Shown here one piece after another: positions 1-64,000 of a stretch of 64,000 nucleotides of DNA. A model generated the notes under the pieces. It made no database searches. It was not told the DNA's origin and worked only from the letters and a program-made list of their open reading frames with translations. The position numbers and the translations under genes were made by a program. Origin of the DNA: a virus; the IMG/VR virus record IMGVR_UViG_3300031669_000007, positions 1-64,000 of that record. One strand, written 5' to 3'. Each line of letters begins with the position of its first letter. The stretch's first letter is position 1.

Positions 1-125
1 ATCGACCCCACTAGAAAAAACGAGTATCCTGCAATGGCGAGATCCACACGGTGAGCCGAGAATGCCACAAGCAATGCACCGACGATATTTCCCGTTACTG
101 CCAAAAAATCACATAGTTTCTTCAT
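1..125 (-). CDS. Small membrane protein, cut by left edge
   Basis: The gene runs off the left edge; 41 codons are visible from an ATG at 125. After a short basic start (MKKLCDFLAV) there is a Gly/Ala-rich hydrophobic helix (GNIVGALLVAFS), a charged turn (HRVD) and the beginning of a second helix (IAGYSFFLVG). At least two membrane segments are expected. The ATG overlaps the stop of the gene at 122-310 (ATGA), so the two are probably translated together. I do not recognise the family. Confidence 0.6.
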   Translation of the reverse strand, partial: MKKLCDFLAVTGNIVGALLVAFSAHRVDLAIAGYSFFLVGS

Positions 126-310
126 ACTGCGTGTTTGCCGAATTCAATTGCCAGCCCGATCAGTTCTATCATAAGAATAGAACCAGCAATGAAGCTTATT
201 GCACCGTAGATTGCTGTTCTCATTCCTGCTTCTTTGCGGATTATTCGACCGAAGTCATCGCCAGCAAACATGAACAGAACTGCGGCAAGAATCATAATAG
301 TGATTGTCAT
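122..310 (-). CDS. Small two-helix membrane protein
   Basis: A 62-residue protein with an N-terminal hydrophobic helix (MTITIMILAAVLFMFAG), a short charged stretch (DDFGRIIRKEAG) and a second hydrophobic helix (AISFIAGSILMIELIGLAIEF). It is a likely inner-membrane protein of the early accessory region. It overlaps the next cistron at its stop (ATGA). No family recognised. Confidence 0.6.
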   Translation of the reverse strand: MTITIMILAAVLFMFAGDDFGRIIRKEAGMRTAIYGAISFIAGSILMIELIGLAIEFGKHAV

Positions 311-349
311 TTGACACTTTCTAAGATTTGTTATGCGATTCTACTGATT

Positions 350-517
350 TTATTTCTTGCTTTTCTTCGGTGCGCGAGCAACTGTATTGATGGCCTTTAC
401 TGCTGCTTCCTGCGACGTGTTAGGCACCTCGCTCATCACAAAACGTGCGGCGCGAGTTGTGTTATATTGCAATCCGTAAACGGCTTTGATTGCTGCATTC
501 TCGATATTTTGGTTCAT
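350..517 (-). CDS. Small basic hypothetical protein
   Basis: A 55-residue protein starting MNQNIENAAIKAVYGL and ending in a lysine-rich tail (RAPKKSKK). The start is fixed by a GGAG ribosome-binding site 8 bases upstream of the ATG at 517. The tail suggests nucleic-acid or membrane contact, but no family is recognised. Confidence 0.55.
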   Translation of the reverse strand: MNQNIENAAIKAVYGLQYNTTRAARFVMSEVPNTSQEAAVKAINTVARAPKKSKK

Positions 518-550
518 TTGTGTTGCTCCTTCTTTGCTGGTTAAAAAAAC

Positions 551-724
551 TTATACTATTGTTTTGGATTTTACCTTTCCACAAATCTCGCATTGTAGAA
601 TATATTTTTTGCCTGTTGCCAATTGCCCTTTTTCTCGAGTCGGGGTATCATATAACGTTGCCTGATTGATAACTTTCCATTTGTGATTGTGGCCGATAAA
701 AAGTCTGTGTAGAAACTCAATCAT
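551..724 (-). CDS. Small protein with CxxC knuckle
   Basis: A 57-residue protein (start MIEFLHRLFIGHNHKW) with a C-terminal CEICGK knuckle that could be half a zinc site. The ATG at 724 overlaps the stop of the 721-813 gene (ATGA), supporting translational coupling. No function can be inferred. Confidence 0.5.
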   Translation of the reverse strand: MIEFLHRLFIGHNHKWKVINQATLYDTPTREKGQLATGKKYILQCEICGKVKSKTIV

Positions 725-813
725 TTCTTGTCCTTCATAATTTTTGCCGCATCTGTAATCGCGCTCCCAATAATAACAGATCCAACAACAATTGCAATAG
801 AGAGCAATATCAT
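721..813 (-). CDS. Single-helix membrane peptide
   Basis: A 30-residue peptide, almost all one hydrophobic helix (LLSIAIVVGSVIIGSAI) followed by a basic tail (KIMKDKK). The ATGA overlap with the next gene and its place between two overlapping cistrons make it likely to be real. Confidence 0.45.
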   Translation of the reverse strand: MILLSIAIVVGSVIIGSAITDAAKIMKDKK

Positions 814-814
814 A

Positions 815-1195
815 TTATTTTACTTTCGGGAAGTCTACGGGATTATCCGTATTTGTTTCGTGAAATTTACCTTCTGCTGCTTCGAGGGCATCCCTTGCTG
901 ATTGGATTGCGAAATCAAAATCTTGCTGGACAAGTGCGCCCTGAATCTGATGGCGTCCTCGTCTCATTGCGCTATATGCTTCGTGAAGTGCGGCGACCAG
1001 TTTCTTACGCAACTGCACCTCAGGGTCATGTTCGTCCCAGTCACACATCTCACAATACATGCCAATCTCTTTTCCGAGAACAACTGGGCAATCCTCGTCT
1101 CCGTATTTGCATCCATGATCTGGGCAACAGTGCGAGTCATGCACTGATTTGAACTCTCGTGTTTTCATTGCTATTTTTCGTTCTTGTGGTGTCAT
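815..1195 (-). CDS. Cys/His-rich early-type protein
   Basis: A 126-residue protein. Residues about 20-55 contain HCCPDHGCKYGDEDC followed by YCEMCDWDEHD, enough Cys and His for two zinc ions. The C-terminal half is helical and charged. The start at 1195 overlaps the stop of the upstream membrane gene (ATGA); an internal ATG at 1168 is an alternative but has no better ribosome-binding site. Putative zinc-binding adaptor; family not recognised. Confidence 0.55.
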   Translation of the reverse strand: MTPQERKIAMKTREFKSVHDSHCCPDHGCKYGDEDCPVVLGKEIGMYCEMCDWDEHDPEVQLRKKLVAALHEAYSAMRRGRHQIQGALVQQDFDFAIQSARDALEAAEGKFHETNTDNPVDFPKVK

Positions 1196-1344
1196 GATAA
1201 TGCCACAATGTAGGCCGTAATTAATGCGGCTGCCTGAAAGTATGATCGCTCAAAAGCTATTAGCCATTCACGTGTTGTGAGAAGCACCCATATGAAATTG
1301 CCGATTGTCAATCCCAGCCAAAGCATAAAGAGTTTTTCTTTCAT
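1192..1344 (-). CDS. Small two-helix membrane protein
   Basis: A 50-residue protein (MKEKLFMLWLGLTIGN) with two hydrophobic segments split by TTREWLIAFERS. GGAG lies 6 bases before the ATG at 1344; an in-frame ATG two codons upstream (1350) overlaps that site and is less likely. Its stop overlaps the next start (ATGA). Confidence 0.5.
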   Translation of the reverse strand: MKEKLFMLWLGLTIGNFIWVLLTTREWLIAFERSYFQAAALITAYIVALS

Positions 1345-1365
1345 TTCCATCTCCGTGCCGGTCGA

Positions 1366-1548
1366 TTAGAAATATCCCATGATCGCGCCAAGTGGCGCAA
1401 CGACGATTCCGAAGCAACGAAGAATAAACATTGCTGTGATCGGATCACTTACTGTGTGGACAATGTCAACGACGTTTGAGATCCAACCATATATTGCTGC
1501 TACCCAAATGCCAAGTATTATTAATCCACCAATTCCTGCTGTTTTCAT
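1366..1548 (-). CDS. Small membrane protein
   Basis: A 60-residue protein with a first hydrophobic helix (IGGLIILGIWVAAIYGW) and a second (FILRCFGIVVAPLGAIMG). GGAG precedes the start. One of a run of tiny membrane proteins at 0-3 kb, typical of host-takeover regions of large phages. No family recognised. Confidence 0.55.
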   Translation of the reverse strand: MKTAGIGGLIILGIWVAAIYGWISNVVDIVHTVSDPITAMFILRCFGIVVAPLGAIMGYF

Positions 1549-1719
1549 TTACTGCTCTCCTTTTGTTGATGTTAATGCACGAATAAAATTTTGTTTCGTG
1601 CGGGCTCGCGACGCGAACTTTCCGTCTTTCGCTTGATGAACTCCTGCACCACTGTTCCCATGTTCTTTGGCGAACTTAGCTGCGTGATTGCGAAATTTTA
1701 TTACCTTTGTATTCTTCAT
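1549..1719 (-). CDS. Small basic protein
   Basis: A 56-residue protein rich in Lys, Arg and His (start MKNTKVIKFRNHAAKF) that reads as a possible nucleic-acid binder. The stop TAA lies directly before the ATG of the 1366-1548 gene. An AAAGAA tract precedes the ATG at 1719. Confidence 0.5.
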   Translation of the reverse strand: MKNTKVIKFRNHAAKFAKEHGNSGAGVHQAKDGKFASRARTKQNFIRALTSTKGEQ

Positions 1720-1747
1720 TTCTTTCTCTTGTTAAGATGTTGAGCAC

Positions 1748-1906
1748 TTAGATATCACACTTGAGGTCAAGGTATATAAGAACTCCAAAAAGCGACAACA
1801 GCAACCCAAATATAGGTTCTTTGTCGCCTATCATCACACCTATCCCCAATATTAGTCCGCCGGCAAAACCTTGATCTGCTGATTTGTTCAGCTTAAATTT
1901 TTTCAT
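1748..1906 (-). CDS. Small membrane protein
   Basis: The start is set at the ATG at 1906 because AAGGA lies 6 bases upstream; the longer in-frame extension to 1933 has no such site. The 52-residue product has a basic N-terminus (MKKFKLNK) and two hydrophobic stretches (GGLILGIGVMIG and IFGLLLSLFGVLIYLDL). Confidence 0.5.
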   Translation of the reverse strand: MKKFKLNKSADQGFAGGLILGIGVMIGDKEPIFGLLLSLFGVLIYLDLKCDI

Positions 1907-1907
1907 T

Positions 1908-1985
1908 CTATTCCTTAATGCAAAACTGTTCAAGAACTGTTTCAGAAAAGTCGAGCATATCTGTTTCGCTCATTTGTATTGTCAT
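1908..1985 (-). CDS. Possible micro-ORF, 25 residues
   Basis: An acidic 25-residue reading frame (MTIQMSETDMLDFSE) whose ATG overlaps the stop of the 1982-2077 frame (ATGA) and whose end carries the ribosome-binding site of the 1748-1906 gene. Position and overlaps fit the local pattern, but the length gives little coding evidence. Confidence 0.3.
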   Translation of the reverse strand: MTIQMSETDMLDFSETVLEQFCIKE

Positions 1986-2077
1986 TCTTTTGCATCTTCG
2001 TCAAATCGCATCGCAAAGCCGTGTGCTCTACACCAGTTGCGAAATTTCTCCATTGACATAAATCCCGGACGATTCAT
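1982..2077 (-). CDS. Possible micro-ORF, 31 residues
   Basis: A 31-residue frame (MNRPGFMSMEKFRNWC, then RAHGFAMRFDEDAKE) filling the gap after the 2080-2370 gene. The W-C and F-DED-A spacing faintly resembles the small tail-family proteins elsewhere in the window, without the terminal L-R-W. Its stop overlaps the next ATG. Confidence 0.3.
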   Translation of the reverse strand: MNRPGFMSMEKFRNWCRAHGFAMRFDEDAKE

Positions 2078-2079
2078 TT

Positions 2080-2370
2080 CTACATCGACCAATATGTTTC
2101 ACTTGCGGGCGAGCAGCAATTTGGCGTATCTTCTGCTTCCATATACTTTTGTCCGCTCAACAAGTTTGTCTTCTCTACCATTTTGACTGGATACAGCACA
2201 CGATATTGATCTGCAGGAATTACTTTCCACTGTCCCACGTTTCCGTATTCTTTGTTCAGCCGTGTGCAAGCTCCTTTGGCACCGCGCTCTGTTTCGTAAT
2301 ATGCCGAGCAAAAATGACCTGGCTTCTTGTAAAGCTGTTCTGTTCCAACATTCACAATAACGTAACTCAT
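2080..2370 (-). CDS. Hypothetical protein (MSYVIVN type)
   Basis: The start is the ATG at 2370 (MSYVIVNVGTEQLYKK), six bases after GGAG; an in-frame ATG at 2382 lies upstream of that site. The 96-residue product has a beta-rich start, a helix with R-G-A-K-G-A-C-T-R-L spacing, and a C-terminus with NCCSPASETYW. I recall similar proteins from early regions of unrelated large phages, without a known role. It is the first cistron after the promoter at 2402-2429. Confidence 0.6.
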   Translation of the reverse strand: MSYVIVNVGTEQLYKKPGHFCSAYYETERGAKGACTRLNKEYGNVGQWKVIPADQYRVLYPVKMVEKTNLLSGQKYMEAEDTPNCCSPASETYWSM

Positions 2371-2401
2371 TTCACACTCCATTTATTAACTGTATAGAGC
2401 T

Positions 2402-2429
2402 ATTATACACTGTTTTACCGGATTGTCAA
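2402..2429 (-). promoter_or_regulatory. Sigma70-like early promoter
   Basis: On the minus strand TTGACA, a 16-base spacer and TATAAT, upstream of the 2080-2370 gene. It belongs to a set of near-identical promoters in this window with AT-rich spacers containing CGGT. Confidence 0.8.
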
Positions 2430-2462
2430 GCACTCTTTTGCTGAAGTAAGTGCTTGATTCTA

Positions 2463-2744
2463 TTAGGCAAATATTGCTTGAACGACCCACCCAAACAATA
2501 ATACCACAAGACCGACGCTAAAGGATTGAATCAGCGCATTTGATATTTCTCTTTTCTGCTGATTGTGTGCTGTGAACATCACTGTTGTGAGCATCAGTCC
2601 GTATAAAACATAGAGTTTTGGGACGGCCAAATGAAATGCCGGCAACAAATACCAGCCCCACATTTTTGAAAAGACCCAAGTGTCGAAAAGGGCCATAGCT
2701 GCTCCGACCAGCATAAAAAATAAAAACTTCAAAAACTTTTCCAT
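2463..2744 (-). CDS. Three-helix membrane protein
   Basis: A 93-residue protein starting MEKFLKFLFFMLVG. The start at 2744 is preceded by AAGGA; the in-frame extension to 2786 has no ribosome-binding site. Hydrophobic segments lie near residues 5-25, 35-57 and 70-92, with the basic loop HNQQKREI between the last two. Probable inner-membrane protein of unknown role. Confidence 0.6.
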   Translation of the reverse strand: MEKFLKFLFFMLVGAAMALFDTWVFSKMWGWYLLPAFHLAVPKLYVLYGLMLTTVMFTAHNQQKREISNALIQSFSVGLVVLLFGWVVQAIFA

Positions 2745-2757
2745 TTCATTCTTCCTT

Positions 2758-2955
2758 TTATTTGTAGTATTCAGAATCAGCGACAATCTGATCGACTAAC
2801 TCATTGAAGTCCGGCAACGTCAATAGTGTGTCAACATCTTTACGCTGAACTGCATCAAGACAGATTGGACCTTTGAAAATCTCGCTGGCAGTCTTTACTG
2901 CTTTAGCAATTGAATGAGTCTTTTTTGTTTTTTCAGAAAACGTGTAGGTGATCAT
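2758..2955 (-). CDS. Hypothetical protein, 65 residues
   Basis: A soluble, charged protein (start MITYTFSEKTKKTHS; end VDQIVADSEYYK) predicted to be mostly helical. It lies in the same cistron run as its neighbours. No family recognised. Confidence 0.55.
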   Translation of the reverse strand: MITYTFSEKTKKTHSIAKAVKTASEIFKGPICLDAVQRKDVDTLLTLPDFNELVDQIVADSEYYK

Positions 2956-2963
2956 TTCTTTTC

Positions 2964-3116
2964 CTAATGTAGGTCTATCTGACGAGGTTTAGTTGTTTGA
3001 CGCATGTTAGCGACATGGTCTAAAAACATTGCTCGGCGACTTTGCTTGTGCCATCTCTTTGACCATCTTGACCACTTGCGTTCACGCATCATCTTTGTTT
3101 CAAAATTTCTATACAT
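2964..3116 (-). CDS. Small Arg/Lys/Trp-rich protein
   Basis: A 50-residue, very basic protein (MYRNFETKMMRERKW, then SRWSKRWHKQSRR). The start at 3116 is preferred over the in-frame extension to 3173 because the extension overlaps the upstream gene and adds nothing conserved-looking. Composition suggests RNA or DNA binding; inference only. Confidence 0.45.
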   Translation of the reverse strand: MYRNFETKMMRERKWSRWSKRWHKQSRRAMFLDHVANMRQTTKPRQIDLH

Positions 3117-3145
3117 TTTTTCTTTAGCTCCCGTTGCTTTTCTGC

Positions 3146-3556
3146 TTATGCCAGAATGTAAGGCTTGTTCCACTTACCAGCTTGGATGCTAATGTAGTAA
3201 GCAGTATGGAAGTAATCAGTCATTATATCGCTCTTGTCGAACCAGGTGTCGCCCTTCATTGCTTCAAGCAACTCGGCCAAACATTTTTGTGCTTTGCCTG
3301 TGAATTGAGTGTGCATCCAATACACGTTGAAGTCGATGTGCTCGCCTTTTTCGCGGCGAAGCGGCTCGCTTGTGGTTTCGCGCTCTGCTGCATAATCGTT
3401 GTAATTTTTTGCGAAGTCGATCTTGCCTGACTTGATTGTGAGAACCAACGTTGAGTGATTATCAACGGACAATGAACCTTTGAGTTTGTATTTTCCCAAA
3501 ACTTTTTTCACATTGGGGGCGATCTTTGCTTTCAACTCTTGGGAAATATATGCCAT
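3146..3556 (-). CDS. Phage conserved hypothetical (MAYISQE type)
   Basis: A 136-residue protein beginning MAYISQELKAKIAP, with a central block NHSTLVLTIKSGKIDF and a C-terminus with TDYFHTAYYISI. I recognise this start and the N-H-S-T-x-V-x-x-I block as a family common in large phages of several hosts. I know of no assigned function. First gene after the promoter at 3589-3616. Confidence 0.7.
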   Translation of the reverse strand: MAYISQELKAKIAPNVKKVLGKYKLKGSLSVDNHSTLVLTIKSGKIDFAKNYNDYAAERETTSEPLRREKGEHIDFNVYWMHTQFTGKAQKCLAELLEAMKGDTWFDKSDIMTDYFHTAYYISIQAGKWNKPYILA

Positions 3557-3588
3557 TTGTTGTGCCTCTTTATTAACTGTATGATGCT

Positions 3589-3616
3589 ATTATACAGCAT
3601 TTAACCGAAAAGTCAA
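3589..3616 (-). promoter_or_regulatory. Sigma70-like early promoter
   Basis: TTGACT, 16-base spacer (containing TTTCGGTTAAA) and TATAAT on the minus strand, followed by AGCATCATACAGTTAATAAA. The same 50-base block recurs almost unchanged at 24219-24246 and closely at 5087-5114. Confidence 0.8.
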
Positions 3617-3648
3617 GCGATTTCTCTATTATTTTGGATTCTGTGGAA

Positions 3649-3960
3649 TCAACGACTTAGCTTGTCCCACATTTCTTGCTGCTCGAGTTTTAAAAATGCT
3701 TCTGAGTGCAAGCGTCGATATTCGTCCACTGTGACTAATGTTCCTCTGTCAGAATCTACAAGTTTGATGCGGACTTTTTCGCTTTTGCCCAACCAACCAG
3801 CGATTTTTCTTGCAAAGTAGGAAATTTTCTTGGGTCCAGTTGGGTCAAGAAGCATAAAATGCTGCACTTCTTCCCATCGACGACCCCAGAGCAACTCTCT
3901 TTTTGATGTGCGCCTGTCGAGCCAGTATGCAACTGTTGAGTATTTTGGTGGGATATTCAT
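3649..3960 (-). CDS. Hypothetical protein, paralogue of 5137-5433
   Basis: Start at 3960 (MNIPPKYSTVAYWLD) directly after the stop of the 3963-4199 gene. The 103-residue product is a paralogue of the protein at 5137-5433: both share PP-K-S-x-V-A-Y-W near the start, E-x-A/V-Q-H-x-x-L-L-D-P, V-R-I-x-L and a terminal M-W. No family recognised outside this pair. Confidence 0.6.
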   Translation of the reverse strand: MNIPPKYSTVAYWLDRRTSKRELLWGRRWEEVQHFMLLDPTGPKKISYFARKIAGWLGKSEKVRIKLVDSDRGTLVTVDEYRRLHSEAFLKLEQQEMWDKLSR

Positions 3961-3962
3961 TG

Positions 3963-4199
3963 TTATTGTTTCTTGAGCAACTCCATTGTCTTTTCTGGAG
4001 TATTGTTTATCCAAGTTTCAATACGAATAGTAAGCTTTCTCAACTTACAATCTGCCCAGAGTCCTATCCTATCGTTTAGTTCTGGAAAATATGTAGCTGT
4101 TATTTTCTCAATAATCCAGCAAGGAAAATATAATACAACAACAGTGATCCATACAGCACAACTAGCGATTTTTTCTCGATTCTCAGAAGTCAATCTCAT
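3963..4199 (-). CDS. Small membrane protein
   Basis: A 78-residue protein with one hydrophobic segment (SCAVWITVVVLYFPCWII) after a polar N-terminus and a long polar C-terminal half (LNDRIGLWADCKLRK). Starts on the stop of the 4196-4414 gene (ATGA). Confidence 0.55.
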   Translation of the reverse strand: MRLTSENREKIASCAVWITVVVLYFPCWIIEKITATYFPELNDRIGLWADCKLRKLTIRIETWINNTPEKTMELLKKQ

Positions 4200-4414
4200 A
4201 GTGTCAGACTCTTGACATATTCAACTGCCTCTTCTTTCGTCGGAAACTCAACTACGGGTGCGCCCATCGTGTATGGATTGACAACCAGCCAGCATGAGCC
4301 GTCTTCTTCAGGAACCACTGAACGATACAGCGAACGGCCGTTATCAAAAGTGAGCGTGACATTAACGCCAGGAACGCCTTTGTTTCGGGTTTCGACTTCA
4401 ACTTTGACAGTCAT
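4196..4414 (-). CDS. Hypothetical beta-rich protein
   Basis: A 72-residue protein (MTVKVEVETRNKGVPG) with alternating hydrophobic residues and a final helix F-P-T-K-E-E-A-V-E-Y-V. The final acidic E-E-A-V-x-Y-V helix faintly echoes the C-terminal tails of the small array genes, without their L-R-W end. Overlaps the next gene (ATGA). Confidence 0.5.
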   Translation of the reverse strand: MTVKVEVETRNKGVPGVNVTLTFDNGRSLYRSVVPEEDGSCWLVVNPYTMGAPVVEFPTKEEAVEYVKSLTL

Positions 4415-4445
4415 TGTGTTGACCTTTCTGCGTACTGCAAAGAAT

Positions 4446-4721
4446 TTATTTGCTGGTGTCAGATGTTGCCATTAAGTATTCTGTGGCAAGACGGTACATC
4501 AACACTGGATAGGACTCTCTTACTTCATATGTCCCTGGAAAAATAAGACGCTTGTATGTGGTTGTTTTGTAAGGCAAATCACCGTGGTCGAGATAACCCT
4601 CGCTTTGAAGAAGTGCCTCGAGATATCCAGCAAAGCGCATTTCTTGATATATCGGATGACTTTGTTGATCCCATCCAGTAAGAACATTGGCGATTCTGCG
4701 TCTATTTGTTAGTGTGGTCAT
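4446..4721 (-). CDS. Hypothetical protein, 91 residues
   Basis: Start MTTLTNRRRIANVLTG at 4721. Contains many Tyr/Arg and a helical C-terminus (LMYRLATEYLMATSD). Lies in the operon served by the promoter at 5087-5114. No family recognised. Confidence 0.55.
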   Translation of the reverse strand: MTTLTNRRRIANVLTGWDQQSHPIYQEMRFAGYLEALLQSEGYLDHGDLPYKTTTYKRLIFPGTYEVRESYPVLMYRLATEYLMATSDTSK

Positions 4722-4730
4722 TTTTGCTCC

Positions 4731-5054
4731 TTAGTCTGCGCGGCTGCAAGCGTAAGCACGGAAGCCGTATTTTTGAAACACTTTGGCAAATGCCGATGCG
4801 CCAGCTTCTTTGACGTCCATGCTTTGCGTTGCCGAACCACCTGTGTTCCAAACGCTCAGACATTTTGGTTTGTAATCTTTGCGGAAGCCAGCTGCAATCA
4901 ATTCTTTAGCTGGTTTGCTGTTTGTGCGGTCAACATAAACTTCGACCCAGGCAAATCCGCAATATGCCATTTCGCCATGCTTGGCACGAAACTCTGCTTC
5001 TGCTGCTTTGGCGGCAGTGACTGCTTCTTGGTAAATAGCTTGAACTGCTGACAT
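4731..5054 (-). CDS. Conserved hypothetical phage protein
   Basis: A 107-residue protein. The N-terminal Ala/Glu-rich helix (AVTAAKAAEAEFRAKHGE) is followed by the block CGFAWVEVYVDRTN, then a Gly-rich loop with WNTGGSATQSMD, and an end F-Q-K-Y-G-F-R-A-Y. I recall this pattern in early regions of other large phages, with no known role. First cistron after the promoter at 5087-5114; GGAG precedes the start. Confidence 0.65.
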   Translation of the reverse strand: MSAVQAIYQEAVTAAKAAEAEFRAKHGEMAYCGFAWVEVYVDRTNSKPAKELIAAGFRKDYKPKCLSVWNTGGSATQSMDVKEAGASAFAKVFQKYGFRAYACSRAD

Positions 5055-5086
5055 TTGTTTCTCCTGTTGTTTAACTGTATGATGCT

Positions 5087-5114
5087 ATTATACAGTCTTT
5101 AACCGAAATGTCAA
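5087..5114 (-). promoter_or_regulatory. Sigma70-like early promoter
   Basis: TTGACA, 16-base spacer with TTTCGGTTAAA, TATAAT on the minus strand, then AGCATCATACAGTTAAAC, nearly the same as the block at 3589-3616. Confidence 0.8.
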
Positions 5115-5136
5115 GAAAAGAATTAACCCTTTAGAA

Positions 5137-5433
5137 TCATGTTTTTAGAATACGCCACATTTTAGTTTTCTCAATTACCAGAGCAATATCCTTATACAAT
5201 TCGTTGTATTCTTGCTCTGTAACGAGTCTTGAGTATCCAAATACTTCAAGTTGAATACGGACCGGCTCTGTTCCTCCACTACGAAAAAGTTTAATTGCAT
5301 CGTAGATTAATGATCCGGGAGCGACCGGATCTAATAAAATGTAATGCTGAGCTCTCTCCCACGGAACATAATCAGAAAAACTATCTATGTCTATCCAATA
5401 CGCAACTACGGAATTTTTTGGTGGTGCCTCCAT
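5137..5433 (-). CDS. Hypothetical protein, paralogue of 3649-3960
   Basis: A 98-residue protein starting MEAPPKNSVVAYWID. Shares P-P-K-x-S-x-V-A-Y-W, A-Q-H-Y-I-L-L-D-P and the V-R-I-x-L strand with the 3649-3960 product and ends in a similar K-M-W helix. The pair points to a local duplication followed by insertion of other small genes between the copies. Confidence 0.6.
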   Translation of the reverse strand: MEAPPKNSVVAYWIDIDSFSDYVPWERAQHYILLDPVAPGSLIYDAIKLFRSGGTEPVRIQLEVFGYSRLVTEQEYNELYKDIALVIEKTKMWRILKT

Positions 5434-5435
5434 AG

Positions 5436-6071
5436 TTAAATCAGTGCGTGAATTTGTTTTGCCTTCTCTAAAACAATCTTAGAGTATTCTCCTGAACTTG
5501 CTGTGCCGTTGTAACAAGCTAACGCTCGAGACATATTGTGATGCTTTTGTCGTAAACATTCTCTTAAAATACTTGCTGCAAGAGTTGAATTGGTGTATGG
5601 ATCATATATGTTTTTAGTTGAGATTTCATCTTCTCTCAACAATAGAAAAACTCTACCTACATGTGGCTTTGTCATAATTTGAAAGAACCCAAGTTCTCCC
5701 TGCGAGCCCAATGCATATTGTTCAAAGTTAGATTCGTGTTTAGCAACTGCCAACTCAATCTCAATTGGTATTCCATACTTCCATGAATTTTCCATAATTG
5801 CATCAGCTAATCTATTTGCAACACTGTCGCTGATATTTGGTCTAACACTTTTGATATAATGAACAATCCGTTGTTGTCTTTTGGCCATTGGCGAAAAAGA
5901 TAACGATCTTGATGGTTGGATCTGCGATGCTTCTGCTGGTGGTATTGCTGCTTTGAGCAATACATTTATTGATACTCCAAATATCAATAAAAATGAAACT
6001 ATTACTACCTTAATCATTGGCACGAAACCTATCTTTGGAACGTAAACCAGTCGTCTTGGTATTTTAGTCAT
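5436..6071 (-). CDS. Membrane-anchored lytic transglycosylase (SLT fold)
   Basis: A 211-residue enzyme predicted to cleave peptidoglycan glycan strands. A basic N-terminus is followed by one hydrophobic helix (residues about 20-40), so the catalytic domain is probably periplasmic. The C-terminal half shows SLT-family motifs: A-V-A-K-H-E-S-N-F with the catalytic Glu, then G-E-L-G-F-F-Q-I and A-L-A-C-Y-N-G. It is preceded by an early-type promoter and a GATAAATA element, so it may be made early and late. It differs from the signal-peptide transglycosylase at 25954-26490. Confidence 0.8.
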   Translation of the reverse strand: MTKIPRRLVYVPKIGFVPMIKVVIVSFLLIFGVSINVLLKAAIPPAEASQIQPSRSLSFSPMAKRQQRIVHYIKSVRPNISDSVANRLADAIMENSWKYGIPIEIELAVAKHESNFEQYALGSQGELGFFQIMTKPHVGRVFLLLREDEISTKNIYDPYTNSTLAASILRECLRQKHHNMSRALACYNGTASSGEYSKIVLEKAKQIHALI

Positions 6072-6100
6072 AACACTTCTCCTTTTTAAGATGCGAGTAG

Positions 6101-6108
6101 TATTTATC
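6101..6108 (-). promoter_or_regulatory. Possible late promoter (GATAAATA)
   Basis: Minus-strand GATAAATA 29 bases upstream of the transglycosylase start; resembles the T4 late consensus TATAAATA with one change. Confidence 0.45.
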
Positions 6109-6138
6109 GGTTAATCCGACAGACACAACATCTTTTTC

Positions 6139-6166
6139 ATTATAACACAACGGTAGAGAAAGTCAA
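6139..6166 (-). promoter_or_regulatory. Sigma70-like early promoter
   Basis: TTGACT, 16-base spacer, TATAAT on the minus strand, upstream of the transglycosylase gene at 5436-6071. Confidence 0.75.
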
Positions 6167-6190
6167 GGACTATTTTGTTCGAAGATACTG

Positions 6191-6424
6191 TTAATTATCA
6201 ACAGTTGTAGAGGTTCCTACCCACTTTAATGCGAATAAAGTAGCATCTTCTTCATTGCTGAAAGTATATTGTTGGTGCCCAAAAACTTCAGACATCTGCC
6301 ATACTCCGCACTCAAAGTTGCCTACTTCGTTTTTAGTCCAGGCAGGTCCATATTGTTGTTCGCACCAATTCCATATTTCAAGCTGCTTGGGATAATACCC
6401 TCTATTTAAGGTAACTTTTATCAT
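6191..6424 (-). CDS. Tail-family small protein (LFALKW)
   Basis: A 77-residue member of the window's largest paralogous family. Layout: N-terminal strand M-I-K-V-T-L, a helix with I-W-N-W-C-E, a middle Trp (GPAWTK), then the tail F-S-N-E-E-D-A-T-L-F-A-L-K-W-V-G. The family's common parts are the W-C-E helix and the final E-x-D-A-x-L-F-x-L-K/R-W. Last cistron of the 6.2-9.7 kb array. Function unknown. Confidence 0.75.
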   Translation of the reverse strand: MIKVTLNRGYYPKQLEIWNWCEQQYGPAWTKNEVGNFECGVWQMSEVFGHQQYTFSNEEDATLFALKWVGTSTTVDN

Positions 6425-6425
6425 G

Positions 6426-6686
6426 TTATTGTTCCGGGCAAATTAATAAAAGCATCGTATAGACCTCATCGGGAATTTCAACTGTCCTAATAAGTGTATC
6501 GTTTTCAATTCGTGTAATAATTATCCCATACTTTTCTCTTACTTCATCATAGAACTCTTTAGTAAAGTCGCTATAATTGTATTTGGTTTTCAGAGAAGTA
6601 AGTAGTCTGGCCATACGTTCTGCTCGAACTTGCGCCTCAAGTCTTTCTTGATGATTTCTATATTCTTCATTAAAATAAAATATCAT
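6426..6686 (-). CDS. Tail-family protein, DEVYTMLLL type
   Basis: Start set at 6686 (MIFYFNEEYRNHQE) with GGAAG upstream and an ATGA overlap with the 6683-6892 gene. Long charged helix, then F-Y-D-E-V-R-E-K-Y-G-I and the tail I-P-D-E-V-Y-T-M-L-L-L. It matches the protein at 57677-57940 (L-P-D-E-V-F-T-M-L-L-L-K-Y) far better than its neighbours, so this subfamily spans both arrays. Its end (ICPEQ) lacks the usual K/R-W/Y. Confidence 0.65.
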   Translation of the reverse strand: MIFYFNEEYRNHQERLEAQVRAERMARLLTSLKTKYNYSDFTKEFYDEVREKYGIIITRIENDTLIRTVEIPDEVYTMLLLICPEQ

Positions 6687-6892
6687 ATTTCTCTTCCTGA
6701 CCAAAGCAAAGAAAACATAACTGCATCTTTCTCGTGTCTAAATAAAAAGATTGACATCTTTAATGGTTTCTCCACGTAGGTTGGATTTACTTCCCAGTCG
6801 ATCCCCTCTTCGCCTATATTTTCTTCACACCAGTCACATCGAGGACTGGTCTCGGGGTATATTAACCTGGGAACAATGACTTTATATTTCAT
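6683..6892 (-). CDS. Tail-family small protein (MFSLLW)
   Basis: Start at 6892 (MKYKVIVPRLIYPET); the in-frame extension upstream reads through the preceding gene's end. Contains C-D-W-C-E-E-N-I-G and the tail F-R-H-E-K-D-A-V-M-F-S-L-L-W-S. Arg/Lys of the L-R-W motif is replaced by Leu. Confidence 0.7.
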   Translation of the reverse strand: MKYKVIVPRLIYPETSPRCDWCEENIGEEGIDWEVNPTYVEKPLKMSIFLFRHEKDAVMFSLLWSGREI

Positions 6893-7133
6893 GACCACTT
6901 TAACAAACAGAGAGTTATGTTTTTTTCGGCGCACCCTTTACAATTTGTATTGCGGGATAATCAATATCACCAGCAAAGTCTGCTCGGTAAAAGCCATCTA
7001 AGTTTACATACTTTTCAATATCACATTCTTTTGCCCACTTAAAGAATTCCTCTTTCTCTTTCTCAGTAGTAAAATCCTTGAGTTCAAGTCCAGTTTGTCC
7101 TTCACTTAAAGTAAGCGTGTTAATAATTTTCAT
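6889..7133 (-). pseudogene. Tail-family gene with tail out of frame (A7 run)
   Basis: From ATG at 7133 the frame stops at 6915 with I-V-K-G-A-P-K-K-T, lacking the family tail. Shifting by one base in the run of seven A gives K-N-I-T-L-C-L-L-K-W-S and a TGA at 6889-6891 that overlaps the next ATG, exactly the usual arrangement. The body has F-F-K-W-A-K-E-C-D where relatives have the W-C-E helix. It may be a -1 frameshift on the A7 run, a decayed gene, or a one-base homopolymer error. Confidence 0.65.
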
Positions 7134-7354
7134 GACCACCTCAACATAAAGAGCATAAGATCTTGTTCACTTGTAAAATCAATATATTCAGTTTTCTCAA
7201 TATTAATTGCTCGCCATTCTAATAATAGCTTAGAGATGATATCATTATCTACCATCTTATGCCCGAGACCCTCGTAGTAATCAACAAAGTTGTCCCACCA
7301 ACCATTGAACTCAAGACTTGCTCCACCATCCTCATATACAGAAATTCGTATCAT
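7130..7354 (-). CDS. Tail-family small protein (LFMLRWS)
   Basis: Start ATG at 7354 (MIRISVYEDGG), overlapping the upstream stop. Shares W-W-x-N-F-V-D-Y-Y near residue 22 and the tail F-T-S-E-Q-D-L-M-L-F-M-L-R-W-S with the next two genes; the three are recent tandem copies. The codons for L-R-W-S and stop (TTGAGGTGGTCATGA) also give the ribosome-binding site and start of the downstream gene. Confidence 0.75.
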   Translation of the reverse strand: MIRISVYEDGGASLEFNGWWDNFVDYYEGLGHKMVDNDIISKLLLEWRAINIEKTEYIDFTSEQDLMLFMLRWS

Positions 7355-7572
7355 GCCCACCTCAATAAAAACAGCGTGACCTCTTCTTCAGTGTTGAAAC
7401 CAATATAGGGACTGTTTTCGACGTTGATTATTCCATATTTCCCCAACGTCTCGGTCATGCCCTCATTTGTTACCATGTCAAACCCTTTTCCTCTATGGTA
7501 GTCAACGAAGTTAGTCCACCATCTATTAAACTGCCTAACACCAGTATTGTCACATACAGTCATCTTAATCAT
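7351..7572 (-). CDS. Tail-family small protein (LFLLRWA)
   Basis: Start ATG at 7572 (MIKMTVCDNTGV). Close relative of the flanking genes: R-W-W-T-N-F-V-D-Y-H and tail F-N-T-E-E-E-V-T-L-F-L-L-R-W-A. Ends TTGAGGTGGGCATGA, again joining the tail codons, a Shine-Dalgarno and the next ATG. Confidence 0.75.
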   Translation of the reverse strand: MIKMTVCDNTGVRQFNRWWTNFVDYHRGKGFDMVTNEGMTETLGKYGIINVENSPYIGFNTEEEVTLFLLRWA

Positions 7573-7790
7573 GACCACCTCAACACGAACAGTAAGTAAT
7601 CTTGCTCGGTTTTAAAACTAATGAATTCAGTTTCTTCAATGTTTGTTGCGTTCCAATCCTCTAATGCTTTGTCAAGTCGATCACCATCTAATAGAAAACT
7701 GCTTAGTTCTTCGTAGTGGGCAATAAAATTTAACCACCATCGATGATTGCTACCTATAGAATCGTAAGCAAATACAGATACCTTAATCAT
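7569..7790 (-). CDS. Tail-family small protein (LFVLRWS)
   Basis: A 73-residue protein, third of the W-W-x-N-F triplet (H-R-W-W-L-N-F-I-A-H-Y). Tail F-K-T-E-Q-D-Y-L-L-F-V-L-R-W-S. ATGA overlaps at its 3' end. Confidence 0.75.
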   Translation of the reverse strand: MIKVSVFAYDSIGSNHRWWLNFIAHYEELSSFLLDGDRLDKALEDWNATNIEETEFISFKTEQDYLLFVLRWS

Positions 7791-8050
7791 TTATTCCACC
7801 TCAACAAAAACAGCATAGCATCTTTTTCTTCTTTAAACATCCAAGTCAACGGAGTCACTGTAGACATTGTATTTAGGGATGTGGTTGTTGGATGCTTGTG
7901 GAATTCATAGACCACGTTTCTCTTATACCATACATCTCTCTCATAGCCAAATATTTCTTCGCACCATTCTTCGCAGGGTCGCCACTGTAGATTTATATCG
8001 GGCACGTTGTGATAAATCTCATACCACCCATTAACAAGTTCATGTTTCAT
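7787..8050 (-). CDS. Tail-family small protein (LFLLRWNK)
   Basis: An 87-residue protein with C-E-E-W-C-E-E-I-F-G, a central W-Y-K-R, and tail F-K-E-E-K-D-A-M-L-F-L-L-R-W-N-K. Its start overlaps the preceding gene by 11 bases. Its end reads TTGAGGTGGAATAAATGA. Confidence 0.75.
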   Translation of the reverse strand: MKHELVNGWYEIYHNVPDINLQWRPCEEWCEEIFGYERDVWYKRNVVYEFHKHPTTTSLNTMSTVTPLTWMFKEEKDAMLFLLRWNK

Positions 8051-8273
8051 TGTTATTGGGATTCACGTTTGTCCAGCGTAGTGAAAATATTACTGCATCT
8101 TCTTCTCTCCTAAACAGGTAGATGGAATTTCCCGGAGAAGAATATGTATCTATATCCCAATCATACTGTCGCCGACCAATACTTTTGGCGCACCAATCAA
8201 CTCTTACATTTACATCTATATTATCACGTAGATTTGATCGACGAAGTGTGGGCAATGTTATCTTATGTATCAT
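8040..8273 (-). CDS. Tail-family small protein (IFSLRW)
   Basis: A 77-residue protein: basic start (MIHKITLPTLRRSN), D-W-C-A-K-S-I-G, a Trp near the middle (YDWDI), tail F-R-R-E-E-D-A-V-I-F-S-L-R-W followed by TNVNPNNNET. Confidence 0.75.
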   Translation of the reverse strand: MIHKITLPTLRRSNLRDNIDVNVRVDWCAKSIGRRQYDWDIDTYSSPGNSIYLFRREEDAVIFSLRWTNVNPNNNET

Positions 8274-8485
8274 GAGAACTGTATAATAAACATCAAATAA
8301 TCTGCTTCGGTCGTAAACTCAAAATCAAGAACTAAATCTTTATAAGGTTTTTGAATAACTCTTACGATATAATCTCCTGGGTAGGTCGTATAGACAAAAG
8401 AACAGATTTCGTCTTCTTCGCTATGAGTGATAATAAAGTTGCCATATATTTCTGTTACTGCCTTCTGTATCTTATCTATTTGCAC
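8270..8485 (-). CDS. Tail-family protein, YPGDYIV type
   Basis: A GTG start at 8485 is supported by AGGA upstream. The 71-residue product has Y-P-G-D-Y-I-V-R-V and ends F-T-T-E-A-D-Y-L-M-F-I-I-Q-F-S. The same Y-P-G-D/N-Y-V/I-V block occurs at 59034-59255 and 60408-60611, so this subfamily is shared by two arrays 50 kb apart. Confidence 0.65.
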   Translation of the reverse strand: MQIDKIQKAVTEIYGNFIITHSEEDEICSFVYTTYPGDYIVRVIQKPYKDLVLDFEFTTEADYLMFIIQFS

Positions 8486-8486
8486 C

Positions 8487-8729
8487 TTAAAAATCCTCTA
8501 TCAAAGTATCCGGCCACTTCATCAACATGATTACTATTAACTTTTCATCAACCCACAGACTATCGCCGCGGTTCTTTGGTTCTATCCAAAGATCCCTGTC
8601 TTGAGTCGTAATCCAATCATACACTTCATTAGAGGCACTGATTAGTTGGAACATATATTCTGTTCCTACACGTTGCTTTGGATTCGTGTTGTTTTCTCTA
8701 ACCCAATGTTTTATTATGGCTATGACCAT
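8487..8729 (-). CDS. Tail-family divergent member (MLMKWPD)
   Basis: An 80-residue protein with V-Y-D-W-I-T-T-Q-D-R-D-L-W and tail D-E-K-L-I-V-I-M-L-M-K-W-P-D followed by TLIEDF. The extension past the Trp resembles the Y-P-E-S-I extension at 25517-25777. Confidence 0.6.
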   Translation of the reverse strand: MVIAIIKHWVRENNTNPKQRVGTEYMFQLISASNEVYDWITTQDRDLWIEPKNRGDSLWVDEKLIVIMLMKWPDTLIEDF

Positions 8730-8941
8730 TTCAATAGATACATCATATAATCAGATTCTGATGAAAGCCATACTTCTGGTCGACCACCCCAGTCATGTTT
8801 AATCTGCCAACCACCGTTGCATGATGCTCTAACCCAAGACATCGATTCTACATGATGATGAGTATTACAATCACATTTATATTTCGGATCAAATACGGAT
8901 ATGTTCGTTGTAGTCGCTGATTGTGTAAAGAAAGAAGTCAT
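8720..8941 (-). CDS. Tail-family small protein (MYLLKWS)
   Basis: A 73-residue protein with a His/Cys-rich N-terminal half (KCDCNTHHHVESMSW), a Gly/Trp-rich middle and tail L-S-S-E-S-D-Y-M-M-Y-L-L-K-W-S. AAGGTGG, encoding R-W of the preceding gene, lies seven bases before its ATG. Confidence 0.65.
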   Translation of the reverse strand: MTSFFTQSATTTNISVFDPKYKCDCNTHHHVESMSWVRASCNGGWQIKHDWGGRPEVWLSSESDYMMYLLKWS

Positions 8942-8942
8942 A

Positions 8943-9167
8943 CTATAACCACCTTAACGAAAACAACATTGCATCTTTCTTGCAGTTAAATGAATATAAT
9001 CTTCCAGGTAAGTCCTCGGACCACAGTAAATGACAATCCCCAAATGTTTTATCGCACCAATCAACTATTTCAATAGAGTTTTCTTTGCGTTCGCGAAATC
9101 TAATTTCGAAGCGAAGACTGCCACGACGTGTTTCCGCCCTCATCCTAGCTTTCTCTAGTGTTGACAT
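8943..9167 (-). CDS. Tail-family small protein (LFSLRWL)
   Basis: Start at 9167 (MSTLEKARMRAETRRG), overlapping the upstream TAA (TAATG). Very basic N-terminus, I-V-D-W-C-D-K-T-F-G, then L-L-W-S-E-D and tail F-N-C-K-K-D-A-M-L-F-S-L-R-W-L. Confidence 0.7.
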   Translation of the reverse strand: MSTLEKARMRAETRRGSLRFEIRFRERKENSIEIVDWCDKTFGDCHLLWSEDLPGRLYSFNCKKDAMLFSLRWL

Positions 9168-9427
9168 TAATGTGATCCCCACTTCAATAAGAACATTGAA
9201 GCATCTTCTTCGTTAAAAAATACAAAATATTCCTTCTTGTTTTCTCTTACGATAATGATACCCTGCGTAAATAGCCAATCCTCAAATTTCTTCATACTGC
9301 CATGATGGCGACTGCTCCCGCCTTGGAAGTAGAATCTTTTCTTCTCTTCTATTTCTAATCCCAGAATCACTTGATTGTGATATTTAAGAAGTTTCTGAAA
9401 ATATGGAAATGCGTGAATTTTTATCAT
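9167..9427 (-). CDS. Tail-family small protein (MFLLKWG)
   Basis: Start at 9427 (MIKIHAFPYFQK) with ATGA overlap. Lys/Gln-rich centre, a W near residue 58 (FEDWLFTQGI) and tail F-F-N-E-E-D-A-S-M-F-L-L-K-W-G-S-H. Confidence 0.7.
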   Translation of the reverse strand: MIKIHAFPYFQKLLKYHNQVILGLEIEEKKRFYFQGGSSRHHGSMKKFEDWLFTQGIIIVRENKKEYFVFFNEEDASMFLLKWGSH

Positions 9428-9732
9428 TGACACTTCCACTTCAAAAGAAAGTAAGAGATAAGAGACTCGTGTTTTTTACTAAGTTTTATCTCAAGAATCG
9501 AAAGATTCTTTTTGTTTAACCTATAATCCCAATCAATGCCACGAATACCGGCTATTTCCATTAGGTCATCGCGATACTGAATATATGACATCAAGTCATC
9601 ATCCGAATATAAAACACAAATAGTCTTTGTTCTGGTCGTTAGCCACCATATACGTTGTTTAAGAGAACCATAGTCAACTAAGTATTTCTTAGTTTCGTTG
9701 TAAAAAATTGATATAGTTGATAACTTAGGCAT
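9424..9732 (-). CDS. Tail-family long member (YFLLKW)
   Basis: A 102-residue protein, first gene of the array. It keeps a G-I-D-W-D-Y Trp and the tail K-H-E-S-L-I-S-Y-F-L-L-K-W-K-C-Q. It directly follows the RNase H gene and the promoter at 10440-10467, so the array is likely expressed early as one message. Confidence 0.6.
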   Translation of the reverse strand: MPKLSTISIFYNETKKYLVDYGSLKQRIWWLTTRTKTICVLYSDDDLMSYIQYRDDLMEIAGIRGIDWDYRLNKKNLSILEIKLSKKHESLISYFLLKWKCQ

Positions 9733-9735
9733 TAA

Positions 9736-10410
9736 CTATTCTGCCATTTCCCAAGCATTAGATGTTTTGCACCATTTAAAAGATACTGTCTTTTCTTTTT
9801 CCAACTCACTCTTTTTCTTATCCGTTATGGATTTTACGAATGGCGGAAACCACTGTGCTTCGCAGTTGTTAACACTATCCCAAGTGCCGAATCCATTGTT
9901 TATCCATAAATGGAACTTCATTATTTTTTTCTCTTTTACTGCTGCTCGAGCCAAATAGTCTGCTCGGCAATTATCTATTATTTGTTTGTGTCCTTTTATC
10001 CAGTGCATCTGTGATAACGCGAGCCAACGCATCAATTTTATCACTGCATGTTTGTCGTTTGGACAGAAGAATTTTTGAAATAACGTGAGACGTTTGTATA
10101 TGTTTGCTCGATGATTACTCTTGTTTGCTCGTTCCAAATGAAATCCTGAATACGCAACCCACGAGCAGTCTGTGTAAAAACTTGTTTGCTCTGGATCAGC
10201 ATTATGTTTTTCTGCGTGAAGAACTGCATGATAAAATGCAAGAAGTTCGTAAAATCCGCCAGCCTGTCGTTTTTCCATGCTGTAATCTACGAACCCGTTT
10301 ATCTCTACTGACTTTCCGGTTAGGTGTCGCGCAACAACTCCCCAACCCTGACGGATAGTGTTTCCTATTTTAGATTCGCTTCCATCAATGTAAAAAGTAA
10401 GTTTTGACAT
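9736..10410 (-). CDS. RNase HI-like ribonuclease
   Basis: A 224-residue protein with the four acidic positions of RNase HI: D in Y-I-D-G-S (residue about 9), E in G-F-Y-E-L-L-A (about 55), D in F-Y-T-D-C-S-W (about 80) and a final D in D-N-C-R-A-D-Y-L-A after W-I-K-G-H. It should hydrolyse RNA in RNA-DNA hybrids, for example replication primers. The C-terminal 60 residues, lysine and tryptophan rich, are extra to the fold. Own early-type promoter at 10440-10467. Confidence 0.75.
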   Translation of the reverse strand: MSKLTFYIDGSESKIGNTIRQGWGVVARHLTGKSVEINGFVDYSMEKRQAGGFYELLAFYHAVLHAEKHNADPEQTSFYTDCSWVAYSGFHLERANKSNHRANIYKRLTLFQKFFCPNDKHAVIKLMRWLALSQMHWIKGHKQIIDNCRADYLARAAVKEKKIMKFHLWINNGFGTWDSVNNCEAQWFPPFVKSITDKKKSELEKEKTVSFKWCKTSNAWEMAE

Positions 10411-10439
10411 GATTGAATATCCCTTGACTTAATAACGCT

Positions 10440-10467
10440 ATTATACACTCTTTTGCTGAAATGTCAA
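10440..10467 (-). promoter_or_regulatory. Sigma70-like early promoter
   Basis: TTGACA, 16-base spacer, TATAAT on the minus strand; drives RNase H and, by layout, the 6.2-9.7 kb array. It lies directly behind a terminator. Confidence 0.8.
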
Positions 10468-10476
10468 GCAAAGAAA

Positions 10477-10507
10477 ACCCCAGAATAATCAACTACTTAT
10501 CTGGGGT
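10477..10507 (-). terminator. Intrinsic terminator after 10530-10793
   Basis: An 8-bp stem (ACCCCAGA paired with TCTGGGGT) with a 15-base loop; on the minus strand it is followed by TTTTCTTT. It separates the AAA ATPase operon from the early promoter at 10440. Confidence 0.7.
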
Positions 10508-10529
10508 AAACCTACATCTTAGGAGATGT

Positions 10530-10793
10530 TTAGTGAGATCCTGACCTGTTATCGCGTATAAAGTCTTGCATTCTTTCGAGTTCTTCGACAGTTTCCCAAT
10601 CTAACTTTTTCATATCATTTGAATCAAGAAGTCTAACTGACAAGTCCTCGTTAAACTCTAGCAGTGAACCACATTTGTAGCAAATGGATAAATCGCCTTC
10701 ACGAGGAATTGCTTCTCCGTCTGTCCCAGTTGCTGCGTTTAATGTCGCGCCGCATCCAGGACATTCGTGATCGTCAGTGAGCGTAGTAACCAT
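10530..10793 (-). CDS. Zinc-ribbon protein
   Basis: Start at 10793 (MVTTLTDDHE) just after the stop of the ATPase gene; the in-frame extension to 10904 lies inside that gene. Residues 11-50 carry C-P-G-C-G and C-Y-K-C-G, a standard zinc ribbon. The C-terminal half is acidic and helical (DWETVEELERMQDFIRD). Position suggests a partner of the AAA ATPase upstream. Confidence 0.65.
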   Translation of the reverse strand: MVTTLTDDHECPGCGATLNAATGTDGEAIPREGDLSICYKCGSLLEFNEDLSVRLLDSNDMKKLDWETVEELERMQDFIRDNRSGSH

Positions 10794-10806
10794 CTTATCT
10801 TTTATA

Positions 10807-11925
10807 TTAGAAGGCATAAGCGTTGTATGTCTGTACGATCTTGGTGAAAGTAACTGTTGCGCCATCATCGTTAGCGTAGACGAATGTTCCTGCGGCCGCA
10901 TCAACTTTCTTCAAGTTAAGATAAGTGAAGTGGTATTCATTGTCTTGATCTTCGCGTCCAACCATACTTGCTGCACCATTTTCTGGTGTTTCGTCCCAGC
11001 ATTCATCGATGTTTTCAGCAGTGTCTGTATCAACTTTAGCGATGCTGAATTTTTCAGAAGTGATTGGGTTACCTCTCCATTCAGCAGGAGCAACTTCGTT
11101 GTCGGGCACCTGAACGCCCTTAACTTTCAGCGACACTTTGTAGCGGCCGCCGTCGCCAGCTTGTGGCTTCGCGTTAAGAAGTTTGATTGCTTCTTGCGCT
11201 GTTTCTTTGTAGCGATTCATTTCTTCGCAAAGTGCCTTGAGCAAGTCGAAGTTGAACTGCGAGAACATTGTGCTAATGCGGCAAACATTGTCGATCTGTC
11301 CTTGGTCATCCAGGTTTTCTTTGCAATACTCAATGATGAAATCAACATCAAGCCCAAGAAAGTCAAGCATGTAAAAAATACGACCAGGACGATTACGCAT
11401 ATTTTCGTCAATGCGCCACTTGTCGTTGCAAGTAAGCACGAACAGTTTCTTGGACGGAAATACGCCGTCGAGCAACGTAAGAATTGCTGTTTGCTCGTTG
11501 CTGTCATACACTTTCTCAAATTCATCAAACAAAATCATGCAGGGCTGCTCGATGGATTGGATAAGCGAATTAAAACCGTCGCCGGAGAAGGGAGTGTTGA
11601 TGATGATTGTTGGCATATTTTGCTCTGCTGCTTTAACAGACAGCATTTTGGCAAGAAGAGTTTTGCCAGAACCTTTTTCTCCAGCAAGCATCACGCCAGT
11701 AGAGTTTGGGCGAGTATTGAAAGTGTTGATCATGCGATCAGCATTTTTCAGAGTGTCGCCATAAATCTTTTGTGACATATCAAACGTGTCAACTATTTCA
11801 AAGAAAAAGTTACCAAACGGATCTTGTTTGATAATGTAATTACCGACCGGCAAGACTTTGTGCAAATCAAGCATTTCTTCATTTGCTGCGCGGAAGGTGT
11901 TGCCGTTCTTCATAAACATTGTCAT
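10807..11925 (-). CDS. AAA+ ATPase
   Basis: A 372-residue protein. Walker A is G-E-K-G-S-G-K-T-L-L-A-K (residues about 83-94), Walker B is C-M-I-L-F-D-E-F-E-K (about 130-140), and sensor 1 and arginine-finger candidates follow (L-T-C-N-D, then R-N-R-P-G-R). The C-terminal 110 residues are a separate charged domain. Classic AAA type, possibly a remodeller of protein complexes; a role in late-gene control or replication is speculation. Promoter at 11965-11993. Confidence 0.75.
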   Translation of the reverse strand: MTMFMKNGNTFRAANEEMLDLHKVLPVGNYIIKQDPFGNFFFEIVDTFDMSQKIYGDTLKNADRMINTFNTRPNSTGVMLAGEKGSGKTLLAKMLSVKAAEQNMPTIIINTPFSGDGFNSLIQSIEQPCMILFDEFEKVYDSNEQTAILTLLDGVFPSKKLFVLTCNDKWRIDENMRNRPGRIFYMLDFLGLDVDFIIEYCKENLDDQGQIDNVCRISTMFSQFNFDLLKALCEEMNRYKETAQEAIKLLNAKPQAGDGGRYKVSLKVKGVQVPDNEVAPAEWRGNPITSEKFSIAKVDTDTAENIDECWDETPENGAASMVGREDQDNEYHFTYLNLKKVDAAAGTFVYANDDGATVTFTKIVQTYNAYAF

Positions 11926-11964
11926 CGTGTTGTCTTTCTATTGAGTTAATTAAATTGTGTAACT

Positions 11965-11993
11965 ACTATACTATGGTTCTTGCTATTTTGCAA
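11965..11993 (-). promoter_or_regulatory. Probable promoter of AAA ATPase
   Basis: TTGCAA, 17-base spacer, TATAGT on the minus strand, 40 bases upstream of the ATPase start. Weaker match than the other early promoters. Confidence 0.5.
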
Positions 11994-12005
11994 CTATTTC
12001 GGTTG

Positions 12006-12182
12006 CTATGATGTGCCTTGCCAGCGTAACGTAAAGAGCAAGGCGTCGGCATCTATCTCAAAATTCATGTAATATGCTTTTCTATACCACCGACCCGCAC
12101 AGTGAAAATCACACCATACCTTATATTCATATAGACGTGTCGTCCAATCTCCGGCACCCCAATCTCCTATATCAACTATCAT
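12006..12182 (-). CDS. Isolated tail-family protein, 58 residues
   Basis: A 58-residue frame from ATG at 12182 (MIVDIGDWGAGDW) with V-W-C-D-F-H and tail F-E-I-D-A-D-A-L-L-F-T-L-R-W-Q followed by GTS. The tail leaves no doubt that it is a family member, stranded between the AAA ATPase and a homing-endonuclease scar. Confidence 0.7.
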   Translation of the reverse strand: MIVDIGDWGAGDWTTRLYEYKVWCDFHCAGRWYRKAYYMNFEIDADALLFTLRWQGTS

Positions 12183-12194
12183 ATTATCGCCGTC

Positions 12195-12347
12195 GGATCA
12201 AAGTATGGACTAAACAATTTCAAAAATGCTGCTCTTACAAGAGTTAAAGAAGGAACTCACCCATCTCAAATTTTAGTATCCTGTATTGTTTGTCACAAAG
12301 CAATTAAGGGAGTAGCTAACCTTACGAAATACCATCAGCACAATTAG
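12195..12347 (+). pseudogene. Remnant of GIY-YIG homing endonuclease 3' end
   Basis: In the frame ending TAG at 12345-12347 the plus strand encodes G-S-K-Y-G-L-N-N-F-K-N, then T-R-V-K-E-G-T-H, and ends C-I-V-C-H-K-A-I-K-G-x-x-N-L-T-K-Y-H. This matches the layout of the end of the endonuclease at 29546-30193 (C-P-Y-C-H-K-L-I-x-x-G-N-Y-S-R-W-H). There is no start and no catalytic domain, so it is a scar. It overlaps the last codons of the 12322-12648 gene on the other strand. Confidence 0.6.
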
Positions 12348-12648
12348 TTATTCGTTCTTTTAAATTAGAATAAAAACTGTCCAGTTCACCACCAAACTTC
12401 CCGATCAGATGTGGCATACCAAAAAGAACCGTTGCGTAATCTTCTTTATCCCATGCTTCGATTACTGCTTGATGTAAATCAGTGAGTCTTTTCATGTCGG
12501 CCATTTCTTCAGGCGGAACCGATGCTGGATCTACGATGCAGTAGGCAGTTTGGTTGTTTCCTGCAATCTCAAATGTCTCGAGTTGAAGAACGACATATTT
12601 TTCTTTTATCTCATCAAAATTTTTGCAGTTGCCAAATATTATATGCAT
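12322..12648 (-). CDS. Hypothetical protein, 108 residues
   Basis: Starts MHIIFGNCKNFDEIKE. Central acidic stretch (PASVPPEEMADMKR) and a helical C-terminus. Its last 9 codons overlap the homing-endonuclease remnant on the opposite strand, so its C-terminus may have been altered by that insertion. No family recognised. Confidence 0.55.
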   Translation of the reverse strand: MHIIFGNCKNFDEIKEKYVVLQLETFEIAGNNQTAYCIVDPASVPPEEMADMKRLTDLHQAVIEAWDKEDYATVLFGMPHLIGKFGGELDSFYSNLKERITNCADGIS

Positions 12649-12690
12649 TTATTATCCTTTAGTTAAATATATTTAGTCTACATTGCGTGG

Positions 12691-12698
12691 TATAAATA
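12691..12698 (+). promoter_or_regulatory. Late promoter TATAAATA, 4 bases before ATG
   Basis: Exact TATAAATA on the plus strand; the endonuclease ATG follows after only 4 bases, so a transcript started at the usual distance would begin at or inside the start codon. Confidence 0.6.
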
Positions 12699-12702
12699 CT
12701 TT

Positions 12703-13455
12703 ATGAAAAAACTTACATTAGATGAATTTCTATATCGATCAGAAAAGCAACATAAAAACAAATATGACTACTCTTTAGTAAATTATCAAAATGTAGATGC
12801 CGAAGTTCAAATTAAATGCATCAAACATAATTTTATTTTTTCTCAAACTCCATATTATCATATGCGTGGTTTTTGTAGATGCCCATCGTGTAAGATTGAA
12901 AAACAAAAAGAAACATTCTTAAAAAATTTCGGTGTTGATAACCCAATGAAAGACACCAACAAACAAAAGCAAGCAATCAAAACTAAAAAACAAAAATATA
13001 ATGATGACTGGAATAACACCAAAAAATTAAGATCTACTTTATTGGAACGATATGGAGTAGACTGGAATTCTAAAATACCTGAGGTGTTTGAAAAACAACA
13101 AAGTAGGCAGCGAACTAATAAATCTTATTCTTTCCCATCTGGCAATACATATAATGTTCAAGGATATGAGTCAATGGCAATCGACCTCTTACTAAAAGAG
13201 GGTTATGCAGAAGAAGATATTCTCTTAAAAAATCGACCATCAATAACTTATCAAACATATGATTCTAAATTAAGTCTATACCACCCAGATATTATCTTAT
13301 CAAAAGAAAAAAGAATAATAGAAGTTAAATCTACATATACGGTTACTATTGATAAAAACTTGCAACAAAAACAAAATGCCTGCAAAAATCAAGGTTGGTT
13401 ATTTGAAGTCTGGGTATTTGATAAGAAAGCAAATTTAGTTAGAAAATTTTCATAA
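12703..13455 (+). CDS. Homing endonuclease, PD-(D/E)XK (Vsr-like) type
   Basis: A 250-residue free-standing endonuclease on the plus strand among minus-strand genes. The N-terminal 65 residues form a zinc-bearing recognition module (H-K-N-K-Y-D-Y-S-L-V-N-Y; I-K-C-I-K-H; C-R-C-P-S-C). The middle holds two F-G/Y-G-V-D repeats. The C-terminus has Y-H-P-D-I-I-L and I-I-E-V-K-S, the catalytic core of PD-(D/E)XK enzymes. It is AT-rich compared with its neighbours and overlaps the 3' end of the HD hydrolase gene by 67 bases. Confidence 0.75.
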   Translation: MKKLTLDEFLYRSEKQHKNKYDYSLVNYQNVDAEVQIKCIKHNFIFSQTPYYHMRGFCRCPSCKIEKQKETFLKNFGVDNPMKDTNKQKQAIKTKKQKYNDDWNNTKKLRSTLLERYGVDWNSKIPEVFEKQQSRQRTNKSYSFPSGNTYNVQGYESMAIDLLLKEGYAEEDILLKNRPSITYQTYDSKLSLYHPDIILSKEKRIIEVKSTYTVTIDKNLQQKQNACKNQGWLFEVWVFDKKANLVRKFS

Positions 13456-13982
13456 GCCTCTGTTGAAGTAAGAATTTCTGGATAATCTTGCAAGTCTCTA
13501 AGAGAGACGGGATAATTTTCTTTTTCCGGCCAGTGTTGACCACGACTATGCATAAAGTGATATGCTTCAATAAACTGCGCTTTCTTATCATAATAATGAC
13601 AAATTTTTTGTTCTTCTTCTGTTGGTTGTCTACCTAAAAATTTCTCATTGACAATAAATAATAGTCGATCTTCAACCTCCTTAACTGCTTTTCTAATAGA
13701 TACAATGTGTTTAACCGGTGACGGTATATCGCCAATATATGTTTCTGCCGCATCATGCAATAAACCTATCATTGCCAATCCATTGTTTTTATATTCGTGA
13801 AACATTAAATCAGCAACAAAAATACAATGTTGAGCAACTGTTGGCGGAACTGCTGTTACCGTCTGTCCGCAGAAGCGCGACATTCGCGATAATCCCCACG
13901 CAATATCTTCAATATTTATAGTGTTTGGGTCAGGGTTTGATAAATCAACGAGTTGCCCAGTAACTGTTTCTAATTTACGCAT
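13389..13982 (-). CDS. HD-domain hydrolase (YfbR-like nucleotidase)
   Basis: A 197-residue protein with the HD-domain metal ligands: Q-H-C-I-F-V-A-D (His, residue about 46), L-L-H-D-A-A-E (His-Asp, about 72) and a later D-K-K-A-Q. Family members dephosphorylate deoxynucleoside monophosphates, which fits a phage with its own ribonucleotide reductase. The last 22 codons lie over the converging endonuclease gene, so the extreme C-terminus may be acquired. Confidence 0.75.
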   Translation of the reverse strand: MRKLETVTGQLVDLSNPDPNTINIEDIAWGLSRMSRFCGQTVTAVPPTVAQHCIFVADLMFHEYKNNGLAMIGLLHDAAETYIGDIPSPVKHIVSIRKAVKEVEDRLLFIVNEKFLGRQPTEEEQKICHYYDKKAQFIEAYHFMHSRGQHWPEKENYPVSLRDLQDYPEILTSTEAYENFLTKFAFLSNTQTSNNQP

Positions 13983-14256
13983 TGTCTTCTTCTTTGTGTA
14001 GTGAGACTACGTTTGATTCGCTAATTTCTTTATATCGGATAGACTTAACATAATCAATCTTAATCTCTAACCACCCATCACTTGTTTGAAAGTTAATAAA
14101 GTGATCGGTAGTCAGAATATTCCAAACCTTGAGCTCCAATACTTCGTTATCAATTAATATAATCTCTACGTCGCCGTATTCTTTTGGTTCATCATCAACT
14201 TCTGTTAGTTCATCGACAACTTCTGTCTGTTTTACTTTATTACTAAATGGCCACAT
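13975..14256 (-). CDS. Hypothetical protein, 93 residues
   Basis: Start at 14256 (MWPFSNKVKQTEVVDE) with AGGAAG upstream. Acidic N-terminal third, then a beta-rich domain (VEIILIDNEVLELKVW; DGWLEIKIDYVKSIRY). Overlaps the HD gene start by 8 bases. Function unknown. Confidence 0.6.
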   Translation of the reverse strand: MWPFSNKVKQTEVVDELTEVDDEPKEYGDVEIILIDNEVLELKVWNILTTDHFINFQTSDGWLEIKIDYVKSIRYKEISESNVVSLHKEEDNA

Positions 14257-14257
14257 G

Positions 14258-14518
14258 TTATTCTTCCTCTTCTTCGTCGTTATTAGTTTCTTTCCTGACA
14301 GGAGCAAATGCTGCCCATAGTATGTATCCAAGAGTTATAACAAGAGCAGAACCAATCAATACAGCAAGAATTATTGGATGTAGAAAAATAAGAATTAAAA
14401 CAGAAATAAGCAACAGGGTGCCGATAATACTTTTCACGCTATTTCTTAGATCTTTTCTTGCCAGTGCTCTATCCTTTTCTGTCGGTAGAATGCCATTGAT
14501 ATACTTCTTAACTTTCAT
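14258..14518 (-). CDS. Two-helix membrane protein
   Basis: Start at 14518 (MKVKKYINGILPTEKD) with AAAGGA upstream and an ATGA overlap with the preceding gene. Two adjacent hydrophobic segments (IIGTLLLISVLILIF and LAVLIGSALVITLGYILW) and a poly-Glu end. Probable inner-membrane protein. Confidence 0.6.
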   Translation of the reverse strand: MKVKKYINGILPTEKDRALARKDLRNSVKSIIGTLLLISVLILIFLHPIILAVLIGSALVITLGYILWAAFAPVRKETNNDEEEEE

Positions 14519-14838
14519 ACTTGTTCCTTTGGTAAATAAGTTAGCACTTCCCATACTCGTTCTTTATCTCTCTCGAGTTCTCGCTCTGTCATTTCTCTTC
14601 GATAAGTATTTTCTGTCCAACACTCACATAAAGAATGCTTGTCTTCCATAAATGTAATATCAGGGAAAAATTCAGGACAGAGACAACCATACCCAATTAT
14701 CTCTGTAACTTTTCCTTTTACAAAAGGATCTTTATTCCACGGATGAGCGTTAATTGGTTGTTGAAACTGACAATTGCAACAACAACTACCGTGAGCTGAG
14801 AATCCATTTATATCATTCTTGTCACACGGGTTATTCAT
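14515..14838 (-). CDS. Cys-rich hypothetical protein
   Basis: A 107-residue protein with an N-terminal Cys cluster (GSCCCNCQF), then G-C-L-C-P-E-F-F and L-C-E-C-W-T: four pairs able to bind two metals. The C-terminal third is a charged helix. No family recognised. Confidence 0.55.
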   Translation of the reverse strand: MNNPCDKNDINGFSAHGSCCCNCQFQQPINAHPWNKDPFVKGKVTEIIGYGCLCPEFFPDITFMEDKHSLCECWTENTYRREMTERELERDKERVWEVLTYLPKEQV

Positions 14839-15602
14839 TATAAAAGTCTATTTGAAGAATATATCTTTTTCATCATTCCTTTGGTCCATCCTTGAGAAAT
14901 ATATTCATCTAACTTTTCTATTTCAATTCGACGAGAAATTTGTGCCCAAGGTAAAGTTGCCCAACAGGTCCCAAACTGTGAATTCTTTTTTCCTTGTGCA
15001 TGACCAATTTTTTTGAATGTATTTTTCTGTTTTTCTCTAGCTTTTGGTGTTTTTGAATTTATTCGTGCCGTGCAGTTTGGATCAAAGAAGGCAGTTTTAT
15101 TTTGTCTTTGAAGATTTGTGGCAGCTTTCCCTCCAAGTTTCCCCCATTTACTCTGTGTCTCTGAACTAAATCTACCCAATTTTCTTTCTCTTAGCATTGT
15201 TACAAATGTCATGTCTCCAGGTTTGTTTGTGACACTGCCGCCGTTTAATCCATTATTGTTGATATAATCAAATCCGCCATCTAATCCATTTTCAGGTTTT
15301 TCATTTGCCCACACCTTTTTGCCGGTTATTGTATCTTTTGCTTTGACAATATCCCATTGTTCTGAACACATTAAAGCAAACTTAGTGAGTTCTTCTTTCT
15401 CTGTATATAAGCAATACCAAATAGTTTCAACTTGATCTTCTCCGTGGATTCGTAGGTGGTTCCCCCAATAATTTCCAGATCCGTTATATTCATATAGTAG
15501 ATAATTTTCTGATCCAGATGTCTTACCCAAATACAATAAGCCGGTAACCGCATGTCGCTTAATATAAAGGTATGTAGGATTAAATATTTTTTCTATTAAC
15601 AC
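14838..15602 (-). CDS. GIY-YIG-type homing endonuclease
   Basis: A 254-residue protein from a GTG at 15602 that overlaps the exonuclease 3' end by 23 bases. The N-terminus has a degenerate GIY-YIG signature (T-Y-L-Y-I-K-R-H-x-V-T-G-L-L-Y-L-G-K-T), then G-S-G-N-Y-W-G-N-H, E-T-I-W-Y-C-L and the asparagine block E-K-P-E-N-G-L-D-G-G. The C-terminal half is a basic DNA-binding region with S-K-W-G-K-L-G-G-K-A repeats. Shares its first 110 residues with the proteins at 29546-30193 and 37518-38108. Confidence 0.75.
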   Translation of the reverse strand: MLIEKIFNPTYLYIKRHAVTGLLYLGKTSGSENYLLYEYNGSGNYWGNHLRIHGEDQVETIWYCLYTEKEELTKFALMCSEQWDIVKAKDTITGKKVWANEKPENGLDGGFDYINNNGLNGGSVTNKPGDMTFVTMLRERKLGRFSSETQSKWGKLGGKAATNLQRQNKTAFFDPNCTARINSKTPKAREKQKNTFKKIGHAQGKKNSQFGTCWATLPWAQISRRIEIEKLDEYISQGWTKGMMKKIYSSNRLL

Positions 15603-16137
15603 CCAACATCCCTAATTCTTTGAAGACTTGCTGAACTCCTCTTGCTTGATGATAGGCATCTGCTAATGCATTATGAGCATCTAAATTATTTTTGGGTCTT
15701 GGGTCTCCTATTAAAGAAAACAATGTTCTGCTGTCTCGGATTTGCCAATAATTCCAAGGGATTGGCTTACCTAACATGCGATATAAGTTTTCTAAAATTA
15801 CAATATCAAATGTCGTCCCGTGAGCATAAATGTCATTGACGCCAACAATATACTTGTTGAGTTGAGTTGTAAAATCTTCAAGCGATATGCGATTCTCTAC
15901 TGAGAATGCTTCTTCTTGCGATTCTTTAGATTGCTTTCCCCACCACTCAACTGTGTCGTGATTTATTGTCCTACCAAGTGCTGTTTGTTCGTCCATATCA
16001 AGTCTCAGATAAATTGCAGACGAATCGTCTGGATCCTTTTCTGAAAACTTATCAAACTTTACTGCACCAAAAGTTAATACTACTGATGTTGGGCTCGTAT
16101 CCAACGTTTCTAAGTCGAGCATTAGGTCTTGAGCCAT
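15580..16137 (-). CDS. dexA: DEDD 3'-5' exonuclease (DexA-like)
   Basis: A 185-residue DnaQ-fold nuclease. ExoI is D-L-M-L-D-L-E-T-L-D (residues 4-13), ExoII is H-G-T-T-F-D-I-V-I-L (about 107-116) and ExoIII is D-A-H-N-A-L-A-D-A (about 155-163), all four acids and the His present. The H-D-T-V-E-W-W block is typical of phage members. It matches T4 exonuclease A in size and motifs. The start overlaps the ClpS stop. Confidence 0.75.
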   Translation of the reverse strand: MAQDLMLDLETLDTSPTSVVLTFGAVKFDKFSEKDPDDSSAIYLRLDMDEQTALGRTINHDTVEWWGKQSKESQEEAFSVENRISLEDFTTQLNKYIVGVNDIYAHGTTFDIVILENLYRMLGKPIPWNYWQIRDSRTLFSLIGDPRPKNNLDAHNALADAYHQARGVQQVFKELGMLGVNRKNI

Positions 16138-16448
16138 TAAATTGCCTGCTCCAAACGAACCAGCAACGGAAATCCGTTGTTTCGTGCAAGAACACTCACG
16201 TCCATGCCTTTTTGTTCTGCGAGCTCGTAAGGTAAAACAGCAACCACCGCTGATCCATCTTCATGAACCTTAGCGCATAGTTCTGCTGCTGATTCTTCTG
16301 AGTGATCAAAAATTTCAACTAAACTCGTGATAACGAATTCCATTGTTGTTATCTCATCATTCATATAAATTACATTATAGAGCGAAGGTGGAGCCAAGTC
16401 AGTTTTAGGCTTAATCTTCTCTCTTGTTGATGTGTCTGTCATTGCCAT
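16137..16448 (-). CDS. clpS: ClpS-like adaptor
   Basis: A 103-residue protein matching ClpS, the adaptor that hands N-degron substrates to ClpAP. The core reads Y-N-V-I-Y-M-N-D-E-I-T-T-M-E-F-V, with N-D and T-T/M positions of the substrate pocket, then A-x-L-C-A-K-V-H-E-D-G and A-V-L-P-Y-E-L-A-E-Q-K. The phage copy may redirect host proteolysis; that role is inferred. Directly downstream of Hsp20 and the hairpin at 16466-16483. Confidence 0.85.
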   Translation of the reverse strand: MAMTDTSTREKIKPKTDLAPPSLYNVIYMNDEITTMEFVITSLVEIFDHSEESAAELCAKVHEDGSAVVAVLPYELAEQKGMDVSVLARNNGFPLLVRLEQAI

Positions 16449-16465
16449 GCTATTTCCTTTAGTGT

Positions 16466-16483
16466 GGGCGGGTTTCCCCGCCC
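16466..16483 (-). other. GNRA-capped hairpin between hsp20 and clpS
   Basis: On the minus strand GGGCGGG-GAAA-CCCGCCC, a perfect 7-bp GC stem with a GAAA tetraloop in the 40-base gap between the two genes. No U-run follows (ACACTAAAGG), so it is not a classic terminator; mRNA stabilisation or processing is possible. Confidence 0.65.
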
Positions 16484-16489
16484 GTTAGT

Positions 16490-16960
16490 TTACTCTGCTT
16501 TTTTCAACTGTTTCAGTTTTCTAATTTCAATCTTTCGAGGTTTATGTTCCTCTGGGACTTCAACTTCAAGGTCGATGATAAGCATTCCGTCTTCGCATTT
16601 TGCTCCTCTTACGACTACATGTTCTGCAAGATTAAATGTGCGCTCAAATGAACGAGCACTTATTCCCTGAAATACATAGTCTTGTTTTTCGCGCTCTTGT
16701 TGTTTGCCTTTAACCGTTAGAACATTTCTTTCTAATGTAATGTCGAGTTCGGAATCTTTAAATCCCGCAACTGCTATATGAATAGCATAGCACATATCGT
16801 TCAATTTTACAATATCATACGGTGGATAATTAACCGAAACCGATGCAGCGGATGCACGGTCTAAGTCGGCGAACATTCGGTCGAATCCGATTGAAGAGCG
16901 ATGTAAGTTTGCAACAAGTGAGGGTAGATCGAGGGTTGTGAGACGTGTAGATTGATTCAT
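16490..16960 (-). CDS. Hsp20 / small heat-shock protein
   Basis: A 156-residue protein of the IbpA type. N-terminal helical region (IGFDRMFADLDRA), alpha-crystallin domain with Y-D-I-V-K-L-N-D, I-A-V-A-G-F-K-D-S-E-L-D-I-T, L-T-V-K-G-K-Q and the A-R-S-F-E-R-T-F-N-L block, and a C-terminal P-R-K-I-E-I. Holds unfolded proteins; in phages it may aid capsid assembly. Late promoter at 17028-17035. Confidence 0.9.
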   Translation of the reverse strand: MNQSTRLTTLDLPSLVANLHRSSIGFDRMFADLDRASAASVSVNYPPYDIVKLNDMCYAIHIAVAGFKDSELDITLERNVLTVKGKQQEREKQDYVFQGISARSFERTFNLAEHVVVRGAKCEDGMLIIDLEVEVPEEHKPRKIEIRKLKQLKKAE

Positions 16961-17027
16961 TGTTTTTCTCCTTTATTAAGCAAGATCAATATATGTAAGA
17001 CCCGGCTAATCCAGCATCTTACATTAT

Positions 17028-17035
17028 TATTTATA
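17028..17035 (-). promoter_or_regulatory. Late promoter TATAAATA (hsp20-clpS)
   Basis: Exact minus-strand TATAAATA 67 bases upstream of the Hsp20 start. Suggests late transcription of hsp20 and clpS. Confidence 0.7.
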
Positions 17036-17084
17036 CGCGGTTATGGGAGAAAAGTAAAGATAACCGGTTAGAAATTTAACCGAT

Positions 17085-17339
17085 TTAATACATCTTCTTT
17101 GGCATTGATTCAGCGGCCAATTTTTTATTCCAACGATTTTTCCCTGCTGCCATCTTTTCCTTACGGCGTGTGGTTGGTTTAACGTATGCTTCTCTACTGC
17201 GTAGGTCAAGCAAAAGACCAGAGTCTCTTACTTTGTTTTTCCATTTTCTGAGTGCTTGGTCGAATTTTCCGTCACGAACATGAACGGTGTTTCCTTCACA
17301 AATTACTGCATCGGTTGTGTTATTTCGGTAGTTTGCCAT
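17085..17339 (-). CDS. rpsU: Ribosomal protein bS21 homologue
   Basis: An 84-residue basic protein with the bS21 pattern: N-T-V-H-V-R-D-G-K-F-D-Q-A-L-R-K-W-K-N-K-V-x-x-S-G, then R-x-R-E-A-Y-V-K-P-T-T-R-R-K-E-K and N-R-W-N-K-K. bS21 sits on the 30S subunit near the Shine-Dalgarno duplex; phage copies may bias initiation toward phage messages. An extra 13-residue N-terminus precedes the core. Late promoter at 17364-17371. Confidence 0.85.
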   Translation of the reverse strand: MANYRNNTTDAVICEGNTVHVRDGKFDQALRKWKNKVRDSGLLLDLRSREAYVKPTTRRKEKMAAGKNRWNKKLAAESMPKKMY

Positions 17340-17363
17340 TGGTTCCTTATTAAGTGTTAGTAT

Positions 17364-17371
17364 TATTTATA
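17364..17371 (-). promoter_or_regulatory. Late promoter TATAAATA (rpsU)
   Basis: Exact minus-strand TATAAATA 24 bases upstream of the bS21 start, with a short leader GGAACCA before the ATG. Confidence 0.7.
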
Positions 17372-17393
17372 TATCTAAAATGCAGTGAAAATA

Positions 17394-19226
17394 TTATTTT
17401 GGTTGATCAAGATACCTTGCAACTTGCTCCTGTTCAGTGTGGTTTAAATCATCGATGTCGTATTCGCCTGTGCTAATCTTTTCAACAAGCAAGCGAATAT
17501 ATTCTTTGTCATATGCGTAAGCTGAAGTGACATCTTTATCAATCTCGATCCACCTTGTGCCTACCCACTTGAACAGCTTGCTTGGCATATAATCAACTCT
17601 TAGAAATAAATCTCCGTTACCTGGATTGGGCGGGAAAATTACACCAAAGCTTGCGTTTCCTCCTTTTGGCATATCTGCTGTTACTACAAATACATTTTCT
17701 TCTGCCTTATCGACATCGCTATTGCTCTCCATTTGAGTATGTTCTTTAACTTTATCAATTGAATTAGATTCTTCGATTTGCTCAAGCAACGAACTTTTTT
17801 CGTGTAGTTCTGTTTGAAGTGCCGAATATAAGTCTTTTATTGTTACTTCTTTATTATATATTTCCTGAGTCAACGATAATTCTTTATCAGTTAGATTTTT
17901 CTTAGCAATGACGATCTCATTATTTTTTTCTTCTATTATTTTTTGTAAGTCTGTTAGGTCTAACAGAGCAGAATTAATTTGAGTATCCTTGCTATCTATT
18001 TCAGCTTGCAATGCTGTTAGCATCTCTTCATACAAAGAACTTTGTTCTTCGCTTGCCTTCTTTGCCTTTTCTTCTAACTCAGATTTCTCATCAAGTAACG
18101 AGTCGTAGCTATCTATTAGCGTTTTAAGCTGTCCCCTTAATGTGCTATCAGCAGTTACTAAATCAGAACACTCTTCCTCAAGTGAGAATATAACAGGAAC
18201 CAAGTTGTTAAAATCGTCTGTTACTTTTTTCAATGACGCAGTAAGCTCTGTTATTTCCTCCTCAATCTGCGAAGTTTCTGCTTGTCGCTGCTGTAACTCA
18301 TCGTTTCTCTTTCTTTCCTCATCAAGCAATGCTGCTAGTCTATCGCTCTCTGATGTATCAACAACAATTTTCTCTGCGACTATTTCTTTAGGAGGTAAGT
18401 CAACTATTTGTTTTGATGCTATTCTTTTTCGTTCTTCTTTAATCCAATCCATCGAAGTTGTTGCCGCAAGCAATAGCATAATTGCAAGCGGATCAAACAC
18501 AACAACGATAATAATAATTACAAGTCTGACTGCTGCTTCAAGAGTATTTTGGTCGGGGTTTGCTCCATAAATAACTGCTGCAATATACTGTATTGGCCCA
18601 ACATCTGCAATCGCAGTTCTTAATTTGCTCGCAATTGGTGCTTTCTCTGATTGCAATTTAACGATATCATTTTGCGCCCTATCTATGTCGTCGGATAACC
18701 TTGCTCTATCTTTTGATTGACTGCGACGAATGTATAAAGCTCTCTCTGCTGCGCTCTGAGTATATGTTCGCCCATCTCTAAGTTTTATATCTCTGCTTGT
18801 GCCCTGAGATATTTCGTTATTTACTACATCATCTAATTGTTTTATAAGATTTCTATCGCTTGCAATGTTATCTCTGTCGTTCTGAATTTTCTCATCAAAC
18901 ACAGAAACCTGAGCTGCAATATCGCCTGACGGAACAGCCTGGTCTAAGTGAGCCTTGCTCAAGAAACCAAACGACCCCATACTGGTAATTCCCATCAATA
19001 TGATAACGGCCGGAACCAAGTAAAGTTTTAGTCTTAGCGGTGACTTATCCCAGTTATAATGCAACCATGCCGTCGTAACAATCTTCGAGAATTCTAACGT
19101 GGCTCCCATTATTATGATAGGAAGTGGCATAGCTGCAAAGATTGCGACCAGTCCCAATACGCTATAATAAGCACTTACAGCAGACAAAGATAGTGCGGCA
19201 AACAAAGTAATCAGTGATACAAACAT
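17394..19226 (-). CDS. Large membrane coiled-coil protein
   Basis: A 610-residue protein. Three hydrophobic segments occur in the first 90 residues, a fourth pair near 225-260 (RLVIIIIVVVFDPLAIMLLLA), a coiled coil between TM groups (about 100-200), and a long coiled coil from about 290 to 500 rich in E, K, L and S. The C-terminal 100 residues form a small domain (G-D-L-F-L-R-V-D-Y; K-W-V-G-T-R-W-I-E-I) that looks like a virion or adhesin cap. I recall similar proteins in marine T4-like phages without a known role. Confidence 0.65.
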   Translation of the reverse strand: MFVSLITLFAALSLSAVSAYYSVLGLVAIFAAMPLPIIIMGATLEFSKIVTTAWLHYNWDKSPLRLKLYLVPAVIILMGITSMGSFGFLSKAHLDQAVPSGDIAAQVSVFDEKIQNDRDNIASDRNLIKQLDDVVNNEISQGTSRDIKLRDGRTYTQSAAERALYIRRSQSKDRARLSDDIDRAQNDIVKLQSEKAPIASKLRTAIADVGPIQYIAAVIYGANPDQNTLEAAVRLVIIIIVVVFDPLAIMLLLAATTSMDWIKEERKRIASKQIVDLPPKEIVAEKIVVDTSESDRLAALLDEERKRNDELQQRQAETSQIEEEITELTASLKKVTDDFNNLVPVIFSLEEECSDLVTADSTLRGQLKTLIDSYDSLLDEKSELEEKAKKASEEQSSLYEEMLTALQAEIDSKDTQINSALLDLTDLQKIIEEKNNEIVIAKKNLTDKELSLTQEIYNKEVTIKDLYSALQTELHEKSSLLEQIEESNSIDKVKEHTQMESNSDVDKAEENVFVVTADMPKGGNASFGVIFPPNPGNGDLFLRVDYMPSKLFKWVGTRWIEIDKDVTSAYAYDKEYIRLLVEKISTGEYDIDDLNHTEQEQVARYLDQPK

Positions 19227-19288
19227 TAATTTTCCTTTTGTGGTAGAGATATCAAGTGTATCTAATATTTACCAAATATTAAAAATAG

Positions 19289-19316
19289 TATATACGACTT
19301 TAATACAGGAAATCAA
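19289..19316 (-). promoter_or_regulatory. Probable early promoter
   Basis: TTGATT, 16-base spacer, TATATA on the minus strand, about 60 bases upstream of the 17394-19226 gene. Same 16-base spacing as the other early promoters but a poorer match. Confidence 0.5.
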
Positions 19317-19329
19317 GAAAACCGAACGA

Positions 19330-19572
19330 TTAAAGAACTGTTGCGTCCTTACCGATACCGCTAACATAGTTAGGGTCTTTTGTGAATGGGTGCGGTTCTG
19401 TTGGAGAAACCGTTCCGGGTGACGTGTATTGGTTGTATGGACGATAACTGTTTGTTCCAACACTCTGTCTATCTGGTGCTGCTTCGACACCCAACTTACG
19501 GTCTCGGCGTTGCGCCTTAGTTAGAGGGTTAAATAACAGGTTATTTCCGAAATTTTGGTATGAGTTGGACAT
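19330..19572 (-). CDS. Probable small virion protein
   Basis: An 80-residue Asn/Pro/Tyr-rich protein (MSNSYQNFGNNLLFNP; YRPYNQYTSPGTVSP) with little predicted secondary structure. A perfect late promoter lies 5 bases before its ATG, so it is late and probably leaderless. Composition suggests a structural or neck peptide; inference. Confidence 0.55.
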   Translation of the reverse strand: MSNSYQNFGNNLLFNPLTKAQRRDRKLGVEAAPDRQSVGTNSYRPYNQYTSPGTVSPTEPHPFTKDPNYVSGIGKDATVL

Positions 19573-19577
19573 ACAAG

Positions 19578-19585
19578 TATTTATA
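19578..19585 (-). promoter_or_regulatory. Late promoter TATAAATA, 5 bases before ATG
   Basis: Exact TATAAATA on the minus strand followed by CTTGT and the ATG of the 19330-19572 gene. It overlaps the 3' end of the 19581-19799 gene. Confidence 0.65.
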
Positions 19586-19799
19586 CAGAATTTCGATTTC
19601 CTTTCAGAATACGCATTATTGCCTCTTCTTCGGTAAGTGAGTCTGATTCTCTAACAATCATCGTGGTTGGGAGTTTAACTCTTTCACTTATTATTTGTAG
19701 AGTTATATATCTGGGTTCTACTGCTATTATTTGGCAGACGTTGTCAGCCCAATAAATCCAAGACCCTATACTCAATTGTGTTTCTTTATCAATTATCAC
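19581..19799 (-). CDS. TEEEA-family protein 6 (SH3/KOW-like)
   Basis: A 72-residue protein from a GTG at 19799. Begins with a small beta-barrel-like region (I-G-S-W-I-Y-W-A-D-N-V-C-Q-I-I) and ends L-T-E-E-E-A-I-M-R-I-L-K-G. Last of six tandem copies sharing 'G-D-x-V/I-x-x-x-N-x-V/C-x-V-I' near the start and 'T/S-E-E-E-A/T-x-M/F-x-L-L-K' at the end. Confidence 0.65.
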   Translation of the reverse strand: MIIDKETQLSIGSWIYWADNVCQIIAVEPRYITLQIISERVKLPTTMIVRESDSLTEEEAIMRILKGNRNSV

Positions 19800-19995
19800 T
19801 CTTTGTATGACCTTTGAGAATGAGCATAGCTGCTTCTTCTTCTGTAATTACTGTCATTTCTGATGATCGATAGGTGCTTAGTCTGAAGTCGTAATTAAAT
19901 CCTGCTCCACGTATTATAAGAATATCCTCAACGTTGATAACCTTACAAACATAGTTGGACCACATAACCCAGTCTCCGACCCTAATAGAAGTCAT
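19789..19995 (-). CDS. TEEEA-family protein 5
   Basis: A 68-residue copy: V-G-D-W-V-M-W-S-N-Y-V-C-K-V-I-N near the start, end I-T-E-E-E-A-A-M-L-I-L-K-G. Closest to the 19581-19799 protein; the genes overlap by 11 bases. Confidence 0.65.
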   Translation of the reverse strand: MTSIRVGDWVMWSNYVCKVINVEDILIIRGAGFNYDFRLSTYRSSEMTVITEEEAAMLILKGHTKSDN

Positions 19996-20216
19996 CTATT
20001 TGCACAGCTCTTTAAGAGAAAAATAGTAACTTCTTCCTCAGTTAGCACTTCTACATCTTTAATTCTACTTTGCGGTATTCTAACAACAACTGATTCATAA
20101 GGACGAAGAAGCATCTCAAGTCTGGTTTTATCTACGGCAACAACTGTTCCAAGATAATTATCATATCCAAGAATATTGCCGATCTTAATTTTTTTTCCGT
20201 TTTTATCAGTTGGCAT
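19992..20216 (-). CDS. TEEEA-family protein 4
   Basis: A 74-residue copy starting MPTDKNGKKIKIGNIL; D-N-Y-L-G-T-V-V-A-V-D resembles a KOW-type turn. End L-T-E-E-E-V-T-I-F-L-L-K. This F-L-L-K end comes close to the F-L-L-K/R-W tail of the larger family. Confidence 0.65.
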   Translation of the reverse strand: MPTDKNGKKIKIGNILGYDNYLGTVVAVDKTRLEMLLRPYESVVVRIPQSRIKDVEVLTEEEVTIFLLKSCANR

Positions 20217-20451
20217 TTTTTAATAAATACATTGTTGTTTCTTCTTCAGAAAGCATTATTAGTTCTTTCTCTGGGTGGTGTGACCACTGTAATCCGACAG
20301 GGAACAAATATTCTTCTTTAAAAGGACGAGTCAGAACGATTGTGGTTCCTTCATACTCATCTAATCCCTGAACAACAAAACATCGTCCCGCAGTGTTTAA
20401 TACTAAACGACCAATAAGTATTTGATTACCATTTATATCGTACGCTATCAT
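20206..20451 (-). CDS. TEEEA-family protein 3
   Basis: An 81-residue copy starting MIAYDINGNQILIGRL. Beta-rich core (RCFVVQGLDEYEGTTIVL) and end L-S-E-E-E-T-T-M-Y-L-L-K-N. Its end overlaps the next start. Confidence 0.65.
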   Translation of the reverse strand: MIAYDINGNQILIGRLVLNTAGRCFVVQGLDEYEGTTIVLTRPFKEEYLFPVGLQWSHHPEKELIMLSEEETTMYLLKNAN

Positions 20452-20698
20452 TTTTTAACAGTTCAAAGACTGCCTCTTCTTCGGTCATTGCAATGATATC
20501 AACTGCATTTTGCCAACATTGCAGGGTTCCACCTTTTAATTTAAGTAGCACAGCATCTGTTCTTATTTTGTATACAGAAGTCTTCAGTGATCTAATTTCA
20601 ACAACATCAAAGACACCATAATCATACATTATGCCACCGCCGAGAACTGAGAAGGCGCAATCGCCAACTTCTATGTTGCGGCCGTTTTTATCCTTCAT
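20426..20698 (-). CDS. TEEEA-family protein 2
   Basis: A 90-residue copy starting MKDKNGRNIEVGDCAF, with F-D-V-V-E-I-R-S-L-K and end M-T-E-E-E-A-V-F-E-L-L-K-N. Overlaps the next gene by 26 bases, the largest overlap of the set. Confidence 0.65.
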   Translation of the reverse strand: MKDKNGRNIEVGDCAFSVLGGGIMYDYGVFDVVEIRSLKTSVYKIRTDAVLLKLKGGTLQCWQNAVDIIAMTEEEAVFELLKNDSVRYKW

Positions 20699-20936
20699 TT
20701 GCTTGCCTCTTCAAGATCCACATGATCATGTCTTCTTCTGGCAAGAGAACAAGAGAGTTGCAAGGTTGATTTTTCTTTTTAGTAGTAGGCGACGGTTCTC
20801 TTAGAAAGATAATTGCATCTCTTCCTTTGAATCTGAATCCCATAATCTTATAAATGTTGTTGAATGAAACAACATGGTCGCCGACTTTAAGAGGGCGACC
20901 AATTATATCTAAATACTCTTTTGGTGATTTATCCAT
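20688..20936 (-). CDS. TEEEA-family protein 1
   Basis: An 82-residue copy, first of the tandem: V-G-D-H-V-V-S-F-N-N-I-Y-K-I-M-G-F near residue 18 and end L-P-E-E-D-M-I-M-W-I-L-K-R. The 'E-E-D-M-I-M-W-I-L-K' end bridges this family and the E-E-D-A-M-L-F-x-L-R-W family. Confidence 0.65.
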   Translation of the reverse strand: MDKSPKEYLDIIGRPLKVGDHVVSFNNIYKIMGFRFKGRDAIIFLREPSPTTKKKNQPCNSLVLLPEEDMIMWILKRQANEG

Positions 20937-21127
20937 TAGTTGAGGCGTTGTTCGGGTGCCTCGATGTAGAAACTGCGACCAACCGCTGCGTTGATTGCGT
21001 CGTCGAAATCAGTCGGCGTGAAAATGTATTGCAGGTCTTTCAAGAGCAATAACAACTCATCTTCAGAAACATTTTGATCGAGCAAATCTGCAAGTATTTC
21101 GCTGTGTTTTTCATTTTGGTCTTCCAT
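20936..21127 (-). CDS. Small acidic helical protein
   Basis: A 63-residue acidic protein (MEDQNEKHSEILADLL; V-S-E-D-E-L-L-L-L-L-K-D-L). First cistron after the promoter at 21170-21197, so it heads the TEEEA operon. No family recognised. Confidence 0.55.
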   Translation of the reverse strand: MEDQNEKHSEILADLLDQNVSEDELLLLLKDLQYIFTPTDFDDAINAAVGRSFYIEAPEQRLN

Positions 21128-21169
21128 GTTAGTCTCCTAAGTTGATCGATTTCTTTATTTACAAGTTAT

Positions 21170-21197
21170 ATTATACACTCTTTTACCGAAAAGTCAA
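21170..21197 (-). promoter_or_regulatory. Sigma70-like early promoter
   Basis: TTGACT, 16-base spacer with TTTCGGTAAAA, TATAAT on the minus strand; heads the operon 21127 to 19581. Confidence 0.8.
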
Positions 21198-21200
21198 GGA

Positions 21201-21506
21201 TTATTTTTGTTTAAGTTTGACCCATGCTTCTGGCTCTGGCTCATAGATTGTTACTTTTGTGTTTTCTTTTTTTCTTTGTTTTTCTCTTTCAATCCGAGCC
21301 AGTGTATCATACATACCAATGGTTGCTTCATCGAGAGTGTTATAAGAACAGTAGTTTAGTTGAGAATCTCGGTCCGCCCATTGATTCGTATCTCTTTGAG
21401 AAAGCCCATACCACGTTAGTTTTTTACGAATTTGAGGAATATATTTTCCTCGAACTTTGATGATACGCTTCTTTTTAAAGAAAGACTTGATTGCTACTAA
21501 AACCAT
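21201..21506 (-). CDS. Hypothetical basic protein
   Basis: Start at 21506 (MVLVAIKSFFKKKRII) with AAAGGAG upstream; a longer reading frame upstream overlaps the 21526-22077 gene in another frame and is a shadow. 101 residues with a basic start, a Trp/Gln-rich middle (YGLSQRDTNQWADRD) and a Lys/Glu-rich end. Confidence 0.55.
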   Translation of the reverse strand: MVLVAIKSFFKKKRIIKVRGKYIPQIRKKLTWYGLSQRDTNQWADRDSQLNYCSYNTLDEATIGMYDTLARIEREKQRKKENTKVTIYEPEPEAWVKLKQK

Positions 21507-21525
21507 AATTAGCTCCTTTCGTAAA

Positions 21526-22077
21526 TTATCGTGCCAATGAGCAAGATTTAAGCAAAGCGATGAGTTCATGCTCTGCTGTTCCTGGTAAATAACGTGCAGT
21601 AATGACGTTATCGTTAATAAAGAAGAAACATTCGCGCGCCTCATATGTCGATTGCGGCATAAATGCTCTTGCATCAAGCAAGTCGGATGCTTTACGAAAA
21701 TCAACTGCTTCGTAGATTTCTTGAGGCAACACGCAACCGCAGGCAGTAATAATTCCGCCAAGAGACTTGCTATCTTCGTTGAATTTTGCAAATGGCAGCG
21801 GAAATGAAAGTGACCGAGACAGTTCCTCGAGTTTGTAATATGTGTCTTCGATGTCTGCATTTGCTCCGCCGTTCAGCACGATTAGCGTTTTGTGATTTGT
21901 TGACCAGTCGCGTAGACGCTTAGATGCAGCAAGTTTCTGATCATCTCGAAGAGAAATGTTTAGTGCTATTGCGTGATACTTGTTAAACATTTCGTGCAAC
22001 ACGTGAAACGACTGAACGCCCTGCTGGATGCTCGACAGGTAAAAATTGACGAATGTATAAAATCGTAAATCGCTCAT
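21526..22077 (-). CDS. Putative peptidyl-tRNA hydrolase 2-like protein
   Basis: A 183-residue protein. I-Q-Q-G-V-Q-S-F-H-V-L-H-E (residues about 17-29) resembles the Q-x-x-H helix of Pth2 enzymes; W-S-T-N-H-K-T-L-I-V-L-N-G-G is a following strand; F-P-L-P-F-A-K-F-N-E-D-S-K-S-L-G-G-I-I-T-A-C-G matches the later strand-loop. Similar proteins are common in large phages. The fold call is tentative, and hydrolase activity is not shown. Confidence 0.55.
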   Translation of the reverse strand: MSDLRFYTFVNFYLSSIQQGVQSFHVLHEMFNKYHAIALNISLRDDQKLAASKRLRDWSTNHKTLIVLNGGANADIEDTYYKLEELSRSLSFPLPFAKFNEDSKSLGGIITACGCVLPQEIYEAVDFRKASDLLDARAFMPQSTYEARECFFFINDNVITARYLPGTAEHELIALLKSCSLAR

Positions 22078-22217
22078 TGTTTTCCCCTCGGTAGCATTGA
22101 AACTAACAATACCAGCATCGACGCGTTAATTGCTAAATTAACCCAGCTGTGTGTCAAAAATGATATAACCGCCGCAAGTGCATTTACGCTTATGGCAACG
22201 ATAAAAAGTTTCCTCAT
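22074..22217 (-). CDS. Small two-helix membrane protein
   Basis: A 47-residue protein (MRKLFIVAISVNALAA) with two hydrophobic helices joined by THSWVN and a basic end (LPRGKQ). Stop and start overlap with the next gene (ATGA). Confidence 0.5.
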   Translation of the reverse strand: MRKLFIVAISVNALAAVISFLTHSWVNLAINASMLVLLVSMLPRGKQ

Positions 22218-22218
22218 G

Positions 22219-22485
22219 TTATTCTTCATCCTTTATTTGTTTAAGCAGTTCTCGGTTATTGCGCTTACGATCAATGCGACGATCAATTACTTTTTCTTTT
22301 GCGATGCCGTGCCTGTTGTTGCCGTGTCGCATAGGACCACGATAGAATTCATCAGACGCGCGATTGAAATCTGCATAGTGGCTATCAGAGCACATCCCCA
22401 CATAAGAGAGTGGGCCGAGCTTCTCTTGCTCTGCTCGCATAAGGCGCTTTAGACTACACTGTTTCTTGCTCACTGAATTTGACAT
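22219..22485 (-). CDS. Small basic hypothetical protein
   Basis: An 88-residue protein (MSNSVSKKQCSLKRLM) with a very basic C-terminal half (VIDRRIDRKRNNRELLKQ). Possible nucleic-acid binder; family unknown. Confidence 0.55.
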   Translation of the reverse strand: MSNSVSKKQCSLKRLMRAEQEKLGPLSYVGMCSDSHYADFNRASDEFYRGPMRHGNNRHGIAKEKVIDRRIDRKRNNRELLKQIKDEE

Positions 22486-22486
22486 A

Positions 22487-22807
22487 TTACTTCACCTTGT
22501 TAGAAAGAACGGCCATCATCAAGTGCTTCTCGACGTCGTCCTTAAAGTTAGGAAAGATTGTAAAAAGTTGAAATGCATCAACTTCGTTGTATTCTTTTTC
22601 GCCGCGAACTGTTGAGTTCTGTTTCTTTCTCTGAACTGCTGCAAGAGTGTGTTGCGAATCATGTTTCTTAAAGGAAAGCTTTTTATCGCGCCTTCCCCAG
22701 CCAGCATAATAAGCATTCCCCATTTTGAATGCAGTCCAAATTTTATCGTGTTTGGTGCCGTTCTCCATGAGAGTGCTCCAACCAATATAAAGAAATTCTG
22801 GTTCCAT
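22487..22807 (-). CDS. WGR-like domain protein
   Basis: A 106-residue protein. F-L-Y-I-G-W-S-T-L at the start, then I-W-T-A-F-K-M-G-N-A-Y-Y-A-G-W-G-R-R-D-K-K-L-S-F-K, which matches the Trp-Gly-Arg signature of WGR domains, nucleic-acid-binding modules also seen with PARPs. A stand-alone copy in phage early regions is familiar to me; its role is unknown. Confidence 0.55.
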   Translation of the reverse strand: MEPEFLYIGWSTLMENGTKHDKIWTAFKMGNAYYAGWGRRDKKLSFKKHDSQHTLAAVQRKKQNSTVRGEKEYNEVDAFQLFTIFPNFKDDVEKHLMMAVLSNKVK

Positions 22808-22819
22808 CTTATCTTCTCC

Positions 22820-22987
22820 TTAAATCAACCACTGCAACGTAACGAAGATCGTTATCCCTGCAGACATTAAATAGTTGTTTGCCTCTGAAATATCCTGCCT
22901 ATATGTTACTTTGGCTATATTAATAAATCCAAAAGCAATGGCTATAAACAAACTAATCATCTTCCCTACTAAAATTAAATCGTGCAT
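22820..22987 (-). CDS. Small membrane protein
   Basis: A 55-residue protein (MHDLILVGKMISLFIA) with two hydrophobic segments around TYRQDISEANN. AGGAG precedes the ATG at 22987. Confidence 0.5.
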   Translation of the reverse strand: MHDLILVGKMISLFIAIAFGFINIAKVTYRQDISEANNYLMSAGITIFVTLQWLI

Positions 22988-22999
22988 CTGATTCTCCTG

Positions 23000-23278
23000 T
23001 TATTGCCAGCGTAAACTGAACATCAGCATATCTTGCTCGTTCTCAAAGTAGTAAATTATGTCGCCCAACTCTGCACCATCAAATGTGCGGTCAACAATAA
23101 CTTTGTCTGTTTTCCAGTCATATCTGGTAGCAGGGGAATATTCTTCTGACGAGTGCTTCCCCGAACAGCATTCGTATTGCCATACCCTACGCGGGTCACG
23201 GTTAACGTGATCAGGGTGACGAGCAAGACAGATAAACCAGTCATATCGTAGAGTAGGACCAACGCGTCTTGCGATCAT
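23000..23278 (-). CDS. Tail-family small protein (MFSLRWQ)
   Basis: A 92-residue member away from the big arrays: basic start (MIARRVGPTLRYDW), a His/Cys/Arg-rich middle and tail F-E-N-E-Q-D-M-L-M-F-S-L-R-W-Q. Overlaps the upstream stop (ATGA). Confidence 0.7.
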   Translation of the reverse strand: MIARRVGPTLRYDWFICLARHPDHVNRDPRRVWQYECCSGKHSSEEYSPATRYDWKTDKVIVDRTFDGAELGDIIYYFENEQDMLMFSLRWQ

Positions 23279-23454
23279 TTCAGCAACTCATACAAGTATG
23301 CAGTTAATTCTTCATCAGCACCTTCGCGCTCACACCAATCTGCATACCACACAGGATCAAGTTCATCTGCCAACTCGCATTGTTCATACATTGGCATGAT
23401 AGAAAGGCGCTTTTTTACGTTGTAACAAAGCCGCTTAAACATTTCGTGTTCCAT
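23275..23454 (-). CDS. Small acidic protein, W-C-E type
   Basis: A 59-residue frame from ATG at 23454 (MEHEMFKRLCYNVKK). It has W-Y-A-D-W-C-E-R-E-G followed by D-E-E-L-T-A-Y-L-Y-E-L-L-K at the end. This resembles the W-C-E helix and tail of the neighbouring family, with L-L-K in place of L-R-W. ATGA overlap downstream. Confidence 0.55.
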   Translation of the reverse strand: MEHEMFKRLCYNVKKRLSIMPMYEQCELADELDPVWYADWCEREGADEELTAYLYELLK

Positions 23455-23490
23455 CTTACTGTTCCTTTGTGCCGGTCATTAGGGTTCTTT

Positions 23491-23868
23491 TCACTTCAAT
23501 CCCAACAGCTCGCGTTCTTCTGGGTCAAGTTTTGCAAGAGCAGCCTGACGCTTTTCATAACGACGCTGTGCTTCCAATCGATCATCGATTTTGCGGTTCA
23601 CTGCTCGCTCAAGCTCTTCGAGAGACCAATCACTTTGACCAGCAAGGCCGAATTCATCGTAGACATAATATTCTGTTTCTGCGTCGCGGTCGTAAAACGT
23701 GTATTTTCCATAGTCGACGTCGACTTTAGTCAACTCAAAACCTTCGTTCACTGCGGCTGCGACTGTTTCACGGAAACGCCGAGGGTATGTTTCCCGACGA
23801 GCCTGCATCAATGCTGCACGTTCTGCTTCTTCACGTGCGCGACGGTCTGCTGCTTTTTCTCGTGCCAT
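23491..23868 (-). CDS. Charged helical hypothetical protein
   Basis: Start at 23868 (MAREKAADRRAREEAE) following the stop of the 23870-24187 gene. The 125-residue product is Arg/Glu rich with a central V-D-V-D-Y-G-K-Y-T-F-Y-D-R-D-A strand region and a C-terminal helix (LEAQRRYEKRQAALAK). Confidence 0.55.
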   Translation of the reverse strand: MAREKAADRRAREEAERAALMQARRETYPRRFRETVAAAVNEGFELTKVDVDYGKYTFYDRDAETEYYVYDEFGLAGQSDWSLEELERAVNRKIDDRLEAQRRYEKRQAALAKLDPEERELLGLK

Positions 23869-23869
23869 T

Positions 23870-24187
23870 TTATACTCCTGCTTTCTTAGATTCAGCGGCG
23901 ATTGCCAGTTGTTTCCAGTAGATGCCAATTTTCATATTGCCATCTTTCATCTTTTTGCGCCAGTATGCAACTTGCTTTGCCGTCAAAAATCCACGATTCA
24001 AATAAAATGTTGCCATCGATGTCCCTACTCGGGCGTGGCACGGGCGAAATCCTTCGCCATTACGATATTTCGTATCTTCTGTTCTTTGTTCGTCTGCTGT
24101 TTGATTTTTGTAGAGCACCACAAGAGCGTGAGCAACTGCTTTGTCATTTATTTCAAGCAATTTTACAATGGCTTCTTTGGATAACAT
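23870..24187 (-). CDS. Conserved phage hypothetical (MLSKEAIVKLL)
   Basis: A 105-residue protein: helical N-terminus, then Y-K-N-Q-T-A-D-E-Q, F-R-P-C-H-A-R-V-G-T-S-M-A, and a conserved-looking end F-L-T-A-K-Q-V-A-Y-W-R-K. I recall this pattern from other phage early regions. No known role. First cistron after the promoter at 24219-24246. Confidence 0.6.
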   Translation of the reverse strand: MLSKEAIVKLLEINDKAVAHALVVLYKNQTADEQRTEDTKYRNGEGFRPCHARVGTSMATFYLNRGFLTAKQVAYWRKKMKDGNMKIGIYWKQLAIAAESKKAGV

Positions 24188-24218
24188 TTTGCGCTCTCTT
24201 TATTAACTGTATGATGCT

Positions 24219-24246
24219 ATTATACAGCATTTAACCGAAAAGTCAA
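24219..24246 (-). promoter_or_regulatory. Sigma70-like early promoter
   Basis: TTGACT, 16-base spacer, TATAAT on the minus strand. The block from -35 through the leader is almost identical to 3589-3616, 20 kb away, a dispersed repeat. Confidence 0.8.
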
Positions 24247-24280
24247 GCGATTTTTACCATCTATGGAATCAACAGTTTAG

Positions 24281-24589
24281 CTATTCGTCTTCGTTGTTTT
24301 TAGCCAGTTCTCGCAACATTTTTAGTTTATCTGATACCGAAATCTTATAAACTATTGGATGCAGGCGAAATTCTATTTTGTCGGTGAATTTAATCCAAAA
24401 ATCTACTGCACGGTGACATATCAAACAATTCTTTTTTGTGAGCATCTCTTTTAAAAAATCAAAGATACCAAATGGTACAAGAGGAAGAGCACTAAGAATT
24501 AAGAATATGAGATATATAAGAACGATCAAATAACCCAACAGCATTCTCGCTGTTGTCTCTGCGTCAATGTTAAATGGATTCACATCCAT
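24281..24589 (-). CDS. Membrane protein, 102 residues
   Basis: One strong hydrophobic segment (LLGYLIVLIYLIFLILSALP) after a polar start, then a Lys/Cys region (KKNCLICHRAVDFW) and a charged end. Probable inner-membrane protein with a cytoplasmic C-terminal half. Confidence 0.55.
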   Translation of the reverse strand: MDVNPFNIDAETTARMLLGYLIVLIYLIFLILSALPLVPFGIFDFLKEMLTKKNCLICHRAVDFWIKFTDKIEFRLHPIVYKISVSDKLKMLRELAKNNEDE

Positions 24590-24789
24590 TTTAATTTAAA
24601 CACCACTGCTTCTTCGTCAGAATAAAACCTAAATTTAACACGGTCAGGTTGTTGTCCGTCTGCCCACCCAACCATCCACGATACGCCATTGTATTCCATT
24701 TTGCCAAATACATTTTCGCACCATTCATAGATTTTAATCATATGCTCGTATTCTTCGTTTGTCCCACGCTCAACAATAAATTCTGTCAT
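24580..24789 (-). CDS. Tail-family small protein (VFKLKWM)
   Basis: Start at 24789 (MTEFIVERGTNEEYEH), in an ATGA overlap, with GGGGAGG upstream encoded by the preceding W-G-G-I codons. I-Y-E-W-C-E-N-V-F-G, then V-S-W-M-V-G-W and tail F-Y-S-D-E-E-A-V-V-F-K-L-K-W-M. Confidence 0.75.
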   Translation of the reverse strand: MTEFIVERGTNEEYEHMIKIYEWCENVFGKMEYNGVSWMVGWADGQQPDRVKFRFYSDEEAVVFKLKWM

Positions 24790-25043
24790 AATTTTATACC
24801 TCCCCAACGCAATGCAAATAATGTTGCATCGTGTCCATTGACAAAGCAGTAATACAAAATATTATTCTCATCTTCGTCTTCGTCTATTTTCCACTCATCA
24901 TATGACGTGGCTTCTGTTGTCCATAACTCATGTCTCTCGCCAATGTTTTCTTCGCACCATATAATTCGGACATGGGTGCGATCGGCAAAACGAACGCTTG
25001 GCACACCTACCCTAAAGATCATTTCTTTTTCCGATTTTGCCAT
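24786..25043 (-). CDS. Tail-family small protein (LFALRWGG)
   Basis: Start at 25043 (MAKSEKEMIFRVGVPS) in a TAATG overlap. I-I-W-C-E-E-N-I-G, W-T-T-E-A, an acidic middle (DEDEDENN) and tail V-N-G-H-D-A-T-L-F-A-L-R-W-G-G. Closest to the next gene. Confidence 0.75.
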   Translation of the reverse strand: MAKSEKEMIFRVGVPSVRFADRTHVRIIWCEENIGERHELWTTEATSYDEWKIDEDEDENNILYYCFVNGHDATLFALRWGGIKL

Positions 25044-25279
25044 TATACAGTTACGTTGGCCCACCGCAATGCAAATAACATTGCATCTTGTTCATTGAGA
25101 AACATGAAAAGAGTTTTCCGATCGTTTCCTTCTCCAAGAGGTAACTTAATTGTCCACGATTTATATATTTCGCCGACGTGTTCTTCGCACCATTCAACTC
25201 TTATCATCGAGTTATTTGAAAAAATAAATTTTGGCACACTTACCGCAAACTTTAGATCTTGCATGTCTTGTCGGTCCAT
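25043..25279 (-). CDS. Tail-family small protein (LFALRWAN)
   Basis: A 78-residue protein with AAAGG before the ATG at 25279. R-V-E-W-C-E-E-H-V-G, S-W-T-I-K-L and tail F-L-N-E-Q-D-A-M-L-F-A-L-R-W-A-N. With 24786-25043 it forms a tandem pair of close copies. Confidence 0.75.
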   Translation of the reverse strand: MDRQDMQDLKFAVSVPKFIFSNNSMIRVEWCEEHVGEIYKSWTIKLPLGEGNDRKTLFMFLNEQDAMLFALRWANVTV

Positions 25280-25515
25280 ATAATGCCTTTTCCCTCAACT
25301 AACAACTCAAACACGTCGTTGACCTGAACAAGCTGTGGCCTGCCAGGCGAGGAGTAGCATTCTGGTGTTTCTTTTGGCTGCTTCACCCAATAGGCGTCGA
25401 TATATTCGTTTGCTTCGGCAATGCTGCGATGATACGAAAACCCGTCAGGCCGTTGACCCCAGCCACGTTCGTATTCAGTCCATTCAACTTCTGTTACTGC
25501 TGATATTTTTGCCAT
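25252..25515 (-). CDS. Hypothetical protein, 87 residues
   Basis: MAKISAVTEVEWTEYE start; Trp, Tyr and Pro rich (R-G-W-G-Q-R-P-D-G-F). It overlaps the following tail-family gene by 28 bases. No family recognised. Confidence 0.55.
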   Translation of the reverse strand: MAKISAVTEVEWTEYERGWGQRPDGFSYHRSIAEANEYIDAYWVKQPKETPECYSSPGRPQLVQVNDVFELLVEGKGIIWTDKTCKI

Positions 25516-25516
25516 A

Positions 25517-25777
25517 TTATTCCTTTGCCCACTCTCTTGGGTTAGTATAAATTTTCTTAATTGACTCTGGGTATTTTAGTAGCAACATTGACTCAATGCC
25601 GTCTATGCGAACAAAATATACGCCGTCGTGCTGCGCGTAGTAGTCATCCTCGCCGAGAAGACTCAATATCCAGTCACATATTTCTGTGCGATTTTTCATC
25701 TCATATTGACTCTTAATTCTTAGGCCAATGAAGCCGCAACTAAGAAGTTTCTTGGGAGTATTTCTAATTTTTAACAC
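25517..25777 (-). CDS. Tail-family divergent member (LLLKYPES)
   Basis: An 86-residue protein from a GTG at 25777. I-C-D-W-I-L-S-L-L-G takes the place of the W-C-E helix; the end is D-G-I-E-S-M-L-L-L-K-Y-P-E-S followed by a 13-residue extension. The L-L-L-K-Y form matches the 56-58 kb subfamily, and the P-E-S extension echoes 8487-8729. Confidence 0.6.
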   Translation of the reverse strand: MLKIRNTPKKLLSCGFIGLRIKSQYEMKNRTEICDWILSLLGEDDYYAQHDGVYFVRIDGIESMLLLKYPESIKKIYTNPREWAKE

Positions 25778-25944
25778 TATTCGCCTTTTTTGATTTGTTC
25801 AAGACGAGCCAAAACTTCTTCAAGTATGTCAACCTTTGCTTCACATTTTGCATACCACTCCTGCTCCTGATATGAACCAGGATGAGCATAATCATCAATA
25901 CGAGATTTTACATACTCAATTGCTTTATCTATTTTTTTTGCCAC
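25777..25944 (-). CDS. Small helical protein, 55 residues
   Basis: A GTG at 25944 opens a 55-residue charged helical protein (KKIDKAIEYVKSRIDD; KCEAKVDILEEVLARLEQ). Its stop and the next GTG overlap. Likely coiled coil. Confidence 0.5.
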   Translation of the reverse strand: MAKKIDKAIEYVKSRIDDYAHPGSYQEQEWYAKCEAKVDILEEVLARLEQIKKGE

Positions 25945-25953
25945 AATGACCTC

Positions 25954-26490
25954 TTACTTTGCTAAACGTTTTTGCAACCAGTACGGAACACCGTTGTTTC
26001 GACCACAGCCAAGTTTCTTGCCGAGTTTTACCAACTTGCCTTTTGGCCAATGTGCATAAACTCGTTTTTGAAGCAAGAATTTGTCGTAGTATGCTTCGCC
26101 GCTATAACGCAACTTATGATTAAGGTAATTTCGAGGGCCGATATTGTATGATTCAACTGCGCCGCGAACTGAGTGTGTCAGTTTGTAATATTCGCGAAGT
26201 TTTGCAATTCCCTGAGCAATGTTTGTGTGAATGTTGAAGGATCCGTTTTGGACTTGCATTAGTCCATTGGACGATTCTCTTGCAGTATGGTTCCTAGCGA
26301 GTGGGTTCATTGAAGACTCGTTACGCATAATTGCGAAAACATCTGATGCTCTTGGGAAATCACTGTAAGCAAGGCGCGTCACAGTTTTTGTTATCTCTCT
26401 GTTTGGAGTGATCTCGCCGCAGGCATATACTGATGCTGTCATTGCTGTCATCGTGAGGGCAAGTGCTAAGAATATCTGACTTCGGTTCAT
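25954..26490 (-). CDS. Secreted lytic transglycosylase (SLT fold)
   Basis: A 178-residue enzyme. Residues 1-24 are a signal peptide (basic MNRSQ, hydrophobic core, V-Y-A-C near the end). Catalytic motif F-A-I-M-R-N-E-S-S-M-N-P carries the Glu; S-S-N-G-L-M-Q-V and A-V-E-S-Y-N-I-G-P are the matching SLT motifs. Acts on peptidoglycan in the periplasm. Preceded by AGGAG and the early promoter at 26519-26546, which is unusual for a lysis enzyme. Confidence 0.8.
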   Translation of the reverse strand: MNRSQIFLALALTMTAMTASVYACGEITPNREITKTVTRLAYSDFPRASDVFAIMRNESSMNPLARNHTARESSNGLMQVQNGSFNIHTNIAQGIAKLREYYKLTHSVRGAVESYNIGPRNYLNHKLRYSGEAYYDKFLLQKRVYAHWPKGKLVKLGKKLGCGRNNGVPYWLQKRLAK

Positions 26491-26518
26491 TATTTCTCCT
26501 TAATTAGGCAACAGTTCT

Positions 26519-26546
26519 ATTATACGCTTTCGGTAAGAAAAGTCAA
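26519..26546 (-). promoter_or_regulatory. Sigma70-like early promoter
   Basis: TTGACT, 16-base spacer, TATAAT on the minus strand, 28 bases upstream of the transglycosylase ATG. Confidence 0.75.
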
Positions 26547-26607
26547 GGTTTTTGTGATTTTAATCACTTTTAGAATCAATGATTTAAAATTTAATCCTGT
26601 GTTTTCA

Positions 26608-26615
26608 ACTAAATA
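26608..26615 (+). promoter_or_regulatory. Late-type element ACTAAATA, 4 bases before ATG
   Basis: Plus-strand ACTAAATA followed by CTGA and the ATG at 26620. Differs from TATAAATA at two positions but has the same close spacing to the start as several others. Confidence 0.4.
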
Positions 26616-26619
26616 CTGA

Positions 26620-27075
26620 ATGCAACTATCAGAAATTAAACCCCAATTCGTAATTGTGATGGGCGGTGCAGGAAGCGGTAAGAACCACTTTATTGCTAAC
26701 AATCCACCCTACTCTGGATACGAACTTATTGACGTCGACGCTATTAAAGGCGAAGTAGGTCTGGATGCAGCTATTTCTCAAATTAAGCCCTTAATAATAT
26801 CATCGTTTGAAGTACAAGAAAACGTAGTTCATCCGACAACAGGTACTAATCTCAAGGCTCAACAAAATAAGATTGCCTTAGCGCATGACTATGGATACGT
26901 TGTTACGCTTATTTTAGTCGATGTTCCCATTGAGCAAGCAATTGATCAAGTCAGACAGCGTGTAAGAGCAGGTGGTCACGATGTATCTCTTGAGAAGATT
27001 GTATCGTCAAATAAGATAGCAAAAGAAAACTTTAATTCTCTTTCCCAGCTTGTAGATAAAGCTCAGGTTGTTTAG
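26620..27075 (+). CDS. P-loop kinase-like protein (zeta/PNK type)
   Basis: A 151-residue plus-strand protein. Walker A is G-G-A-G-S-G-K-N-H-F (residues about 14-23), followed by L-I-D-V-D-A-I-K as a likely Walker-B-like or substrate Asp, and R-Q-R-V-R-A-G-G-H as a lid with Arg. Layout fits small phosphotransferases such as zeta toxins or polynucleotide kinases. The N-terminus MQLSEIKP is a weak match to the capsid-targeting-like leader seen at 34-50 kb. Confidence 0.6.
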   Translation: MQLSEIKPQFVIVMGGAGSGKNHFIANNPPYSGYELIDVDAIKGEVGLDAAISQIKPLIISSFEVQENVVHPTTGTNLKAQQNKIALAHDYGYVVTLILVDVPIEQAIDQVRQRVRAGGHDVSLEKIVSSNKIAKENFNSLSQLVDKAQVV

Positions 27076-27305
27076 TGTACGACGTGCCCTAGTCGAGCAT
27101 GTACTTCTTCTATATCAGTTACTCCGTATAGCTTAAAAATCTCAATTAGCTTTTCTGGAATCTCATCATATACTTCGGGCATTAGAATGGATTTAAGATT
27201 TCCGTCAGCATCAAGTATTATTGCATAATCATCTAACCCAATTTCTTCTAGATCAACTTCGTCTTCTGTATCAACCTCATTCAACTTCTTGTAATCTTCT
27301 TTCAT
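27072..27305 (-). CDS. Acidic hypothetical protein
   Basis: A 77-residue acidic protein (MKEDYKKLNEVDTEDE, then VDLEEIGLDDYAIILD). Converges with the kinase-like gene, overlapping its end by 4 bases. No family recognised. Confidence 0.5.
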   Translation of the reverse strand: MKEDYKKLNEVDTEDEVDLEEIGLDDYAIILDADGNLKSILMPEVYDEIPEKLIEIFKLYGVTDIEEVHARLGHVVH

Positions 27306-27942
27306 GACTGCCCTCTGCTAGTGCTTCATAATACTTAACAACATATAATAATAGTTGATTTACTACCTTATGTTCTCTTCCAAAAGCTGCCTCATAACAT
27401 TTAAACATTGCAGTCTTAGATATGTGTTTAATTGTTATCTTTTTTGGATACTCTTTAATTAGAATATCTACTGCGATTGAATAACCGAAAGCTTCTACTT
27501 CATCTGAGTTGCCCAAGTATTCCTGTTCTAATCTTTTGCTTTCTTCTGTCGATAAGCTTACAAAAATAGTGTGGCCAATATCAAAACCACGCAATCTATA
27601 TTGTGTCTGATGTACAATTTCATGCCCGGAACATTCTATTAGATCAAGACATAACTTTGGCCAATCTATATCCTTCATTAGAATTTTTTTCTGAGTATTG
27701 CTGTATGTGACATATATCACAATAGGCGGGATATTTGATTCGTCATCTTCTGGATCATATGTGCCACTAATCACAATGTGGTTTTTTAATATAGATTTAT
27801 CTCTTGCTGTTCTAACACGAATGTCAGTAGTTGCAATAAGACTGCGTATTAATCTTGTAAATTCTGGTACTGTAAATTTTTTAGTTGAGATGGATTCTCC
27901 GTACTTAATCATCTCTTGATAATGATCTCTAATCTCTGACAT
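27277..27942 (-). CDS. Putative zinc metallopeptidase (HExxH)
   Basis: A 221-residue protein with C-S-G-H-E-I-V-H-Q-T-Q, the HExxH zincin motif (residues about 109-119), and an acidic E in N-S-D-E-V-E-A-F-G-Y about 35 residues later that could be the third ligand. No signal peptide, so a cytoplasmic or virion enzyme. Lies next to the PAAR and virion-like genes. Peptidase activity is inferred from the motif only. Confidence 0.55.
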   Translation of the reverse strand: MSEIRDHYQEMIKYGESISTKKFTVPEFTRLIRSLIATTDIRVRTARDKSILKNHIVISGTYDPEDDESNIPPIVIYVTYSNTQKKILMKDIDWPKLCLDLIECSGHEIVHQTQYRLRGFDIGHTIFVSLSTEESKRLEQEYLGNSDEVEAFGYSIAVDILIKEYPKKITIKHISKTAMFKCYEAAFGREHKVVNQLLLYVVKYYEALAEGSHERRLQEVE

Positions 27943-27946
27943 GGTG

Positions 27947-28237
27947 TCAGCCCACGAAAACGTTCGGTGATCCTGCTGCTGCTATATCACCACATGATAT
28001 AGCATCCCCTATGCGATGTATGAATTTTCCTTCTGCTTGAACTGTAGATGAAGCTCCGACTGCTTTAGCTTCTTGCACGTCTTGTCCGTCATTGCATACA
28101 TGTGTTGTGTAGTGATCTCCTACTCTAAGAACTGAGATACCATTAATAATAACAGTGGATGATCCTTCTATAGGAGTTAGTGGACCGTGACAGTGTCCTG
28201 CGCTTAGATCTACACCTTTTCTAACTGGAGCGGGCAT
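27947..28237 (-). CDS. PAAR-domain spike-tip protein
   Basis: A 96-residue protein with the PAAR-fold pattern: D-L-S-A-G-H-C-H-G-P, V-I-I-N-G-I-S-V-L-R-V-G-D, H-V-C-N-D-G, and I-H-R-I-G-D-A-I-S-C-G. His and Cys in these positions bind the metal at the needle tip. In T4 the equivalent (gp5.4) caps the central spike. Overlaps the 28237-28752 start. Confidence 0.8.
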   Translation of the reverse strand: MPAPVRKGVDLSAGHCHGPLTPIEGSSTVIINGISVLRVGDHYTTHVCNDGQDVQEAKAVGASSTVQAEGKFIHRIGDAISCGDIAAAGSPNVFVG

Positions 28238-28752
28238 TAAAATTTCCCCTTTTTAACACTTGCAACTAATGATGCATTTGCTGATACATAATCCGTTAAT
28301 ACAGTTATATCAAATTTCTGTGTTGAATTGTCCGAAAATAACACATCGACCTGTACTGTTTTGCTTGAAACACTTGGTGCTATGTATTTATACAAAGAGT
28401 TAAAAGTTTCTGGTAATTTGCCGAAAGAGGTGGTCTCTTTATATGCATTGTTAACGTCAAGATAATCAAGTATTCGACTAAACACGTCTTGGAATTGCCC
28501 AGAAATGACAAAGGAATTAGATGGTATATGAATATCAGATAAATGAGTTGCGATAGTTATGCCAGAGTCTACCAATACAGCACTAACAATCTCGGGCTGC
28601 GTGGGAGTAATTCCGATTCCTATACCACCAGAACCTAATCCAGATTCTTCAATCGTATATGTCACAGTTAGCGAAAACGGCGTAAACTCGGTGTAGATAG
28701 GAGTTATTTTGGGCGTTATTACTAACTTTGATGTAGACGATACTGCTGACAT
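28237..28752 (-). CDS. Probable baseplate or tail protein
   Basis: A 171-residue Ser/Thr/Ile-rich, beta-strand-rich protein (S-L-T-V-T-Y-T-I-E-E-S-G-L-G-S-G) with no charged helices, directly upstream of the PAAR gene (TAATG overlap). Virion role inferred from composition and neighbour. Confidence 0.5.
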   Translation of the reverse strand: MSAVSSTSKLVITPKITPIYTEFTPFSLTVTYTIEESGLGSGGIGIGITPTQPEIVSAVLVDSGITIATHLSDIHIPSNSFVISGQFQDVFSRILDYLDVNNAYKETTSFGKLPETFNSLYKYIAPSVSSKTVQVDVLFSDNSTQKFDITVLTDYVSANASLVASVKKGKF

Positions 28753-29051
28753 TATGCTTTCGCTAATGTAATGCCTGTAGTCTTTTGAATATAGTGATCA
28801 GACATTTCACGCATAGTTAAACCGTGCAGCATAATATGCTGGAAATGTATTGGCATTGCCAACTCTGATTCACTTGTAAAGATTGTAGGCACTAATACGA
28901 TACCCTGTTGAGTAGGCATCACTGTCATTGGTTTCTTAATCATAAATCCAGTTTCTGTTTCTTCGTCGAACTTAGCAACAACCTCATCTCCGTTTGAAAT
29001 TTTCATTGAGATGATGTCTCCTGATTTGTATTTCTTTTTATTTAATAACAT
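28752..29051 (-). CDS. LSm-like small protein
   Basis: A 99-residue protein. Y-K-S-G-D-I-I-S-M-K-I-S-N-G-D-E-V-V-A-K-F looks like the first strands of an Sm/Hfq barrel, followed by K-K-P-M-T-V-M-P-T-Q-Q-G and Y-I-Q-K-T-T-G-I. Proteins of this form are common in T4-like marine phages. RNA binding is inferred from the fold resemblance. Confidence 0.6.
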   Translation of the reverse strand: MLLNKKKYKSGDIISMKISNGDEVVAKFDEETETGFMIKKPMTVMPTQQGIVLVPTIFTSESELAMPIHFQHIMLHGLTMREMSDHYIQKTTGITLAKA

Positions 29052-29344
29052 GTTTTTTCCTTTTTAATTGGTTGCCATGTTTGGCAGTATAGATTACTAT
29101 ATTTCTGACGACCCCTAAATTTTCGTCTAATGATCCTAAAATGAAACGAACATCTTTCTGAACGAGTATCAAATGTCATCGGATCGACGTAATTTTTAAC
29201 ATTCTTCTTTATAAAAGGAAGTATGACAGTAAGATGCCAGCCGTTGTGATAGTCTTTTCCTTCAATCTGTTTCCCGAAGCAAATTATGACATCAGCTGGT
29301 GTTCTGCATCCTTCATGGCGATCTTCATATTTAAAGAGTTTCAT
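29042..29344 (-). CDS. Hypothetical basic protein
   Basis: A 100-residue protein (MKLFKYEDRHEGCRT) ending in a basic, Tyr-rich stretch (RRKFRGRQKYSNLYCQTW). Overlaps both neighbours. No family recognised. Confidence 0.5.
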   Translation of the reverse strand: MKLFKYEDRHEGCRTPADVIICFGKQIEGKDYHNGWHLTVILPFIKKNVKNYVDPMTFDTRSERCSFHFRIIRRKFRGRQKYSNLYCQTWQPIKKEKTCY

Positions 29345-29535
29345 TCTGTTCCTGACGAAGTAGGTTTAAACCACCCGTTACCTTTAAGAATAAAGTTTGT
29401 TCCTGATTGATCAAATGTTTTACGCATTGTGCTGCCGCAGTCTGTGCAACTTGCAGGCAAATCACTTTCAGTAACTTTTCTAATCTTTGTTTCTATGTTT
29501 TCACATTTAGTGCATTTGTATGTATATAACGGCAT
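29341..29535 (-). CDS. FmdB-type zinc-ribbon protein
   Basis: A 64-residue protein with the FmdB family start M-P-L-Y-T-Y-K-C-T-K-C and a second pair S-C-T-D-C-G-S. Four Cys bind zinc. The C-terminus is unstructured and Gly/Ser rich. Role unknown; sometimes linked to transcription. Confidence 0.75.
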   Translation of the reverse strand: MPLYTYKCTKCENIETKIRKVTESDLPASCTDCGSTMRKTFDQSGTNFILKGNGWFKPTSSGTE

Positions 29536-29545
29536 TATATTCCCT

Positions 29546-30193
29546 TTAGTTTTTTAATTTACAGTTTTCGCCGTGCCATCGAGAATAATTTCCCTGAGCA
29601 ATTAATTTGTGGCAATAAGGACACTCTATTTTTAATCTAGCTATCCTAAATCTTGGATTCTTTTCGCCTATTTTGCCGAACATTGGATTCTTATCTCCAA
29701 GATGCGATATTGATTTTTTAATTTTTGTTTCTTCGGAATCTTTAATAATTCCGGTTACTCCTTTATTCCATGCTACTACTCCTGGCTTACCTTTATTGTG
29801 TGCTGGTTGACCTTGTCTTGCTTCAGATATTTTAGCTCGGGTTATGTCTGAGTGTCTGCTTCCTGGTGTTGCTCCATCTAACCCGTTTTCTGGTTTTTCA
29901 TTTGCCCATATCTTTTTGCCAGTTAAACTATCTTTGGCATTTACTATATCCCATTGATCTGAACACATTAACGCAAATTTAACTAATTCGTCTTTCTCGG
30001 TGAATAAACAGTACCAAATAGTTTCAACTTTGCTGCCGTGTTTCTTTAAGTGCCTTTTCCAATATCGGCCAGATCCTCTATATGAAATCACTCTGCCATG
30101 ACTACCCGTTGTTTTACAAAAATATTTTAAGCCTGTTACAGAATGCTGTTTAATACACAAATAAGTTGTTCTGAATTCCGCCTCATTATTCAT
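29546..30193 (-). CDS. GIY-YIG-type homing endonuclease
   Basis: A 215-residue paralogue of the 14838-15602 endonuclease: T-Y-L-C-I-K-Q-H-S-V-T-G-L-K-Y-F, R-G-S-G-R-Y-W, E-T-I-W-Y-C-L-F and E-K-P-E-N-G-L-D-G. The usual 'Y-I-G' Gly is changed here (K-Y-F-C-K-T). The C-terminus holds H-S-D-I-T-R-A-K-I-S-E-A-R-Q-G (NUMOD-like) and a zinc knuckle (C-P-Y-C-H) not present in its paralogues. Inserted next to nrdB, a frequent target of such genes. Confidence 0.7.
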   Translation of the reverse strand: MNNEAEFRTTYLCIKQHSVTGLKYFCKTTGSHGRVISYRGSGRYWKRHLKKHGSKVETIWYCLFTEKDELVKFALMCSDQWDIVNAKDSLTGKKIWANEKPENGLDGATPGSRHSDITRAKISEARQGQPAHNKGKPGVVAWNKGVTGIIKDSEETKIKKSISHLGDKNPMFGKIGEKNPRFRIARLKIECPYCHKLIAQGNYSRWHGENCKLKN

Positions 30194-30215
30194 ACTATTC
30201 CTTGAACTATAATAG

Positions 30216-30223
30216 TATTTATT
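30216..30223 (-). promoter_or_regulatory. Late-type promoter AATAAATA
   Basis: Minus-strand AATAAATA 22 bases before the endonuclease ATG, with AAGGA between them. Gives the inserted gene its own late promoter and ribosome-binding site. Confidence 0.5.
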
Positions 30224-30243
30224 CTATTGTTAGAGACGATAAA

Positions 30244-31341
30244 TTAAAAGTCGGTGTCAAACATAATATCGTCGTCATCCTTAGTTACTACTCCGACCTT
30301 GTACTGGTTATTATCCTGTTCTTGTGGTGCTGCCTGTGTCTTACTAATATTAATCCAGTCTTCCATGTGAGGCATTGGATTATGACGAGGAAACTTGTAC
30401 TCGCTTTCCAGATCTAAAAATTTATGAACTGGTGCTGCGTTATACATTACCCACGACTTAACTGTGGCTGCATTTGCTCCAACTAATTCTCTGCCTTCAC
30501 TAAACAAATAGTCAGTCCACACCATCTCTGATTCAACTATGTCATTAAATAGTTTTTCAATACGCGGCTTTAATCTTAAATATGCTTCTTTACCTCGCTC
30601 AGTTTGCAGTTCTACTCTCAATACTTCCTTATCGAGCTCAACGTGTACTTCAAGCTCGTCCTGTGCAATCTTTTGAACTGCTTTTCCAATACTTTGGAAC
30701 CAGCCCGTGCTGCAAATAGTAAATGTGATTGCAAAGCTTGCCATAAATTGCACTCTCTCTAATAAGAACAATGCAATGATTGCCATAAAGAGTGAATCAT
30801 ACGATTGTTCTGCTGTCATCTCTCCTAATGCATAACGATGTGAAACTTTGAATACATCATCAAATACTTCTTTGATAGTAGTTAAGCGAACTAAGCTTTC
30901 TCTTACTGCAAGGATATCTGTTAATACTAACTCTGGATTATCAAAGCTCATACGAACAATTTCACTGTAGGTTGCTGAGTGAATAACCTCGTTATCTGAA
31001 ATTCTTTGCCATGCTGCCCACAATGAACTATCAGTAATGAATGGAGCTAGTACAGGAGCAATGTTTCTTGATGCAACACTGTCTGCTTCCCATTGCCACG
31101 CGAGTGTTCGTATCATCATATCATACACTGACTTAGGACAGTTCTTAAAATCTAAGTTGCACTGACTATAGTCAAACTCATCCTCTGACCAGTCTAAGCT
31201 TTTCATTGTTTTATAGATTGCCCAAATTTTAGGATAGTGTTTATTTACTGTGTCAAACACACCAGGATCTTCACCAAAAAATAGCGGTGACTTATCGTGA
31301 TATTGTTTTACTGTTTTATTTACGTTAAATACTTTTGTCAT
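30244..31341 (-). CDS. nrdB: Ribonucleotide reductase small subunit, class I
   Basis: A 365-residue protein that holds the diiron-tyrosyl radical cofactor. Ligands are visible as W-E-A-D-S (Asp 86), E-V-I-H-S-A-T-Y (Glu 117, His 120 and radical Tyr 124) and the later E-x-x-H of E-L-E-V-H-V-E-L. The acidic end D-D-D-D-I-M-F-D-T-D-F binds the large subunit. With NrdA it makes dNDPs for phage DNA synthesis. Confidence 0.95.
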   Translation of the reverse strand: MTKVFNVNKTVKQYHDKSPLFFGEDPGVFDTVNKHYPKIWAIYKTMKSLDWSEDEFDYSQCNLDFKNCPKSVYDMMIRTLAWQWEADSVASRNIAPVLAPFITDSSLWAAWQRISDNEVIHSATYSEIVRMSFDNPELVLTDILAVRESLVRLTTIKEVFDDVFKVSHRYALGEMTAEQSYDSLFMAIIALFLLERVQFMASFAITFTICSTGWFQSIGKAVQKIAQDELEVHVELDKEVLRVELQTERGKEAYLRLKPRIEKLFNDIVESEMVWTDYLFSEGRELVGANAATVKSWVMYNAAPVHKFLDLESEYKFPRHNPMPHMEDWINISKTQAAPQEQDNNQYKVGVVTKDDDDIMFDTDF

Positions 31342-31365
31342 TTGTCTTCTTTCTTCGTTGTGTTG

Positions 31366-33672
31366 TTATAAACTGCACGACTCACAGTAGTCGTCGCCAT
31401 TATTTGAATCAGATACTGTGTCGCTTGTAATAGCGTTACTACTTTCAATTGCATTTTCATTTGATCCAAGCTCAACGCCCTTGCTTGTTAAACTATTTAC
31501 ATAATAGCGTGATTTCATTCCATACTTTATCATATCTATGTAGTCTTGTATCATTTCCGTACTAGATACTTTCTGGTCACCTTGTATTTTTACAAAGAAG
31601 TCAGCACTAATTCCTTGATCGCACCATTTTTGCATAATAGCATAAACTTTAATCATGTCGCTAGTTTTTATATCCCATGCGAATTGATATTTGTTCTTTA
31701 ACTTTGTTGCGTCAGGAGCACACCAATGGTTGATTAGTGTATCGTTTGTTTTCATTAAATAGAACTCACGGATTGGGTACGGCCCGTTTGTGGTGCCAGA
31801 TGAAATAGTTGAGGATTCTCCTGGCATGTGTGCAACTAACACTGAATTACGAATACCACCGTTCTTAATAATGTCTTTACGCAATAAGTCCCAGTCACGC
31901 TTGTTCTCTACTGTAACTAACTCATCGACACGTTTTTCGTATGTATCAAGCGGTAACCATCCCTGTGGCCATTTTGTTTTGTGCATCCAAGGAGCATTCC
32001 CTAGCTCTTTGCCTAATCTTAGGCTTGCGTTGATTAAGTGCCACATATGAGTCTCTGATAACTCATGAATAAAATCCCTACCGCCTTGCTCTGAGTATAA
32101 GAAACCTTTCTTCGCCATTAGATGTGCAAGACCTAATATACCAACACCTGCGCTCAGTCTTGCTTTTGCTGTGTGTTCCAAGTTAGGGAACACATAGTCG
32201 CTTTTGAAGATACATTTGTCAATCATCTTCAGTGCATAGTAGGCTGCATCGGCGTATTGATCATCTGACTCAATATTACTGACGATAATGCCCGCAATAC
32301 TGCAAAGACCAATTTCTCCGTCGCCTTCTTCGTATTCTTCTTTATACAATTCTGCTACGCTCTCGTATCCTTTAGTTACAAGGTCAATCTCTTGGCACAA
32401 ATTGCTTGAATAGATTTTTTCTAAGAAAGGAGTATGCTGGTTCATCATATCAGTAATATGTAGATATTGAACACCAGTTTCGTAGCTCTGTGTTAAGGCA
32501 CCAAGCAACAACTCACGAGCATTTACTTTGATGGTTGCTTTTCCCGATTCGACATATTCGTTATATAGTCTCTCAAACTCGGATGTATCACTACTGTACT
32601 GTGCTTCGTATAAGTCGGGAGCATCGGCAATAGAGAAGAGGTAAATGTCTTCTTTCTTTGCTACTTTGCGGGCAAAAAACTTGTTTGAACCAAAGCTGTA
32701 ATGACATCCACCAATCTTTTTATTTGCTGGTGTCATTGGGTGACGTAATTTCTGAATTACTTCTACTTCTGGATCATAAGCCGTGTAATGAACAGTGCTT
32801 GCTCCGCCACGCCCATTTTGTAGATTAGCTTGAATAGCACCAACCATTGATCTATAATATGGAAGCTTTCCTTGATGCTGGATCATTCCGCTTCTAATTG
32901 AATCACCCAACGAACGTGTCTTAATATGTGTTCCGATACCTGCACTCATACATGTCATCATATATGAAATGTGATCACCTGCTGCTAAACTTGGAGCAGA
33001 ATCTTTCGTAGTGTAAAGACAGCAAGATGCGTAGCCGTTTAATTTTGTTCCAAGGTTTACGAAGTTTGGTGTTGGGCAGTTAATGCGATTATAACTAAAG
33101 TGATCATACCATGCCTTCACATGAACTAAACGTTCCGCTGGATTTTCGTCTTCGGCAAGAGCCATTGCCATACGCATATAAACAAACTGCGGAGATTCAT
33201 ATTCTTTACCTGTCAGCTTGTTGCGTAAAGAATATTTGTATCTGATTTGATTTAGTTGATAATGTGGATATTTAAGATCTCGCTTATGGTCAATTATCTT
33301 CTCCACTGCACTGTATTCCTCGTCTGAGTAATCTAATGTTACCATTAAACCATCAGTGGCCAATGATCTATGTAGATCATTTACGGTAGGGCGACCGTCA
33401 GGGTAAGTTATGCGCTCAATCAATGACGCATATAGTCTACCGGCCATTCTATTGTATTCCCAAGTTTTCTTACTCAGACACACTTTAATTAATGTTTCTT
33501 GTAGCTGTTGACTTGTGCATTCCTCTGGACATTGGTTAACTGTATCAATTACTATGGTTGACCAATCTACATGTGGTCCGAGAGTTTTTGCTGCCCACAC
33601 TCCCCACCCATTTAATTTACTAGGAATGAATTCTTCCGTAGTACCGTTACGTTTCAAAATAGTTTTTATCAT
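31366..33672 (-). CDS. nrdA: Ribonucleotide reductase large subunit, class I
   Basis: A 768-residue protein with a shortened ATP-cone region, then the catalytic barrel: Y-A-S-C-C-L-Y-T and G-L-C-S-I-A-G supply the redox cysteines, N-L-C-Q-E-I the thiyl-radical Cys with its Asn/Glu neighbours, and S-G-T-T-N-G-P-Y-P-I-R the radical-transfer end. The C-terminal pair C-E-S-C reduces the active site. Adjacent nrdB is downstream. AAAAAAGG lies before the ATG. Length matches T4 NrdA. Confidence 0.95.
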   Translation of the reverse strand: MIKTILKRNGTTEEFIPSKLNGWGVWAAKTLGPHVDWSTIVIDTVNQCPEECTSQQLQETLIKVCLSKKTWEYNRMAGRLYASLIERITYPDGRPTVNDLHRSLATDGLMVTLDYSDEEYSAVEKIIDHKRDLKYPHYQLNQIRYKYSLRNKLTGKEYESPQFVYMRMAMALAEDENPAERLVHVKAWYDHFSYNRINCPTPNFVNLGTKLNGYASCCLYTTKDSAPSLAAGDHISYMMTCMSAGIGTHIKTRSLGDSIRSGMIQHQGKLPYYRSMVGAIQANLQNGRGGASTVHYTAYDPEVEVIQKLRHPMTPANKKIGGCHYSFGSNKFFARKVAKKEDIYLFSIADAPDLYEAQYSSDTSEFERLYNEYVESGKATIKVNARELLLGALTQSYETGVQYLHITDMMNQHTPFLEKIYSSNLCQEIDLVTKGYESVAELYKEEYEEGDGEIGLCSIAGIIVSNIESDDQYADAAYYALKMIDKCIFKSDYVFPNLEHTAKARLSAGVGILGLAHLMAKKGFLYSEQGGRDFIHELSETHMWHLINASLRLGKELGNAPWMHKTKWPQGWLPLDTYEKRVDELVTVENKRDWDLLRKDIIKNGGIRNSVLVAHMPGESSTISSGTTNGPYPIREFYLMKTNDTLINHWCAPDATKLKNKYQFAWDIKTSDMIKVYAIMQKWCDQGISADFFVKIQGDQKVSSTEMIQDYIDMIKYGMKSRYYVNSLTSKGVELGSNENAIESSNAITSDTVSDSNNGDDYCESCSL

Positions 33673-33756
33673 ATTGCCTTTTTTATTGTATTGTATTTAC
33701 GAGTGACGCTGAGTAACCAAACTATTTACTGTTCGATTTGTGTTTTCTTGTTTATC

Positions 33757-34287
33757 TTATATAAATGATATGCTGTTGTAGGTAAGTATTGCAGGATTTC
33801 CTGAAGATGATGTGTATGTCATGCTCAGTGAGTTTGCCGTAATAGTTGTGTTTGGTATCAACGTAATACCCAGATTATTTGTTTCAACGTAATCATCTTC
33901 GTATGCTACTGCAGAACCATCGGACAACATTGCTATTTTCATTGATCCTGTTCTCTCATCTAAATCACGAGTAATTGAGTAACTCATTATAACTGAACTG
34001 AAATTACTGTCAATTACTGTGGATAGAGTCGGTACAGAAACATTTGCAGATAACGGTGTATATAACATGGCTGCCCCGTTTCCGGAAATGCCTGCTAAAT
34101 CTAAGTCAGTTAGTATTCTAGTACTCTGTCCAGGAAGAGGAGAACCTTCAGATAACGTTCCATTGCCAATATATAATTCTCTAGTATCAACTGCCCAACC
34201 AAGTTCTGCGCTTGTTAGTGTGCTTGAAGATAAATCTGATCGTAATCCTCTTCGAAGTTGTATGCGACTGATTTGTAAAATTGCCAT
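33757..34287 (-). CDS. Tail-fibre-like structural protein
   Basis: A 176-residue protein. The start I-Q-L-R-R-G-L-R-S-D and A-E-L-G-W-A-V-D-T-R-E-L-Y-I-G-N-G form the repeat-like unit common at the N-terminus of phage fibre and structural proteins ('LRRG ... GELxxxxDTxxLxIGxG'). The rest is beta-rich and Ser/Thr rich. Virion surface role inferred. Confidence 0.65.
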   Translation of the reverse strand: MAILQISRIQLRRGLRSDLSSSTLTSAELGWAVDTRELYIGNGTLSEGSPLPGQSTRILTDLDLAGISGNGAAMLYTPLSANVSVPTLSTVIDSNFSSVIMSYSITRDLDERTGSMKIAMLSDGSAVAYEDDYVETNNLGITLIPNTTITANSLSMTYTSSSGNPAILTYNSISFI

Positions 34288-34302
34288 TGTTTTATGTCCT
34301 AA

Positions 34303-34872
34303 TTACTCAATAATTGCTGTATAATCTTCTTTAATGTATGATGAACCTGTCTTAAACATTGGCCAGTCAGAAAAATCGCCAGTATTTTCTATCATAATAC
34401 GCCAATCCGTAGATCCACCACTACTGTAAAAATTATTTAATGTATCAATATCAAATGGTTCATTCTGCCCAGCTTTGATATTATGCCATTGTTTCTTAAA
34501 TCTTGATAATCCCTTAACTACTTCTTGCATATCAGGAGAATGTATCTTACCCAAAAATAATGGGTTTTTCGCCAATCTTGATTTATAAAACCAGAGCATT
34601 TTAGAAAATATCTTTTGTCCTCTATATTCTTCTTTAACCCAAATATCATCGACTATGTTCTTATCATTCAATGAAGTATATGCTATTAGTTGATTCCTGT
34701 ACCATAAAGAATAATAGTCATTATATTGTCTAACTTGATATTGTTCAATATCTGCGATATATTTCCCGTGTGTTAGCCACAACTCAGAGTGTTCTTCCCC
34801 AAACTTTTTTGCAAGGTTAGAATAATCTGGACCTCGCCAAGGCATTTCGCTTATAAATTCTATGGATCTCAT
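34303..34872 (-). CDS. GNAT-like acetyltransferase with capsid-targeting-like leader
   Basis: A 189-residue protein. The N-terminus M-R-S-I-E-F-I-S-E-M resembles the T4 internal-protein leader, with a cleavage-type I-S-E. The body has W-V-K-E-E-Y-R-G-Q-K-I-F-S-K-M-L, matching GNAT motif A (acetyl-CoA binding). Start 34872 is chosen because CATAAATA ends 4 bases upstream; an adjacent in-frame ATG at 34875 is possible. Likely packaged and delivered enzyme; inference. Confidence 0.55.
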   Translation of the reverse strand: MRSIEFISEMPWRGPDYSNLAKKFGEEHSELWLTHGKYIADIEQYQVRQYNDYYSLWYRNQLIAYTSLNDKNIVDDIWVKEEYRGQKIFSKMLWFYKSRLAKNPLFLGKIHSPDMQEVVKGLSRFKKQWHNIKAGQNEPFDIDTLNNFYSSGGSTDWRIMIENTGDFSDWPMFKTGSSYIKEDYTAIIE

Positions 34873-34876
34873 CATG

Positions 34877-34884
34877 TATTTATG
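34877..34884 (-). promoter_or_regulatory. Late-type promoter CATAAATA abutting start
   Basis: Minus-strand CATAAATA followed by CATG-ATG. A transcript started at the usual distance would begin in the start codons. Confidence 0.5.
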
Positions 34885-35595
34885 CTAAGAGAGGCGATAG
34901 AACTTCTCAACCCTCGCCAACCATTTTTCTACATAAATATCCCACTCATCGCCTTCGACCACCCACTGTTGATACTCACATGCTCGACTACACATTAAGA
35001 TAACGCCAGTGCGTATATTTGTTTTATGTACTTCGTTGTGTGCCATTGCATAGGCAACAAGCTGAGTCTTATAATCCTCAACCCACTCGTCCTTTTTAGG
35101 CTTATTGGTCTGTTTATAGTCGAGAATTGACTCTTTTCCGTTCCAAATACCAGCCAAATCTGTTGACCCTGCATAGAGTCCTGGATAGTAAACGGGGACT
35201 TCCGTTCCCCATATCTCGTCCATATGAACTAGGCCCTTTTCTATAATTTGTTGTGCCATTGGATGAGCAATCTGTTGAACAGTGTTTGTTCCTGGGGCTT
35301 TGGATTCACCCAAGCAATATTGTTCGAGCATCTTATGCATCGTCGTTCCAACTCCGGCTGCTTCTGTTGTGATAGTTTGGGCTGCTTGATGTCCTACTCT
35401 TTTACGCCAATTTTGTAGGGCTGCTTTAGATTCCTCAGACTTGGTCTTATCTAAGATAGTTGTGACCGAGGGGAGTTTGCTACCGTCAGGAGTATCATAT
35501 AATCGTTTGCCATCTACTATGGCTCTGGACATTGCTTGATACGTGAATTTTTCTACAATCGGTATTTGTTTTTGTGGGTTAGTTATAAGTGTCAT
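34885..35595 (-). CDS. PD-(D/E)XK nuclease (RecB/Cas4-like)
   Basis: A 236-residue nuclease. G-T-T-M-H-K-M-L-E gives the N-terminal His; Y-A-G-S-T-D-L-A-G-I-W gives the first Asp; S-I-L-D-Y-K-Q-T gives the D-x-K pair; Y-K-T-Q-L-V-A-Y-A gives the Q-x-x-x-Y motif. Likely acts on phage DNA during recombination or packaging. The Cys cluster of Cas4 is absent. A TTGCTT-16-TATACA promoter lies upstream. Confidence 0.75.
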   Translation of the reverse strand: MTLITNPQKQIPIVEKFTYQAMSRAIVDGKRLYDTPDGSKLPSVTTILDKTKSEESKAALQNWRKRVGHQAAQTITTEAAGVGTTMHKMLEQYCLGESKAPGTNTVQQIAHPMAQQIIEKGLVHMDEIWGTEVPVYYPGLYAGSTDLAGIWNGKESILDYKQTNKPKKDEWVEDYKTQLVAYAMAHNEVHKTNIRTGVILMCSRACEYQQWVVEGDEWDIYVEKWLARVEKFYRLS

Positions 35596-35603
35596 GCATT
35601 AAT

Positions 35604-35631
35604 TGTATAACAACATACCATCAAAAAGCAA
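35604..35631 (-). promoter_or_regulatory. Possible promoter of the nuclease gene
   Basis: TTGCTT, 16-base spacer, TATACA on the minus strand just before the nuclease ATG. Weaker than the other early promoters. Confidence 0.4.
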
Positions 35632-35633
35632 GT

Positions 35634-36056
35634 TTATTGGCGATTTTTTGCTGCGCTTTTTGCCATATTCGAAACTGTTTCTTCCGAATCTTGTTCCGGC
35701 GACGTGTGTTCTTCACCGCTATCTTCGCCGTCGCCAGTATGCTCTTCATCGGAATCTTCATCCGAATCAGATGCAAGCTCGATTGTATCTTTATTGAAGG
35801 TTTTGATTAGGTCTTTTACTGCGTCATTGTTTTCGAATGCGTCAACAAGTGCATTATAATCGAATGTAGTATCGCCAGCGTTCTGAACCAATTGAATCAA
35901 GCTATCGGTGCGTAGTTTTGCAGATAGTTCTTTATCTTCAGAACGCTTCTTTAAGAACATAAGAACAGGCATAAGATTTGAAGATAGTGTATCTTCGCCG
36001 CCACCTAATTGATCTTCTGCTGATGCATCTTCAAATACTATTTCTCTTATTTTCAT
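35634..36056 (-). CDS. Acidic protein with capsid-targeting-like leader
   Basis: A 140-residue protein starting M-K-I-R-E-I-V-F-E-D-A, which fits the T4 internal-protein leader with an F-E or V-F-E cleavage position. The C-terminal 45 residues are extremely acidic (repeats of D-S-D-E-D-S-D-E-E). Acidic tail and leader fit a head-core or packaged protein. Starts at the stop of the 36056-36787 gene. Confidence 0.55.
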   Translation of the reverse strand: MKIREIVFEDASAEDQLGGGEDTLSSNLMPVLMFLKKRSEDKELSAKLRTDSLIQLVQNAGDTTFDYNALVDAFENNDAVKDLIKTFNKDTIELASDSDEDSDEEHTGDGEDSGEEHTSPEQDSEETVSNMAKSAAKNRQ

Positions 36057-36787
36057 TAACGACGCTCTCTACCAAGTGATTCCGGACCACCTGCGGCTGC
36101 ATCATCTGCGCCAAATTCATCTGGAGGAGCTTCACCGCCAAACTCATCTGCGCCGCCCATTTCGTCTGGAAGTCCTGCACCAGGCATACCTTCTGCTCCT
36201 GCTACGCCCGACATATCCATTGGTTCTTCTTGAGCTTCGCCGGTTAATGCGCGAGCTGCGCCGTCTACGCCATCGCGTGATTGGTTAAGTTGTTGTGATA
36301 ATGTTCCTAATACTTGTCCTACTGAGTTTTTGAATTGATCTGCTTGTGCTGCGCCAATCTGATCACGGATAGTGTCAATAAGTGCAGGAAGCTGTTCGTT
36401 CTGTAGTTTGCCTACTTTTTCGATCATGTCTTGAACTGTGTCAACCATGTCTTTTGCTGCAAGAATAGCTTCTGACTTTCCTAGCTCGCCTTCTTTTAAT
36501 TTACGCTTTGTTCTTTCTTTTGATTCTACTAATTTAGTTGCATCAATGAAGCGGGATAATCCTTCAAAGACAATAAGCATTTCTAAATACTGCGGGTCTT
36601 GTTCAGCTGTATGGATTAGGCTGCTTTTACGGATAGCATTGACTGCCTCCATAATCTTATCACGCATTGCTTCTGCTTTTGCTAGTGTTAGAGCTTCATA
36701 ATTGATTTTGAATCCAAAACGTGACTCGGTCACTTTGTTTAGTTTCTTCATTGATGGCTTGTTTTTTGTCATATCTGTCAGTTTCAT
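36056..36787 (-). CDS. Putative prohead core/structural protein
   Basis: A 243-residue protein: basic start (MKLTDMTKNKPSMKKLN), a helical body with long amphipathic helices (about 30-170) and a Gly/Asp/Glu/Pro-rich C-terminal 60 residues (M-P-G-A-G-L-P-D-E-M-G-G). Candidate V-T-E-S and L-K-E-G sites could be prohead-protease sites. Behind an exact late promoter at 36819-36826. Head role is inferred. Confidence 0.5.
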   Translation of the reverse strand: MKLTDMTKNKPSMKKLNKVTESRFGFKINYEALTLAKAEAMRDKIMEAVNAIRKSSLIHTAEQDPQYLEMLIVFEGLSRFIDATKLVESKERTKRKLKEGELGKSEAILAAKDMVDTVQDMIEKVGKLQNEQLPALIDTIRDQIGAAQADQFKNSVGQVLGTLSQQLNQSRDGVDGAARALTGEAQEEPMDMSGVAGAEGMPGAGLPDEMGGADEFGGEAPPDEFGADDAAAGGPESLGRERR

Positions 36788-36818
36788 GTTTGTGGTTTCC
36801 TATTAAAAACGCTTAATG

Positions 36819-36826
36819 TATTTATA
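36819..36826 (-). promoter_or_regulatory. Late promoter TATAAATA
   Basis: Exact minus-strand TATAAATA 31 bases upstream of the 36056-36787 gene, with AGGAAA near the ATG. Confidence 0.7.
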
Positions 36827-36840
36827 CTCAATTAAATAAT

Positions 36841-37347
36841 TTAAGAAAGTTTTCTAATTAATCGCTTCACCGCTGCAACATTGTTCTCTAAATCTTGTTT
36901 AATTAATCTAAGTTTACCTTTTGTTTCTTCATAGCGGCTTGAGTATAAGTCTATCTTAAATTGATCCTTGGCCGCATGAGCAGCATCTAATCTAACCCTG
37001 AATATAGACTTATCCAAGTCAAGTTTCCCTACATATAAATCTATTCTATATAATTCTTTTGCGGCATCTACTCTGCCCAAGTGCATTAAAGAACAATAGA
37101 AAATAGCACTTCTCTTATCAGTGAACTCTAACTCTTCTACACGCCAACATATATCTGACACCTTCTCTACTTTATATGTTGCAACGAGATAGTCTCCATT
37201 CTGAAGTAGCATACAGATGGGTAACTTGCTCTTTTTTTGAAGTTCTAGCAGTTCGTTTCTTGTCCACTCAGTTACGCGATGTAAGCCGTATGCCTCAATG
37301 ACGTCTAATTTTTTATCGGATTTTTTTAAGATAGATTGTTTTGCCAT
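36841..37347 (-). CDS. Conserved T4-like phage hypothetical
   Basis: Start at 37347 (MAKQSILKKSDKKLDV). The 168-residue product contains I-E-A-Y-G-L-H-R-V-T-E-W-T-R-N-E-L-L-E and R-S-A-I-F-Y-C-S-L-M-H-L-G, a pattern I associate with a protein family widespread in marine T4-like phages. The C-terminal half is helical with Tyr/Lys repeats. Function unknown. Confidence 0.65.
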   Translation of the reverse strand: MAKQSILKKSDKKLDVIEAYGLHRVTEWTRNELLELQKKSKLPICMLLQNGDYLVATYKVEKVSDICWRVEELEFTDKRSAIFYCSLMHLGRVDAAKELYRIDLYVGKLDLDKSIFRVRLDAAHAAKDQFKIDLYSSRYEETKGKLRLIKQDLENNVAAVKRLIRKLS

Positions 37348-37522
37348 CGTTTTTAGTTCTCTTAAGGACATCTTTCTTAACTAGGCTACTGGCAATTAGC
37401 TGTTCTCTTGGATTTAGACTCTTCTTAAATACTCCGCCTGTCTCATTAAATTTCGACAATACTTCCCATTCCTCATTATTAAGTGGTATAGAAATATTGT
37501 TTAATAACTCGACGATTTTAAT
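37313..37522 (-). CDS. Hypothetical protein, start codon lost or ATT
   Basis: The frame ending TAA at 37313 encodes I-K-I-V-E-L-L-N-N-I-S, E-E-W-E-V-L-S-K-F, R-E-Q-L-I-A-S-S-L-V-K-K-D-V-L and D-G-K-T-I-Y-L-K, an ordered helix-turn-helix-like sequence. It has no ATG, GTG or TTG at the expected place. An ATT at 37522 lies 7 bases after GGGAG and overlaps the stop of the homing endonuclease upstream. That insertion probably replaced the original start. 69 residues; may still be translated from ATT. Confidence 0.55.
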   Translation of the reverse strand: MKIVELLNNISIPLNNEEWEVLSKFNETGGVFKKSLNPREQLIASSLVKKDVLKRTKNDGKTIYLKKIR

Positions 37523-38108
37523 TTTGTATCTCCCTGTTCTTTTTACGTTTAAGCCCTGTCCTAATTTTAACCCAGGCTTCTTTGCGTTCAGCCGACCATT
37601 TCTTGTCTGTCATTGCCTTAGCTATTTTCTTGCTTGTTTCTTTTAATTTAGGGCTCGTTTCTTTAGTAAGTCCGGTATTCCAGGACGTTGATACACCAAG
37701 CTCTTTTTTAAGTTTATTGTTCTTCTTTCTTGATTCATTCAGATTACGGGTATGTTCAGCAGTGCGTGGTTTATGATAAGCATGTTTACTGCATATTCTA
37801 CCCTTCTCGCCACCACCGTTTAATCCATTTTCAGGTCTTAAATTAGCCCAATTTTTTGATTCAACTATCTTTTCTTGTTCTGAAAAAATCTCAGCAAATT
37901 TTTTGCATTCTTCTTTATCATAAAATAAACAGAACCAAACTGTTTCAACATATTCTTTACCGTGTTTCATATTATGATTTTGCCAATATTTTCCAGATCC
38001 AAAATATGTAAGCATTTCTTCATAATTAGCAACCGTTTTGCCAAAATACAACTTGCCGGTTATGCGGTGTCTCTTTATATAAAGATATGTTGGTTTAAAC
38101 TCTCTCAT
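37518..38108 (-). CDS. GIY-YIG-type homing endonuclease
   Basis: A 196-residue paralogue of the genes at 14838 and 29546. Start at 38108 (MREFKPTYLYIKRH) overlaps the upstream stop (ATGA). Keeps T-Y-L-Y-I-K-R-H-R-I-T-G-K-L-Y-F-G-K-T, E-T-V-W-F-C-L-F and R-P-E-N-G-L-N-G-G. C-terminus is a basic NUMOD-like region (T-R-N-L-N-E-S-R-K-K-N). It has fitted itself into an operon using overlaps at both ends. Confidence 0.75.
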   Translation of the reverse strand: MREFKPTYLYIKRHRITGKLYFGKTVANYEEMLTYFGSGKYWQNHNMKHGKEYVETVWFCLFYDKEECKKFAEIFSEQEKIVESKNWANLRPENGLNGGGEKGRICSKHAYHKPRTAEHTRNLNESRKKNNKLKKELGVSTSWNTGLTKETSPKLKETSKKIAKAMTDKKWSAERKEAWVKIRTGLKRKKNREIQN

Positions 38109-38539
38109 GACTGTAGCCAAGGCTCGATAAAAATATTCTTAATGGCACCGTATGGGTGAAAGATGGGTAATATAAAACGTGCCGTCTCATCTAATCCAGT
38201 GATGACTGGCACTTGCTCAAAATCGGCATTTAGTGCAGACATTGGCTTGCCAGGCAAGTCATATACGCCCTCTGCTTCAATGGCCCAAGACCACTGCCAT
38301 ATAGTCTGGACTCCCGAGTAGAATTCTCCGAAATTATAAAAATCTACGTTGTCTTCGAATTTCTGCGGTAATTTGATATTCAAGGGTTGTGTTTTTAATC
38401 CAATACATTGTAGCACTGTTTCCCAGTTGCGCTGCTGGTTTCTTGCGATATCTTCTGTGTCAGAGCTTCGTGTTACTCCGGTAGCAGTTATATCTACTAA
38501 GGAATAGCCTATAAAGAATTGTGGATTCGCCGCGCTCAT
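38105..38539 (-). CDS. Probable virion protein, 144 residues
   Basis: Starts MSAANPQFFIGYSLVD. The block R-N-Q-Q-R-N-W-E-T-V-L-Q-C-I-G-L-K-T-Q-P is one I associate with a structural protein of marine T4-like phages. Trp/Phe rich centre (QTIWQWSWAIE). A GCTAAATA late-type element ends 4 bases before the ATG. Baseplate or tail role inferred. Confidence 0.6.
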   Translation of the reverse strand: MSAANPQFFIGYSLVDITATGVTRSSDTEDIARNQQRNWETVLQCIGLKTQPLNIKLPQKFEDNVDFYNFGEFYSGVQTIWQWSWAIEAEGVYDLPGKPMSALNADFEQVPVITGLDETARFILPIFHPYGAIKNIFIEPWLQS

Positions 38540-38543
38540 ACAG

Positions 38544-38551
38544 TATTTAGC
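38544..38551 (-). promoter_or_regulatory. Late-type promoter GCTAAATA, 4 bases before ATG
   Basis: Minus-strand GCTAAATA followed by CTGT and ATG of the 38105-38539 gene. Directly behind a terminator, so a promoter is expected here. Confidence 0.5.
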
Positions 38552-38571
38552 TTATGAAGTTATAGTCACAA

Positions 38572-38601
38572 AAAAGCCAGGTCTGACCTGGCCTGGCTTT
38601 T
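38572..38601 (-). terminator. Intrinsic terminator, works both ways
   Basis: AAAAGCCAGG pairs with CCTGGCTTTT over 10 bp around a 10-base loop. A-run on one side and T-run on the other make it usable on both strands. Ends the unit containing 38625-39047. Confidence 0.8.
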
Positions 38602-38624
38602 AATGTGTGGATTCTAATTAACTA

Positions 38625-39047
38625 TTAAGCTAACTTGAAACCTTCTGTGCTTGAAACTGTGAAACCTACTGGCACAATGTTAGCAACGTTTGCAGTTGTA
38701 GATAACACCGGCGAATTCAATGCTGTTGCAAGAGTTGTGTCAGTGAAGCCTGTTGCTTCAACTAACAAGCTGATTACTGAACCGTCAACTTGATACATAG
38801 TTGTTGTTGATTCAACACCAACTCTGCGTAGTGTTGATTCAACAACTCCGCCCACTCCCATTTCAACTGTCAAATCTACGTTTGAAGTAAGTTTGAAAGC
38901 TGTTGGGCTTTTTGTAAGACCAGGTGCAATGATAATTCCAACTGAATTATCACCTGTCATACCGATATCGAAGTTAACAACACCGTCTGCATCTCCGTGT
39001 ACTCTTGTTGCGCCTAATGGTTGATTATTGTTGATTGGTAATGCCAT
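38625..39047 (-). CDS. Probable structural (capsid or tail) protein
   Basis: A 140-residue protein, Val/Thr/Gly rich and Cys-free, starting MALPINNNQPLGATRV. It stands alone between an exact late promoter and a strong terminator and has AGGAG before the ATG, the layout of a highly expressed structural protein. Head decoration or tail-associated role possible; not recognised. Confidence 0.6.
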   Translation of the reverse strand: MALPINNNQPLGATRVHGDADGVVNFDIGMTGDNSVGIIIAPGLTKSPTAFKLTSNVDLTVEMGVGGVVESTLRRVGVESTTTMYQVDGSVISLLVEATGFTDTTLATALNSPVLSTTANVANIVPVGFTVSSTEGFKLA

Positions 39048-39093
39048 AATATTTCTCCTAAAGTAAGTGGGATCTATACGATCCGCATATACT

Positions 39094-39101
39094 TATTTAT
39101 A
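39094..39101 (-). promoter_or_regulatory. Late promoter TATAAATA
   Basis: Exact minus-strand TATAAATA 46 bases upstream of the 38625-39047 gene. Confidence 0.75.
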
Positions 39102-39152
39102 CGAGTGGAGAAAAATCGTCGAATTTCGATCTGAAGATTTATCCAACTGCAT

Positions 39153-40412
39153 CTACTTTTTAATGACCTTACCGTCCTGTACGTATAGGAATCGTCTGAT
39201 CCATTCTGCGGTTGATTCTAGTATTTCTCTCTCATCCCTAGTGTAGAAGTGATCTGATGACATCATATGTACAATGACGTCGTCTATATCTTTAATCATT
39301 GGCACATCTTCCTCATCGTTCATATATATTATGGCTGCTTCTTTAAGCTTATCTACACCTGGGTTAATTGCATCTAATATCAGTTCATACTCTCTTTTTG
39401 CGTCGTCGTTATAATATAAATAACCAGGTGCATTTTCATAATCTACGTCACCGTTTTCGTCGACGAACCCTTCTTCCTGAAGCCAAGTATAATAATACTC
39501 GTCGTTCACTTCCCAGTCCGTCAGTCTATCGTCTGCTGACTCTGATGCATATTCACTGATCTGGTCAATGATCCTATTTAATACATTATCATATGCAAAT
39601 ATAATCATCTTAGAAAAATTAGGGTCAAACTGACGTAAGTTATTAATTAAATTACCAAAGCGTTTAGTTAATATATCAATTGGATCAACTGGCTCATCCT
39701 CTTCGTTCATAAACTGACCTGATGCAGCATGAACCTGATATTTTTCACCGTCGTATGCTGGCTGCTTAGGCAGAAGAATAAACATTGGTCCCTGGCGATT
39801 ATATCTGTCAAACATGTTATTATTCGTCGCTGCCGTGCACCAGGTTGTGCCCTGACCATAGTAGCAGGCTGCATCAGTATCTTCTGGCTGTACAATTCTG
39901 ACCGCTGCGTTACTATATATCTCTTTTGATTTGCCCTTAGGTATTGCTGTCTGAGCAGCGGTCTTTAGCTTATCTACTAATTCTGGTGTATGGGTAATCG
40001 TATATAGATCCTTAAAATTAATTCTATTTATGTCTCTGAGTTCGACCGGCAATATCTTTCTAAGTTTCATTTGTGCGAAGGTTTTGAGCCAGTCTGCGCC
40101 CTTTGATAATATGTCCTCTAGTGCCACGCCGCCGTTAGCATAAATTTTAGCCAGCCATGGTGTGTATTCTTTGTGTGTGGTAGGGTCTGCATTCTTCAAG
40201 AATTCAAGTATAAGATTTGAAATATGAGAAATAGTCTGCTGGTCGAGTTCTATTCCCTTCATGTCTGGTGATAGTAATAAAGATATCTGCCTATCTAAGG
40301 CAGGAGCAGGCATATTCCTTTCGTCTTTAAGCATGGCATTGACCAGTTTGCGCCCAAAGACCTGTATTGTCTTAGCTTGATTATATTCTACTAGAAATTC
40401 ATTGGCTCTCAT
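39153..40412 (-). CDS. Large packaged-type protein (WCTA motif)
   Basis: Start at 40412 (M-R-A-N-E-F-L-V-E-Y-N-Q); the leader has L-V-E before Y, like a prohead-protease site. The 419-residue product has a central block C-Y-Y-G-Q-G-T-T-W-C-T-A-A and R-Q-G-P-M-F-I-L-L-P-K (residues about 190-215), and a very acidic C-terminal third. I recognise the G-T-x-W-C-T-A block as recurrent in proteins of marine T4-like phages, with no known activity. Confidence 0.6.
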   Translation of the reverse strand: MRANEFLVEYNQAKTIQVFGRKLVNAMLKDERNMPAPALDRQISLLLSPDMKGIELDQQTISHISNLILEFLKNADPTTHKEYTPWLAKIYANGGVALEDILSKGADWLKTFAQMKLRKILPVELRDINRINFKDLYTITHTPELVDKLKTAAQTAIPKGKSKEIYSNAAVRIVQPEDTDAACYYGQGTTWCTAATNNNMFDRYNRQGPMFILLPKQPAYDGEKYQVHAASGQFMNEEDEPVDPIDILTKRFGNLINNLRQFDPNFSKMIIFAYDNVLNRIIDQISEYASESADDRLTDWEVNDEYYYTWLQEEGFVDENGDVDYENAPGYLYYNDDAKREYELILDAINPGVDKLKEAAIIYMNDEEDVPMIKDIDDVIVHMMSSDHFYTRDEREILESTAEWIRRFLYVQDGKVIKK

Positions 40413-40413
40413 C

Positions 40414-41064
40414 TTATGCAACCCATGGGTCGACGATCACCGGGAAGTCTGATCCTCTAGACATTACGTTGTCGTTATGTAAATCCCAATACCAGTTCTT
40501 CTTGTCGGATATATTGAATAAATCAAGTATAGTAGACAATAATAAAGCGGTCTTCTCACGTCCAAGATTCTTGGTTAATTGATTAAACCATTTTTCTCCA
40601 TCGTGCTCTGCCTCTGTGCCCAGTTCGTGAAACACATTTGATGCATTTAGTCTATGAGCTGACCAAGAAATATTTACGCCTGCTCTTGCGACTGCTAACC
40701 CAATGACATCATTTTCATTGAGTTTCTCCTGACGAATCTGTAGATATGGGTTACCATTGAACATAAAGCTCTCAAACCCATAGAACTTAGGTAGAAAAGG
40801 ATTGTTTTGTCTATCCATGCAATACTTGGCCCAGAAGAAGAACATTTTTTGCCCTTTAGTAAATTGCGGTTTTCCCGACGTCGTTAGACCTTTCCCAAAC
40901 TGAGTTCCAAATATCTTTAAGACTTGACCCGTGCTTGGTTCTAAGAATGCCATCTGATCGACTCCCTGACCCAACTTCTTATATCCTTTTGCCCTAAGAA
41001 TCTTAGTAATGTCTACGTGATTATCGCTATATTCATCTATTTGTTCTATTTCGATTATTTTCAT
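40414..41064 (-). CDS. Protein-kinase-fold protein with leader
   Basis: A 216-residue protein. Leader M-K-I-I-E-I-E-Q-I-D-E. Kinase-like features: L-G-Q-G-V-D-Q-M-A-F (glycine loop), V-L-K-I-F (Lys), W-D-L-H-N-D-N-V-M (catalytic loop with D-x-H-x-x-N) and V-I-V-D-P-W at the metal-binding Asp. It is shorter than typical kinases and ends just after the last motif. Likely a phosphotransferase delivered with the DNA; substrate unknown. Confidence 0.6.
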   Translation of the reverse strand: MKIIEIEQIDEYSDNHVDITKILRAKGYKKLGQGVDQMAFLEPSTGQVLKIFGTQFGKGLTTSGKPQFTKGQKMFFFWAKYCMDRQNNPFLPKFYGFESFMFNGNPYLQIRQEKLNENDVIGLAVARAGVNISWSAHRLNASNVFHELGTEAEHDGEKWFNQLTKNLGREKTALLLSTILDLFNISDKKNWYWDLHNDNVMSRGSDFPVIVDPWVA

Positions 41065-41660
41065 CTTATTCTCTTTGTAGCAACTAGTTCCATATTTTTA
41101 GCATCTAATAGTTCGGGACTGTATTCTCCACCGTAATCCCAGGTATCTGTGTCTTTTGAATGAGTATATTCTGGATCGCGCATATCTACATTGACTGGCT
41201 TCCCGTTTAACCATCCGTGTATCTCAACATTTTTATGATACTTCTGTAGTTGTTTCCACACTGCGTGGCCACCAGGCGATTGGCTTGATGCAACTAATGT
41301 CTTCCCTAATTTAGTAATTAAAAAGGCATAGAAATTATGAGCCTTGAGTGTATTATTTTTATTAATAGCGTATAGACTTATATTCGTTAATATATTATTA
41401 TCTTCGTTTGCCCCAACTACTAAATCAACTTTTCCGTCTGGCGACACAGCATAATATCCATGCCAATCCCCGCCCTGAGGATCTTTCTCAAAATATACTT
41501 TGTGACCGTCTGGCATCTTAGCAATCTGAACACCGCCAATCTTTAGAAGTTGCTTTTCGTTAGATGGATCTTCCGGGTGCCATTTCCCCTTACGTTTAGT
41601 AATATAATCAAGCTCTTCAACCTCGTCAATTGTAGTCTGAATTACTTCATTGATTTTCAT
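41061..41660 (-). CDS. Packaged-type protein with leader MKINEV
   Basis: Start at 41660, overlapping the preceding stop (ATGA); leader M-K-I-N-E-V-I-Q-T-T-I-D-E. The 199-residue body is beta-rich (H-K-V-Y-F-E-K-D-P-Q-G-G-D-W) and ends in a segment L-G-K-T-L-V-A-S-S-Q-S-P-G-G-H-A-V-W-K-Q-L, a block I recall from hypothetical proteins of marine phages. Activity unknown. Confidence 0.55.
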   Translation of the reverse strand: MKINEVIQTTIDEVEELDYITKRKGKWHPEDPSNEKQLLKIGGVQIAKMPDGHKVYFEKDPQGGDWHGYYAVSPDGKVDLVVGANEDNNILTNISLYAINKNNTLKAHNFYAFLITKLGKTLVASSQSPGGHAVWKQLQKYHKNVEIHGWLNGKPVNVDMRDPEYTHSKDTDTWDYGGEYSPELLDAKNMELVATKRIR

Positions 41661-43153
41661 AAATCTAATTCCCAATAGTTTCCGCTGTCATTATGATCAA
41701 CGGACTTAAATCCTGCTTTCTTAAACATATCTTTTGAACCCACATTAGTCCATTCCGTGTATGCCTTAACCGTGTAATAACCATGTGCTTTTGATTGCTC
41801 AACTATGTATTTAAGCAATTCTGAGCCAAACCCTTGTCCCGTAGGTGTTGCGTCTATGCGATTAATATATGCAATTCCAGAACTATTATCTAAATCTAAC
41901 GTGGCTGATCCGCGTTTTGCTTGTGTTTCGCCTATTCTATCAATCCAGTTCTTAGCTGAGTTTGTTATGTGTGCATTTAAGAATACTCTCAGATTCCAGT
42001 CGCCTTTCTCTTCTATGTCTAATCGTTCTGTTTCTGACGATTCTTTTATTGATATCGACTTAATTTTACGAACTATTTCCCAGGTGTTTAACCCCTCCGA
42101 TATTGTTAATTTAGATTTAAATTCAAATTCAGGAAAATACTTACTGATAGATTTGGCAAATCTATCATATAATTTATTTCGACTTGGTAAATCTATCTTA
42201 CTTGAAAAGTAAATAGCTCCTATAGATTTATTTTCTCTGTCAAAATCAACGAGAATCAATGATAATATTTCTTTAATAGTTGCAAAAATTCTAAATGCAT
42301 CCCCTGTATTTTCTATATCCTGACTCAAATCCGACTTTTCTTCTCCTTTAATCAATGAAAATAAAACATTGATTACATTCTCATTCCCTCTAAATTCTTT
42401 TGCATATTTGACGGTAACAAGATAAGCTAATCCCGAATCAGTCTTAAATTTATAAGATTTTTTCGGCATTAAAGAATCTGAGTTATTGCTGTATTCGGGG
42501 GAATACTTAAACGGATACGGAGCATCGGCTAACTCGGTTAGCATTTTATTATCTTCTAATACAGTAGATGACTCTGTAATCTTAAATTCTGATTTATACC
42601 ACAAGTAGATGTCTGCAGAAGAACAACGCTTGTCGAACTCTCTGCGTAAGATATAATAAATTTGCTGTTTATCTGCTCTCGATAAATCATCCCAGTTACC
42701 AATGTCGCGACGCAATTGCCTTAATAAGGAATTAGACGATAGCTTTAGATAATCTTCTAATCTCCAAAAGAATGTAACATCGTCGTTGTGAGATGATTTT
42801 GACTTAGTCTTAGATGCCAATACACCCAAGTATCTATTAATTTGGAATAACGGAATGCTCACGCCGATATGAGTTTTAATATCCTTCTTAAATGTGTCTT
42901 GGTTATTTAATACAGCAAGCAAATTGCCCAGGTCAGAGCCTGAATAATGCAGTTGATCATAGGTATTATATTTTAGTGTATCTCTTGCGTAATCTGCTGT
43001 ATAATTTGGTTTGTAATGTCTTATTACTTCTAACATCATAAACATCAAAAAGACTATCTGTGCTATTTCGTCAGCAGACATGCCTTTAATGTCCTTTACT
43101 CCATAAAACATGCGAGCTTCGACGAGAGAATCAATGAAAGGTAGTAGTGACAT
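41657..43153 (-). CDS. Large protein with C-terminal GNAT domain
   Basis: A 498-residue protein. N-terminus L-L-P-F-I-D-S-L-V-E-A-R fits a leader with cleavage after L-V-E. A 350-residue helical region of unknown type is followed, from about residue 390, by a GNAT domain: R-I-D-A-T-P-T-G-Q-G-F-G-S-E-L-L-K-Y (acetyl-CoA loop) and M-F-K-K-A-G-F-K. Likely acetylates a host protein after delivery; inference. Confidence 0.6.
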   Translation of the reverse strand: MSLLPFIDSLVEARMFYGVKDIKGMSADEIAQIVFLMFMMLEVIRHYKPNYTADYARDTLKYNTYDQLHYSGSDLGNLLAVLNNQDTFKKDIKTHIGVSIPLFQINRYLGVLASKTKSKSSHNDDVTFFWRLEDYLKLSSNSLLRQLRRDIGNWDDLSRADKQQIYYILRREFDKRCSSADIYLWYKSEFKITESSTVLEDNKMLTELADAPYPFKYSPEYSNNSDSLMPKKSYKFKTDSGLAYLVTVKYAKEFRGNENVINVLFSLIKGEEKSDLSQDIENTGDAFRIFATIKEILSLILVDFDRENKSIGAIYFSSKIDLPSRNKLYDRFAKSISKYFPEFEFKSKLTISEGLNTWEIVRKIKSISIKESSETERLDIEEKGDWNLRVFLNAHITNSAKNWIDRIGETQAKRGSATLDLDNSSGIAYINRIDATPTGQGFGSELLKYIVEQSKAHGYYTVKAYTEWTNVGSKDMFKKAGFKSVDHNDSGNYWELDL

Positions 43154-43161
43154 CTATATCC

Positions 43162-43716
43162 TTATGGCATGTTGGGCCAAGTTAAGTTATTCTTGGTAAT
43201 ATTTTGTTTTGCTTCTAGTATCTGCAAATTCGCGAGACAGTGTAATCCTTGTACGAGCGGCGAGTTAAGTGGCACAATGTGATCTACGTGATAAGACACA
43301 CCTGTTAATTCAGTCAATGCTTTTGCTTGAGAATATAATGCCAAAATCTGATCTTTCTCGGCGATCGCCCATTGAGGTGTCGCCTGTAGCTTAGTTGCTC
43401 TTCTATTTGCGTTTTTTGCGTTGATCTTATCTGGATTGTTCTTTCTCCATTTTCTATTTGATTCTCTATGAAATTCTGGATTATTGCGCCTGAACTTATT
43501 CACTGATTCTTTGCTTCCTTCCGGATCTGCTATATATCTTTTATGAGCCGACTTCGTTTTATACAATGCAACCTTGTCTAAGTTGGCAGATTTCCATGCA
43601 TCGTTTTCAGTATTAATACAGATTTTGCATCTTGTCGTTAAGCCGCACTTATAGCCTTTATTTTTATAGAAAGAATCAAGCGATTTACTTTCGTTACATT
43701 TTGTGCATGTTTTCAT
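43162..43716 (-). CDS. HNH homing endonuclease
   Basis: A 184-residue protein. Zinc site at the start (C-T-K-C-N-E-S-K and C-K-I-C), a basic middle with N-P-D-K-I-N-A-K-N-A-N-R-R-A, and an HNH core Y-H-V-D-H-I-V-P-L-N-S-P-L-V-Q-G-L-H-C-L-A-N-L-Q. Paralogue of the endonuclease at 55294-55758. It sits within the packaged-protein block behind GATAAATA. Confidence 0.85.
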   Translation of the reverse strand: MKTCTKCNESKSLDSFYKNKGYKCGLTTRCKICINTENDAWKSANLDKVALYKTKSAHKRYIADPEGSKESVNKFRRNNPEFHRESNRKWRKNNPDKINAKNANRRATKLQATPQWAIAEKDQILALYSQAKALTELTGVSYHVDHIVPLNSPLVQGLHCLANLQILEAKQNITKNNLTWPNMP

Positions 43717-43722
43717 AATAAG

Positions 43723-43730
43723 TATTTATC
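43723..43730 (-). promoter_or_regulatory. Late-type promoter GATAAATA, 6 bases before ATG
   Basis: Minus-strand GATAAATA then CTTATT and the ATG of the HNH endonuclease. Confidence 0.45.
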
Positions 43731-43772
43731 TTAGTGATGGCTCCAGTCTGGAGCAACATACGGTGTCTCTGG

Positions 43773-44549
43773 TCATGTAATAGGAGTGCCGCCAACGCGA
43801 AGTGTTTCTAATAGATCAGATCTAACTATAATACACGGTCCGCCTATCCACAATTCTTTATCTCGCATTCCACCGCCAGCAAATTCTTCTAAGTCATATA
43901 ATTGAAACCCGGTATTTTGTGGAGCCATTGCTTCTTCAATTTCTGGTAAAAAATCCTTAGGCTCAATTGGTTTAATTTTATTATCTTTAATTAAGTAGTT
44001 CAGTTCTCTCGCGAAGAAATCAGATTGAACTTCTTTAACCATTGAATTATAGTCCTGAGATAATCTCAGGTCTTCAAGAAATTCATTTAGGTCTGGAAAA
44101 TCAAGACCACTATAGACAAACGGTAGATCAATTCGTGTTTCCCATATATCAATGGCAGGACACACGGCAACCTTAACTCCTCTTGCTGGAAATACGGCAT
44201 AGGTTGCAGCCGACCACGGTGCTCCATGAGCATAATCAGATGCTCTGTCAAATTCAGTTGAACAAATTATGCTTCTACTTCTTTTTGGCCATCCATTGAA
44301 ATAAGGAGAATTATCCATTAATTCTGTGTAATAGTTAGATGTATTTTGTGATTGTCTAACGCCTGTGCTTGGATAAATCTTTAATATCTCCTGATTATGA
44401 TTGTTAAATCCGCGCCAGATAGGTTCTCTAATTAGTTCATCTACTACGGGGCAGAATTGCCTTAGTAATGTCTCTACCTTGTCGGTGTTGATTACTTCTT
44501 TTTCGTAAGGTTTAACCTCTGCTTCAGATATTATCTCATTGATTTTCAA
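43773..44549 (-). CDS. ADP-ribosyltransferase-like protein with leader
   Basis: A 258-residue protein from a TTG at 44549 that overlaps the preceding TGA (TTGA). Leader M-K-I-N-E-I-I-S-E-A, an exact I-S-E/A prohead-protease-type site. The body has I-W-R-G-F (Arg), S-R-S-I-I-C-S-T (Ser-Thr block) and D-K-E-L-W-I-G-G (Glu), the R-S-E order of ADP-ribosyltransferases. T4 Alt is a packaged ADP-ribosyltransferase with the same kind of leader. Activity is inferred. Confidence 0.6.
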   Translation of the reverse strand: MKINEIISEAEVKPYEKEVINTDKVETLLRQFCPVVDELIREPIWRGFNNHNQEILKIYPSTGVRQSQNTSNYYTELMDNSPYFNGWPKRSRSIICSTEFDRASDYAHGAPWSAATYAVFPARGVKVAVCPAIDIWETRIDLPFVYSGLDFPDLNEFLEDLRLSQDYNSMVKEVQSDFFARELNYLIKDNKIKPIEPKDFLPEIEEAMAPQNTGFQLYDLEEFAGGGMRDKELWIGGPCIIVRSDLLETLRVGGTPIT

Positions 44550-45307
44550 AATGGGTCATCCTCTATTGAATCATTGTCATCGTCGGCAGTGTCGTTTGTA
44601 TATCCTACCGTGCTACCCGAGAAAGGATTATATCCGGCTGCAATAGAACTGCCATTGTCTTGAAGAGGATCAGTTAATACTAATTGTATGCCAGTTGGTC
44701 CAAGCCGAATCATTATATTCCCTGCGTGTACATCAGTGCTAAACGCTGAATTAGAGTTATATACTTCTTGAATTAACTGTATAGCTTGAATTAATTTTTC
44801 ATCACTGAAAATCTCGTACATATTAATGCTTGACTCAATTCCTTTTTCAATGTCACTTGAAATATTCCACAGTAATAATTCTCCTAGACGATGGTAGGCC
44901 AGAGCTTTCTCAGTGTAAATCTTTTCGGCTATTATCTCAACTAAGTTTTCTATCTCAGAGTTTGCTTCACTAATTGTCATTAGTTTTTCCATATTATAAG
45001 CTGGTTTAACTAATCCATCGCTATATCTTTTAAAGACAACTTCATAGACTCTTGGGAAATATGGGTTGCTTTTCATAAAAGGAGAACATGCTTTGATATA
45101 TTGATAATATGCATCGTTCTTTAGATTAGATGGCATTCTTATTTTCTTACGATACATGTGAGTATCAAGAGGATCTGGTGTCCCACGAGCATACGCCCCA
45201 CCATTTGTAGTGTCGATTTTTTGTCTTTGCCCCATCTTTTCAATGTTGTATGGTTTGCTTATCGGACGCTCGACATGTATTGGTTCTATTATCTCATTGA
45301 TTTTCAT
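44546..45307 (-). CDS. Second kinase-fold protein with leader
   Basis: A 253-residue protein with leader M-K-I-N-E-I-I-E-P. Kinase-like elements: P-R-V-Y-E-V-V-F-K-R (strand and Lys), L-G-E-L-L-L-W-N helix, S-T-D-V-H-A-G-N-I-M-I-R (D-x-H-x-x-N catalytic loop) and L-V-L-T-D-P-L (metal Asp). The glycine loop is not clear. Acidic end (TADDDNDSIEDD). A paralogue in fold, not in sequence, of 40414-41064. Confidence 0.55.
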   Translation of the reverse strand: MKINEIIEPIHVERPISKPYNIEKMGQRQKIDTTNGGAYARGTPDPLDTHMYRKKIRMPSNLKNDAYYQYIKACSPFMKSNPYFPRVYEVVFKRYSDGLVKPAYNMEKLMTISEANSEIENLVEIIAEKIYTEKALAYHRLGELLLWNISSDIEKGIESSINMYEIFSDEKLIQAIQLIQEVYNSNSAFSTDVHAGNIMIRLGPTGIQLVLTDPLQDNGSSIAAGYNPFSGSTVGYTNDTADDDNDSIEDDPF

Positions 45308-46432
45308 TTATGTATTCCTTGCGAAATTAGCCTGGCTAAATTGGGTGCGATTAACCAATTTAATTGGTCCTCCCTCGTCGCTAGATACATAGCCCTCACC
45401 GCCACGTGCGCCTGCAATGTGTGCGATAACTGTTCCTTCATGTGAATCTAATTGATGAAGTATATCTAATTTTAGTCCGGTAATTAAATCGAATATATTA
45501 AATACTGCCTGTAATCCTGCTGCGTTTTGTTCTGAATAGGCAATTACCTTACCGACCATTGCCTTAGATATCTTTGGGTTAGATTGAACCCAAGAACCGA
45601 ACTTAGCATATAGATTGGTTAAATCTCTTGTCTTAACCTGTGCATTGACGTATGTGTATAATAGATCAGGCAATGCTGCCATCTTTTGTTCACGCAATAC
45701 ATCTTCGTCAAGGAACGCATCTACCACTTTGGCATTCTTCTTAACGTATTGTGTGATCTGTTTGGCTTTTACTTTGTCTGCTTGAAGAGTAGCTTCGTTC
45801 TTAATCTCCGGGCCTAAGATGCATAATGGGCCATTGAGGTTTAGTCCTGCTGTATTCTTTAATGGAACACCGTCTGCACCCACGTCTGAATAAAAGGTGT
45901 GAACAGCCATCCCAGCTTTTGATTGAGCTATGTGATGTCCGAGTTCAGAGTTCTTATCTACTTCATACGTTACCGTATTAGGCGTAAAGATGAATCGCTT
46001 AGTTGTTTCTTTTAGTTCGCCAGGGAACCACATAATATCGCCAAACACAAAACCACGATAATTAGAAGGCACCGAAGCCTGAACGATAGGCCAGATTGCG
46101 ACGATTTTAGCGAGATAATCTTCATCTCCACCTTTGCTGCGCTTTTGCTTAACAAATTCTTTAGCTGATTTATATAGTCCATTGTATCCTTTCGCGCCAA
46201 ATCCCGCTTTGTCAGTGAAGATGAATTCTCCATCTTCATTACGACCGAATACACAACTTGGTTTTCCATCCCATTTGATTGACAAAATATCTTTACTCTT
46301 GCTTAGACTTAATAAGTTATTAACTGCTCTGAGAGCACCAGCAGATTTTTCCCAAAAAACTAAGTCCTCGGCGTGCTGAATGCGAGCACCCTCATTGAGA
46401 ACTGATTCTACTATTATTTCATTGATTTTCAT
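45308..46432 (-). CDS. Ligase-like nucleotidyltransferase with leader
   Basis: A 374-residue protein with leader M-K-I-N-E-I-I-V-E-S. L-S-I-K-W-D-G-K-P-S (residues about 50-59) matches motif I (K-x-D-G) of the covalent nucleotidyltransferases; G-F-V-F-G-D-I-M-W is like motif III, E-G-T-V-I-A like motif IV and P-I-K-L-V like motif V. Similar proteins occur in many marine T4-like phages. DNA or RNA ligation is not shown; capping-type or decayed activity is possible. Confidence 0.6.
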   Translation of the reverse strand: MKINEIIVESVLNEGARIQHAEDLVFWEKSAGALRAVNNLLSLSKSKDILSIKWDGKPSCVFGRNEDGEFIFTDKAGFGAKGYNGLYKSAKEFVKQKRSKGGDEDYLAKIVAIWPIVQASVPSNYRGFVFGDIMWFPGELKETTKRFIFTPNTVTYEVDKNSELGHHIAQSKAGMAVHTFYSDVGADGVPLKNTAGLNLNGPLCILGPEIKNEATLQADKVKAKQITQYVKKNAKVVDAFLDEDVLREQKMAALPDLLYTYVNAQVKTRDLTNLYAKFGSWVQSNPKISKAMVGKVIAYSEQNAAGLQAVFNIFDLITGLKLDILHQLDSHEGTVIAHIAGARGGEGYVSSDEGGPIKLVNRTQFSQANFARNT

Positions 46433-47174
46433 TTTTTAATCGTTCCTTTAGTAATGGCAACAATGTTTTTCTAAATTCATTCTCATTCATATGCCCTTTA
46501 ACAGTATTCACTATTCTAAGACAAAAGACTAAATTTTCTGCGGCGGCGGTTTTCTCAGTAGGCCAGTTATAAAAGAATGCTTCATTGACCGAAATCTTAT
46601 GATCGATTGTCCTCTTCAGCGGGTCATTTGGGTTGACTTTTTCTAATAAATTGTCATTGAATGCAATGTCGGTATAATAGCATGTGTTAGGTATTAGGTT
46701 AATTTTCTTAATTTTGTCAACCTGTTTTTTAGTCATTGACTCTACTTCTTTTCTATAATTATTAAATTCCTCATTGATTTTTAATTTTTTATAAGGTATT
46801 AAGTTTTGTTTCTTGAACCCTTCTCCGGGTCGTTGGCCATTATTAATAACGCCATATCGATTAAGCATTGATGCCTGCATTTTACTTTGTCTCTTATCAT
46901 TGGTGTTTTTACCGCTAATCCCTTCATAAACACCGCCCTTCTTCAAAATTTCTGTGATCAAATTTCGCAATTTCCCACCAAAAACTTTAGTGCTTTCTTT
47001 CTCAATAACATATTTACAACATTCAGAAACCGAATATGTCTCTAAGTAATACTTAGCTATATAATCATTGAGAACATCCTTTAATCGTAATACTTCCTTC
47101 TGATAATCAGAACAATTTCTAAAATGAGCCGTATTTCCCTTAGGTATCTCTAATCCACAAACACATTCACACAT
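46419..47174 (-). CDS. HNH-type homing endonuclease
   Basis: A 251-residue protein. N-terminal C-E-C-V-C-G zinc motif with a later H-F-R-N-C, a basic middle with R-Y-G-V-I-N-N-G, and an HNH-like core R-T-I-D-H-K-I-S-V...A-A-E-N-L-V-F-C-L-R-I-V-N-T-V-K-G. Family differs from the other two HNH genes. Overlaps the start of the leader-bearing gene downstream by 14 bases. Confidence 0.65.
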   Translation of the reverse strand: MCECVCGLEIPKGNTAHFRNCSDYQKEVLRLKDVLNDYIAKYYLETYSVSECCKYVIEKESTKVFGGKLRNLITEILKKGGVYEGISGKNTNDKRQSKMQASMLNRYGVINNGQRPGEGFKKQNLIPYKKLKINEEFNNYRKEVESMTKKQVDKIKKINLIPNTCYYTDIAFNDNLLEKVNPNDPLKRTIDHKISVNEAFFYNWPTEKTAAAENLVFCLRIVNTVKGHMNENEFRKTLLPLLKERLKNENQ

Positions 47175-47442
47175 AATAGTTCTCCTTACTATTATTTATG
47201 CTGGATAGCGTCTTATCTAATAGAAGTTCGTTAATCTTCATAACTTCCATCCTTTCTGAGATAGGTACAGTTAATAATATTTGTTCAACTTTCTCATAAT
47301 ACTGATATGCGTCCATAATTCTTGGAATGGCAATACCAACACCGAGAGATATAATACCGGCAGCGGCCAATTTAGCAACTTTTGCTTTAATACTTTCTTC
47401 AAGTATTTGTGATTCTGTTAATATAAATTCGCTTGATTTCAT
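47167..47442 (-). CDS. Small leader-bearing membrane-type protein
   Basis: Start at 47442 (M-K-S-S-E-F-I-L-T-E-S-Q), an ATGA overlap; L-T-E/S is a good prohead-protease-type site. The 91-residue product has one hydrophobic helix (KLAAAGIISLGVGIAIP), so it could insert into the membrane after delivery. Its 3' end overlaps the HNH gene start. Confidence 0.5.
   Translation of the reverse strand: MKSSEFILTESQILEESIKAKVAKLAAAGIISLGVGIAIPRIMDAYQYYEKVEQILLTVPISERMEVMKINELLLDKTLSSINNSKENYYV
47193..47200 (-). promoter_or_regulatory. Late-type promoter CATAAATA
   Basis: Minus-strand CATAAATA 18 bases before the HNH gene at 46419-47174, with AAGGAG in between. Confidence 0.5.
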
Positions 47443-48197
47443 AATGTCCATCCCTCATTCTGATAATAGTGTTTAGCCAAAACAAGCCAATTTGAATTAA
47501 CCACTATTGCTTTGTCTGCTATTAGCATTATTTCGTGTGATGATCTAATGCCACCTATTAAATCTTTATTAAACTGATAATCACCGTCGATCATAAAATC
47601 ATTGACATAATTATAATTATCGAATACTTGTTTCATCTTTTCTTTTAAAGAAAAAGAACTAGCGTGTTCATCTCCGTCGCCAGCTGCATCAGTGAAGTGT
47701 TCCATACTTTCATACATATCGACATAATTTCTGGACCAGCAGAAGCTAAAATTACCCATTGGTATTACCACGACGGTATCACCGTATCCAGATGCCTTAG
47801 CTTCCTTACCAAAACAAAATAACGATTGGCGTCTAATTCTGATGTTTGTTCTTTCTTCAAACCAATCATCTATTGCTGCGCTAACATTCTTGGGTGTGTC
47901 TTTTGGGTTACGGTCTTTTCTGATGTTCACAGTGTTAAACGGATGCTCTTCTGGTATATCCATTGCCTGATGGTCAGGAATACCCACACCTCTGAATAAC
48001 GGGTAATTAAACAAAGCATTCTCGATGCCGCCGACCTGAGTCAGGTATGGTTGTGATGTTCTCGTCAGAAGAGCCGCTAACTCTGACAGCGACGATTTTA
48101 TTTTATTTACTTCATTTGCATCTGACCATTCGATATCATTCTCTATTTTTGCTGTGTCAGAATCAAGGTCTTCTAAGATTATGTCTTTAATTTTCAT
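47439..48197 (-). CDS. ADP-ribosyltransferase-like protein with leader
   Basis: A 252-residue protein with leader M-K-I-K-D-I-I-L-E-D. Core motifs: Y-P-L-F-R-G-V (Arg), R-R-Q-S-L-F-C-F-G (Ser block), V-V-V-I-P-M-G and S-S-H-E-I-M-L (Glu). Clear paralogue of the next gene (48194-48862): D-D-W-F-E-E-R and D-Y-Q-F-N-K-D are shared. ADP-ribosyl transfer is inferred from the R-S-E order. Confidence 0.55.
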   Translation of the reverse strand: MKIKDIILEDLDSDTAKIENDIEWSDANEVNKIKSSLSELAALLTRTSQPYLTQVGGIENALFNYPLFRGVGIPDHQAMDIPEEHPFNTVNIRKDRNPKDTPKNVSAAIDDWFEERTNIRIRRQSLFCFGKEAKASGYGDTVVVIPMGNFSFCWSRNYVDMYESMEHFTDAAGDGDEHASSFSLKEKMKQVFDNYNYVNDFMIDGDYQFNKDLIGGIRSSHEIMLIADKAIVVNSNWLVLAKHYYQNEGWTL

Positions 48198-48862
48198 TCT
48201 GGCTCCACCAATTTCTTTAAGAATTTCTGTCGTATTACTAATGCCTTTTTACAGGAGAGCATTATTTCTGTCCCGGAAAATATCGCACCTCGAATATTGG
48301 TATCAAATCGATAATCTCCTGAATCCATAAATTCGTTTATTCTAGCTTTGTAAAACTGTTCTGCCTCATGCACAGACATGCCAGCACCTCCGTTGGGCGG
48401 CTTGTAGTTAAATTTGCCTAATGCAACAAATAAGTCTCTATACTGGGCAGAATATGCATAGTGGTATTCTCCCATTGGTATTACAATTAATGCACCGGTT
48501 GCCATTCCTGAATAAGAAATAGCGATATCAAATCGACCAGTGCAATGCAACGATGTCTGTCTAAATCTGACACCTACACGCTCTTGAAACCAGTCGTCAA
48601 TGAGAATCTGAACTCCTTCAGGGGTATCTGTCGGAATCCGATTTTGATTTACTATAACAGTTTTGGCGTGAGAACCAGGCGGAAATTCTATTTTCTCTAT
48701 TCCTCGATACATTGGATAGTCGATTATTGCAGCGTCGAATCCACCTATCTCTTGAAGATATGGTTGACATTGTTCTTCTGCGAACATTCTTATGCCAGCA
48801 AACTCTTTAAGAAGCTCTTTTTTAGTGTCACTGTCTTCAGTAATTATCTCTTGTATTTTCAC
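48194..48862 (-). CDS. ADP-ribosyltransferase-like protein with leader
   Basis: A 222-residue paralogue of 47439-48197: leader M-K-I-Q-E-I-I-T-E-D; Y-P-M-Y-R-G-I, R-Q-T-S-L-H-C-T-G, L-I-V-I-P-M-G and G-T-E-I-M-L. The I-T-E/D site matches the T4 cleavage pattern. ATGA overlap on both sides. Possible target: host RNA polymerase or ribosome, by analogy with T4 Alt; speculative. Confidence 0.55.
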   Translation of the reverse strand: MKIQEIITEDSDTKKELLKEFAGIRMFAEEQCQPYLQEIGGFDAAIIDYPMYRGIEKIEFPPGSHAKTVIVNQNRIPTDTPEGVQILIDDWFQERVGVRFRQTSLHCTGRFDIAISYSGMATGALIVIPMGEYHYAYSAQYRDLFVALGKFNYKPPNGGAGMSVHEAEQFYKARINEFMDSGDYRFDTNIRGAIFSGTEIMLSCKKALVIRQKFLKKLVEPE

Positions 48863-49620
48863 TTTGGGTTCACCATCTGAGATAACGATCTATACCAGGA
48901 TGGAGAACCTACTTGAATAGATTCTGGCAAGTTAATTAATCCCTTTTTGGCATCTTCTCTTGCCTGTGCTAGTTTTGCATCTCTAGCTGGGTCAGATGCC
49001 AATGCTTTCATTATTGTTTTAATGCTGGCCAGGTCTGCTGCTGTTGCCTTAGGATTAAGCAGTATCTTAGCCACAGAATCTTTGTCGTCTGCTACCACCA
49101 CGCCTGTCTCTCTGTTAACTAGCTTGCCCTCAAATGGGCTGAACTTTAAGCCTAATGATTTGGCAATGCTTGAATATAATATGAATAGCTGACCGCCCTT
49201 AAAGTCTGGATCATCGTATTGTCCTGACGGACCATGCTGATGGAACGGTGCGACTTTAGCTGCATTCGGAATGACCATAATATCTAGCTGAACAAACGTG
49301 CCATCTGGCACTGGCATACGAACGTGGACATTACGTCCCGACAATGCGACCTGAAACCCCTCTTTCTCAATGTATTGCTTTAATGCTAATTTAGTATATT
49401 TCTCGTCTGGTGTATTAAATAACTGTGCTAATTTACCGGCATCAACAAATACATCCATGTCACCTGACTCAACCTTATATCCAGCCGATCCGATATCTGG
49501 AATAATATTAATTCCAAATGGCATTATCTTCTGAATATCTTTAATTATTCCTGGGACATATTCTCTTTTAATTGGAGATACGTCAGGAAATACATTTCCG
49601 CCTTCATTTAATTGATGCAT
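48859..49620 (-). CDS. Pol-beta-type nucleotidyltransferase-like protein
   Basis: Start at 49620 (M-H-Q-L-N-E-G-G) with AAAAGGA upstream; L-N-E/G is a prohead-protease-type site. The 253-residue body has I-G-S-A-G-Y-K-V-E-S-G-D-M-D-V-F-V (residues about 45-62), the G-S-x(n)-D-x-D pattern of pol-beta nucleotidyltransferases, and V-Q-L-D-I-M-V-I as the third Asp strand. Nucleotide transfer onto RNA or protein is possible. Confidence 0.6.
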   Translation of the reverse strand: MHQLNEGGNVFPDVSPIKREYVPGIIKDIQKIMPFGINIIPDIGSAGYKVESGDMDVFVDAGKLAQLFNTPDEKYTKLALKQYIEKEGFQVALSGRNVHVRMPVPDGTFVQLDIMVIPNAAKVAPFHQHGPSGQYDDPDFKGGQLFILYSSIAKSLGLKFSPFEGKLVNRETGVVVADDKDSVAKILLNPKATAADLASIKTIMKALASDPARDAKLAQAREDAKKGLINLPESIQVGSPSWYRSLSQMVNPK

Positions 49621-49621
49621 A

Positions 49622-50605
49622 TTAATTCCTTTTAGCTTTACCGCCATATGTTGGAGCTAACACCTGGTTCAACGTTGGCTTGTCCTTAGGCAGTGGATCA
49701 TTGACTGTTTTGTGCCATTCTTTGCCGGTTCTCGGCGTATCTAAGCTATTTTTCTTCTTTTTATTTTTTGCTTCTTCTAACTTCTCTTTCTTTAAGCGTC
49801 TGACAGCCATCTCCTTAACTGTGTATTCATTGATCAGCTTTTTAGCTTTGTTAATTGATTCGGTCATTTCTAGTTCCTCGTTATTTGTGCTGCGATTACC
49901 GACTATGCGGTTATACAGATCTGGCCGTACTCCGACTTTATCAGTGTGCTGTTTTGTTGCCTTAGCATAATAGTTGCCGGCCAAGTTCTTAGATATTTCA
50001 TTGACTTGTGATTCTTCGGTTGGCTGCGGTTCTTGCTTAGGCCGTCTATTAGCTCTAGCTTGCATTCTTCTTTGATAGCTAGGAGCCATTTTGTAAGGAG
50101 TTTGTGGAGATGGTGGAGCAGGAATAAACGTTCCTGTCTGATTGTCGGCCATTTTCTCTAATGCCTGAACTTGTGTAGGATCGACAATTTTTTGATTTAA
50201 TTCATTGACCCAACCTGCATTAGTTTTATAATATTTTCCCTTACTTCTAGGGTCAATGATCATAAACTTTTCCCCTGGCCTTAGAGCAGGCTCCTTCTGA
50301 GGCGTCTGAGACGTCTGACCTTGAGTAGGCATATTTGATGCTCTATTTGGGTTTGGTTTTACTTGCATCTGAGCTTGGCTTCTGGCTTGCGTAACTTCTT
50401 GGCGTTTTTGTTGAAAGTTTTTTTCTGCTTGATGACTTAAACTATGCTCTAAGTCGTGGGCGCCTAACCCCCTTGCCAGACCAGAATAGGCATTAGCGTT
50501 TCTATCAATGTGGCTACTAGCTGCGGCAGCGGCGTTAGCTGCACCCTTCTTAATAGCGTCCCATATTCCTTCGTCTAACTCACTGCTAAATTCATTGATC
50601 TTCAT
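49622..50605 (-). CDS. Basic, disordered internal head protein candidate
   Basis: A 327-residue protein. Leader M-K-I-N-E-F-S-S-E-L-D-E-G. Long Gln/Pro/Asn/Arg-rich, low-complexity body; further L/I/V-x-E sites (V-N-E-I, M-T-E-S, I-N-E-Y) could be cut during maturation. Lysine-rich end (KKEKLEEAKNKKKKN). This resembles the composition of T4 internal proteins that bind packaged DNA. Confidence 0.55.
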   Translation of the reverse strand: MKINEFSSELDEGIWDAIKKGAANAAAAASSHIDRNANAYSGLARGLGAHDLEHSLSHQAEKNFQQKRQEVTQARSQAQMQVKPNPNRASNMPTQGQTSQTPQKEPALRPGEKFMIIDPRSKGKYYKTNAGWVNELNQKIVDPTQVQALEKMADNQTGTFIPAPPSPQTPYKMAPSYQRRMQARANRRPKQEPQPTEESQVNEISKNLAGNYYAKATKQHTDKVGVRPDLYNRIVGNRSTNNEELEMTESINKAKKLINEYTVKEMAVRRLKKEKLEEAKNKKKKNSLDTPRTGKEWHKTVNDPLPKDKPTLNQVLAPTYGGKAKRN

Positions 50606-50846
50606 TCTTGTTCACTCTCCTGACTCCCCGGGCGAACTTTGATGTGTCTTGTGCTCTGATGCTATTAAGTAATCTACGCTCTAAGTCAGCGGCTGTTTCG
50701 GGGTCATAGTTCTCCCGTATCAAATTGATTAAATTAATTGCACCCTGAATAATGTGCGTGGCGCGGCTTTCTAGTAGTTTTTCTCTATCTCGATGGACTA
50801 ATAGACTATCGAGCTCATCTAAGATGCTTTTTGTTTGTTTTTTCAC
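50592..50846 (-). CDS. Small helical protein, GTG start
   Basis: An 84-residue protein from GTG at 50846, preceded by GGGGAGAGG. Helical: K-S-I-L-D-E-L-D-S-L, H-I-I-Q-G-A-I-N-L-I-N-L, T-A-A-D-L-E-R-R-L-L-N-S-I. I recall similar proteins of marine T4-like phages in the same place before structural or internal proteins. First cistron of the leader block after AATAAATA at 50875-50882. Confidence 0.55.
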   Translation of the reverse strand: MKKQTKSILDELDSLLVHRDREKLLESRATHIIQGAINLINLIRENYDPETAADLERRLLNSIRAQDTSKFARGVRRVNKNEDQ

Positions 50847-50874
50847 AAGAAATGCCTCTCCCCTGGGGTTATTG

Positions 50875-50882
50875 TATTTATT
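50875..50882 (-). promoter_or_regulatory. Late-type promoter AATAAATA for packaged block
   Basis: Minus-strand AATAAATA 28 bases upstream of the GTG at 50846. By layout it may start the message for the 47-50.8 kb leader-bearing genes. Confidence 0.5.
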
Positions 50883-50897
50883 CGGAATTGTGAATGG

Positions 50898-51134
50898 TTA
50901 CTTTTTAATCGACGAAGCAATGACCTTAAGGTCATTGAATTCTTCTTCAGAATACTCTTTTCCGTATAGATACCAACGCTGCCAGATCGGAAAGCATAAT
51001 TCTTTGGCATATATAACTGCAGGACCATCTTCCCTATGAAAGATATTATTAAGCATATAGAATTTACTACCATTTGAATCAATGATAATCTTAGTCTTTA
51101 AGACATTGATAAGTTGATCGTCTGTCAGTTCCAT
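50898..51134 (-). CDS. MORN-like small protein
   Basis: A 78-residue protein with F-H-R-E-D-G-P-A-V-I and R-W-Y-L-Y-G-K-E-Y-S-E-E-E-F, one unit of the 'HREDGPAx...WYLxGK' repeat common in phage and bacterial MORN-like proteins. Sits between the helicase and the late block. Role unknown. Confidence 0.6.
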   Translation of the reverse strand: MELTDDQLINVLKTKIIIDSNGSKFYMLNNIFHREDGPAVIYAKELCFPIWQRWYLYGKEYSEEEFNDLKVIASSIKK

Positions 51135-51135
51135 A

Positions 51136-52569
51136 TTATTTCTTAGCTCCTAATCCTGATATCATTGATTTAAGTCTGGCGGCATTAATTTCTCCTGCTC
51201 CCTTACCTGTAATCTCTGCCTCAGTCTGACTTACTGCGGTTGTGGTTGTTGATTTTGGCTTAATCTTACTCAGGATACTATTTGCTACTGATGGTGGTAT
51301 TCCCGAATCTTCCTCGCCAGTTCCGGCATCTACAATACGCAAGCTGTCTACATTAAAGTCTAATTCCACCTTGGTGCCGATACCAGAGCTTGAACGAGTT
51401 TTCAACAGTTGAAGTTGATACTTGCCGCGCTCTCGCATTGCGCGGGACGTAAAGATACCAAACACGTTATCTGCTGTGTTGATCTTGCTAATACCGCCTG
51501 AAATGTGACTGTGGTCAAATTCAACTTCATCTACTGCTGATCTATTTAACTGTGATGCTGTAATGAATAAAATATTTAATTCCCTAGCCAAGTTACGCAA
51601 TTCTTCTGAAACATACTTATCCTTGACGAATAAGTCGTTCGGGCTAACCTTGGCTGATACTGGCATCAGCAGATCCAAATAATCCACCATTAAGAAATCT
51701 ACCTTCTTTCCAGTCTGAATCTGAAACTCTCTAATATAAGCACGAATATCGTTTACGTTAGATTGCGCTGGCATATATTTAATTTGAAATGCTCCAGACT
51801 TCTTAGCTGCCATTCGAACCTTAAGTTCTACGTCGTCTAGGTTCTTAAATAGCTCACGTGTGCTTACGTTTGCAATCATTGAATCGATACGCATTGAACA
51901 TAGGCCCTCGCTTAATTCTAATGTTAAATAGATACCATTTAATCCCGCCGTAATCCAGTTTACGGATATATTTTGCATGAATAATGATTTACCTGAGCCA
52001 GATCCTCCCGCAAAGATGTTTAGCTCGCCTCTATTCATACCGCCAAATAATGCTTTATCCAATGCTGGCCAACCTGTGCTAAATTGCCCGTTGCCTGACT
52101 TAATTGCCATAAGCCGCGCTCTTGGGTCTGCAAAGTAATCAGTTCCAATATCCTTAACAAGTCCAATTTGAACTGCATCTTTAATTAACTTCTCAATTGG
52201 TGCGCGATTGCCTTTCTCTAAGTAGTCTGCTGCCTTTAATATGGCGCGTTCTAATGCTTTACTCTGACTAAATCCCTCAAACTCTTCTAAGAACCAATCA
52301 GTGTGTTCTTCTGTCAGATCCTTTGTCGGTTTAAGCGTTGTGCCAACCGACGCGTTAATTTGCTCGATTGTTGGCATTGCTTTATATTTCTCTGTGTGCT
52401 CTTTAATGAATGTTGCCGCTGGCTGCAATGAACGAGCAAAGTTCTTTGAATCAAATATATTCTGCACCCTGACATATGATTCGGGGTGGTCTAACATTAT
52501 TTCTAAGAATAGTTTCTGTAGGTCGTCGGTATATTCTTTTGCTTGTGTTTTTTCTTCTTTATTATACAT
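51136..52569 (-). CDS. DnaB-type replicative helicase (T4 gp41-like)
   Basis: A 477-residue protein. N-terminal helical domain, then RecA-like core: Walker A F-A-G-G-S-G-S-G-K-S-L-F-M, Walker B F-L-M-V-D-Y-L-D-L-L, and downstream S-Q-L-N-R-S-A and G-K-Y-Q-L-Q-L-L-K-T-R-S (motifs H3/H4 region). It unwinds the fork 5'-3' and is coupled to the primase whose gene overlaps its start by 8 bases. C-terminal 50 residues are polar and variable. Confidence 0.9.
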   Translation of the reverse strand: MYNKEEKTQAKEYTDDLQKLFLEIMLDHPESYVRVQNIFDSKNFARSLQPAATFIKEHTEKYKAMPTIEQINASVGTTLKPTKDLTEEHTDWFLEEFEGFSQSKALERAILKAADYLEKGNRAPIEKLIKDAVQIGLVKDIGTDYFADPRARLMAIKSGNGQFSTGWPALDKALFGGMNRGELNIFAGGSGSGKSLFMQNISVNWITAGLNGIYLTLELSEGLCSMRIDSMIANVSTRELFKNLDDVELKVRMAAKKSGAFQIKYMPAQSNVNDIRAYIREFQIQTGKKVDFLMVDYLDLLMPVSAKVSPNDLFVKDKYVSEELRNLARELNILFITASQLNRSAVDEVEFDHSHISGGISKINTADNVFGIFTSRAMRERGKYQLQLLKTRSSSGIGTKVELDFNVDSLRIVDAGTGEEDSGIPPSVANSILSKIKPKSTTTTAVSQTEAEITGKGAGEINAARLKSMISGLGAKK

Positions 52570-53641
52570 ACTTCTTCCTCAATAATTTTATCTTTAGTGG
52601 ATTAGATTCTATAGAATCTAATATAGTTTTAAGCACGAATAATTTTCCATATTTTTGAACTGCTTGGTTAATATCTACGCACGTCTCTGCCCATATTGGG
52701 AAACTAACTGACCAGGAATTGGCCAGTGCCACATCTATAAGATTTCCGCCAGTCTTGTTCCAATCCGGAACCACAATAATTTCTCTATCTAATCCTTCTA
52801 TAATATCAATTTGAGTTTTGGTTATGTCTGATTTAAGAACAGCGACCGCATCAATACTTATCGCATCAAATACACCCTCGCAAACAATTACAACCTTCCA
52901 GTCTTTTTTCTGTTTATCAATATTAAATACATAACCAGTGTCGATATGCTGAATATACTTAGGCGTAATGTCATCATTTAATGCTCTGGCGGTAAATCCT
53001 ATTATTTCATTTTTCCAAGTAAATGGTATAATCACCCGTTTATTCATTTTATTTTTCGTATCTGTTGACCAATAGAAATCATATTTTTGCATGTCTATCT
53101 TACGGTCATATACATATTCAACCGAATCTATTAATCCTCGAGGAAGTGGTTTAAAGTGTTCAGGCGTGGGTTGATGCTCGTCTATTCCTTCATTTGCTAA
53201 GATAAAGAAATCCATCATACCCATGAAAGATAGTGCCTCGTCTGGTAAAGGTTCTTTCTTAAAGTCTACCTTTACTTCTTCTTTCTTGTGTTCAATCTTT
53301 ACCAAGCCGAGAAGTTCTTGTCTTTGCTGTTCACGCTTTGCTTCAATGTTTAGCCGCTGTATCTCTGCTTCGTCTACGTTGAGCCATCTTAGCAACTTAC
53401 GGAATTTGTAGTATAGCGGATAGCCTGGAGTATAACTGGCTCTGAAGTTGCAGTTGAAGCAAGAATACGACACTGTTCCATCAGCATTTGCAATCATTCC
53501 TCCACGACCACGCGTATCTGCACTTTCGCCATTGTGCGGGCAGCAGACGGCATTACCTGAGATCCATCCCTTAGCATCGCGCCTTGTCTTCCTGCCGCTT
53601 GTCCATGCGCTTACTGCCGTCGATTGTATAGGGTTAGTCAT
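52562..53641 (-). CDS. DNA primase, zinc ribbon plus Toprim (T4 gp61-like)
   Basis: A 359-residue protein. N-terminal zinc ribbon with C-C-P-H-N-G-E and S-Y-S-C-F-N-C-N-F; core primase region with I-P-F-T-W-K-N-E-I-I-G-F-T-A-R-A-L; Toprim motifs V-I-V-C-E-G-V-F-D-A-I (Glu) and I-V-V-P-D-W-N-K-T-G (Asp). It makes primers for lagging-strand synthesis with the adjacent helicase. First gene of the minus-strand unit. Confidence 0.9.
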   Translation of the reverse strand: MTNPIQSTAVSAWTSGRKTRRDAKGWISGNAVCCPHNGESADTRGRGGMIANADGTVSYSCFNCNFRASYTPGYPLYYKFRKLLRWLNVDEAEIQRLNIEAKREQQRQELLGLVKIEHKKEEVKVDFKKEPLPDEALSFMGMMDFFILANEGIDEHQPTPEHFKPLPRGLIDSVEYVYDRKIDMQKYDFYWSTDTKNKMNKRVIIPFTWKNEIIGFTARALNDDITPKYIQHIDTGYVFNIDKQKKDWKVVIVCEGVFDAISIDAVAVLKSDITKTQIDIIEGLDREIIVVPDWNKTGGNLIDVALANSWSVSFPIWAETCVDINQAVQKYGKLFVLKTILDSIESNPLKIKLLRKKYV

Positions 53642-53706
53642 AATATATTATATAGAATCGTGCTTACAAGAAGCAAGTAATTCGAAGTATTCAGCACTAA
53701 AACCGG

Positions 53707-53735
53707 TTGACATTCTAACCGAAAGAGTGTATAAT
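53707..53735 (+). promoter_or_regulatory. Perfect sigma70 promoter
   Basis: TTGACA, 17-base spacer (with TAACCGAAAGAG), TATAAT on the plus strand. The ATG at 53742 lies 6 bases after the -10 box, which would make the message leaderless. The spacer element is the inverse-complement-like relative of the CGGTTAAA element in the minus-strand set. Confidence 0.85.
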
Positions 53736-53741
53736 AGTCTT

Positions 53742-54002
53742 ATGATACATGTCAAAACACTAGTCGAGGATTTCCCGCATCTCGTGCATAAAGCACGGAA
53801 AATCTGGTGCATCGAAACCTTTGGGAAACCATTTGGCGGTAAGCCTGCACCCGGAAAGAATTCTGAAACTAAGTGGGTAGACTGTCGCTGGTCACAGTAT
53901 AATACATATTTTCGGTTTAAGTATGAAGAAGATGCAATGATATTCATACTTAGGTGGGGCGGAGAAGTTAAGAATAAAGTTAAATGGAAAGTAAAAGAAT
54001 GA
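53742..54002 (+). CDS. Tail-family small protein on plus strand (IFILRWGG)
   Basis: An 86-residue protein (MIHVKTLVEDFPHLVH) with K-I-W-C-I-E-T-F-G, W-V-D-C-R-W, and tail F-K-Y-E-E-D-A-M-I-F-I-L-R-W-G-G followed by a basic extension. The only family member on the plus strand, under its own strong promoter. The reading frame is open further upstream but the promoter lies inside that extension, so 53742 is the start. Confidence 0.7.
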   Translation: MIHVKTLVEDFPHLVHKARKIWCIETFGKPFGGKPAPGKNSETKWVDCRWSQYNTYFRFKYEEDAMIFILRWGGEVKNKVKWKVKE

Positions 54003-54412
54003 AAAACACATGGGATAACTTGCCAAACGGAAAAGCCATTGATCGAGTCTTAGTCGATGTCTTTAAGAATCCACAAATTTGGGAAGAAATGTATAACGAA
54101 ATGTATAATATTCCTGTAGTGTCAGACCAAAGAAATAGTAATTGTTGGAATGCAGTGTGGATCAGATCCAGAGAAAAGTTAAAAACTATGGATCGTTATG
54201 ATCTGTGGTTAGACATTTCAGAAAGAATAGTCACACCGGAAAATGAAATGTCATGGGAAGGTGCAAAGATTTGTGCTAGAAGCACGATTTTAGGGTTGCT
54301 TAGTAACGACGAGTGCGGAAATCTTCTAGACAGTGATCCTGAACATATCAAGTTACTAACGATTCTTGGTGACGATTCAATAATGATGATATGCCCGGCT
54401 GTATGTCGTTAA
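53999..54412 (+). CDS. Hypothetical protein, 137 residues
   Basis: Start at 53999 (MKNTWDNLPNGKAIDR), overlapping the tail-family stop (ATGA); an in-frame ATG at 53984 is an alternative. Cys/Trp containing (R-N-S-N-C-W-N-A-V-W-I) with a helical middle. Pattern of small phage proteins built around W-N-A-V-W-I-R; no family recognised. Confidence 0.55.
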   Translation: MKNTWDNLPNGKAIDRVLVDVFKNPQIWEEMYNEMYNIPVVSDQRNSNCWNAVWIRSREKLKTMDRYDLWLDISERIVTPENEMSWEGAKICARSTILGLLSNDECGNLLDSDPEHIKLLTILGDDSIMMICPAVCR

Positions 54413-54424
54413 ATCCTAATCGAG

Positions 54425-55204
54425 TTAAACACGGTATAAAATCTGAGTCACATGTGACGGATTAACGTTTCCGCTTGTTGGCGCAACAACAAACCTAACC
54501 GCAGTATAAACACCATCAAAATTGCAATATGATGTGGCCGTTTGTGCTGTATAATTTAAGATAGATGTGTTTCCTGACAACGGCATGACATTTGCAGTTG
54601 ATGTCAATTCAACGACTCCCCAACTTACCTGTGGGCTCCCCGCTCCAACCAAAGCCAATGAATCAAGCGTTCCCTCTACAGTAATATTTCCGGTAAAGCC
54701 AACTGTATCAAAATTGATCTGCGCTGTGTGATGTGCCGACTGTTGTAGTGAATTAATATCTGCACTAATTGCAGCAGATGTAATCGTAGTATTGTTATTG
54801 CTTGGCAAATCTACAACTATGCTAGGCAATAGCGTTGGATATGGACCATCTCGTAGTAGTATTTCTCCACGAGATTCATAGTTTTCGTCGGTGTAGACCA
54901 CCTCTGTTATTCCTGTTACTGGGTCAGATACCGTTAATGCATAGTTATAGTAGGGTTGTGATAAGTCAATGAGATCAAAAGCAGTTAATCGAACAGAGAT
55001 AATTCCTTTGACTGCATCAACGATTGTAATTCCGCCGTTTGTGTTACTATTCTTAGTTACTACAACTGCACTCTCAGAATCTGATATCATATTAAATGTA
55101 ATGACCCAACCAGTGATATTAACTGCTTTCTGATCTGAGTTTTTCCATACAAACTGTATGATGTTGTCAACGCCTTTATAAATCTTTACTTGTCTTTGAT
55201 ACAT
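54425..55204 (-). CDS. Probable tail or baseplate protein (BppU-like N-terminus)
   Basis: The start is set at ATG 55204 (MYQRQVKIYKG) because GAGGTGG lies 6 bases upstream; an in-frame ATG at 55282 is possible. N-terminal domain V-K-I-Y-K-G-V-D-N-I-I-Q-F-V and I-T-G-W-V-I-T-F-N-M, G-G-I-T-I-V-D-A, I-I-S-V-R-L-T-A resembles the beta-sandwich at the start of BppU-type baseplate proteins. The rest is a Ser/Thr/Asn-rich beta region. Virion role inferred. Confidence 0.55.
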   Translation of the reverse strand: MYQRQVKIYKGVDNIIQFVWKNSDQKAVNITGWVITFNMISDSESAVVVTKNSNTNGGITIVDAVKGIISVRLTAFDLIDLSQPYYNYALTVSDPVTGITEVVYTDENYESRGEILLRDGPYPTLLPSIVVDLPSNNNTTITSAAISADINSLQQSAHHTAQINFDTVGFTGNITVEGTLDSLALVGAGSPQVSWGVVELTSTANVMPLSGNTSILNYTAQTATSYCNFDGVYTAVRFVVAPTSGNVNPSHVTQILYRV

Positions 55205-55293
55205 GGTTTTCCACCTCGCGGTAATAGTTGGGTCAAGGTTGCATTGAACCGTGACGGAGTTTGGATAAAAATAAGTGTTCATTCTTTGCAAAA

Positions 55294-55758
55294 TTACCTC
55301 TTTTCAGAATCTGGCATATCGAGCCAAGTTCTATTTCCTTTTGATATATTTATCTTACCCTCTAATATCTGTAAATTGGATAGACAATGGAAACCCTGAA
55401 CAATTTTTGAGTTAAGTGGAACGATATGATCTACATGATAATCTATATTGGTAATTATAGATTTTGTGTGTGCAACAATATATAATTCGGTTATACATAA
55501 TTTCTCTAACCAATTATCTGACCATGCAGGTGTGGCCTTTATTTTCTTGGCTCTTCGTTTAGCATTTATCTCTTTGACTTTTTCTGGGTTAGCAGTGCGC
55601 CATTTCTTATTGTATTCTGCATTCTTTTCTGGATTGGCATCTCTCCATTTTTTGATCTGTTCTGTTCCAGATTCTCTAAACTTTTTTTGATATTGCCTAA
55701 CTTTATCCGCATTTTCTTTACGCCATATCAGGCGGTGATTTTCTTTTTTAGTGTCCAT
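55294..55758 (-). CDS. HNH homing endonuclease
   Basis: Start at 55758 (MDTKKENHRLIWRKEN). A 154-residue protein with tandem basic repeats (W-R-D-A-N-P-E-K-N-A-E-Y-N-K-K-W-R-T-A-N-P-E-K) and HNH core Y-H-V-D-H-I-V-P-L-N-S-K-I-V-Q-G-F-H-C-L-S-N-L-Q. Close in layout to 43162-43716 but without the N-terminal zinc site. CATAAATA ends 3 bases before the ATG. Confidence 0.85.
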   Translation of the reverse strand: MDTKKENHRLIWRKENADKVRQYQKKFRESGTEQIKKWRDANPEKNAEYNKKWRTANPEKVKEINAKRRAKKIKATPAWSDNWLEKLCITELYIVAHTKSIITNIDYHVDHIVPLNSKIVQGFHCLSNLQILEGKINISKGNRTWLDMPDSEKR

Positions 55759-55761
55759 TAT

Positions 55762-55769
55762 GTATTTAT
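55762..55769 (-). promoter_or_regulatory. Late-type promoter CATAAATA, 3 bases before ATG
   Basis: Minus-strand CATAAATA followed by CAT and the ATG of the HNH gene at 55294-55758. Confidence 0.5.
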
Positions 55770-55801
55770 GCAAGTTTTTCTTCCGCACCTGATTCCGAAT
55801 T

Positions 55802-55809
55802 GCTAAATA
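55802..55809 (+). promoter_or_regulatory. Late-type element GCTAAATA, 5 bases before ATG
   Basis: Plus-strand GCTAAATA followed by TTCGT and the ATG at 55815. Confidence 0.45.
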
Positions 55810-55814
55810 TTCGT

Positions 55815-56192
55815 ATGGAAGAAAACGATATTAAACGTATTATGGCAGACAAGCCTTACCTGTCACTATTGACGTATGGCGGCAATGATTATTTGGGTAT
55901 TATTCAGAACATCGACGACACCATTACCACAATCTATGATTTTGGTTCTCTCAAAACAGAAGATCAGAAGATTGTATTCTTAGAGTTGGCTGAGATATGG
56001 TGGATGGAGAGTAATCGACTTGTCCCAATCAATGTATTCTTGCGCGTAGAATGGGCAATCTTCCGTCCTACACTAAAGACACTAAACTCTAAGGATGTTG
56101 ATGTTAAGCTAGGTCCTCATCTAAGTCTTAAAGAGATGGCTGCTAAGAAATCAAAACGTAGATCAATTACTCTTGTTCGTCGTATGCAGTAA
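55815..56192 (+). CDS. Conserved T4-like hypothetical protein
   Basis: A 125-residue plus-strand protein (MEENDIKRIMADKPYL). L-T-Y-G-G-N-D-Y-L-G-I-I-Q-N and E-I-W-W-M-E-S-N-R-L-V-P-I-N-V-F-L are blocks I recall from marine T4-like phages. Basic end (KKSKRRSITLVRRMQ). Late-type element immediately before the start. Role unknown. Confidence 0.6.
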   Translation: MEENDIKRIMADKPYLSLLTYGGNDYLGIIQNIDDTITTIYDFGSLKTEDQKIVFLELAEIWWMESNRLVPINVFLRVEWAIFRPTLKTLNSKDVDVKLGPHLSLKEMAAKKSKRRSITLVRRMQ

Positions 56193-56424
56193 ACGGCGAT
56201 CCATACTTAATAACTGCCAATGGATAGGTTTCATCAGTAAACTCTAATGAGTCGAGAGACTTATTAAACTTCCCTTTCCCCAAGTTTGCTTTACAATTCC
56301 ATTCGTTTTCTAACCAGCTTAGCCAGTCAGGTATATCACCGTCGTATTGAGCACGGTGTTGATCATTTATGATTTTCTTCCAATTATACGGATATGGATT
56401 AGGACCGCTAAACGATATTTTCAT
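56167..56424 (-). CDS. Tail-family protein, LAVIKYGSP type
   Basis: An 85-residue protein starting MKISFSGPNPYPYNW. W-L-S-W-L-E-N-E-W-N-C-K-A-N-L-G is the helix, and the end is F-T-D-E-T-Y-P-L-A-V-I-K-Y-G-S-P. Close tandem copy of the next gene. Confidence 0.7.
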   Translation of the reverse strand: MKISFSGPNPYPYNWKKIINDQHRAQYDGDIPDWLSWLENEWNCKANLGKGKFNKSLDSLEFTDETYPLAVIKYGSPFTAYDEQE

Positions 56425-56660
56425 AATGCAGGTGGTCCATACTTAAGAACTGCTAAGAGATAGTTATCATCCTCAAAGATTAGTGCAGCTATGCATTTAT
56501 CATCACCAAATTTCCCCATCTCTACTTTACATTTCCATTCGTTTTCTAACCAGTTTATCCACTCAACTAAATTACCGTAATACATTATGCTGTGTTGATC
56601 TGAGATAACCATAGCCCAGTTAGTTGTCTTTTCATAATTATCTTTAAACGATATTTTCAT
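56421..56660 (-). CDS. Tail-family protein, LAVLKYGPP type
   Basis: Start at 56660 (MKISFKDNYEKTTNW), overlapping the previous gene by 17 bases. W-I-N-W-L-E-N-E-W-K-C-K-V-E-M-G and end F-E-D-D-N-Y-L-L-A-V-L-K-Y-G-P-P. About half the residues match 56167-56424. Confidence 0.7.
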   Translation of the reverse strand: MKISFKDNYEKTTNWAMVISDQHSIMYYGNLVEWINWLENEWKCKVEMGKFGDDKCIAALIFEDDNYLLAVLKYGPPAL

Positions 56661-56916
56661 TGTTTGCATACCTCAATAATAAAAGTGTGTAATGTTCATC
56701 ATCTACTTCTATCCTCGTAATTTTTTCATCTCTGATAGTGATTACAATTCCTAGCGTATTATATGCCCACTCTATAAATATTCTCTCGCCTACAGATGAC
56801 TCAAGGTCTTCTTTTGGTAGAGAATTTCCAATGGATTCCATAAAGTCATCCCATACACCAGCTATAGGCGGCCTGTCAGGAACATTGTCTAATGTATCAA
56901 TAGAAAAGAGTATCAT
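56644..56916 (-). CDS. Tail-family protein, LLLLRYAN type
   Basis: A 90-residue protein: F-I-E-W-A-Y-N-T-L-G-I-V-I-T-I helix-strand and tail V-D-D-E-H-Y-T-L-L-L-L-R-Y-A-N. The final Trp of L-R-W is Tyr throughout this 56-58 kb subgroup. Confidence 0.7.
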   Translation of the reverse strand: MILFSIDTLDNVPDRPPIAGVWDDFMESIGNSLPKEDLESSVGERIFIEWAYNTLGIVITIRDEKITRIEVDDEHYTLLLLRYANNENIV

Positions 56917-57191
56917 GCGGCATACTGTAATAAAAACATTGTTAATTCTTCATCATCTACTGTTACGGCATAGATAGCGTTTTCTTCTTTATCTTTGCCA
57001 ATCTTTCTTCTTTTATAGATGACCTTGCTTGATGGTATTCTTTCAGTCAATGACTGAACATATTCTTCTGTTGTTACGTCTGTTCCATCGTCGAATACTT
57101 CTCTAAAATACCTGGCCGCTGCTCTCTTAAAGGACTCGGCGTTGTGGTCGAGATATTTTCCATCTACAGCTTCAAAACTAATTGTTATCAT
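56913..57191 (-). CDS. Tail-family protein, MFLLQYAA type
   Basis: A 92-residue protein (MITISFEAVDGKYLDH) with a helical middle and tail V-D-D-E-E-L-T-M-F-L-L-Q-Y-A-A. ATGA overlap on both sides. Confidence 0.65.
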   Translation of the reverse strand: MITISFEAVDGKYLDHNAESFKRAAARYFREVFDDGTDVTTEEYVQSLTERIPSSKVIYKRRKIGKDKEENAIYAVTVDDEELTMFLLQYAA

Positions 57192-57472
57192 GGCGGAAAC
57201 CTTATTAAGAGCATAGTATAGGCAGAGTCCTCTACATCTATTCCGGCAATATGCCCAGGAAAAAGTCCGCCCGGATCGTTAAGAACTGTTATCTGCCAGG
57301 TATCTTTAAGCCAGGCACGAAACTCTTCGTATTCATTGGCATGACCAATTCCCTTCCACGGGGATTCTTCTCTAAGTGCTCGAAGTATCTTAGCCCAATG
57401 AATAGGCGAAGTGCCTCTAATTGGAAAATATCCGGCATAATCAACGATGCGATCAGTGAAAGATACTATCAT
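57188..57472 (-). CDS. Tail-family protein, MLLIRFPP type
   Basis: Start at 57472 (MIVSFTDRIVDYAGYF) by ATGA overlap; the long upstream extension is a shadow of the 57469-57684 gene. F-R-A-W-L-K-D-T-W-Q-I helix, end V-E-D-S-A-Y-T-M-L-L-I-R-F-P-P. Confidence 0.65.
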   Translation of the reverse strand: MIVSFTDRIVDYAGYFPIRGTSPIHWAKILRALREESPWKGIGHANEYEEFRAWLKDTWQITVLNDPGGLFPGHIAGIDVEDSAYTMLLIRFPP

Positions 57473-57684
57473 TCTCCGAACCTCAACATAAAAAACATTG
57501 CGTCCTTCTCCTCTTTGAAAGCATAAATGTGATACTTTAAGAAAACTACCGTCCAATCTTCGTTTTTCTTCCCCATACAAGTATTAAGCCAAGCTAAACG
57601 ATTACAGTAGTCTTGATAGGTATGCTTCTTATTAGCTCTAATAATATAGGGAAACCTGGCGTTATAGGGTAATTTTTCAATCAT
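57469..57684 (-). CDS. Tail-family protein, MFFMLRFGE type
   Basis: A 71-residue protein: C-N-R-L-A-W-L-N-T-C-M-G-K-K-N-E-D-W and tail F-K-E-E-K-D-A-M-F-F-M-L-R-F-G-E. Its end TTGAGGTTCGGAGAATGA provides GGAG to the next gene. Confidence 0.7.
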   Translation of the reverse strand: MIEKLPYNARFPYIIRANKKHTYQDYCNRLAWLNTCMGKKNEDWTVVFLKYHIYAFKEEKDAMFFMLRFGE

Positions 57685-57940
57685 ATCCGTATTTTAAGAG
57701 TAGCATGGTAAAAACTTCGTCGGGCAAATCAATATATTCAAGGTGTCTAACCATTGTATATTTTTCGGAAAACATAGCATCTATGCCGTGTTCTCCTCTG
57801 ACATAATTGTAGAAATCATCATCAAAGAAGCCAAACCCGGCATCATTTCTTAAATTAATCAAGATCTCTGACATCTTCCGACGAAGAGCATACTCTTTTT
57901 CACCGGGTGCAGGAAGGTGGTTATTGTATATTATTCTCAT
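57677..57940 (-). CDS. Tail-family protein, DEVFTMLLLKY type
   Basis: An 87-residue protein: M-R-I-I-Y-N-N-H start, long charged helix, F-Y-N-Y-V-R-G-E-H-G-I and L-P-D-E-V-F-T-M-L-L-L-K-Y. Its nearest relative in the window is 6426-6686, 51 kb away. Confidence 0.65.
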   Translation of the reverse strand: MRIIYNNHLPAPGEKEYALRRKMSEILINLRNDAGFGFFDDDFYNYVRGEHGIDAMFSEKYTMVRHLEYIDLPDEVFTMLLLKYGYD

Positions 57941-58172
57941 TCAAATATTTAAGTAACAAAAATGTATATTCTTCATCATTGACCTCTAATCCTATAATGT
58001 TCGAATTGATATCATCATTTTTAAATGTTAAATTGATTGTCCATTTTTTGTTAAGCATTGATATAAAGCCCTCTTTATCAATTTGATCGCTTTTACTGGT
58101 CACTTTATACTCTTCCGCAAGTCCGCGCAATACAGCAAAACAGGGGTGACGGTTAGTTGGTTTTATTTTCAT
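57921..58172 (-). CDS. Tail-family protein, FLLLKYLN type
   Basis: An 83-residue protein: helical N-terminus, W-T-I-N-L-T-F strand and tail V-N-D-E-E-Y-T-F-L-L-L-K-Y-L-N. Starts inside the last codons of the DnaE-like gene (20-base overlap). Confidence 0.65.
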   Translation of the reverse strand: MKIKPTNRHPCFAVLRGLAEEYKVTSKSDQIDKEGFISMLNKKWTINLTFKNDDINSNIIGLEVNDEEYTFLLLKYLNENNIQ

Positions 58173-58785
58173 TCTTAAATTCCCACAACGAGTTTTTCTC
58201 TTGTTCTGCTATTAAATTCATATGGACCACAACAAGGTGAGCATATCCAACAGCATGTGCTTTCTTGAAGGTGTATCCATCGTCTGTTTTATCCCATATT
58301 GTTTTTGCAATCTCTGCCCAACTCTTTCCTTGCAAGTGTTTCTTTCCTGGACGGATCAATGCTAGGAACATAGCCATGCGTGGTATTGAATTGATTGGTT
58401 CCGGCAGCTTGCTTATCGTTTCGTGATAATTGCCAATGTGTATTAACTGCTCGCAAAAGTCTTTCTCAAGCAATCGTGTCCACGGCGGATCAGTAAGCAT
58501 CAGTTTCAACAAGTGTGCCTCTGATTGAACTTTTTCATATACTGATACATTGAGTAGGTCTACTTTAAAATACCCGCGTTCTTCCGCTGCCTTATAGTCA
58601 ATTGTTGCCAAGTTATTTACATCGTGCGGTATGTCTGTAAAATATACACCGGTCGCATGTTTACTAAGAGCTGCATCTGTTCTTATCATGCTCGCGTTGA
58701 TATGCTTGAGATGAGCCAAAGCAGCATCTCTGCTGCCAAAGTCTATGTCGATGTCACCTTTAAATTTTTTAATTTCTTCGCTCAT
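58153..58785 (-). CDS. Miniature DnaE-like (C-family polymerase) protein
   Basis: A 210-residue protein whose segments line up in order with bacterial Pol III alpha: G-D-I-D-I-D-F-x-x-R (the P-D-x-D-x-D-F metal Asp pair), H-A-T-G-V-Y-F, Y-K-A-A-E-E-R-G-Y-F-K-V-D-L-L-N (third Asp, K-x-D-F-L-G-L), A-M-F-L-A-L-I-R-P-G-K, and F-K-K-A-H-A-V-G-Y-A (F-N-K-S-H-A-A-A-Y). It keeps the palm acids but has lost most of the fingers, PHP, beta-binding and tau-binding parts; about one sixth of DnaE length. Whether it polymerises DNA is unknown. Confidence 0.7.
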   Translation of the reverse strand: MSEEIKKFKGDIDIDFGSRDAALAHLKHINASMIRTDAALSKHATGVYFTDIPHDVNNLATIDYKAAEERGYFKVDLLNVSVYEKVQSEAHLLKLMLTDPPWTRLLEKDFCEQLIHIGNYHETISKLPEPINSIPRMAMFLALIRPGKKHLQGKSWAEIAKTIWDKTDDGYTFKKAHAVGYAHLVVVHMNLIAEQEKNSLWEFKNENKTN

Positions 58786-59037
58786 GCTGTAATAAACTCC
58801 AACGGACGTGGTTCTATTCTTATTTCTACGGGAAACCTCGGTAAACTCTCGTCTAACTCTTCGTCACAGTATATACCGTCAGCTACAATGTTATCACCTA
58901 AGAAATAAACAAACTTCTCTATCGACGGCCGCGATGCTCCTGAGTCAAATATAATAAAGTATATACGGGTCAGGATTCTTCATCGCTGCTAAAATCTGCT
59001 TTGAAAATCTTGCCGTTACGTTGGTTACTCCATTCAT
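58782..59037 (-). pseudogene. Gene with +1 frame break at ATT-TGA-C
   Basis: From ATG at 59037 (ATGA overlap with the upstream gene) 30 codons run to TGA at 58945-58947. The next frame is open from before that stop to TGA at 58782-58784, which overlaps the DnaE-like ATG, but has no start codon. A +1 shift at ATT-TGA-C gives an 84-residue protein (...Y-I-L-Y-Y-I / D-S-G-A-S-R-P-S). The site resembles the CTT-TGA-C of the prfB frameshift, without the upstream Shine-Dalgarno. A decayed gene or a one-base error is equally possible. Confidence 0.55.
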
Positions 59038-59255
59038 TGCTGATACCTTAGAATAAACATTGTTTCGTCTTCTGGCTTATCAAATACTAACTTTGCTTTA
59101 AATGCCATTCTATGAAAATCGTAGTATTCTTGTACGACATAATTCCCAGGATAATTTTTTTGCATTTGTTCTGCCACATATAGTATTGTATCCTCTTTGC
59201 CAGGATTGAATGTTTTCTCTGAGTAGATCTTATCTAAATATCTGTTATAGTTCAT
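59034..59255 (-). CDS. Tail-family protein, YPGNYVV type (MFILRYQQ)
   Basis: A 73-residue protein (MNYNRYLDKIYSEKTF): Y-P-G-N-Y-V-V-Q-E-Y and end K-P-E-D-E-T-M-F-I-L-R-Y-Q-Q. Same subfamily as 8270-8485 and 60408-60611. Confidence 0.7.
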   Translation of the reverse strand: MNYNRYLDKIYSEKTFNPGKEDTILYVAEQMQKNYPGNYVVQEYYDFHRMAFKAKLVFDKPEDETMFILRYQQ

Positions 59256-59274
59256 GCTTTATTCTCAATGACGA

Positions 59275-59484
59275 TTATCTTCCCCACCGCAGTGAGAACA
59301 ACGTCGCATCTATATCGTTAAAAAATCTAATGCCTGATCTTCCTGTCCCATCGTTTGCTTCCCCTATAGTCCAACGCTGTTCATCTGGAAGCGGAGGATT
59401 AGGCATGTTTTCCTCTAACCACAAGCCTATATCTATCTCGGACTTACCCTTTGTTGCCGAGAAGTAAAATTCTAAATCAACCAT
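59275..59484 (-). CDS. Tail-family small protein (LFSLRWGR)
   Basis: Start at 59484 (MVDLEFYFSATKGKSE), TAATG overlap. G-L-W-L-E-E-N-M, R-W-T-I-G-E and tail F-N-D-I-D-A-T-L-F-S-L-R-W-G-R. Confidence 0.75.
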   Translation of the reverse strand: MVDLEFYFSATKGKSEIDIGLWLEENMPNPPLPDEQRWTIGEANDGTGRSGIRFFNDIDATLFSLRWGR

Positions 59485-59717
59485 TATGCCCACTTCAATG
59501 CGAACAATATCGCATCCTTCTCGTTGTCGAAGCACCACACTACTTCTCCTTCTTTGACACCTGCGTATGTAATCATACTGCTATCGTCATCATCAAGACA
59601 AGTATTTTCTTCGCACCACTTTGCCATCTCTTCCATTTTTGCATTTCGAGACTTTCCCCAAATTGAGTCTAATATAGTTGATACTCTGTGGTCACCAAAC
59701 AACGAATCTTTCTTCAT
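59484..59717 (-). CDS. Tail-family small protein (LFALKWA)
   Basis: A 77-residue protein: M-A-K-W-C-E-E-N-T-C, E-V-V-W and tail F-D-N-E-K-D-A-I-L-F-A-L-K-W-A. GGAG before its ATG is encoded by the W-S codons that end the preceding gene. Confidence 0.75.
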   Translation of the reverse strand: MKKDSLFGDHRVSTILDSIWGKSRNAKMEEMAKWCEENTCLDDDDSSMITYAGVKEGEVVWCFDNEKDAILFALKWA

Positions 59718-59718
59718 G

Positions 59719-59940
59719 CTAACTCCACTTCAATAAAAACAAGGTAAACTGTTCTTCATCCATATATGCAGTCCACAGGGTTGATCCTTTGTATATTTCT
59801 ACGGTTAGACCAAATTTTCTATCGAGTAATCTCTTAATTTCTTCTATGCTTATTAACGCAGTAGAAAACTTGTTTGCGTTCATCTCAGATCTAAAGCAAT
59901 CATAAAACTTTGGATAATCCTGGAAATCAAACTGTATCAT
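59719..59940 (-). CDS. Tail-family small protein (LFLLKWS)
   Basis: Start at 59940 (MIQFDFQDYPKFYD). L-D-R-K-F-G-L-T-V helix-strand, L-W-T-A-Y and tail M-D-E-E-Q-F-T-L-F-L-L-K-W-S. AAGGTGG upstream encodes L-R-W of the preceding gene. Confidence 0.75.
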   Translation of the reverse strand: MIQFDFQDYPKFYDCFRSEMNANKFSTALISIEEIKRLLDRKFGLTVEIYKGSTLWTAYMDEEQFTLFLLKWS

Positions 59941-60167
59941 TTCCACCTTAATAAGAAAAGCATCAAGTCTTGTTCATTAACAAAATAATATGTATCACCA
60001 TTTACTATATACCAATCTGACTCTTTAAGATTGTCTTTCAACCAATCATATCTATTTTCGAAAAGATCGCTGTTCGTTTTTCCATATCTATTTTCGAAAA
60101 GATCGCTGTTCGTTTTTCCATGCAGCCTTGTCTTAAAGGGCCAAATCTTTTTATTCAATTCTCTCAT
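59937..60167 (-). CDS. Tail-family small protein with internal 12-residue repeat
   Basis: Start at 60167 (MRELNKKIWPFKTRL). Contains the exact tandem G-K-T-N-S-D-L-F-E-N-R-Y twice, then Y-D-W-L-K-D-N-L-K-E-S-D-W and tail V-N-E-Q-D-L-M-L-F-L-L-R-W-K. The repeat is a recent 36-bp in-frame duplication. Confidence 0.75.
   Translation of the reverse strand: MRELNKKIWPFKTRLHGKTNSDLFENRYGKTNSDLFENRYDWLKDNLKESDWYIVNGDTYYFVNEQDLMLFLLRWK
60047..60118. repeat. Tandem 36-bp direct repeat, two exact copies
   Basis: Two identical 36-base units (60047-60082 and 60083-60118) inside a tail-family gene. The length is a multiple of three and keeps the frame. Confidence 0.9.
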
Positions 60168-60406
60168 AGCCAACGCAATGTAAACATTGTAGCATGAATT
60201 GGGTCACGAAAGTAGAAGATCATGCCGTCTCTATACCACATTTTTTCACCGAAAGTCTCCGTGCAATAGGGTTCATATTTGAATCCCTCTGACATAAATG
60301 CTCTTGTTGTCATCTCAACTCGAACCCAAAAGATTTCTTTCCACAATAGATGCAACGGCATACTTGTTATTGTTGTTAATTTATCGAACCAAGTCTCTTT
60401 TCTCAT
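60164..60406 (-). CDS. Tail-family small protein (MFTLRWL)
   Basis: An 80-residue protein: basic N-terminus (MRKETWFDKLTTITS), Y-C-T-E-T-F-G-E-K-M-W-Y and tail F-R-D-P-I-H-A-T-M-F-T-L-R-W-L. Confidence 0.7.
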   Translation of the reverse strand: MRKETWFDKLTTITSMPLHLLWKEIFWVRVEMTTRAFMSEGFKYEPYCTETFGEKMWYRDGMIFYFRDPIHATMFTLRWL

Positions 60407-60407
60407 G

Positions 60408-60611
60408 TCAGCTACACTGTAAGATAAACAATGTTAGATCTTCTTCTGTATTAAATATTATCGAAAATACCAAGTCTTCTGCGACTTCAACCACATAGTT
60501 TCCTGGATATTGAGATTTGATGTAACTTTCAACTTTTTCTTGTAGTCTTGTATCTATGGGTTCTCCTCGAAATCGAGTAGAAACGTCTTTATATAAATTA
60601 TCTAATATCAT
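60408..60611 (-). CDS. Tail-family protein, YPGNYVV type (LFILQCS)
   Basis: Start at 60611 (MILDNLYKDVSTRFRG) because it overlaps the TGA that ends the preceding gene once its frame is restored. Y-P-G-N-Y-V-V-E-V and end F-N-T-E-E-D-L-T-L-F-I-L-Q-C-S, with Cys in place of the final Trp. Confidence 0.7.
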   Translation of the reverse strand: MILDNLYKDVSTRFRGEPIDTRLQEKVESYIKSQYPGNYVVEVAEDLVFSIIFNTEEDLTLFILQCS

Positions 60612-60807
60612 TGCCATCTCAACCTAAAAGCAATGCGTCGGGTTCGTATTTGAACCAAAAAAGAACAGAGGTTTGGAACGTGATTGGGTTTGTGACTCCT
60701 GCAGTTTTAAACCAATTATCCTCGCCTACTCCGTGATTTAACCACTCAACTATTTTTTCTCTGTTTTCCGTAACGCAGTCGGATGACAGTTGAACCTTAT
60801 ATTCCAT
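60608..60807 (-). pseudogene. Tail-family gene with tail out of frame (T4 run)
   Basis: From ATG at 60807 (MEYKVQLSSDCVTENR) the frame has I-V-E-W-L-N-H-G-V-G, N-W-F-K and reaches Y-E-P-D-A-L-L-L-G then stops at 60619. A -1 shift in CTTTTA gives D-A-L-L-F-R-L-R-W-Q and a TGA at 60608-60610 that overlaps the next ATG. One missing T explains everything. Decay, a sequencing error or -1 slippage cannot be told apart here. Confidence 0.7.
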
Positions 60808-61018
60808 TGTTACCCATCCACCGTAACGCGAAAATAGTTGCGTCCTCTGACTGACTAAACCAGAACCGTGTTCGACCAACTGAGTATGATCCATCGCTCT
60901 CATATTCCTCGCACCATCTCTGCATTTTACCAAACTCTTCGGGCATCAAGTGTTCAGCTATAGTCACTCTATACCAAGATCCTATCTGTTCCATATTTAA
61001 TGCGCCAGAATAGTTCAT
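60797..61018 (-). CDS. Tail-family small protein (IFALRWMG)
   Basis: A 73-residue protein (MNYSGALNMEQIGSWY): M-Q-R-W-C-E-E-Y-E, R-F-W-F-S-Q and tail S-E-D-A-T-I-F-A-L-R-W-M-G. Overlaps neighbours at both ends. Confidence 0.75.
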   Translation of the reverse strand: MNYSGALNMEQIGSWYRVTIAEHLMPEEFGKMQRWCEEYESDGSYSVGRTRFWFSQSEDATIFALRWMGNNGI

Positions 61019-61245
61019 CTGCTGTGCCTTAATAAGAATAAAGTAGCATCTTCGTCATTTTGAAAATATACGCTAGAATAGCTAGATGTGTATTCAAGAT
61101 TGCCTTGATATTTTATATTGAACCAAGAAATCACAAATGAATATACCTCGGCGTTAGAAAAATCTTTACCCGCAACAATATCACATTCTCGACTGAATTC
61201 ATTTATAATTTTGTTAAGATCAAAGTTAGTAATTTTTGTCCCCAT
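61015..61245 (-). CDS. Tail-family small protein (LFLLRHSR)
   Basis: Start at 61245 (MGTKITNFDLNKIINE), just after the stop of the 61247-61414 gene; the longer upstream frame is a shadow of that gene. Tail F-Q-N-D-E-D-A-T-L-F-L-L-R-H-S-R, with His for the final Trp. Confidence 0.7.
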   Translation of the reverse strand: MGTKITNFDLNKIINEFSRECDIVAGKDFSNAEVYSFVISWFNIKYQGNLEYTSSYSSVYFQNDEDATLFLLRHSR

Positions 61246-61246
61246 C

Positions 61247-61414
61247 TTATGACCACCGTAATAAAAATAAAGTCGCGCCTTGTTCACTCTCAAAATACCA
61301 ATCTTTACCACAAGCAATAAATGTATCTCTCCCGAAGTTTTTTATTGCCCATTGATATGCTGTATGCCAGGATGTATTATCCCACAATGACAAACCAGAA
61401 ACAACGTGTATCAT
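61247..61414 (-). CDS. Shortest tail-family protein, 55 residues (LFLLRWS)
   Basis: A 55-residue protein from ATG at 61414 (MIHVVSGLSLWDNTSW): A-Y-Q-W-A-I-K-N-F-G-R-D, D-W-Y and tail F-E-S-E-Q-G-A-T-L-F-L-L-R-W-S. It begins M-I-H-V like the plus-strand copy at 53742. Confidence 0.7.
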   Translation of the reverse strand: MIHVVSGLSLWDNTSWHTAYQWAIKNFGRDTFIACGKDWYFESEQGATLFLLRWS

Positions 61415-61415
61415 A

Positions 61416-61658
61416 CTAACTCCATTTCAGTAAGAACATAACAAGATCTGAGTCAGTTGCAAATTCCAACGATACTGTTTCTATCCAGGATGTACCGATT
61501 CCTTCATGCAGCACTCTATTTACCTTTACACTGTTTTCTTTTTCCATATATTTAATGTGGTCGTCTGGCACAAGGTGATAATACTGATGTCCGCCCTCAT
61601 TTCTATAAGCGTTTCGAAACGGAGTAGATATCTTTTCGATGGGGATTACTATGCTCAT
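61416..61658 (-). CDS. Tail-family small protein (MFLLKWS)
   Basis: An 80-residue protein (MSIVIPIEKISTPFRN), first of the array: H-I-K-Y-M-E-K-E-N, S-W-I-E-T-V and tail F-A-T-D-S-D-L-V-M-F-L-L-K-W-S. Its ATG overlaps the zinc-finger gene stop. Confidence 0.7.
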   Translation of the reverse strand: MSIVIPIEKISTPFRNAYRNEGGHQYYHLVPDDHIKYMEKENSVKVNRVLHEGIGTSWIETVSLEFATDSDLVMFLLKWS

Positions 61659-62353
61659 ACTTTGGCCTCTATCAACACAGATTTAATAAACTCGGTGTCG
61701 GCAACATAGTCTTTGAATTTGCGATTCCAAAAGTCTGGGTCAATAAATCTGAAGATCAATGTGACTTGTTCTTCGTTTAGTCCAGATAAGAATGCTATGC
61801 CGCTATCGCAGTTATATAGAATCCACGGAGAGATACGACCATTGACTATCATATTGCATATCTTATTGGGTGCGCCTTCTCGGAAGATATTGTTAAACTG
61901 TTTGTCTGTATCGTCTGCCCAGTTCTGCATCTCAGTGAATGAACGCTCTAATGCATCATTGGGATGTTCTTTACGCAGATAGTCGTGTAAGTATTCGTCG
62001 TAGAACGATTCCTTCGTCCATTGATCTAACTTTTTGTTTTCTTTAATGATCCACGCAATAAACATAGGCACATTGATTGCGCGTATTTGCACCAAGTATT
62101 GACCAAACTTAACAAATGCAGAATAGTATGGCGAATCTACAAAGTCGGCATAGGTTTTGGTCTTTGCTGATCCCTGTGTCATCTCATAGAATTTGAGATA
62201 TGCTTGCATACCAAGTCTTACTCCTGATTCGTTCTCTTGCTGATATCTGCGTTTCTTTTCACACATATGAACAGACAGCGTAGAGAGTTTTCTAAAACTC
62301 TTCTCGCAGTATTTACAAGTATATTTTTCTACTGTTGCTTCAATATTTGCCAT
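61655..62353 (-). CDS. C2H2-type zinc-finger phage protein
   Basis: A 232-residue protein. Residues 12-33 carry C-K-Y-C-E-K-S-F-R-K...S-V-H-M-C, a C2H2/C2HC finger. The rest (G-M-Q-A-Y-L-K-F-Y-E-M-T-Q-G; A-F-V-K-F-G; R-I-S-P-W-I-L-Y-N-C) matches a family I recall as conserved in marine T4-like phages. Function unknown; DNA or RNA binding likely. Confidence 0.7.
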   Translation of the reverse strand: MANIEATVEKYTCKYCEKSFRKLSTLSVHMCEKKRRYQQENESGVRLGMQAYLKFYEMTQGSAKTKTYADFVDSPYYSAFVKFGQYLVQIRAINVPMFIAWIIKENKKLDQWTKESFYDEYLHDYLRKEHPNDALERSFTEMQNWADDTDKQFNNIFREGAPNKICNMIVNGRISPWILYNCDSGIAFLSGLNEEQVTLIFRFIDPDFWNRKFKDYVADTEFIKSVLIEAKV

Positions 62354-62583
62354 ACTTTATTCATTTCCATGTAGTCTACAACACAAACAAACCTATCTTC
62401 TGAAAGTTGTTTGACCGGCAACAGCCCATAAAAAATATATTCCCCGTTATCAACAATACTAGCTTTCTTCCCCAGACTTATTCCATTACTTCTTACTGTG
62501 AACGCAGAGAATATTGCTTGCTTGTCAACATAAGAACACACTGGCAAACTCTCTACATCAAGATCCACTTTAGTAGTTGTCAT
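62329..62583 (-). CDS. Hypothetical protein, 84 residues
   Basis: Start MTTTKVDLDVESLPVC. A beta-rich protein ending in a helix (DYMEMNKVWQILKQQ). Overlaps the zinc-finger gene by 25 bases. The end V-W-Q-I-L-K faintly echoes the array tails. Confidence 0.5.
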   Translation of the reverse strand: MTTTKVDLDVESLPVCSYVDKQAIFSAFTVRSNGISLGKKASIVDNGEYIFYGLLPVKQLSEDRFVCVVDYMEMNKVWQILKQQ

Positions 62584-62648
62584 TTGATACTAGTCTTTTC
62601 TAGTTGTTTCCACATAGCTGAGTATCTTCCGAAGAAGATCAACAAAAA

Positions 62649-62762
62649 ATGTTAGATGTTCGAGCAACTCGAAAAGGTGCTGCTGGAGATGCAGCAAGAA
62701 AAGAGTTAGAACAAAAAAGAATTCTTGAAGAAATTAGATCAAGAAATCGATCAAGAAATTGA
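62649..62762 (+). CDS. Possible plus-strand micro-ORF, 37 residues
   Basis: A 37-residue charged helical frame (MLDVRATRKGAAGDAA; ILEEIRSRNRSRN) in the only sizeable gap of this region. No convincing ribosome-binding site. May be a fragment of a longer lost gene. Confidence 0.3.
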   Translation: MLDVRATRKGAAGDAARKELEQKRILEEIRSRNRSRN

Positions 62763-63008
62763 TGATTCATCTTCTCTCATGAGAATCCAGATACCAAGAA
62801 TTGCACGAATTATAAATACAACTAATGCAGCAAGTGGACTAAAAATAATAGCAACTACTGCATAAAAAATACAGTTAAGTAAAAATTTAGTTGATGATTT
62901 TAAAGGGAAAATGCTTGGTTGTTCTTTAATGATTTCGAATACTTCTGCTATTATAAAGAAAAGAATTAAAGCAACAAAAACGGAAAGAACTGAATAAAGT
63001 GCTGACAT
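62751..63008 (-). CDS. Two-helix membrane protein
   Basis: An 85-residue protein: N-terminal hydrophobic helix (LYSVLSVFVALILFFIIAEVF) and a C-terminal pair (NCIFYAVVAIIFSPLAALVVFIIRAILGIW quoted in part only as F-Y-A-V-V-A-I-I-F and A-L-V-V-F-I-I). Exact late promoter upstream and AAGGAG before the ATG. Confidence 0.6.
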   Translation of the reverse strand: MSALYSVLSVFVALILFFIIAEVFEIIKEQPSIFPLKSSTKFLLNCIFYAVVAIIFSPLAALVVFIIRAILGIWILMREDESSIS

Positions 63009-63035
63009 TAGTGACTCCTTAAAATTATGTAATAG

Positions 63036-63043
63036 TATTTATA
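63036..63043 (-). promoter_or_regulatory. Late promoter TATAAATA
   Basis: Exact minus-strand TATAAATA 27 bases before the membrane-protein start at 63008. Confidence 0.65.
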
Positions 63044-63221
63044 CAAGTGTATCTGACCATTTTTTTAAATATTCAAGTTTCTCCGTTCTTCTCTGCTCTA
63101 TCTCCGGGTACTTAAGAATACAAAACTCTTTTATCTGTTTGAGCATATCTGCCAGTGCTTCGTCTGTCTCTGCCAATGCAACAATTTCTTCAACCTCTGA
63201 TGTTGTAAATATTTTCCCCAT
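63039..63221 (-). CDS. Small helical protein (LAETDEAL)
   Basis: A 60-residue protein: E-I-V-A-L-A-E-T-D-E-A-L-A-D-M-L and C-I-L-K-Y-P-E. Paralogue of the next gene (shared L-A-E-T-D-x-A, L-L/M-K, V/I-L-K). ATG follows the upstream stop directly. Confidence 0.6.
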   Translation of the reverse strand: MGKIFTTSEVEEIVALAETDEALADMLKQIKEFCILKYPEIEQRRTEKLEYLKKWSDTLV

Positions 63222-63419
63222 TTAACCTGGTCCTGGATAGTCTGTTCCTTTAATTGCTGGTTGTCGATATCTCGGTGAACCTTTGAGAACATAATATACC
63301 TCGGCCTTATCCAAGAGTTCTTTCATTGCGGGATCAGTTTCTGCAAGTTGCATGATTCCCTTCATGGTGTTTATTCTCTTTTGTTCTTTTTTTACCCAAC
63401 CATCAATCCATGTTGCCAT
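63222..63419 (-). CDS. Small helical protein, paralogue of 63039-63221
   Basis: A 65-residue protein: M-Q-L-A-E-T-D-P-A-M-K-E-L-L-D-K-A and Y-V-L-K-G-S-P-R-Y. Tandem duplicate of the gene downstream with a basic N-terminal extension. Overlaps the clamp-loader-like gene by one base. Confidence 0.6.
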   Translation of the reverse strand: MATWIDGWVKKEQKRINTMKGIMQLAETDPAMKELLDKAEVYYVLKGSPRYRQPAIKGTDYPGPG

Positions 63420-63892
63420 TATCCAAGTTCTTTCTTAATCTGTTCTTTAGTCATTCCTAAATCTACGGCCAACTTTTTAATATCTGCCGCTGTGTTTAGA
63501 TTTGCCATTAGAGTAATGTCCTCTGCCTTCATTGTTGGATACATCTTTACTAAAAACTTTTCTGCCTTGTTGTTTGCTGCTGCCTTCTTAGGCGCTGCTA
63601 ACCACTGATGATTTTGATTGCCCATACCAGGAGAAATCGTTGATGCTGCGAGCCAGTTCAGTTTATCGTGTGCTTTTTTGATATCAAAAAAGTTTTTGTT
63701 CAATCGCAAGTTAGTCGACTGTAGATAATATTGCTGTAGTTCAGGAATACCGCTCACGCTTGAACCATATCGTATCATCAAGAAAGTGCTGAACTTTTTC
63801 TTTTCCTCATCTGTGAGACTATCGTAGAACTCGCGGTCTTTTGAATCAAGAGCCCGCATCTCTGATGCTACGCTAAGTCTATCAATTGCCAT
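63419..63892 (-). CDS. Putative clamp-loader small subunit (gp62-like)
   Basis: A 157-residue protein: S-V-A-S-E-M-R-A-L-D-S-K-D-R-E-F-Y-D-S-L-T, F-S-T-F-L-M-I-R-Y-G, Y-Y-L-Q-S-T-N-x-R-L-N-K-N-F-F, T-I-S-P-G-M-G and a C-terminal helix-turn-helix-like end. I recall this sequence type as the clamp-loader accessory protein of marine T4-like phages; no resemblance to T4 gp62 is obvious by eye. If right, the large subunit and clamp genes should lie beyond the right edge. Confidence 0.5.
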   Translation of the reverse strand: MAIDRLSVASEMRALDSKDREFYDSLTDEEKKKFSTFLMIRYGSSVSGIPELQQYYLQSTNLRLNKNFFDIKKAHDKLNWLAASTISPGMGNQNHQWLAAPKKAAANNKAEKFLVKMYPTMKAEDITLMANLNTAADIKKLAVDLGMTKEQIKKELG

Positions 63893-63995
63893 CTTTTATC
63901 ACATCCAAAAGTGTTCCGTTTTTTCTAAATCTGTCGATGAATATGTGGTCTCTTGAGTAATATGTCTTCAGCCATATAGTTTCGTCTTCGCTCAT
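63882..63995 (-). CDS. Small or partial gene at right edge
   Basis: A frame with stop at 63882 encoding S-E-D-E-T-I-W-L-K-T-Y-Y-S-R-D-H and D-R-F-R-K-N-G-T-L-L. An ATG at 63995 gives 37 residues; the gene may start further right outside the window. Overlaps the clamp-loader-like ATG by 11 bases. Confidence 0.45.
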   Translation of the reverse strand: MSEDETIWLKTYYSRDHIFIDRFRKNGTLLDVIKDGN

Positions 63996-64000
63996 ATATG

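What the first reader, a model, noticed from the sequence alone, without database searches (positions are those of the whole stretch)
6191..61658. About 42 tiny paralogues sharing one C-terminal tail, in three arrays and single copies
Genes of 55-102 residues at 6191-9732 (15), 12006-12182 (1), 23000-25777 (5), 53742-54002 (1, plus strand) and 56167-61658 (20) end in acidic-x-D/E-x-x-x-L/M-F/L-x-L-K/R-W/Y/F (for example E-E-D-A-M-L-F-L-L-R-W). Many also share a W-C-E-E-x-x-G helix and a mid-protein Trp, while the N-terminal halves are highly variable. A conserved end with a variable front suggests a shared docking helix carrying different recognition parts, for example anti-defence or host-takeover proteins binding a common partner. 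No function is known to me.
Basis: partly seen in the sequence, partly recalled or inferred. Interest (0 to 1): 0.88.

Follow-up and report, generated by a model that had tools for sequence, protein, structure and literature searches.

The report
Phage mini-gene arrays with double-duty tails
Some large bacterial viruses carry tandem rows of tiny, fast-changing relatives of one small protein, and the conserved end of each protein is often written in codons that also look like the landing site for the ribosome on the next gene, so each gene seems to carry the on-switch for its neighbour.

Summary
Of 44 candidate small ORFs in the window, 30 match one profile (E<0.01); 8 form a divergent branch linked only by iterated search, not firmly; 6 are unsupported. 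Scans of 70-84 members gave only isolated marginal hits in Pfam, PHROGs, NCBIfam and PADLOC. Phage contigs yielded 617 nonredundant members in 74 loci, 47 with five or more; bacterial genomes yielded one locus. Three of 15 phage records searched have members: Phosso 34, Atu_ph07 4-5, PA5oct 3. AlphaFold predicts a small beta-alpha-beta-beta-alpha domain whose last helix is the tail, which argues against a loose docking helix. New point: the tail L-R-W-x-stop is mostly written (T/C)TG-AGG-TGG-NNA-TGA, a Shine-Dalgarno just before the next ATG, which overlaps the stop. The Arg codon is AGG in 222/273 RW tails when the next ORF overlaps, 15/58 when not (p=9e-16), 8% elsewhere in the members. Synonymous recoding halves the predicted anti-SD binding. 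So the tail looks double-coded: fold plus ribosome site for the next cassette. Members evolve faster than neighbours and alleles are exchanged. A host-directed binder repertoire is the likeliest function, but that is inferred.

The parts
6191..9732 (-). Array A: 15 small ORFs; 11 significant members, 6426 a branch-II member; 6915, 8487 and 9424 unsupported
   Evidence: profile scores; junctions
6191..6424 (-). member, WCE type
   Evidence: E 1.4e-14
6426..6704 (-). branch-II member (tail YTMLLLICPEQ)
   Evidence: main profile E 20; iterated search
6683..6934 (-). member
   Evidence: E 2.7e-14
7130..7360 (-). member; overlap ATG is internal, at 7352-7354
   Evidence: E 3.3e-9; junction
7351..7578 (-). 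member; overlap ATG is internal, at 7570-7572
   Evidence: E 8.5e-7; junction
7569..7790 (-). member
   Evidence: E 4.5e-9
7787..8050 (-). member
   Evidence: E 3.1e-9
8040..8273 (-). member
   Evidence: E 2.2e-13
8270..8485 (-). member
   Evidence: E 1.6e-5
8720..8941 (-). member
   Evidence: E 5.7e-8
8943..9182 (-). member
   Evidence: E 3.2e-12
9167..9439 (-). member
   Evidence: E 5e-8
7136..7141 (-). AGGTGG in the RW codons of 7130-7360; putative RBS of the next ORF (6915-7133, itself not a supported member; ATGA overlap)
7357..7362 (-). AGGTGG in the RW codons of 7351-7578; putative RBS of 7130-7354
7575..7580 (-). AGGTGG in the RW codons of 7569-7790; putative RBS of 7351-7572
7796..7801 (-). 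AGGTGG in the RW codons of 7787-8050; putative RBS of 7569-7790
8949..8954 (-). AGGTGG in the RW codons of 8943-9182; putative RBS of 8720-8941
59943..59948 (-). AGGTGG in the RW codons of 59937-60173; putative RBS of 59719-59940
12006..12182 (-). single member
   Evidence: E 1.5e-6
23000..25777 (-). Array B: four significant members (23000, 24580, 24786, 25043); 23275, 25252 and 25517 unsupported
23000..23278 (-). member
   Evidence: E 8e-8
24580..24807 (-). member
   Evidence: E 5.4e-11
24786..25064 (-). member
   Evidence: E 9.3e-12
25043..25279 (-). member used for the AlphaFold model (b-a-b-b-a, pLDDT 82.8)
   Evidence: E 6.3e-15
53742..54002 (+). single member, plus strand (inside ORF 53448-54002)
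   Evidence: E 8.4e-13 for the ORF
56167..61658 (-). Array C: 20 small ORFs; 13 significant, 7 branch-II
56167..56424 (-). branch-II member
56421..56669 (-). branch-II member
56644..56916 (-). branch-II member
56913..57191 (-). branch-II member
57188..57580 (-). branch-II member
57469..57684 (-). member
   Evidence: E 1.3e-9
57677..57940 (-). branch-II member by seed; not among the last-round hits; AlphaFold b-a-a-b-b-a, pLDDT 90.5
57921..58172 (-). branch-II member by seed; not among the last-round hits
59034..59255 (-). member
   Evidence: E 1.5e-5
59275..59538 (-). member
   Evidence: E 3.2e-11
59484..59717 (-). member
   Evidence: E 1.3e-11
59719..59946 (-). member (weak); overlap ATG is internal, at 59938-59940
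   Evidence: E 5.2e-5; junction
59937..60173 (-). member
   Evidence: E 2.9e-12
60164..60406 (-). member
   Evidence: E 6e-11
60408..60617 (-). member (weak)
   Evidence: E 0.0012
60619..60933 (-). member (weak), tail degenerate
   Evidence: E 0.0031
60797..61018 (-). member
   Evidence: E 1e-10
61015..61317 (-). member
   Evidence: E 2e-8
61247..61414 (-). member
   Evidence: E 9.1e-12
61416..61658 (-). member
   Evidence: E 1.7e-6

Best explanation
A phage family of small one-domain proteins (median 79 aa, predicted beta-alpha-beta-beta-alpha) has been amplified into tandem, co-directional, overlapping gene arrays in large phages. The conserved C-terminal tail is the last helix of the fold. 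Its last codons, typically (T/C)TG-AGG-TGG-NNA-TGA, also form the Shine-Dalgarno and overlapping start codon of the next gene, so many members carry the ribosome-binding site of their neighbour. Inferred step: this lets duplicated or swapped-in members be translated at once, and the fast-evolving copies are a repertoire of binders aimed at host (or rival) proteins, expressed together during infection. The shared end is scaffold plus RBS, not a docking arm.
For: Homology and spread: 20 loci from one member, 73 from an alignment, 617 nonredundant members; 74 loci with members, 47 with >=5, 26 with >=10, and only the window mixes strands (27 minus, 1 plus) among loci with >=5. Fold. Double coding: 436 of 608 members overlap the next ORF against 266 of 956 non-family genes; in 345 of the 436 the next ORF is itself family-like. 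AGG for the tail Arg: 222/273 overlapped against 15/58 not (p 9e-16); with one member per 45% cluster 133/167 against 11/38 (p 5e-9). Leu TTG/CTG 237/260 against 29/56; R over K 273:55 against 58:38. In the rest of the members AGG is 8% of Arg codons and TTG/CTG 29% of Leu codons. Predicted anti-SD energy -8.6 against -4.2 kcal/mol after synonymous recoding (n=332, p 1.7e-44); non-family ATGA overlaps -4.5 against -3.5 recoded (n=169, p 1.7e-5); same place in non-overlapped members -4.7 (n=169). RW/KW stands in the array position in 3 of 33 ORFs of three cultured phages. Real, fast-evolving genes: omega 0.12-0.45 in members against 0.08-0.15 in neighbours of >=120 aa, higher in 7 of 7 informative pairs; an eighth pair was identical. 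Turnover: 18 against 22 members in L097/L101 with 15 orthologous, and alleles of 41-49% identity beside near-identical ones.
Against: No function, partner or expression was measured. The families matched by neighbouring ORFs are mostly ordinary accessory genes (RNA ligase, Clp protease, AAA ATPase, metallophosphatase); lists for flanking ORFs were capped at 25 of 58 and 25 of 68 families. Trp at -2 is still present in 103 of 169 non-overlapped members, so the tail is not only an RBS. Among 12 clusters holding both overlapped and non-overlapped RW members, the non-overlapped ones lack AGG in 6 but use it throughout in the other 6. For KW tails the Leu-codon bias is not significant (p 0.08). Within the window alone the recoding test is weak (12 ATGA pairs, p 0.052), and many window tails use AAG/AAA-TGG or have no SD. 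Breakpoints cluster at member stops (55% within 30 nt against 14% expected, 94 breakpoints), but also at ordinary gene ends outside arrays (34% against 7.5%, 147 breakpoints), so tail-specific recombination is not shown. The anti-SD sequence is recalled (E. coli 16S) and the hosts are unknown.
Confidence: 0.55

Rival explanations
1. One reading: the tail is a shared docking helix for one common partner, and the fronts are different recognition parts.
For: Strong conservation of F, L and W in the last helix; W kept at -2 in 103 of 169 non-overlapped members.
Against: The tail is the last helix of a predicted small domain. The R and the codons of L-R are explained by the next gene's RBS. The residues after F-x-L vary in cultured-phage members.
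Confidence: 0.15
2. Gene regulators or nucleic-acid binders (ferredoxin- or KH-like small domains), each copy acting on a different promoter or RNA.
For: Weak resemblance of the model to KH domains and other small alpha/beta domains; precedent of a Zn-ribbon expansion in phage G (PMC7824862, passage).
Against: Best Foldseek PDB match E 0.17 and VIA Z at most 6.5, which may be only a common arrangement; pI spread 4.4-9.7 (5th-95th percentile) without a basic bias.
Confidence: 0.15
3. Largely selfish or neutral amplification: once a gene brought its own downstream RBS, tandem copies accumulated with little individual function.
For: Strong built-in SD at the junctions; many singletons, 196 of 279 clusters.
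Against: Purifying selection (omega 0.12-0.45) and relatives kept across contig groups (33 clusters).
Confidence: 0.12

Closest known systems
[quoted passage not shown] 2017, PMC5646251, passages read); Zn-ribbon expansion of ~35 copies in phage G (PMC7824862, passage read; that it is the same array is my guess)
   Same: Large phages, tandem duplicates of one gene family.
   Different: 121Q has no match to this family. The largest paralogue group that I could link in 121Q has 15 ORFs at 117-131 kb, many of 270-430 aa (RCC1-like repeats by recall), so I may not have found the array of over 30. Here the copies are highly diverged proteins of about 79 aa with a double-coded tail.
Translationally coupled overlapping gene pairs, ATGA/TGATG with SD inside the upstream gene (Huber et al. 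2019, PMC6728339, passages read)
   Same: 4-nt or 1-nt overlaps, SD inside the 3' end of the upstream gene.
   Different: There it is a property of gene pairs; here one family's conserved protein motif supplies the SD at a fixed place for successive paralogues.
Homologues in Sinorhizobium phage Phosso, Agrobacterium phage Atu_ph07 and Pseudomonas phage PA5oct (those in the annotated stretches are called hypothetical protein)
   Same: Same profile and F-x-L ending.
   Different: Mostly scattered, not in long arrays; often longer in Phosso; RW/KW in the array position in only 3 of 33.

Membership tests
Any Pfam / PHROGs / NCBIfam / PADLOC family | members reach a family model | tested here: not met
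   Per-member scans: PHROGs 1 of 70 (E 0.0092) and 1 of 84 (E 0.005); Pfam 12 families with 1 of 70 each, best E 0.0096; PADLOC three families with 1 of 84 each, best 0.0013; NCBIfam 1 of 84, E 0.0024
Phage G-type Zn-ribbon expansion | conserved Cys pairs binding Zn | tested here: not met
   No conserved Cys pair in the consensus of A1 or A4; Cys 1.8%. No phage G sequence was compared
121Q tandem-array family | sequence homology to 121Q proteins | tested here: not met
   No profile match anywhere in 121Q; best ORF E 0.44
Translationally coupled overlapping genes | stop/start overlap with SD in the upstream gene's 3' end | tested here: met
   436 of 608 overlap; codon and SD-energy tests
Translationally coupled overlapping genes | measured dependence of downstream translation on the upstream gene | not testable with these tools
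   needs reporter assays
KH / ferredoxin-like domain superfamilies | same fold by structure comparison | tested here: inconclusive
   best VIA Z 6.5 (5uyy_A, rmsd 3.3, 74 aligned), many tied unrelated rows; branch-II model Z at most 3.4
Anti-defence (e.g. anti-CRISPR-like) proteins | inhibits a defence system | not testable with these tools
   no assay; no anti-defence neighbour recognised among 70 of 162 interspersed ORFs

The most novel reading that the evidence does not exclude
A coding-level cassette system: a gene family whose own conserved C-terminal codons are the ribosome-binding and start site of whatever follows, so that any duplicated or imported member is expressed automatically. 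This would let large phages grow and reshuffle polycistronic repertoires of dozens of diversified host-binding proteins without promoters or attachment sites.
Probability: 0.45. Interest if true: 0.85.

Novelty: new variant of a known kind. Interest (0 to 1): 0.7.

Why it matters
It names a large protein family not covered by the four family libraries scanned, gives an unexpected reason for a conserved protein tail (it is also, very likely, the next gene's translation signal), and offers a simple route by which phages could expand arsenals of small effectors. It is directly testable by synonymous recoding and in a cultured phage (Phosso, 34 profile matches). It also warns that conserved C-terminal motifs in gene arrays can be nucleotide signals.

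Tried and rejected
Tail-driven recombination: breakpoints do sit at member ends, but breakpoints outside arrays also sit at gene ends, so dropped. DNA mimicry: pI runs from 4.4 to 9.7 (5th-95th percentile), so no. Fusion to a peptidyl-tRNA hydrolase (BFVD hit in phage CcrBL9, E 0.23): the profile finds nothing in CcrBL9. Fold naming: no PDB match at E<=0.001; profile against PDB sequences best E 0.19; branch-II model VIA Z at most 3.4. Same fold for branch II by shared viral-model hits: the best hits of the two models are not shared, so only the order of elements agrees. Guilt by association: 70 of 162 interspersed and 58 of 198 flanking ORFs (longest first, up to 700 aa, near-duplicates dropped). 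Pfam and PADLOC were run on the interspersed set, Pfam and PHROGs on the flanking set. PADLOC gave six models in 1-2 of 70 (mad8, dCTPase, LmuB, three PDC-S), which I take for cross-hits of ordinary enzymes. Search for relatives of branch-II member 57677-57940 in viral contigs: none. Single-protein tblastn in cultured phages: chance-level hits except Phosso to Atu_ph07 (E 2e-8). Literature: ten full-text searches listed no description of this family; I saw listings, and passages of four papers; the library lacks most subscription papers, including the PA5oct omics paper that I asked for by a recalled DOI. Bacterial genomes: 1 relative from 18 pattern matches, a 6.4-kb MAG contig packed with members, probably phage DNA. 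The pattern (DAxLFALRW) is narrow, so absence elsewhere is weak.


Full report
OBSERVATION. The window belongs to a 92,630-bp virus record. Its primase/helicase region matches 12 of 50,697 phage records, best Pseudomonas jumbo phage PA5oct and relatives (about 65% identity over about a quarter of the query). It has ClpS-, Hsp20- and ribonucleotide-reductase-like ORFs (my reading of the translations) of the kinds annotated in PA5oct. A strict tail regex hits 20 of 421 ORFs against 0.10 expected after shuffling. A cross-phage profile scores 30 of 44 candidate ORFs at E<0.01, while the best other ORF is 0.96. Eight ORFs ending like YTMLLLKY are not reached by that profile, and hhalign of the two alignments is negative. 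A search seeded with the eight first reaches four ORFs in arrays of other phages (one already in the family), then grows over four rounds to 702 hits, 642 of them already in the family. Profile drift cannot be excluded, and two of the eight seeds are missing from the last round's window hits. Six candidates have no support.

FAMILY. One member found 20 viral loci. An alignment of 12 members found 73 viral loci, from 118 pattern stretches, and 1 locus from 18 stretches in 84,980 bacterial/archaeal genomes. Iterated HMMER over 7,245 nonredundant ORFs gave 617 members (nonredundant by exact sequence only; near-duplicate contigs, the window and nine ORFs of cultured phages are included). Median length is 79 aa and the median distance from the end of the match to the C-terminus is 1 aa. 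Of 74 loci with members, 47 have >=5 and 26 have >=10; only the window mixes strands among loci with >=5. Some records are over 200 kb: one of 518,643 bp with 21 matches and one of 320,767 bp with 35. Among 15 records of the phage collection searched by profile (13 isolates, 2 labelled uncultured), 3 have matches: Phosso 34, Atu_ph07 4 or 5 by profile, PA5oct 3. Trp makes up 5.2% of family residues against 1.9% in other genes of the loci. Library scans of 70 or 84 members gave only isolated marginal hits.

STRUCTURE. AlphaFold2 with 70 sequences gives beta-alpha-beta-beta-alpha for 25043-25279 (pLDDT 82.8, pTM 0.72). With 10 sequences it gives beta-alpha-alpha-beta-beta-alpha for branch-II member 57677-57940 (pLDDT 90.5, pTM 0.79). 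Both end strand-strand-helix, the helix being the tail. Foldseek against viral models: for the main model 17 of the top 18 rows are uncultured Caudovirales proteins (65-142 aa, probability 0.99-1.00), but none reaches E<=0.001. The branch-II model has two such hits, not shared with the main model's best. Solved structures give no match at E<=0.001 and only generic alpha/beta arrangements. I had no coordinates, so burial of the conserved residues was not measured.

EVOLUTION. In seven informative pairs of related contigs (an eighth was identical), 41 orthologous member pairs have omega 0.12-0.45 per contig pair against 0.08-0.15 for neighbouring genes of >=120 aa, higher in all seven; two of the pairs are from the same contig group. 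The last 16 residues are 86% identical between orthologues against 81% elsewhere, so the tail stands out between paralogues much more than between orthologues. L097 and L101 have 18 and 22 members with 15 orthologous; in L097/L101 and L058/L072 equivalent positions can hold alleles only 49% and 41% identical. Single-linkage clustering gives 279 clusters, 196 of them singletons, with 33 shared by >=3 contig groups.

THE DOUBLE-CODED TAIL. Gene junctions in the arrays often read ...(T/C)TG AGG TGG NNA TGA with the next ATG inside the stop. Of 608 members, 436 overlap the next ORF of >=40 codons (332 ATGA, 48 GTGA/TTGA, 56 one-base) against 266 of 956 non-family genes. In 345 of the 436 the next ORF is family-like, in 49 another ORF of >=80 codons, in 42 a shorter one. 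Among tails with R-W before the last residue, Arg is AGG in 222/273 overlapped and 15/58 non-overlapped members, against 8% of Arg codons in the rest of the members. The preceding Leu is TTG/CTG in 237/260 against 29/56, against 29% in the rest. Arg replaces Lys more often when overlapped (273:55 against 58:38). Taking one member per 45% cluster keeps the result (133/167 against 11/38). In 12 clusters holding both classes, the non-overlapped members lack AGG in 6 and have it throughout in 6. Predicted pairing with the 16S tail (sequence recalled) averages -8.6 kcal/mol in 332 ATGA junctions and -4.2 after synonymous recoding; it is -4.5 (recoded -3.5) in 169 non-family junctions and -4.7 in 169 non-overlapped members. 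In the window alone the effect is in the same direction but not significant (12 junctions, p 0.052). In stretches of the three cultured phages only 3 of 33 ORFs have RW/KW in that position, although 14 of 33 overlap the next ORF. W remains at -2 in 103 of 169 non-overlapped members, so W serves the protein too. Shown: codon choice that tracks overlap and favours an SD at this place. Inferred: that it works in translation, and that it helped the arrays to grow.

FUNCTION. No catalytic signature or known fold emerges. Fast evolution, allele swapping, copy gain and near-absence from the bacterial genome collection fit proteins that bind varying host or rival targets. I give 0.55 to the whole statement; the family and the codon signal alone I hold at about 0.9. 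Neighbour genes neither support nor exclude anti-defence (the family lists for flanking ORFs were capped).

KNOWN AND NEW. [quoted passage not shown] cited by the review PMC13282480, passages read), and phage G has a Zn-ribbon expansion of about 35 copies (PMC7824862, passages read). In 121Q I could link at most 15 paralogous ORFs, of another family, and nothing there matches this one. Overlap-coupled translation with an SD in the upstream gene is well known (PMC6728339, passages read). I found no report of this family, or of a family-wide protein motif that doubles as the next paralogue's RBS; the ten searches of a CC-licensed library are listed under Tried and rejected.

Noticed in passing
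window 34303-50605, minus strand: About ten ORFs begin with a similar short peptide of the type MKINEII-E (e.g. 43773-44549, 44546-45307, 45308-46432, 47439-48197, 48194-48862, 49622-50605). It recalls the T4 capsid-targeting N-terminus (recalled, not tested).
   Followed up: no
record G000 66586-69386 (L002; just beyond the window): A helicase-like gene appears split: one ORF ends with an intein-like N part, another begins with an intein-like C part, with a third ORF between them. It looks like a split-intein 'fractured gene' (by eye; label recalled).
   Followed up: no
window 12703-13455 (+), 14838-15602, 29546-30193, 37518-38120, 43162-43716, 46419-47174, 55294-55788: Several ORFs that look like free-standing GIY-YIG- or HNH-type endonucleases (by eye).
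   Followed up: no
record G000 85006-86076 (L003): Four consecutive ~90-aa ORFs that look like paralogues of an unrelated kind ('LPEGTIIVLKE'), another tiny array (by eye).
   Followed up: no
E. coli phage 121Q 169-177 kb (stretches L145, L146): Two further sets of small paralogues (6 and 5 ORFs) unrelated to this family.
   Followed up: no
family ORFs beginning MVM, MGM or EVVM, e.g. window 7130-7360, 7351-7578: The leading residues are the translated Shine-Dalgarno; the true start is probably the internal ATG, so mechanical start calls are a few codons too long.
   Followed up: partly
L122 (DLXM01000070.1): A 6.4-kb contig binned as a Bacteroidetes genome holds 15 family members and is probably phage DNA.
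   Followed up: partly
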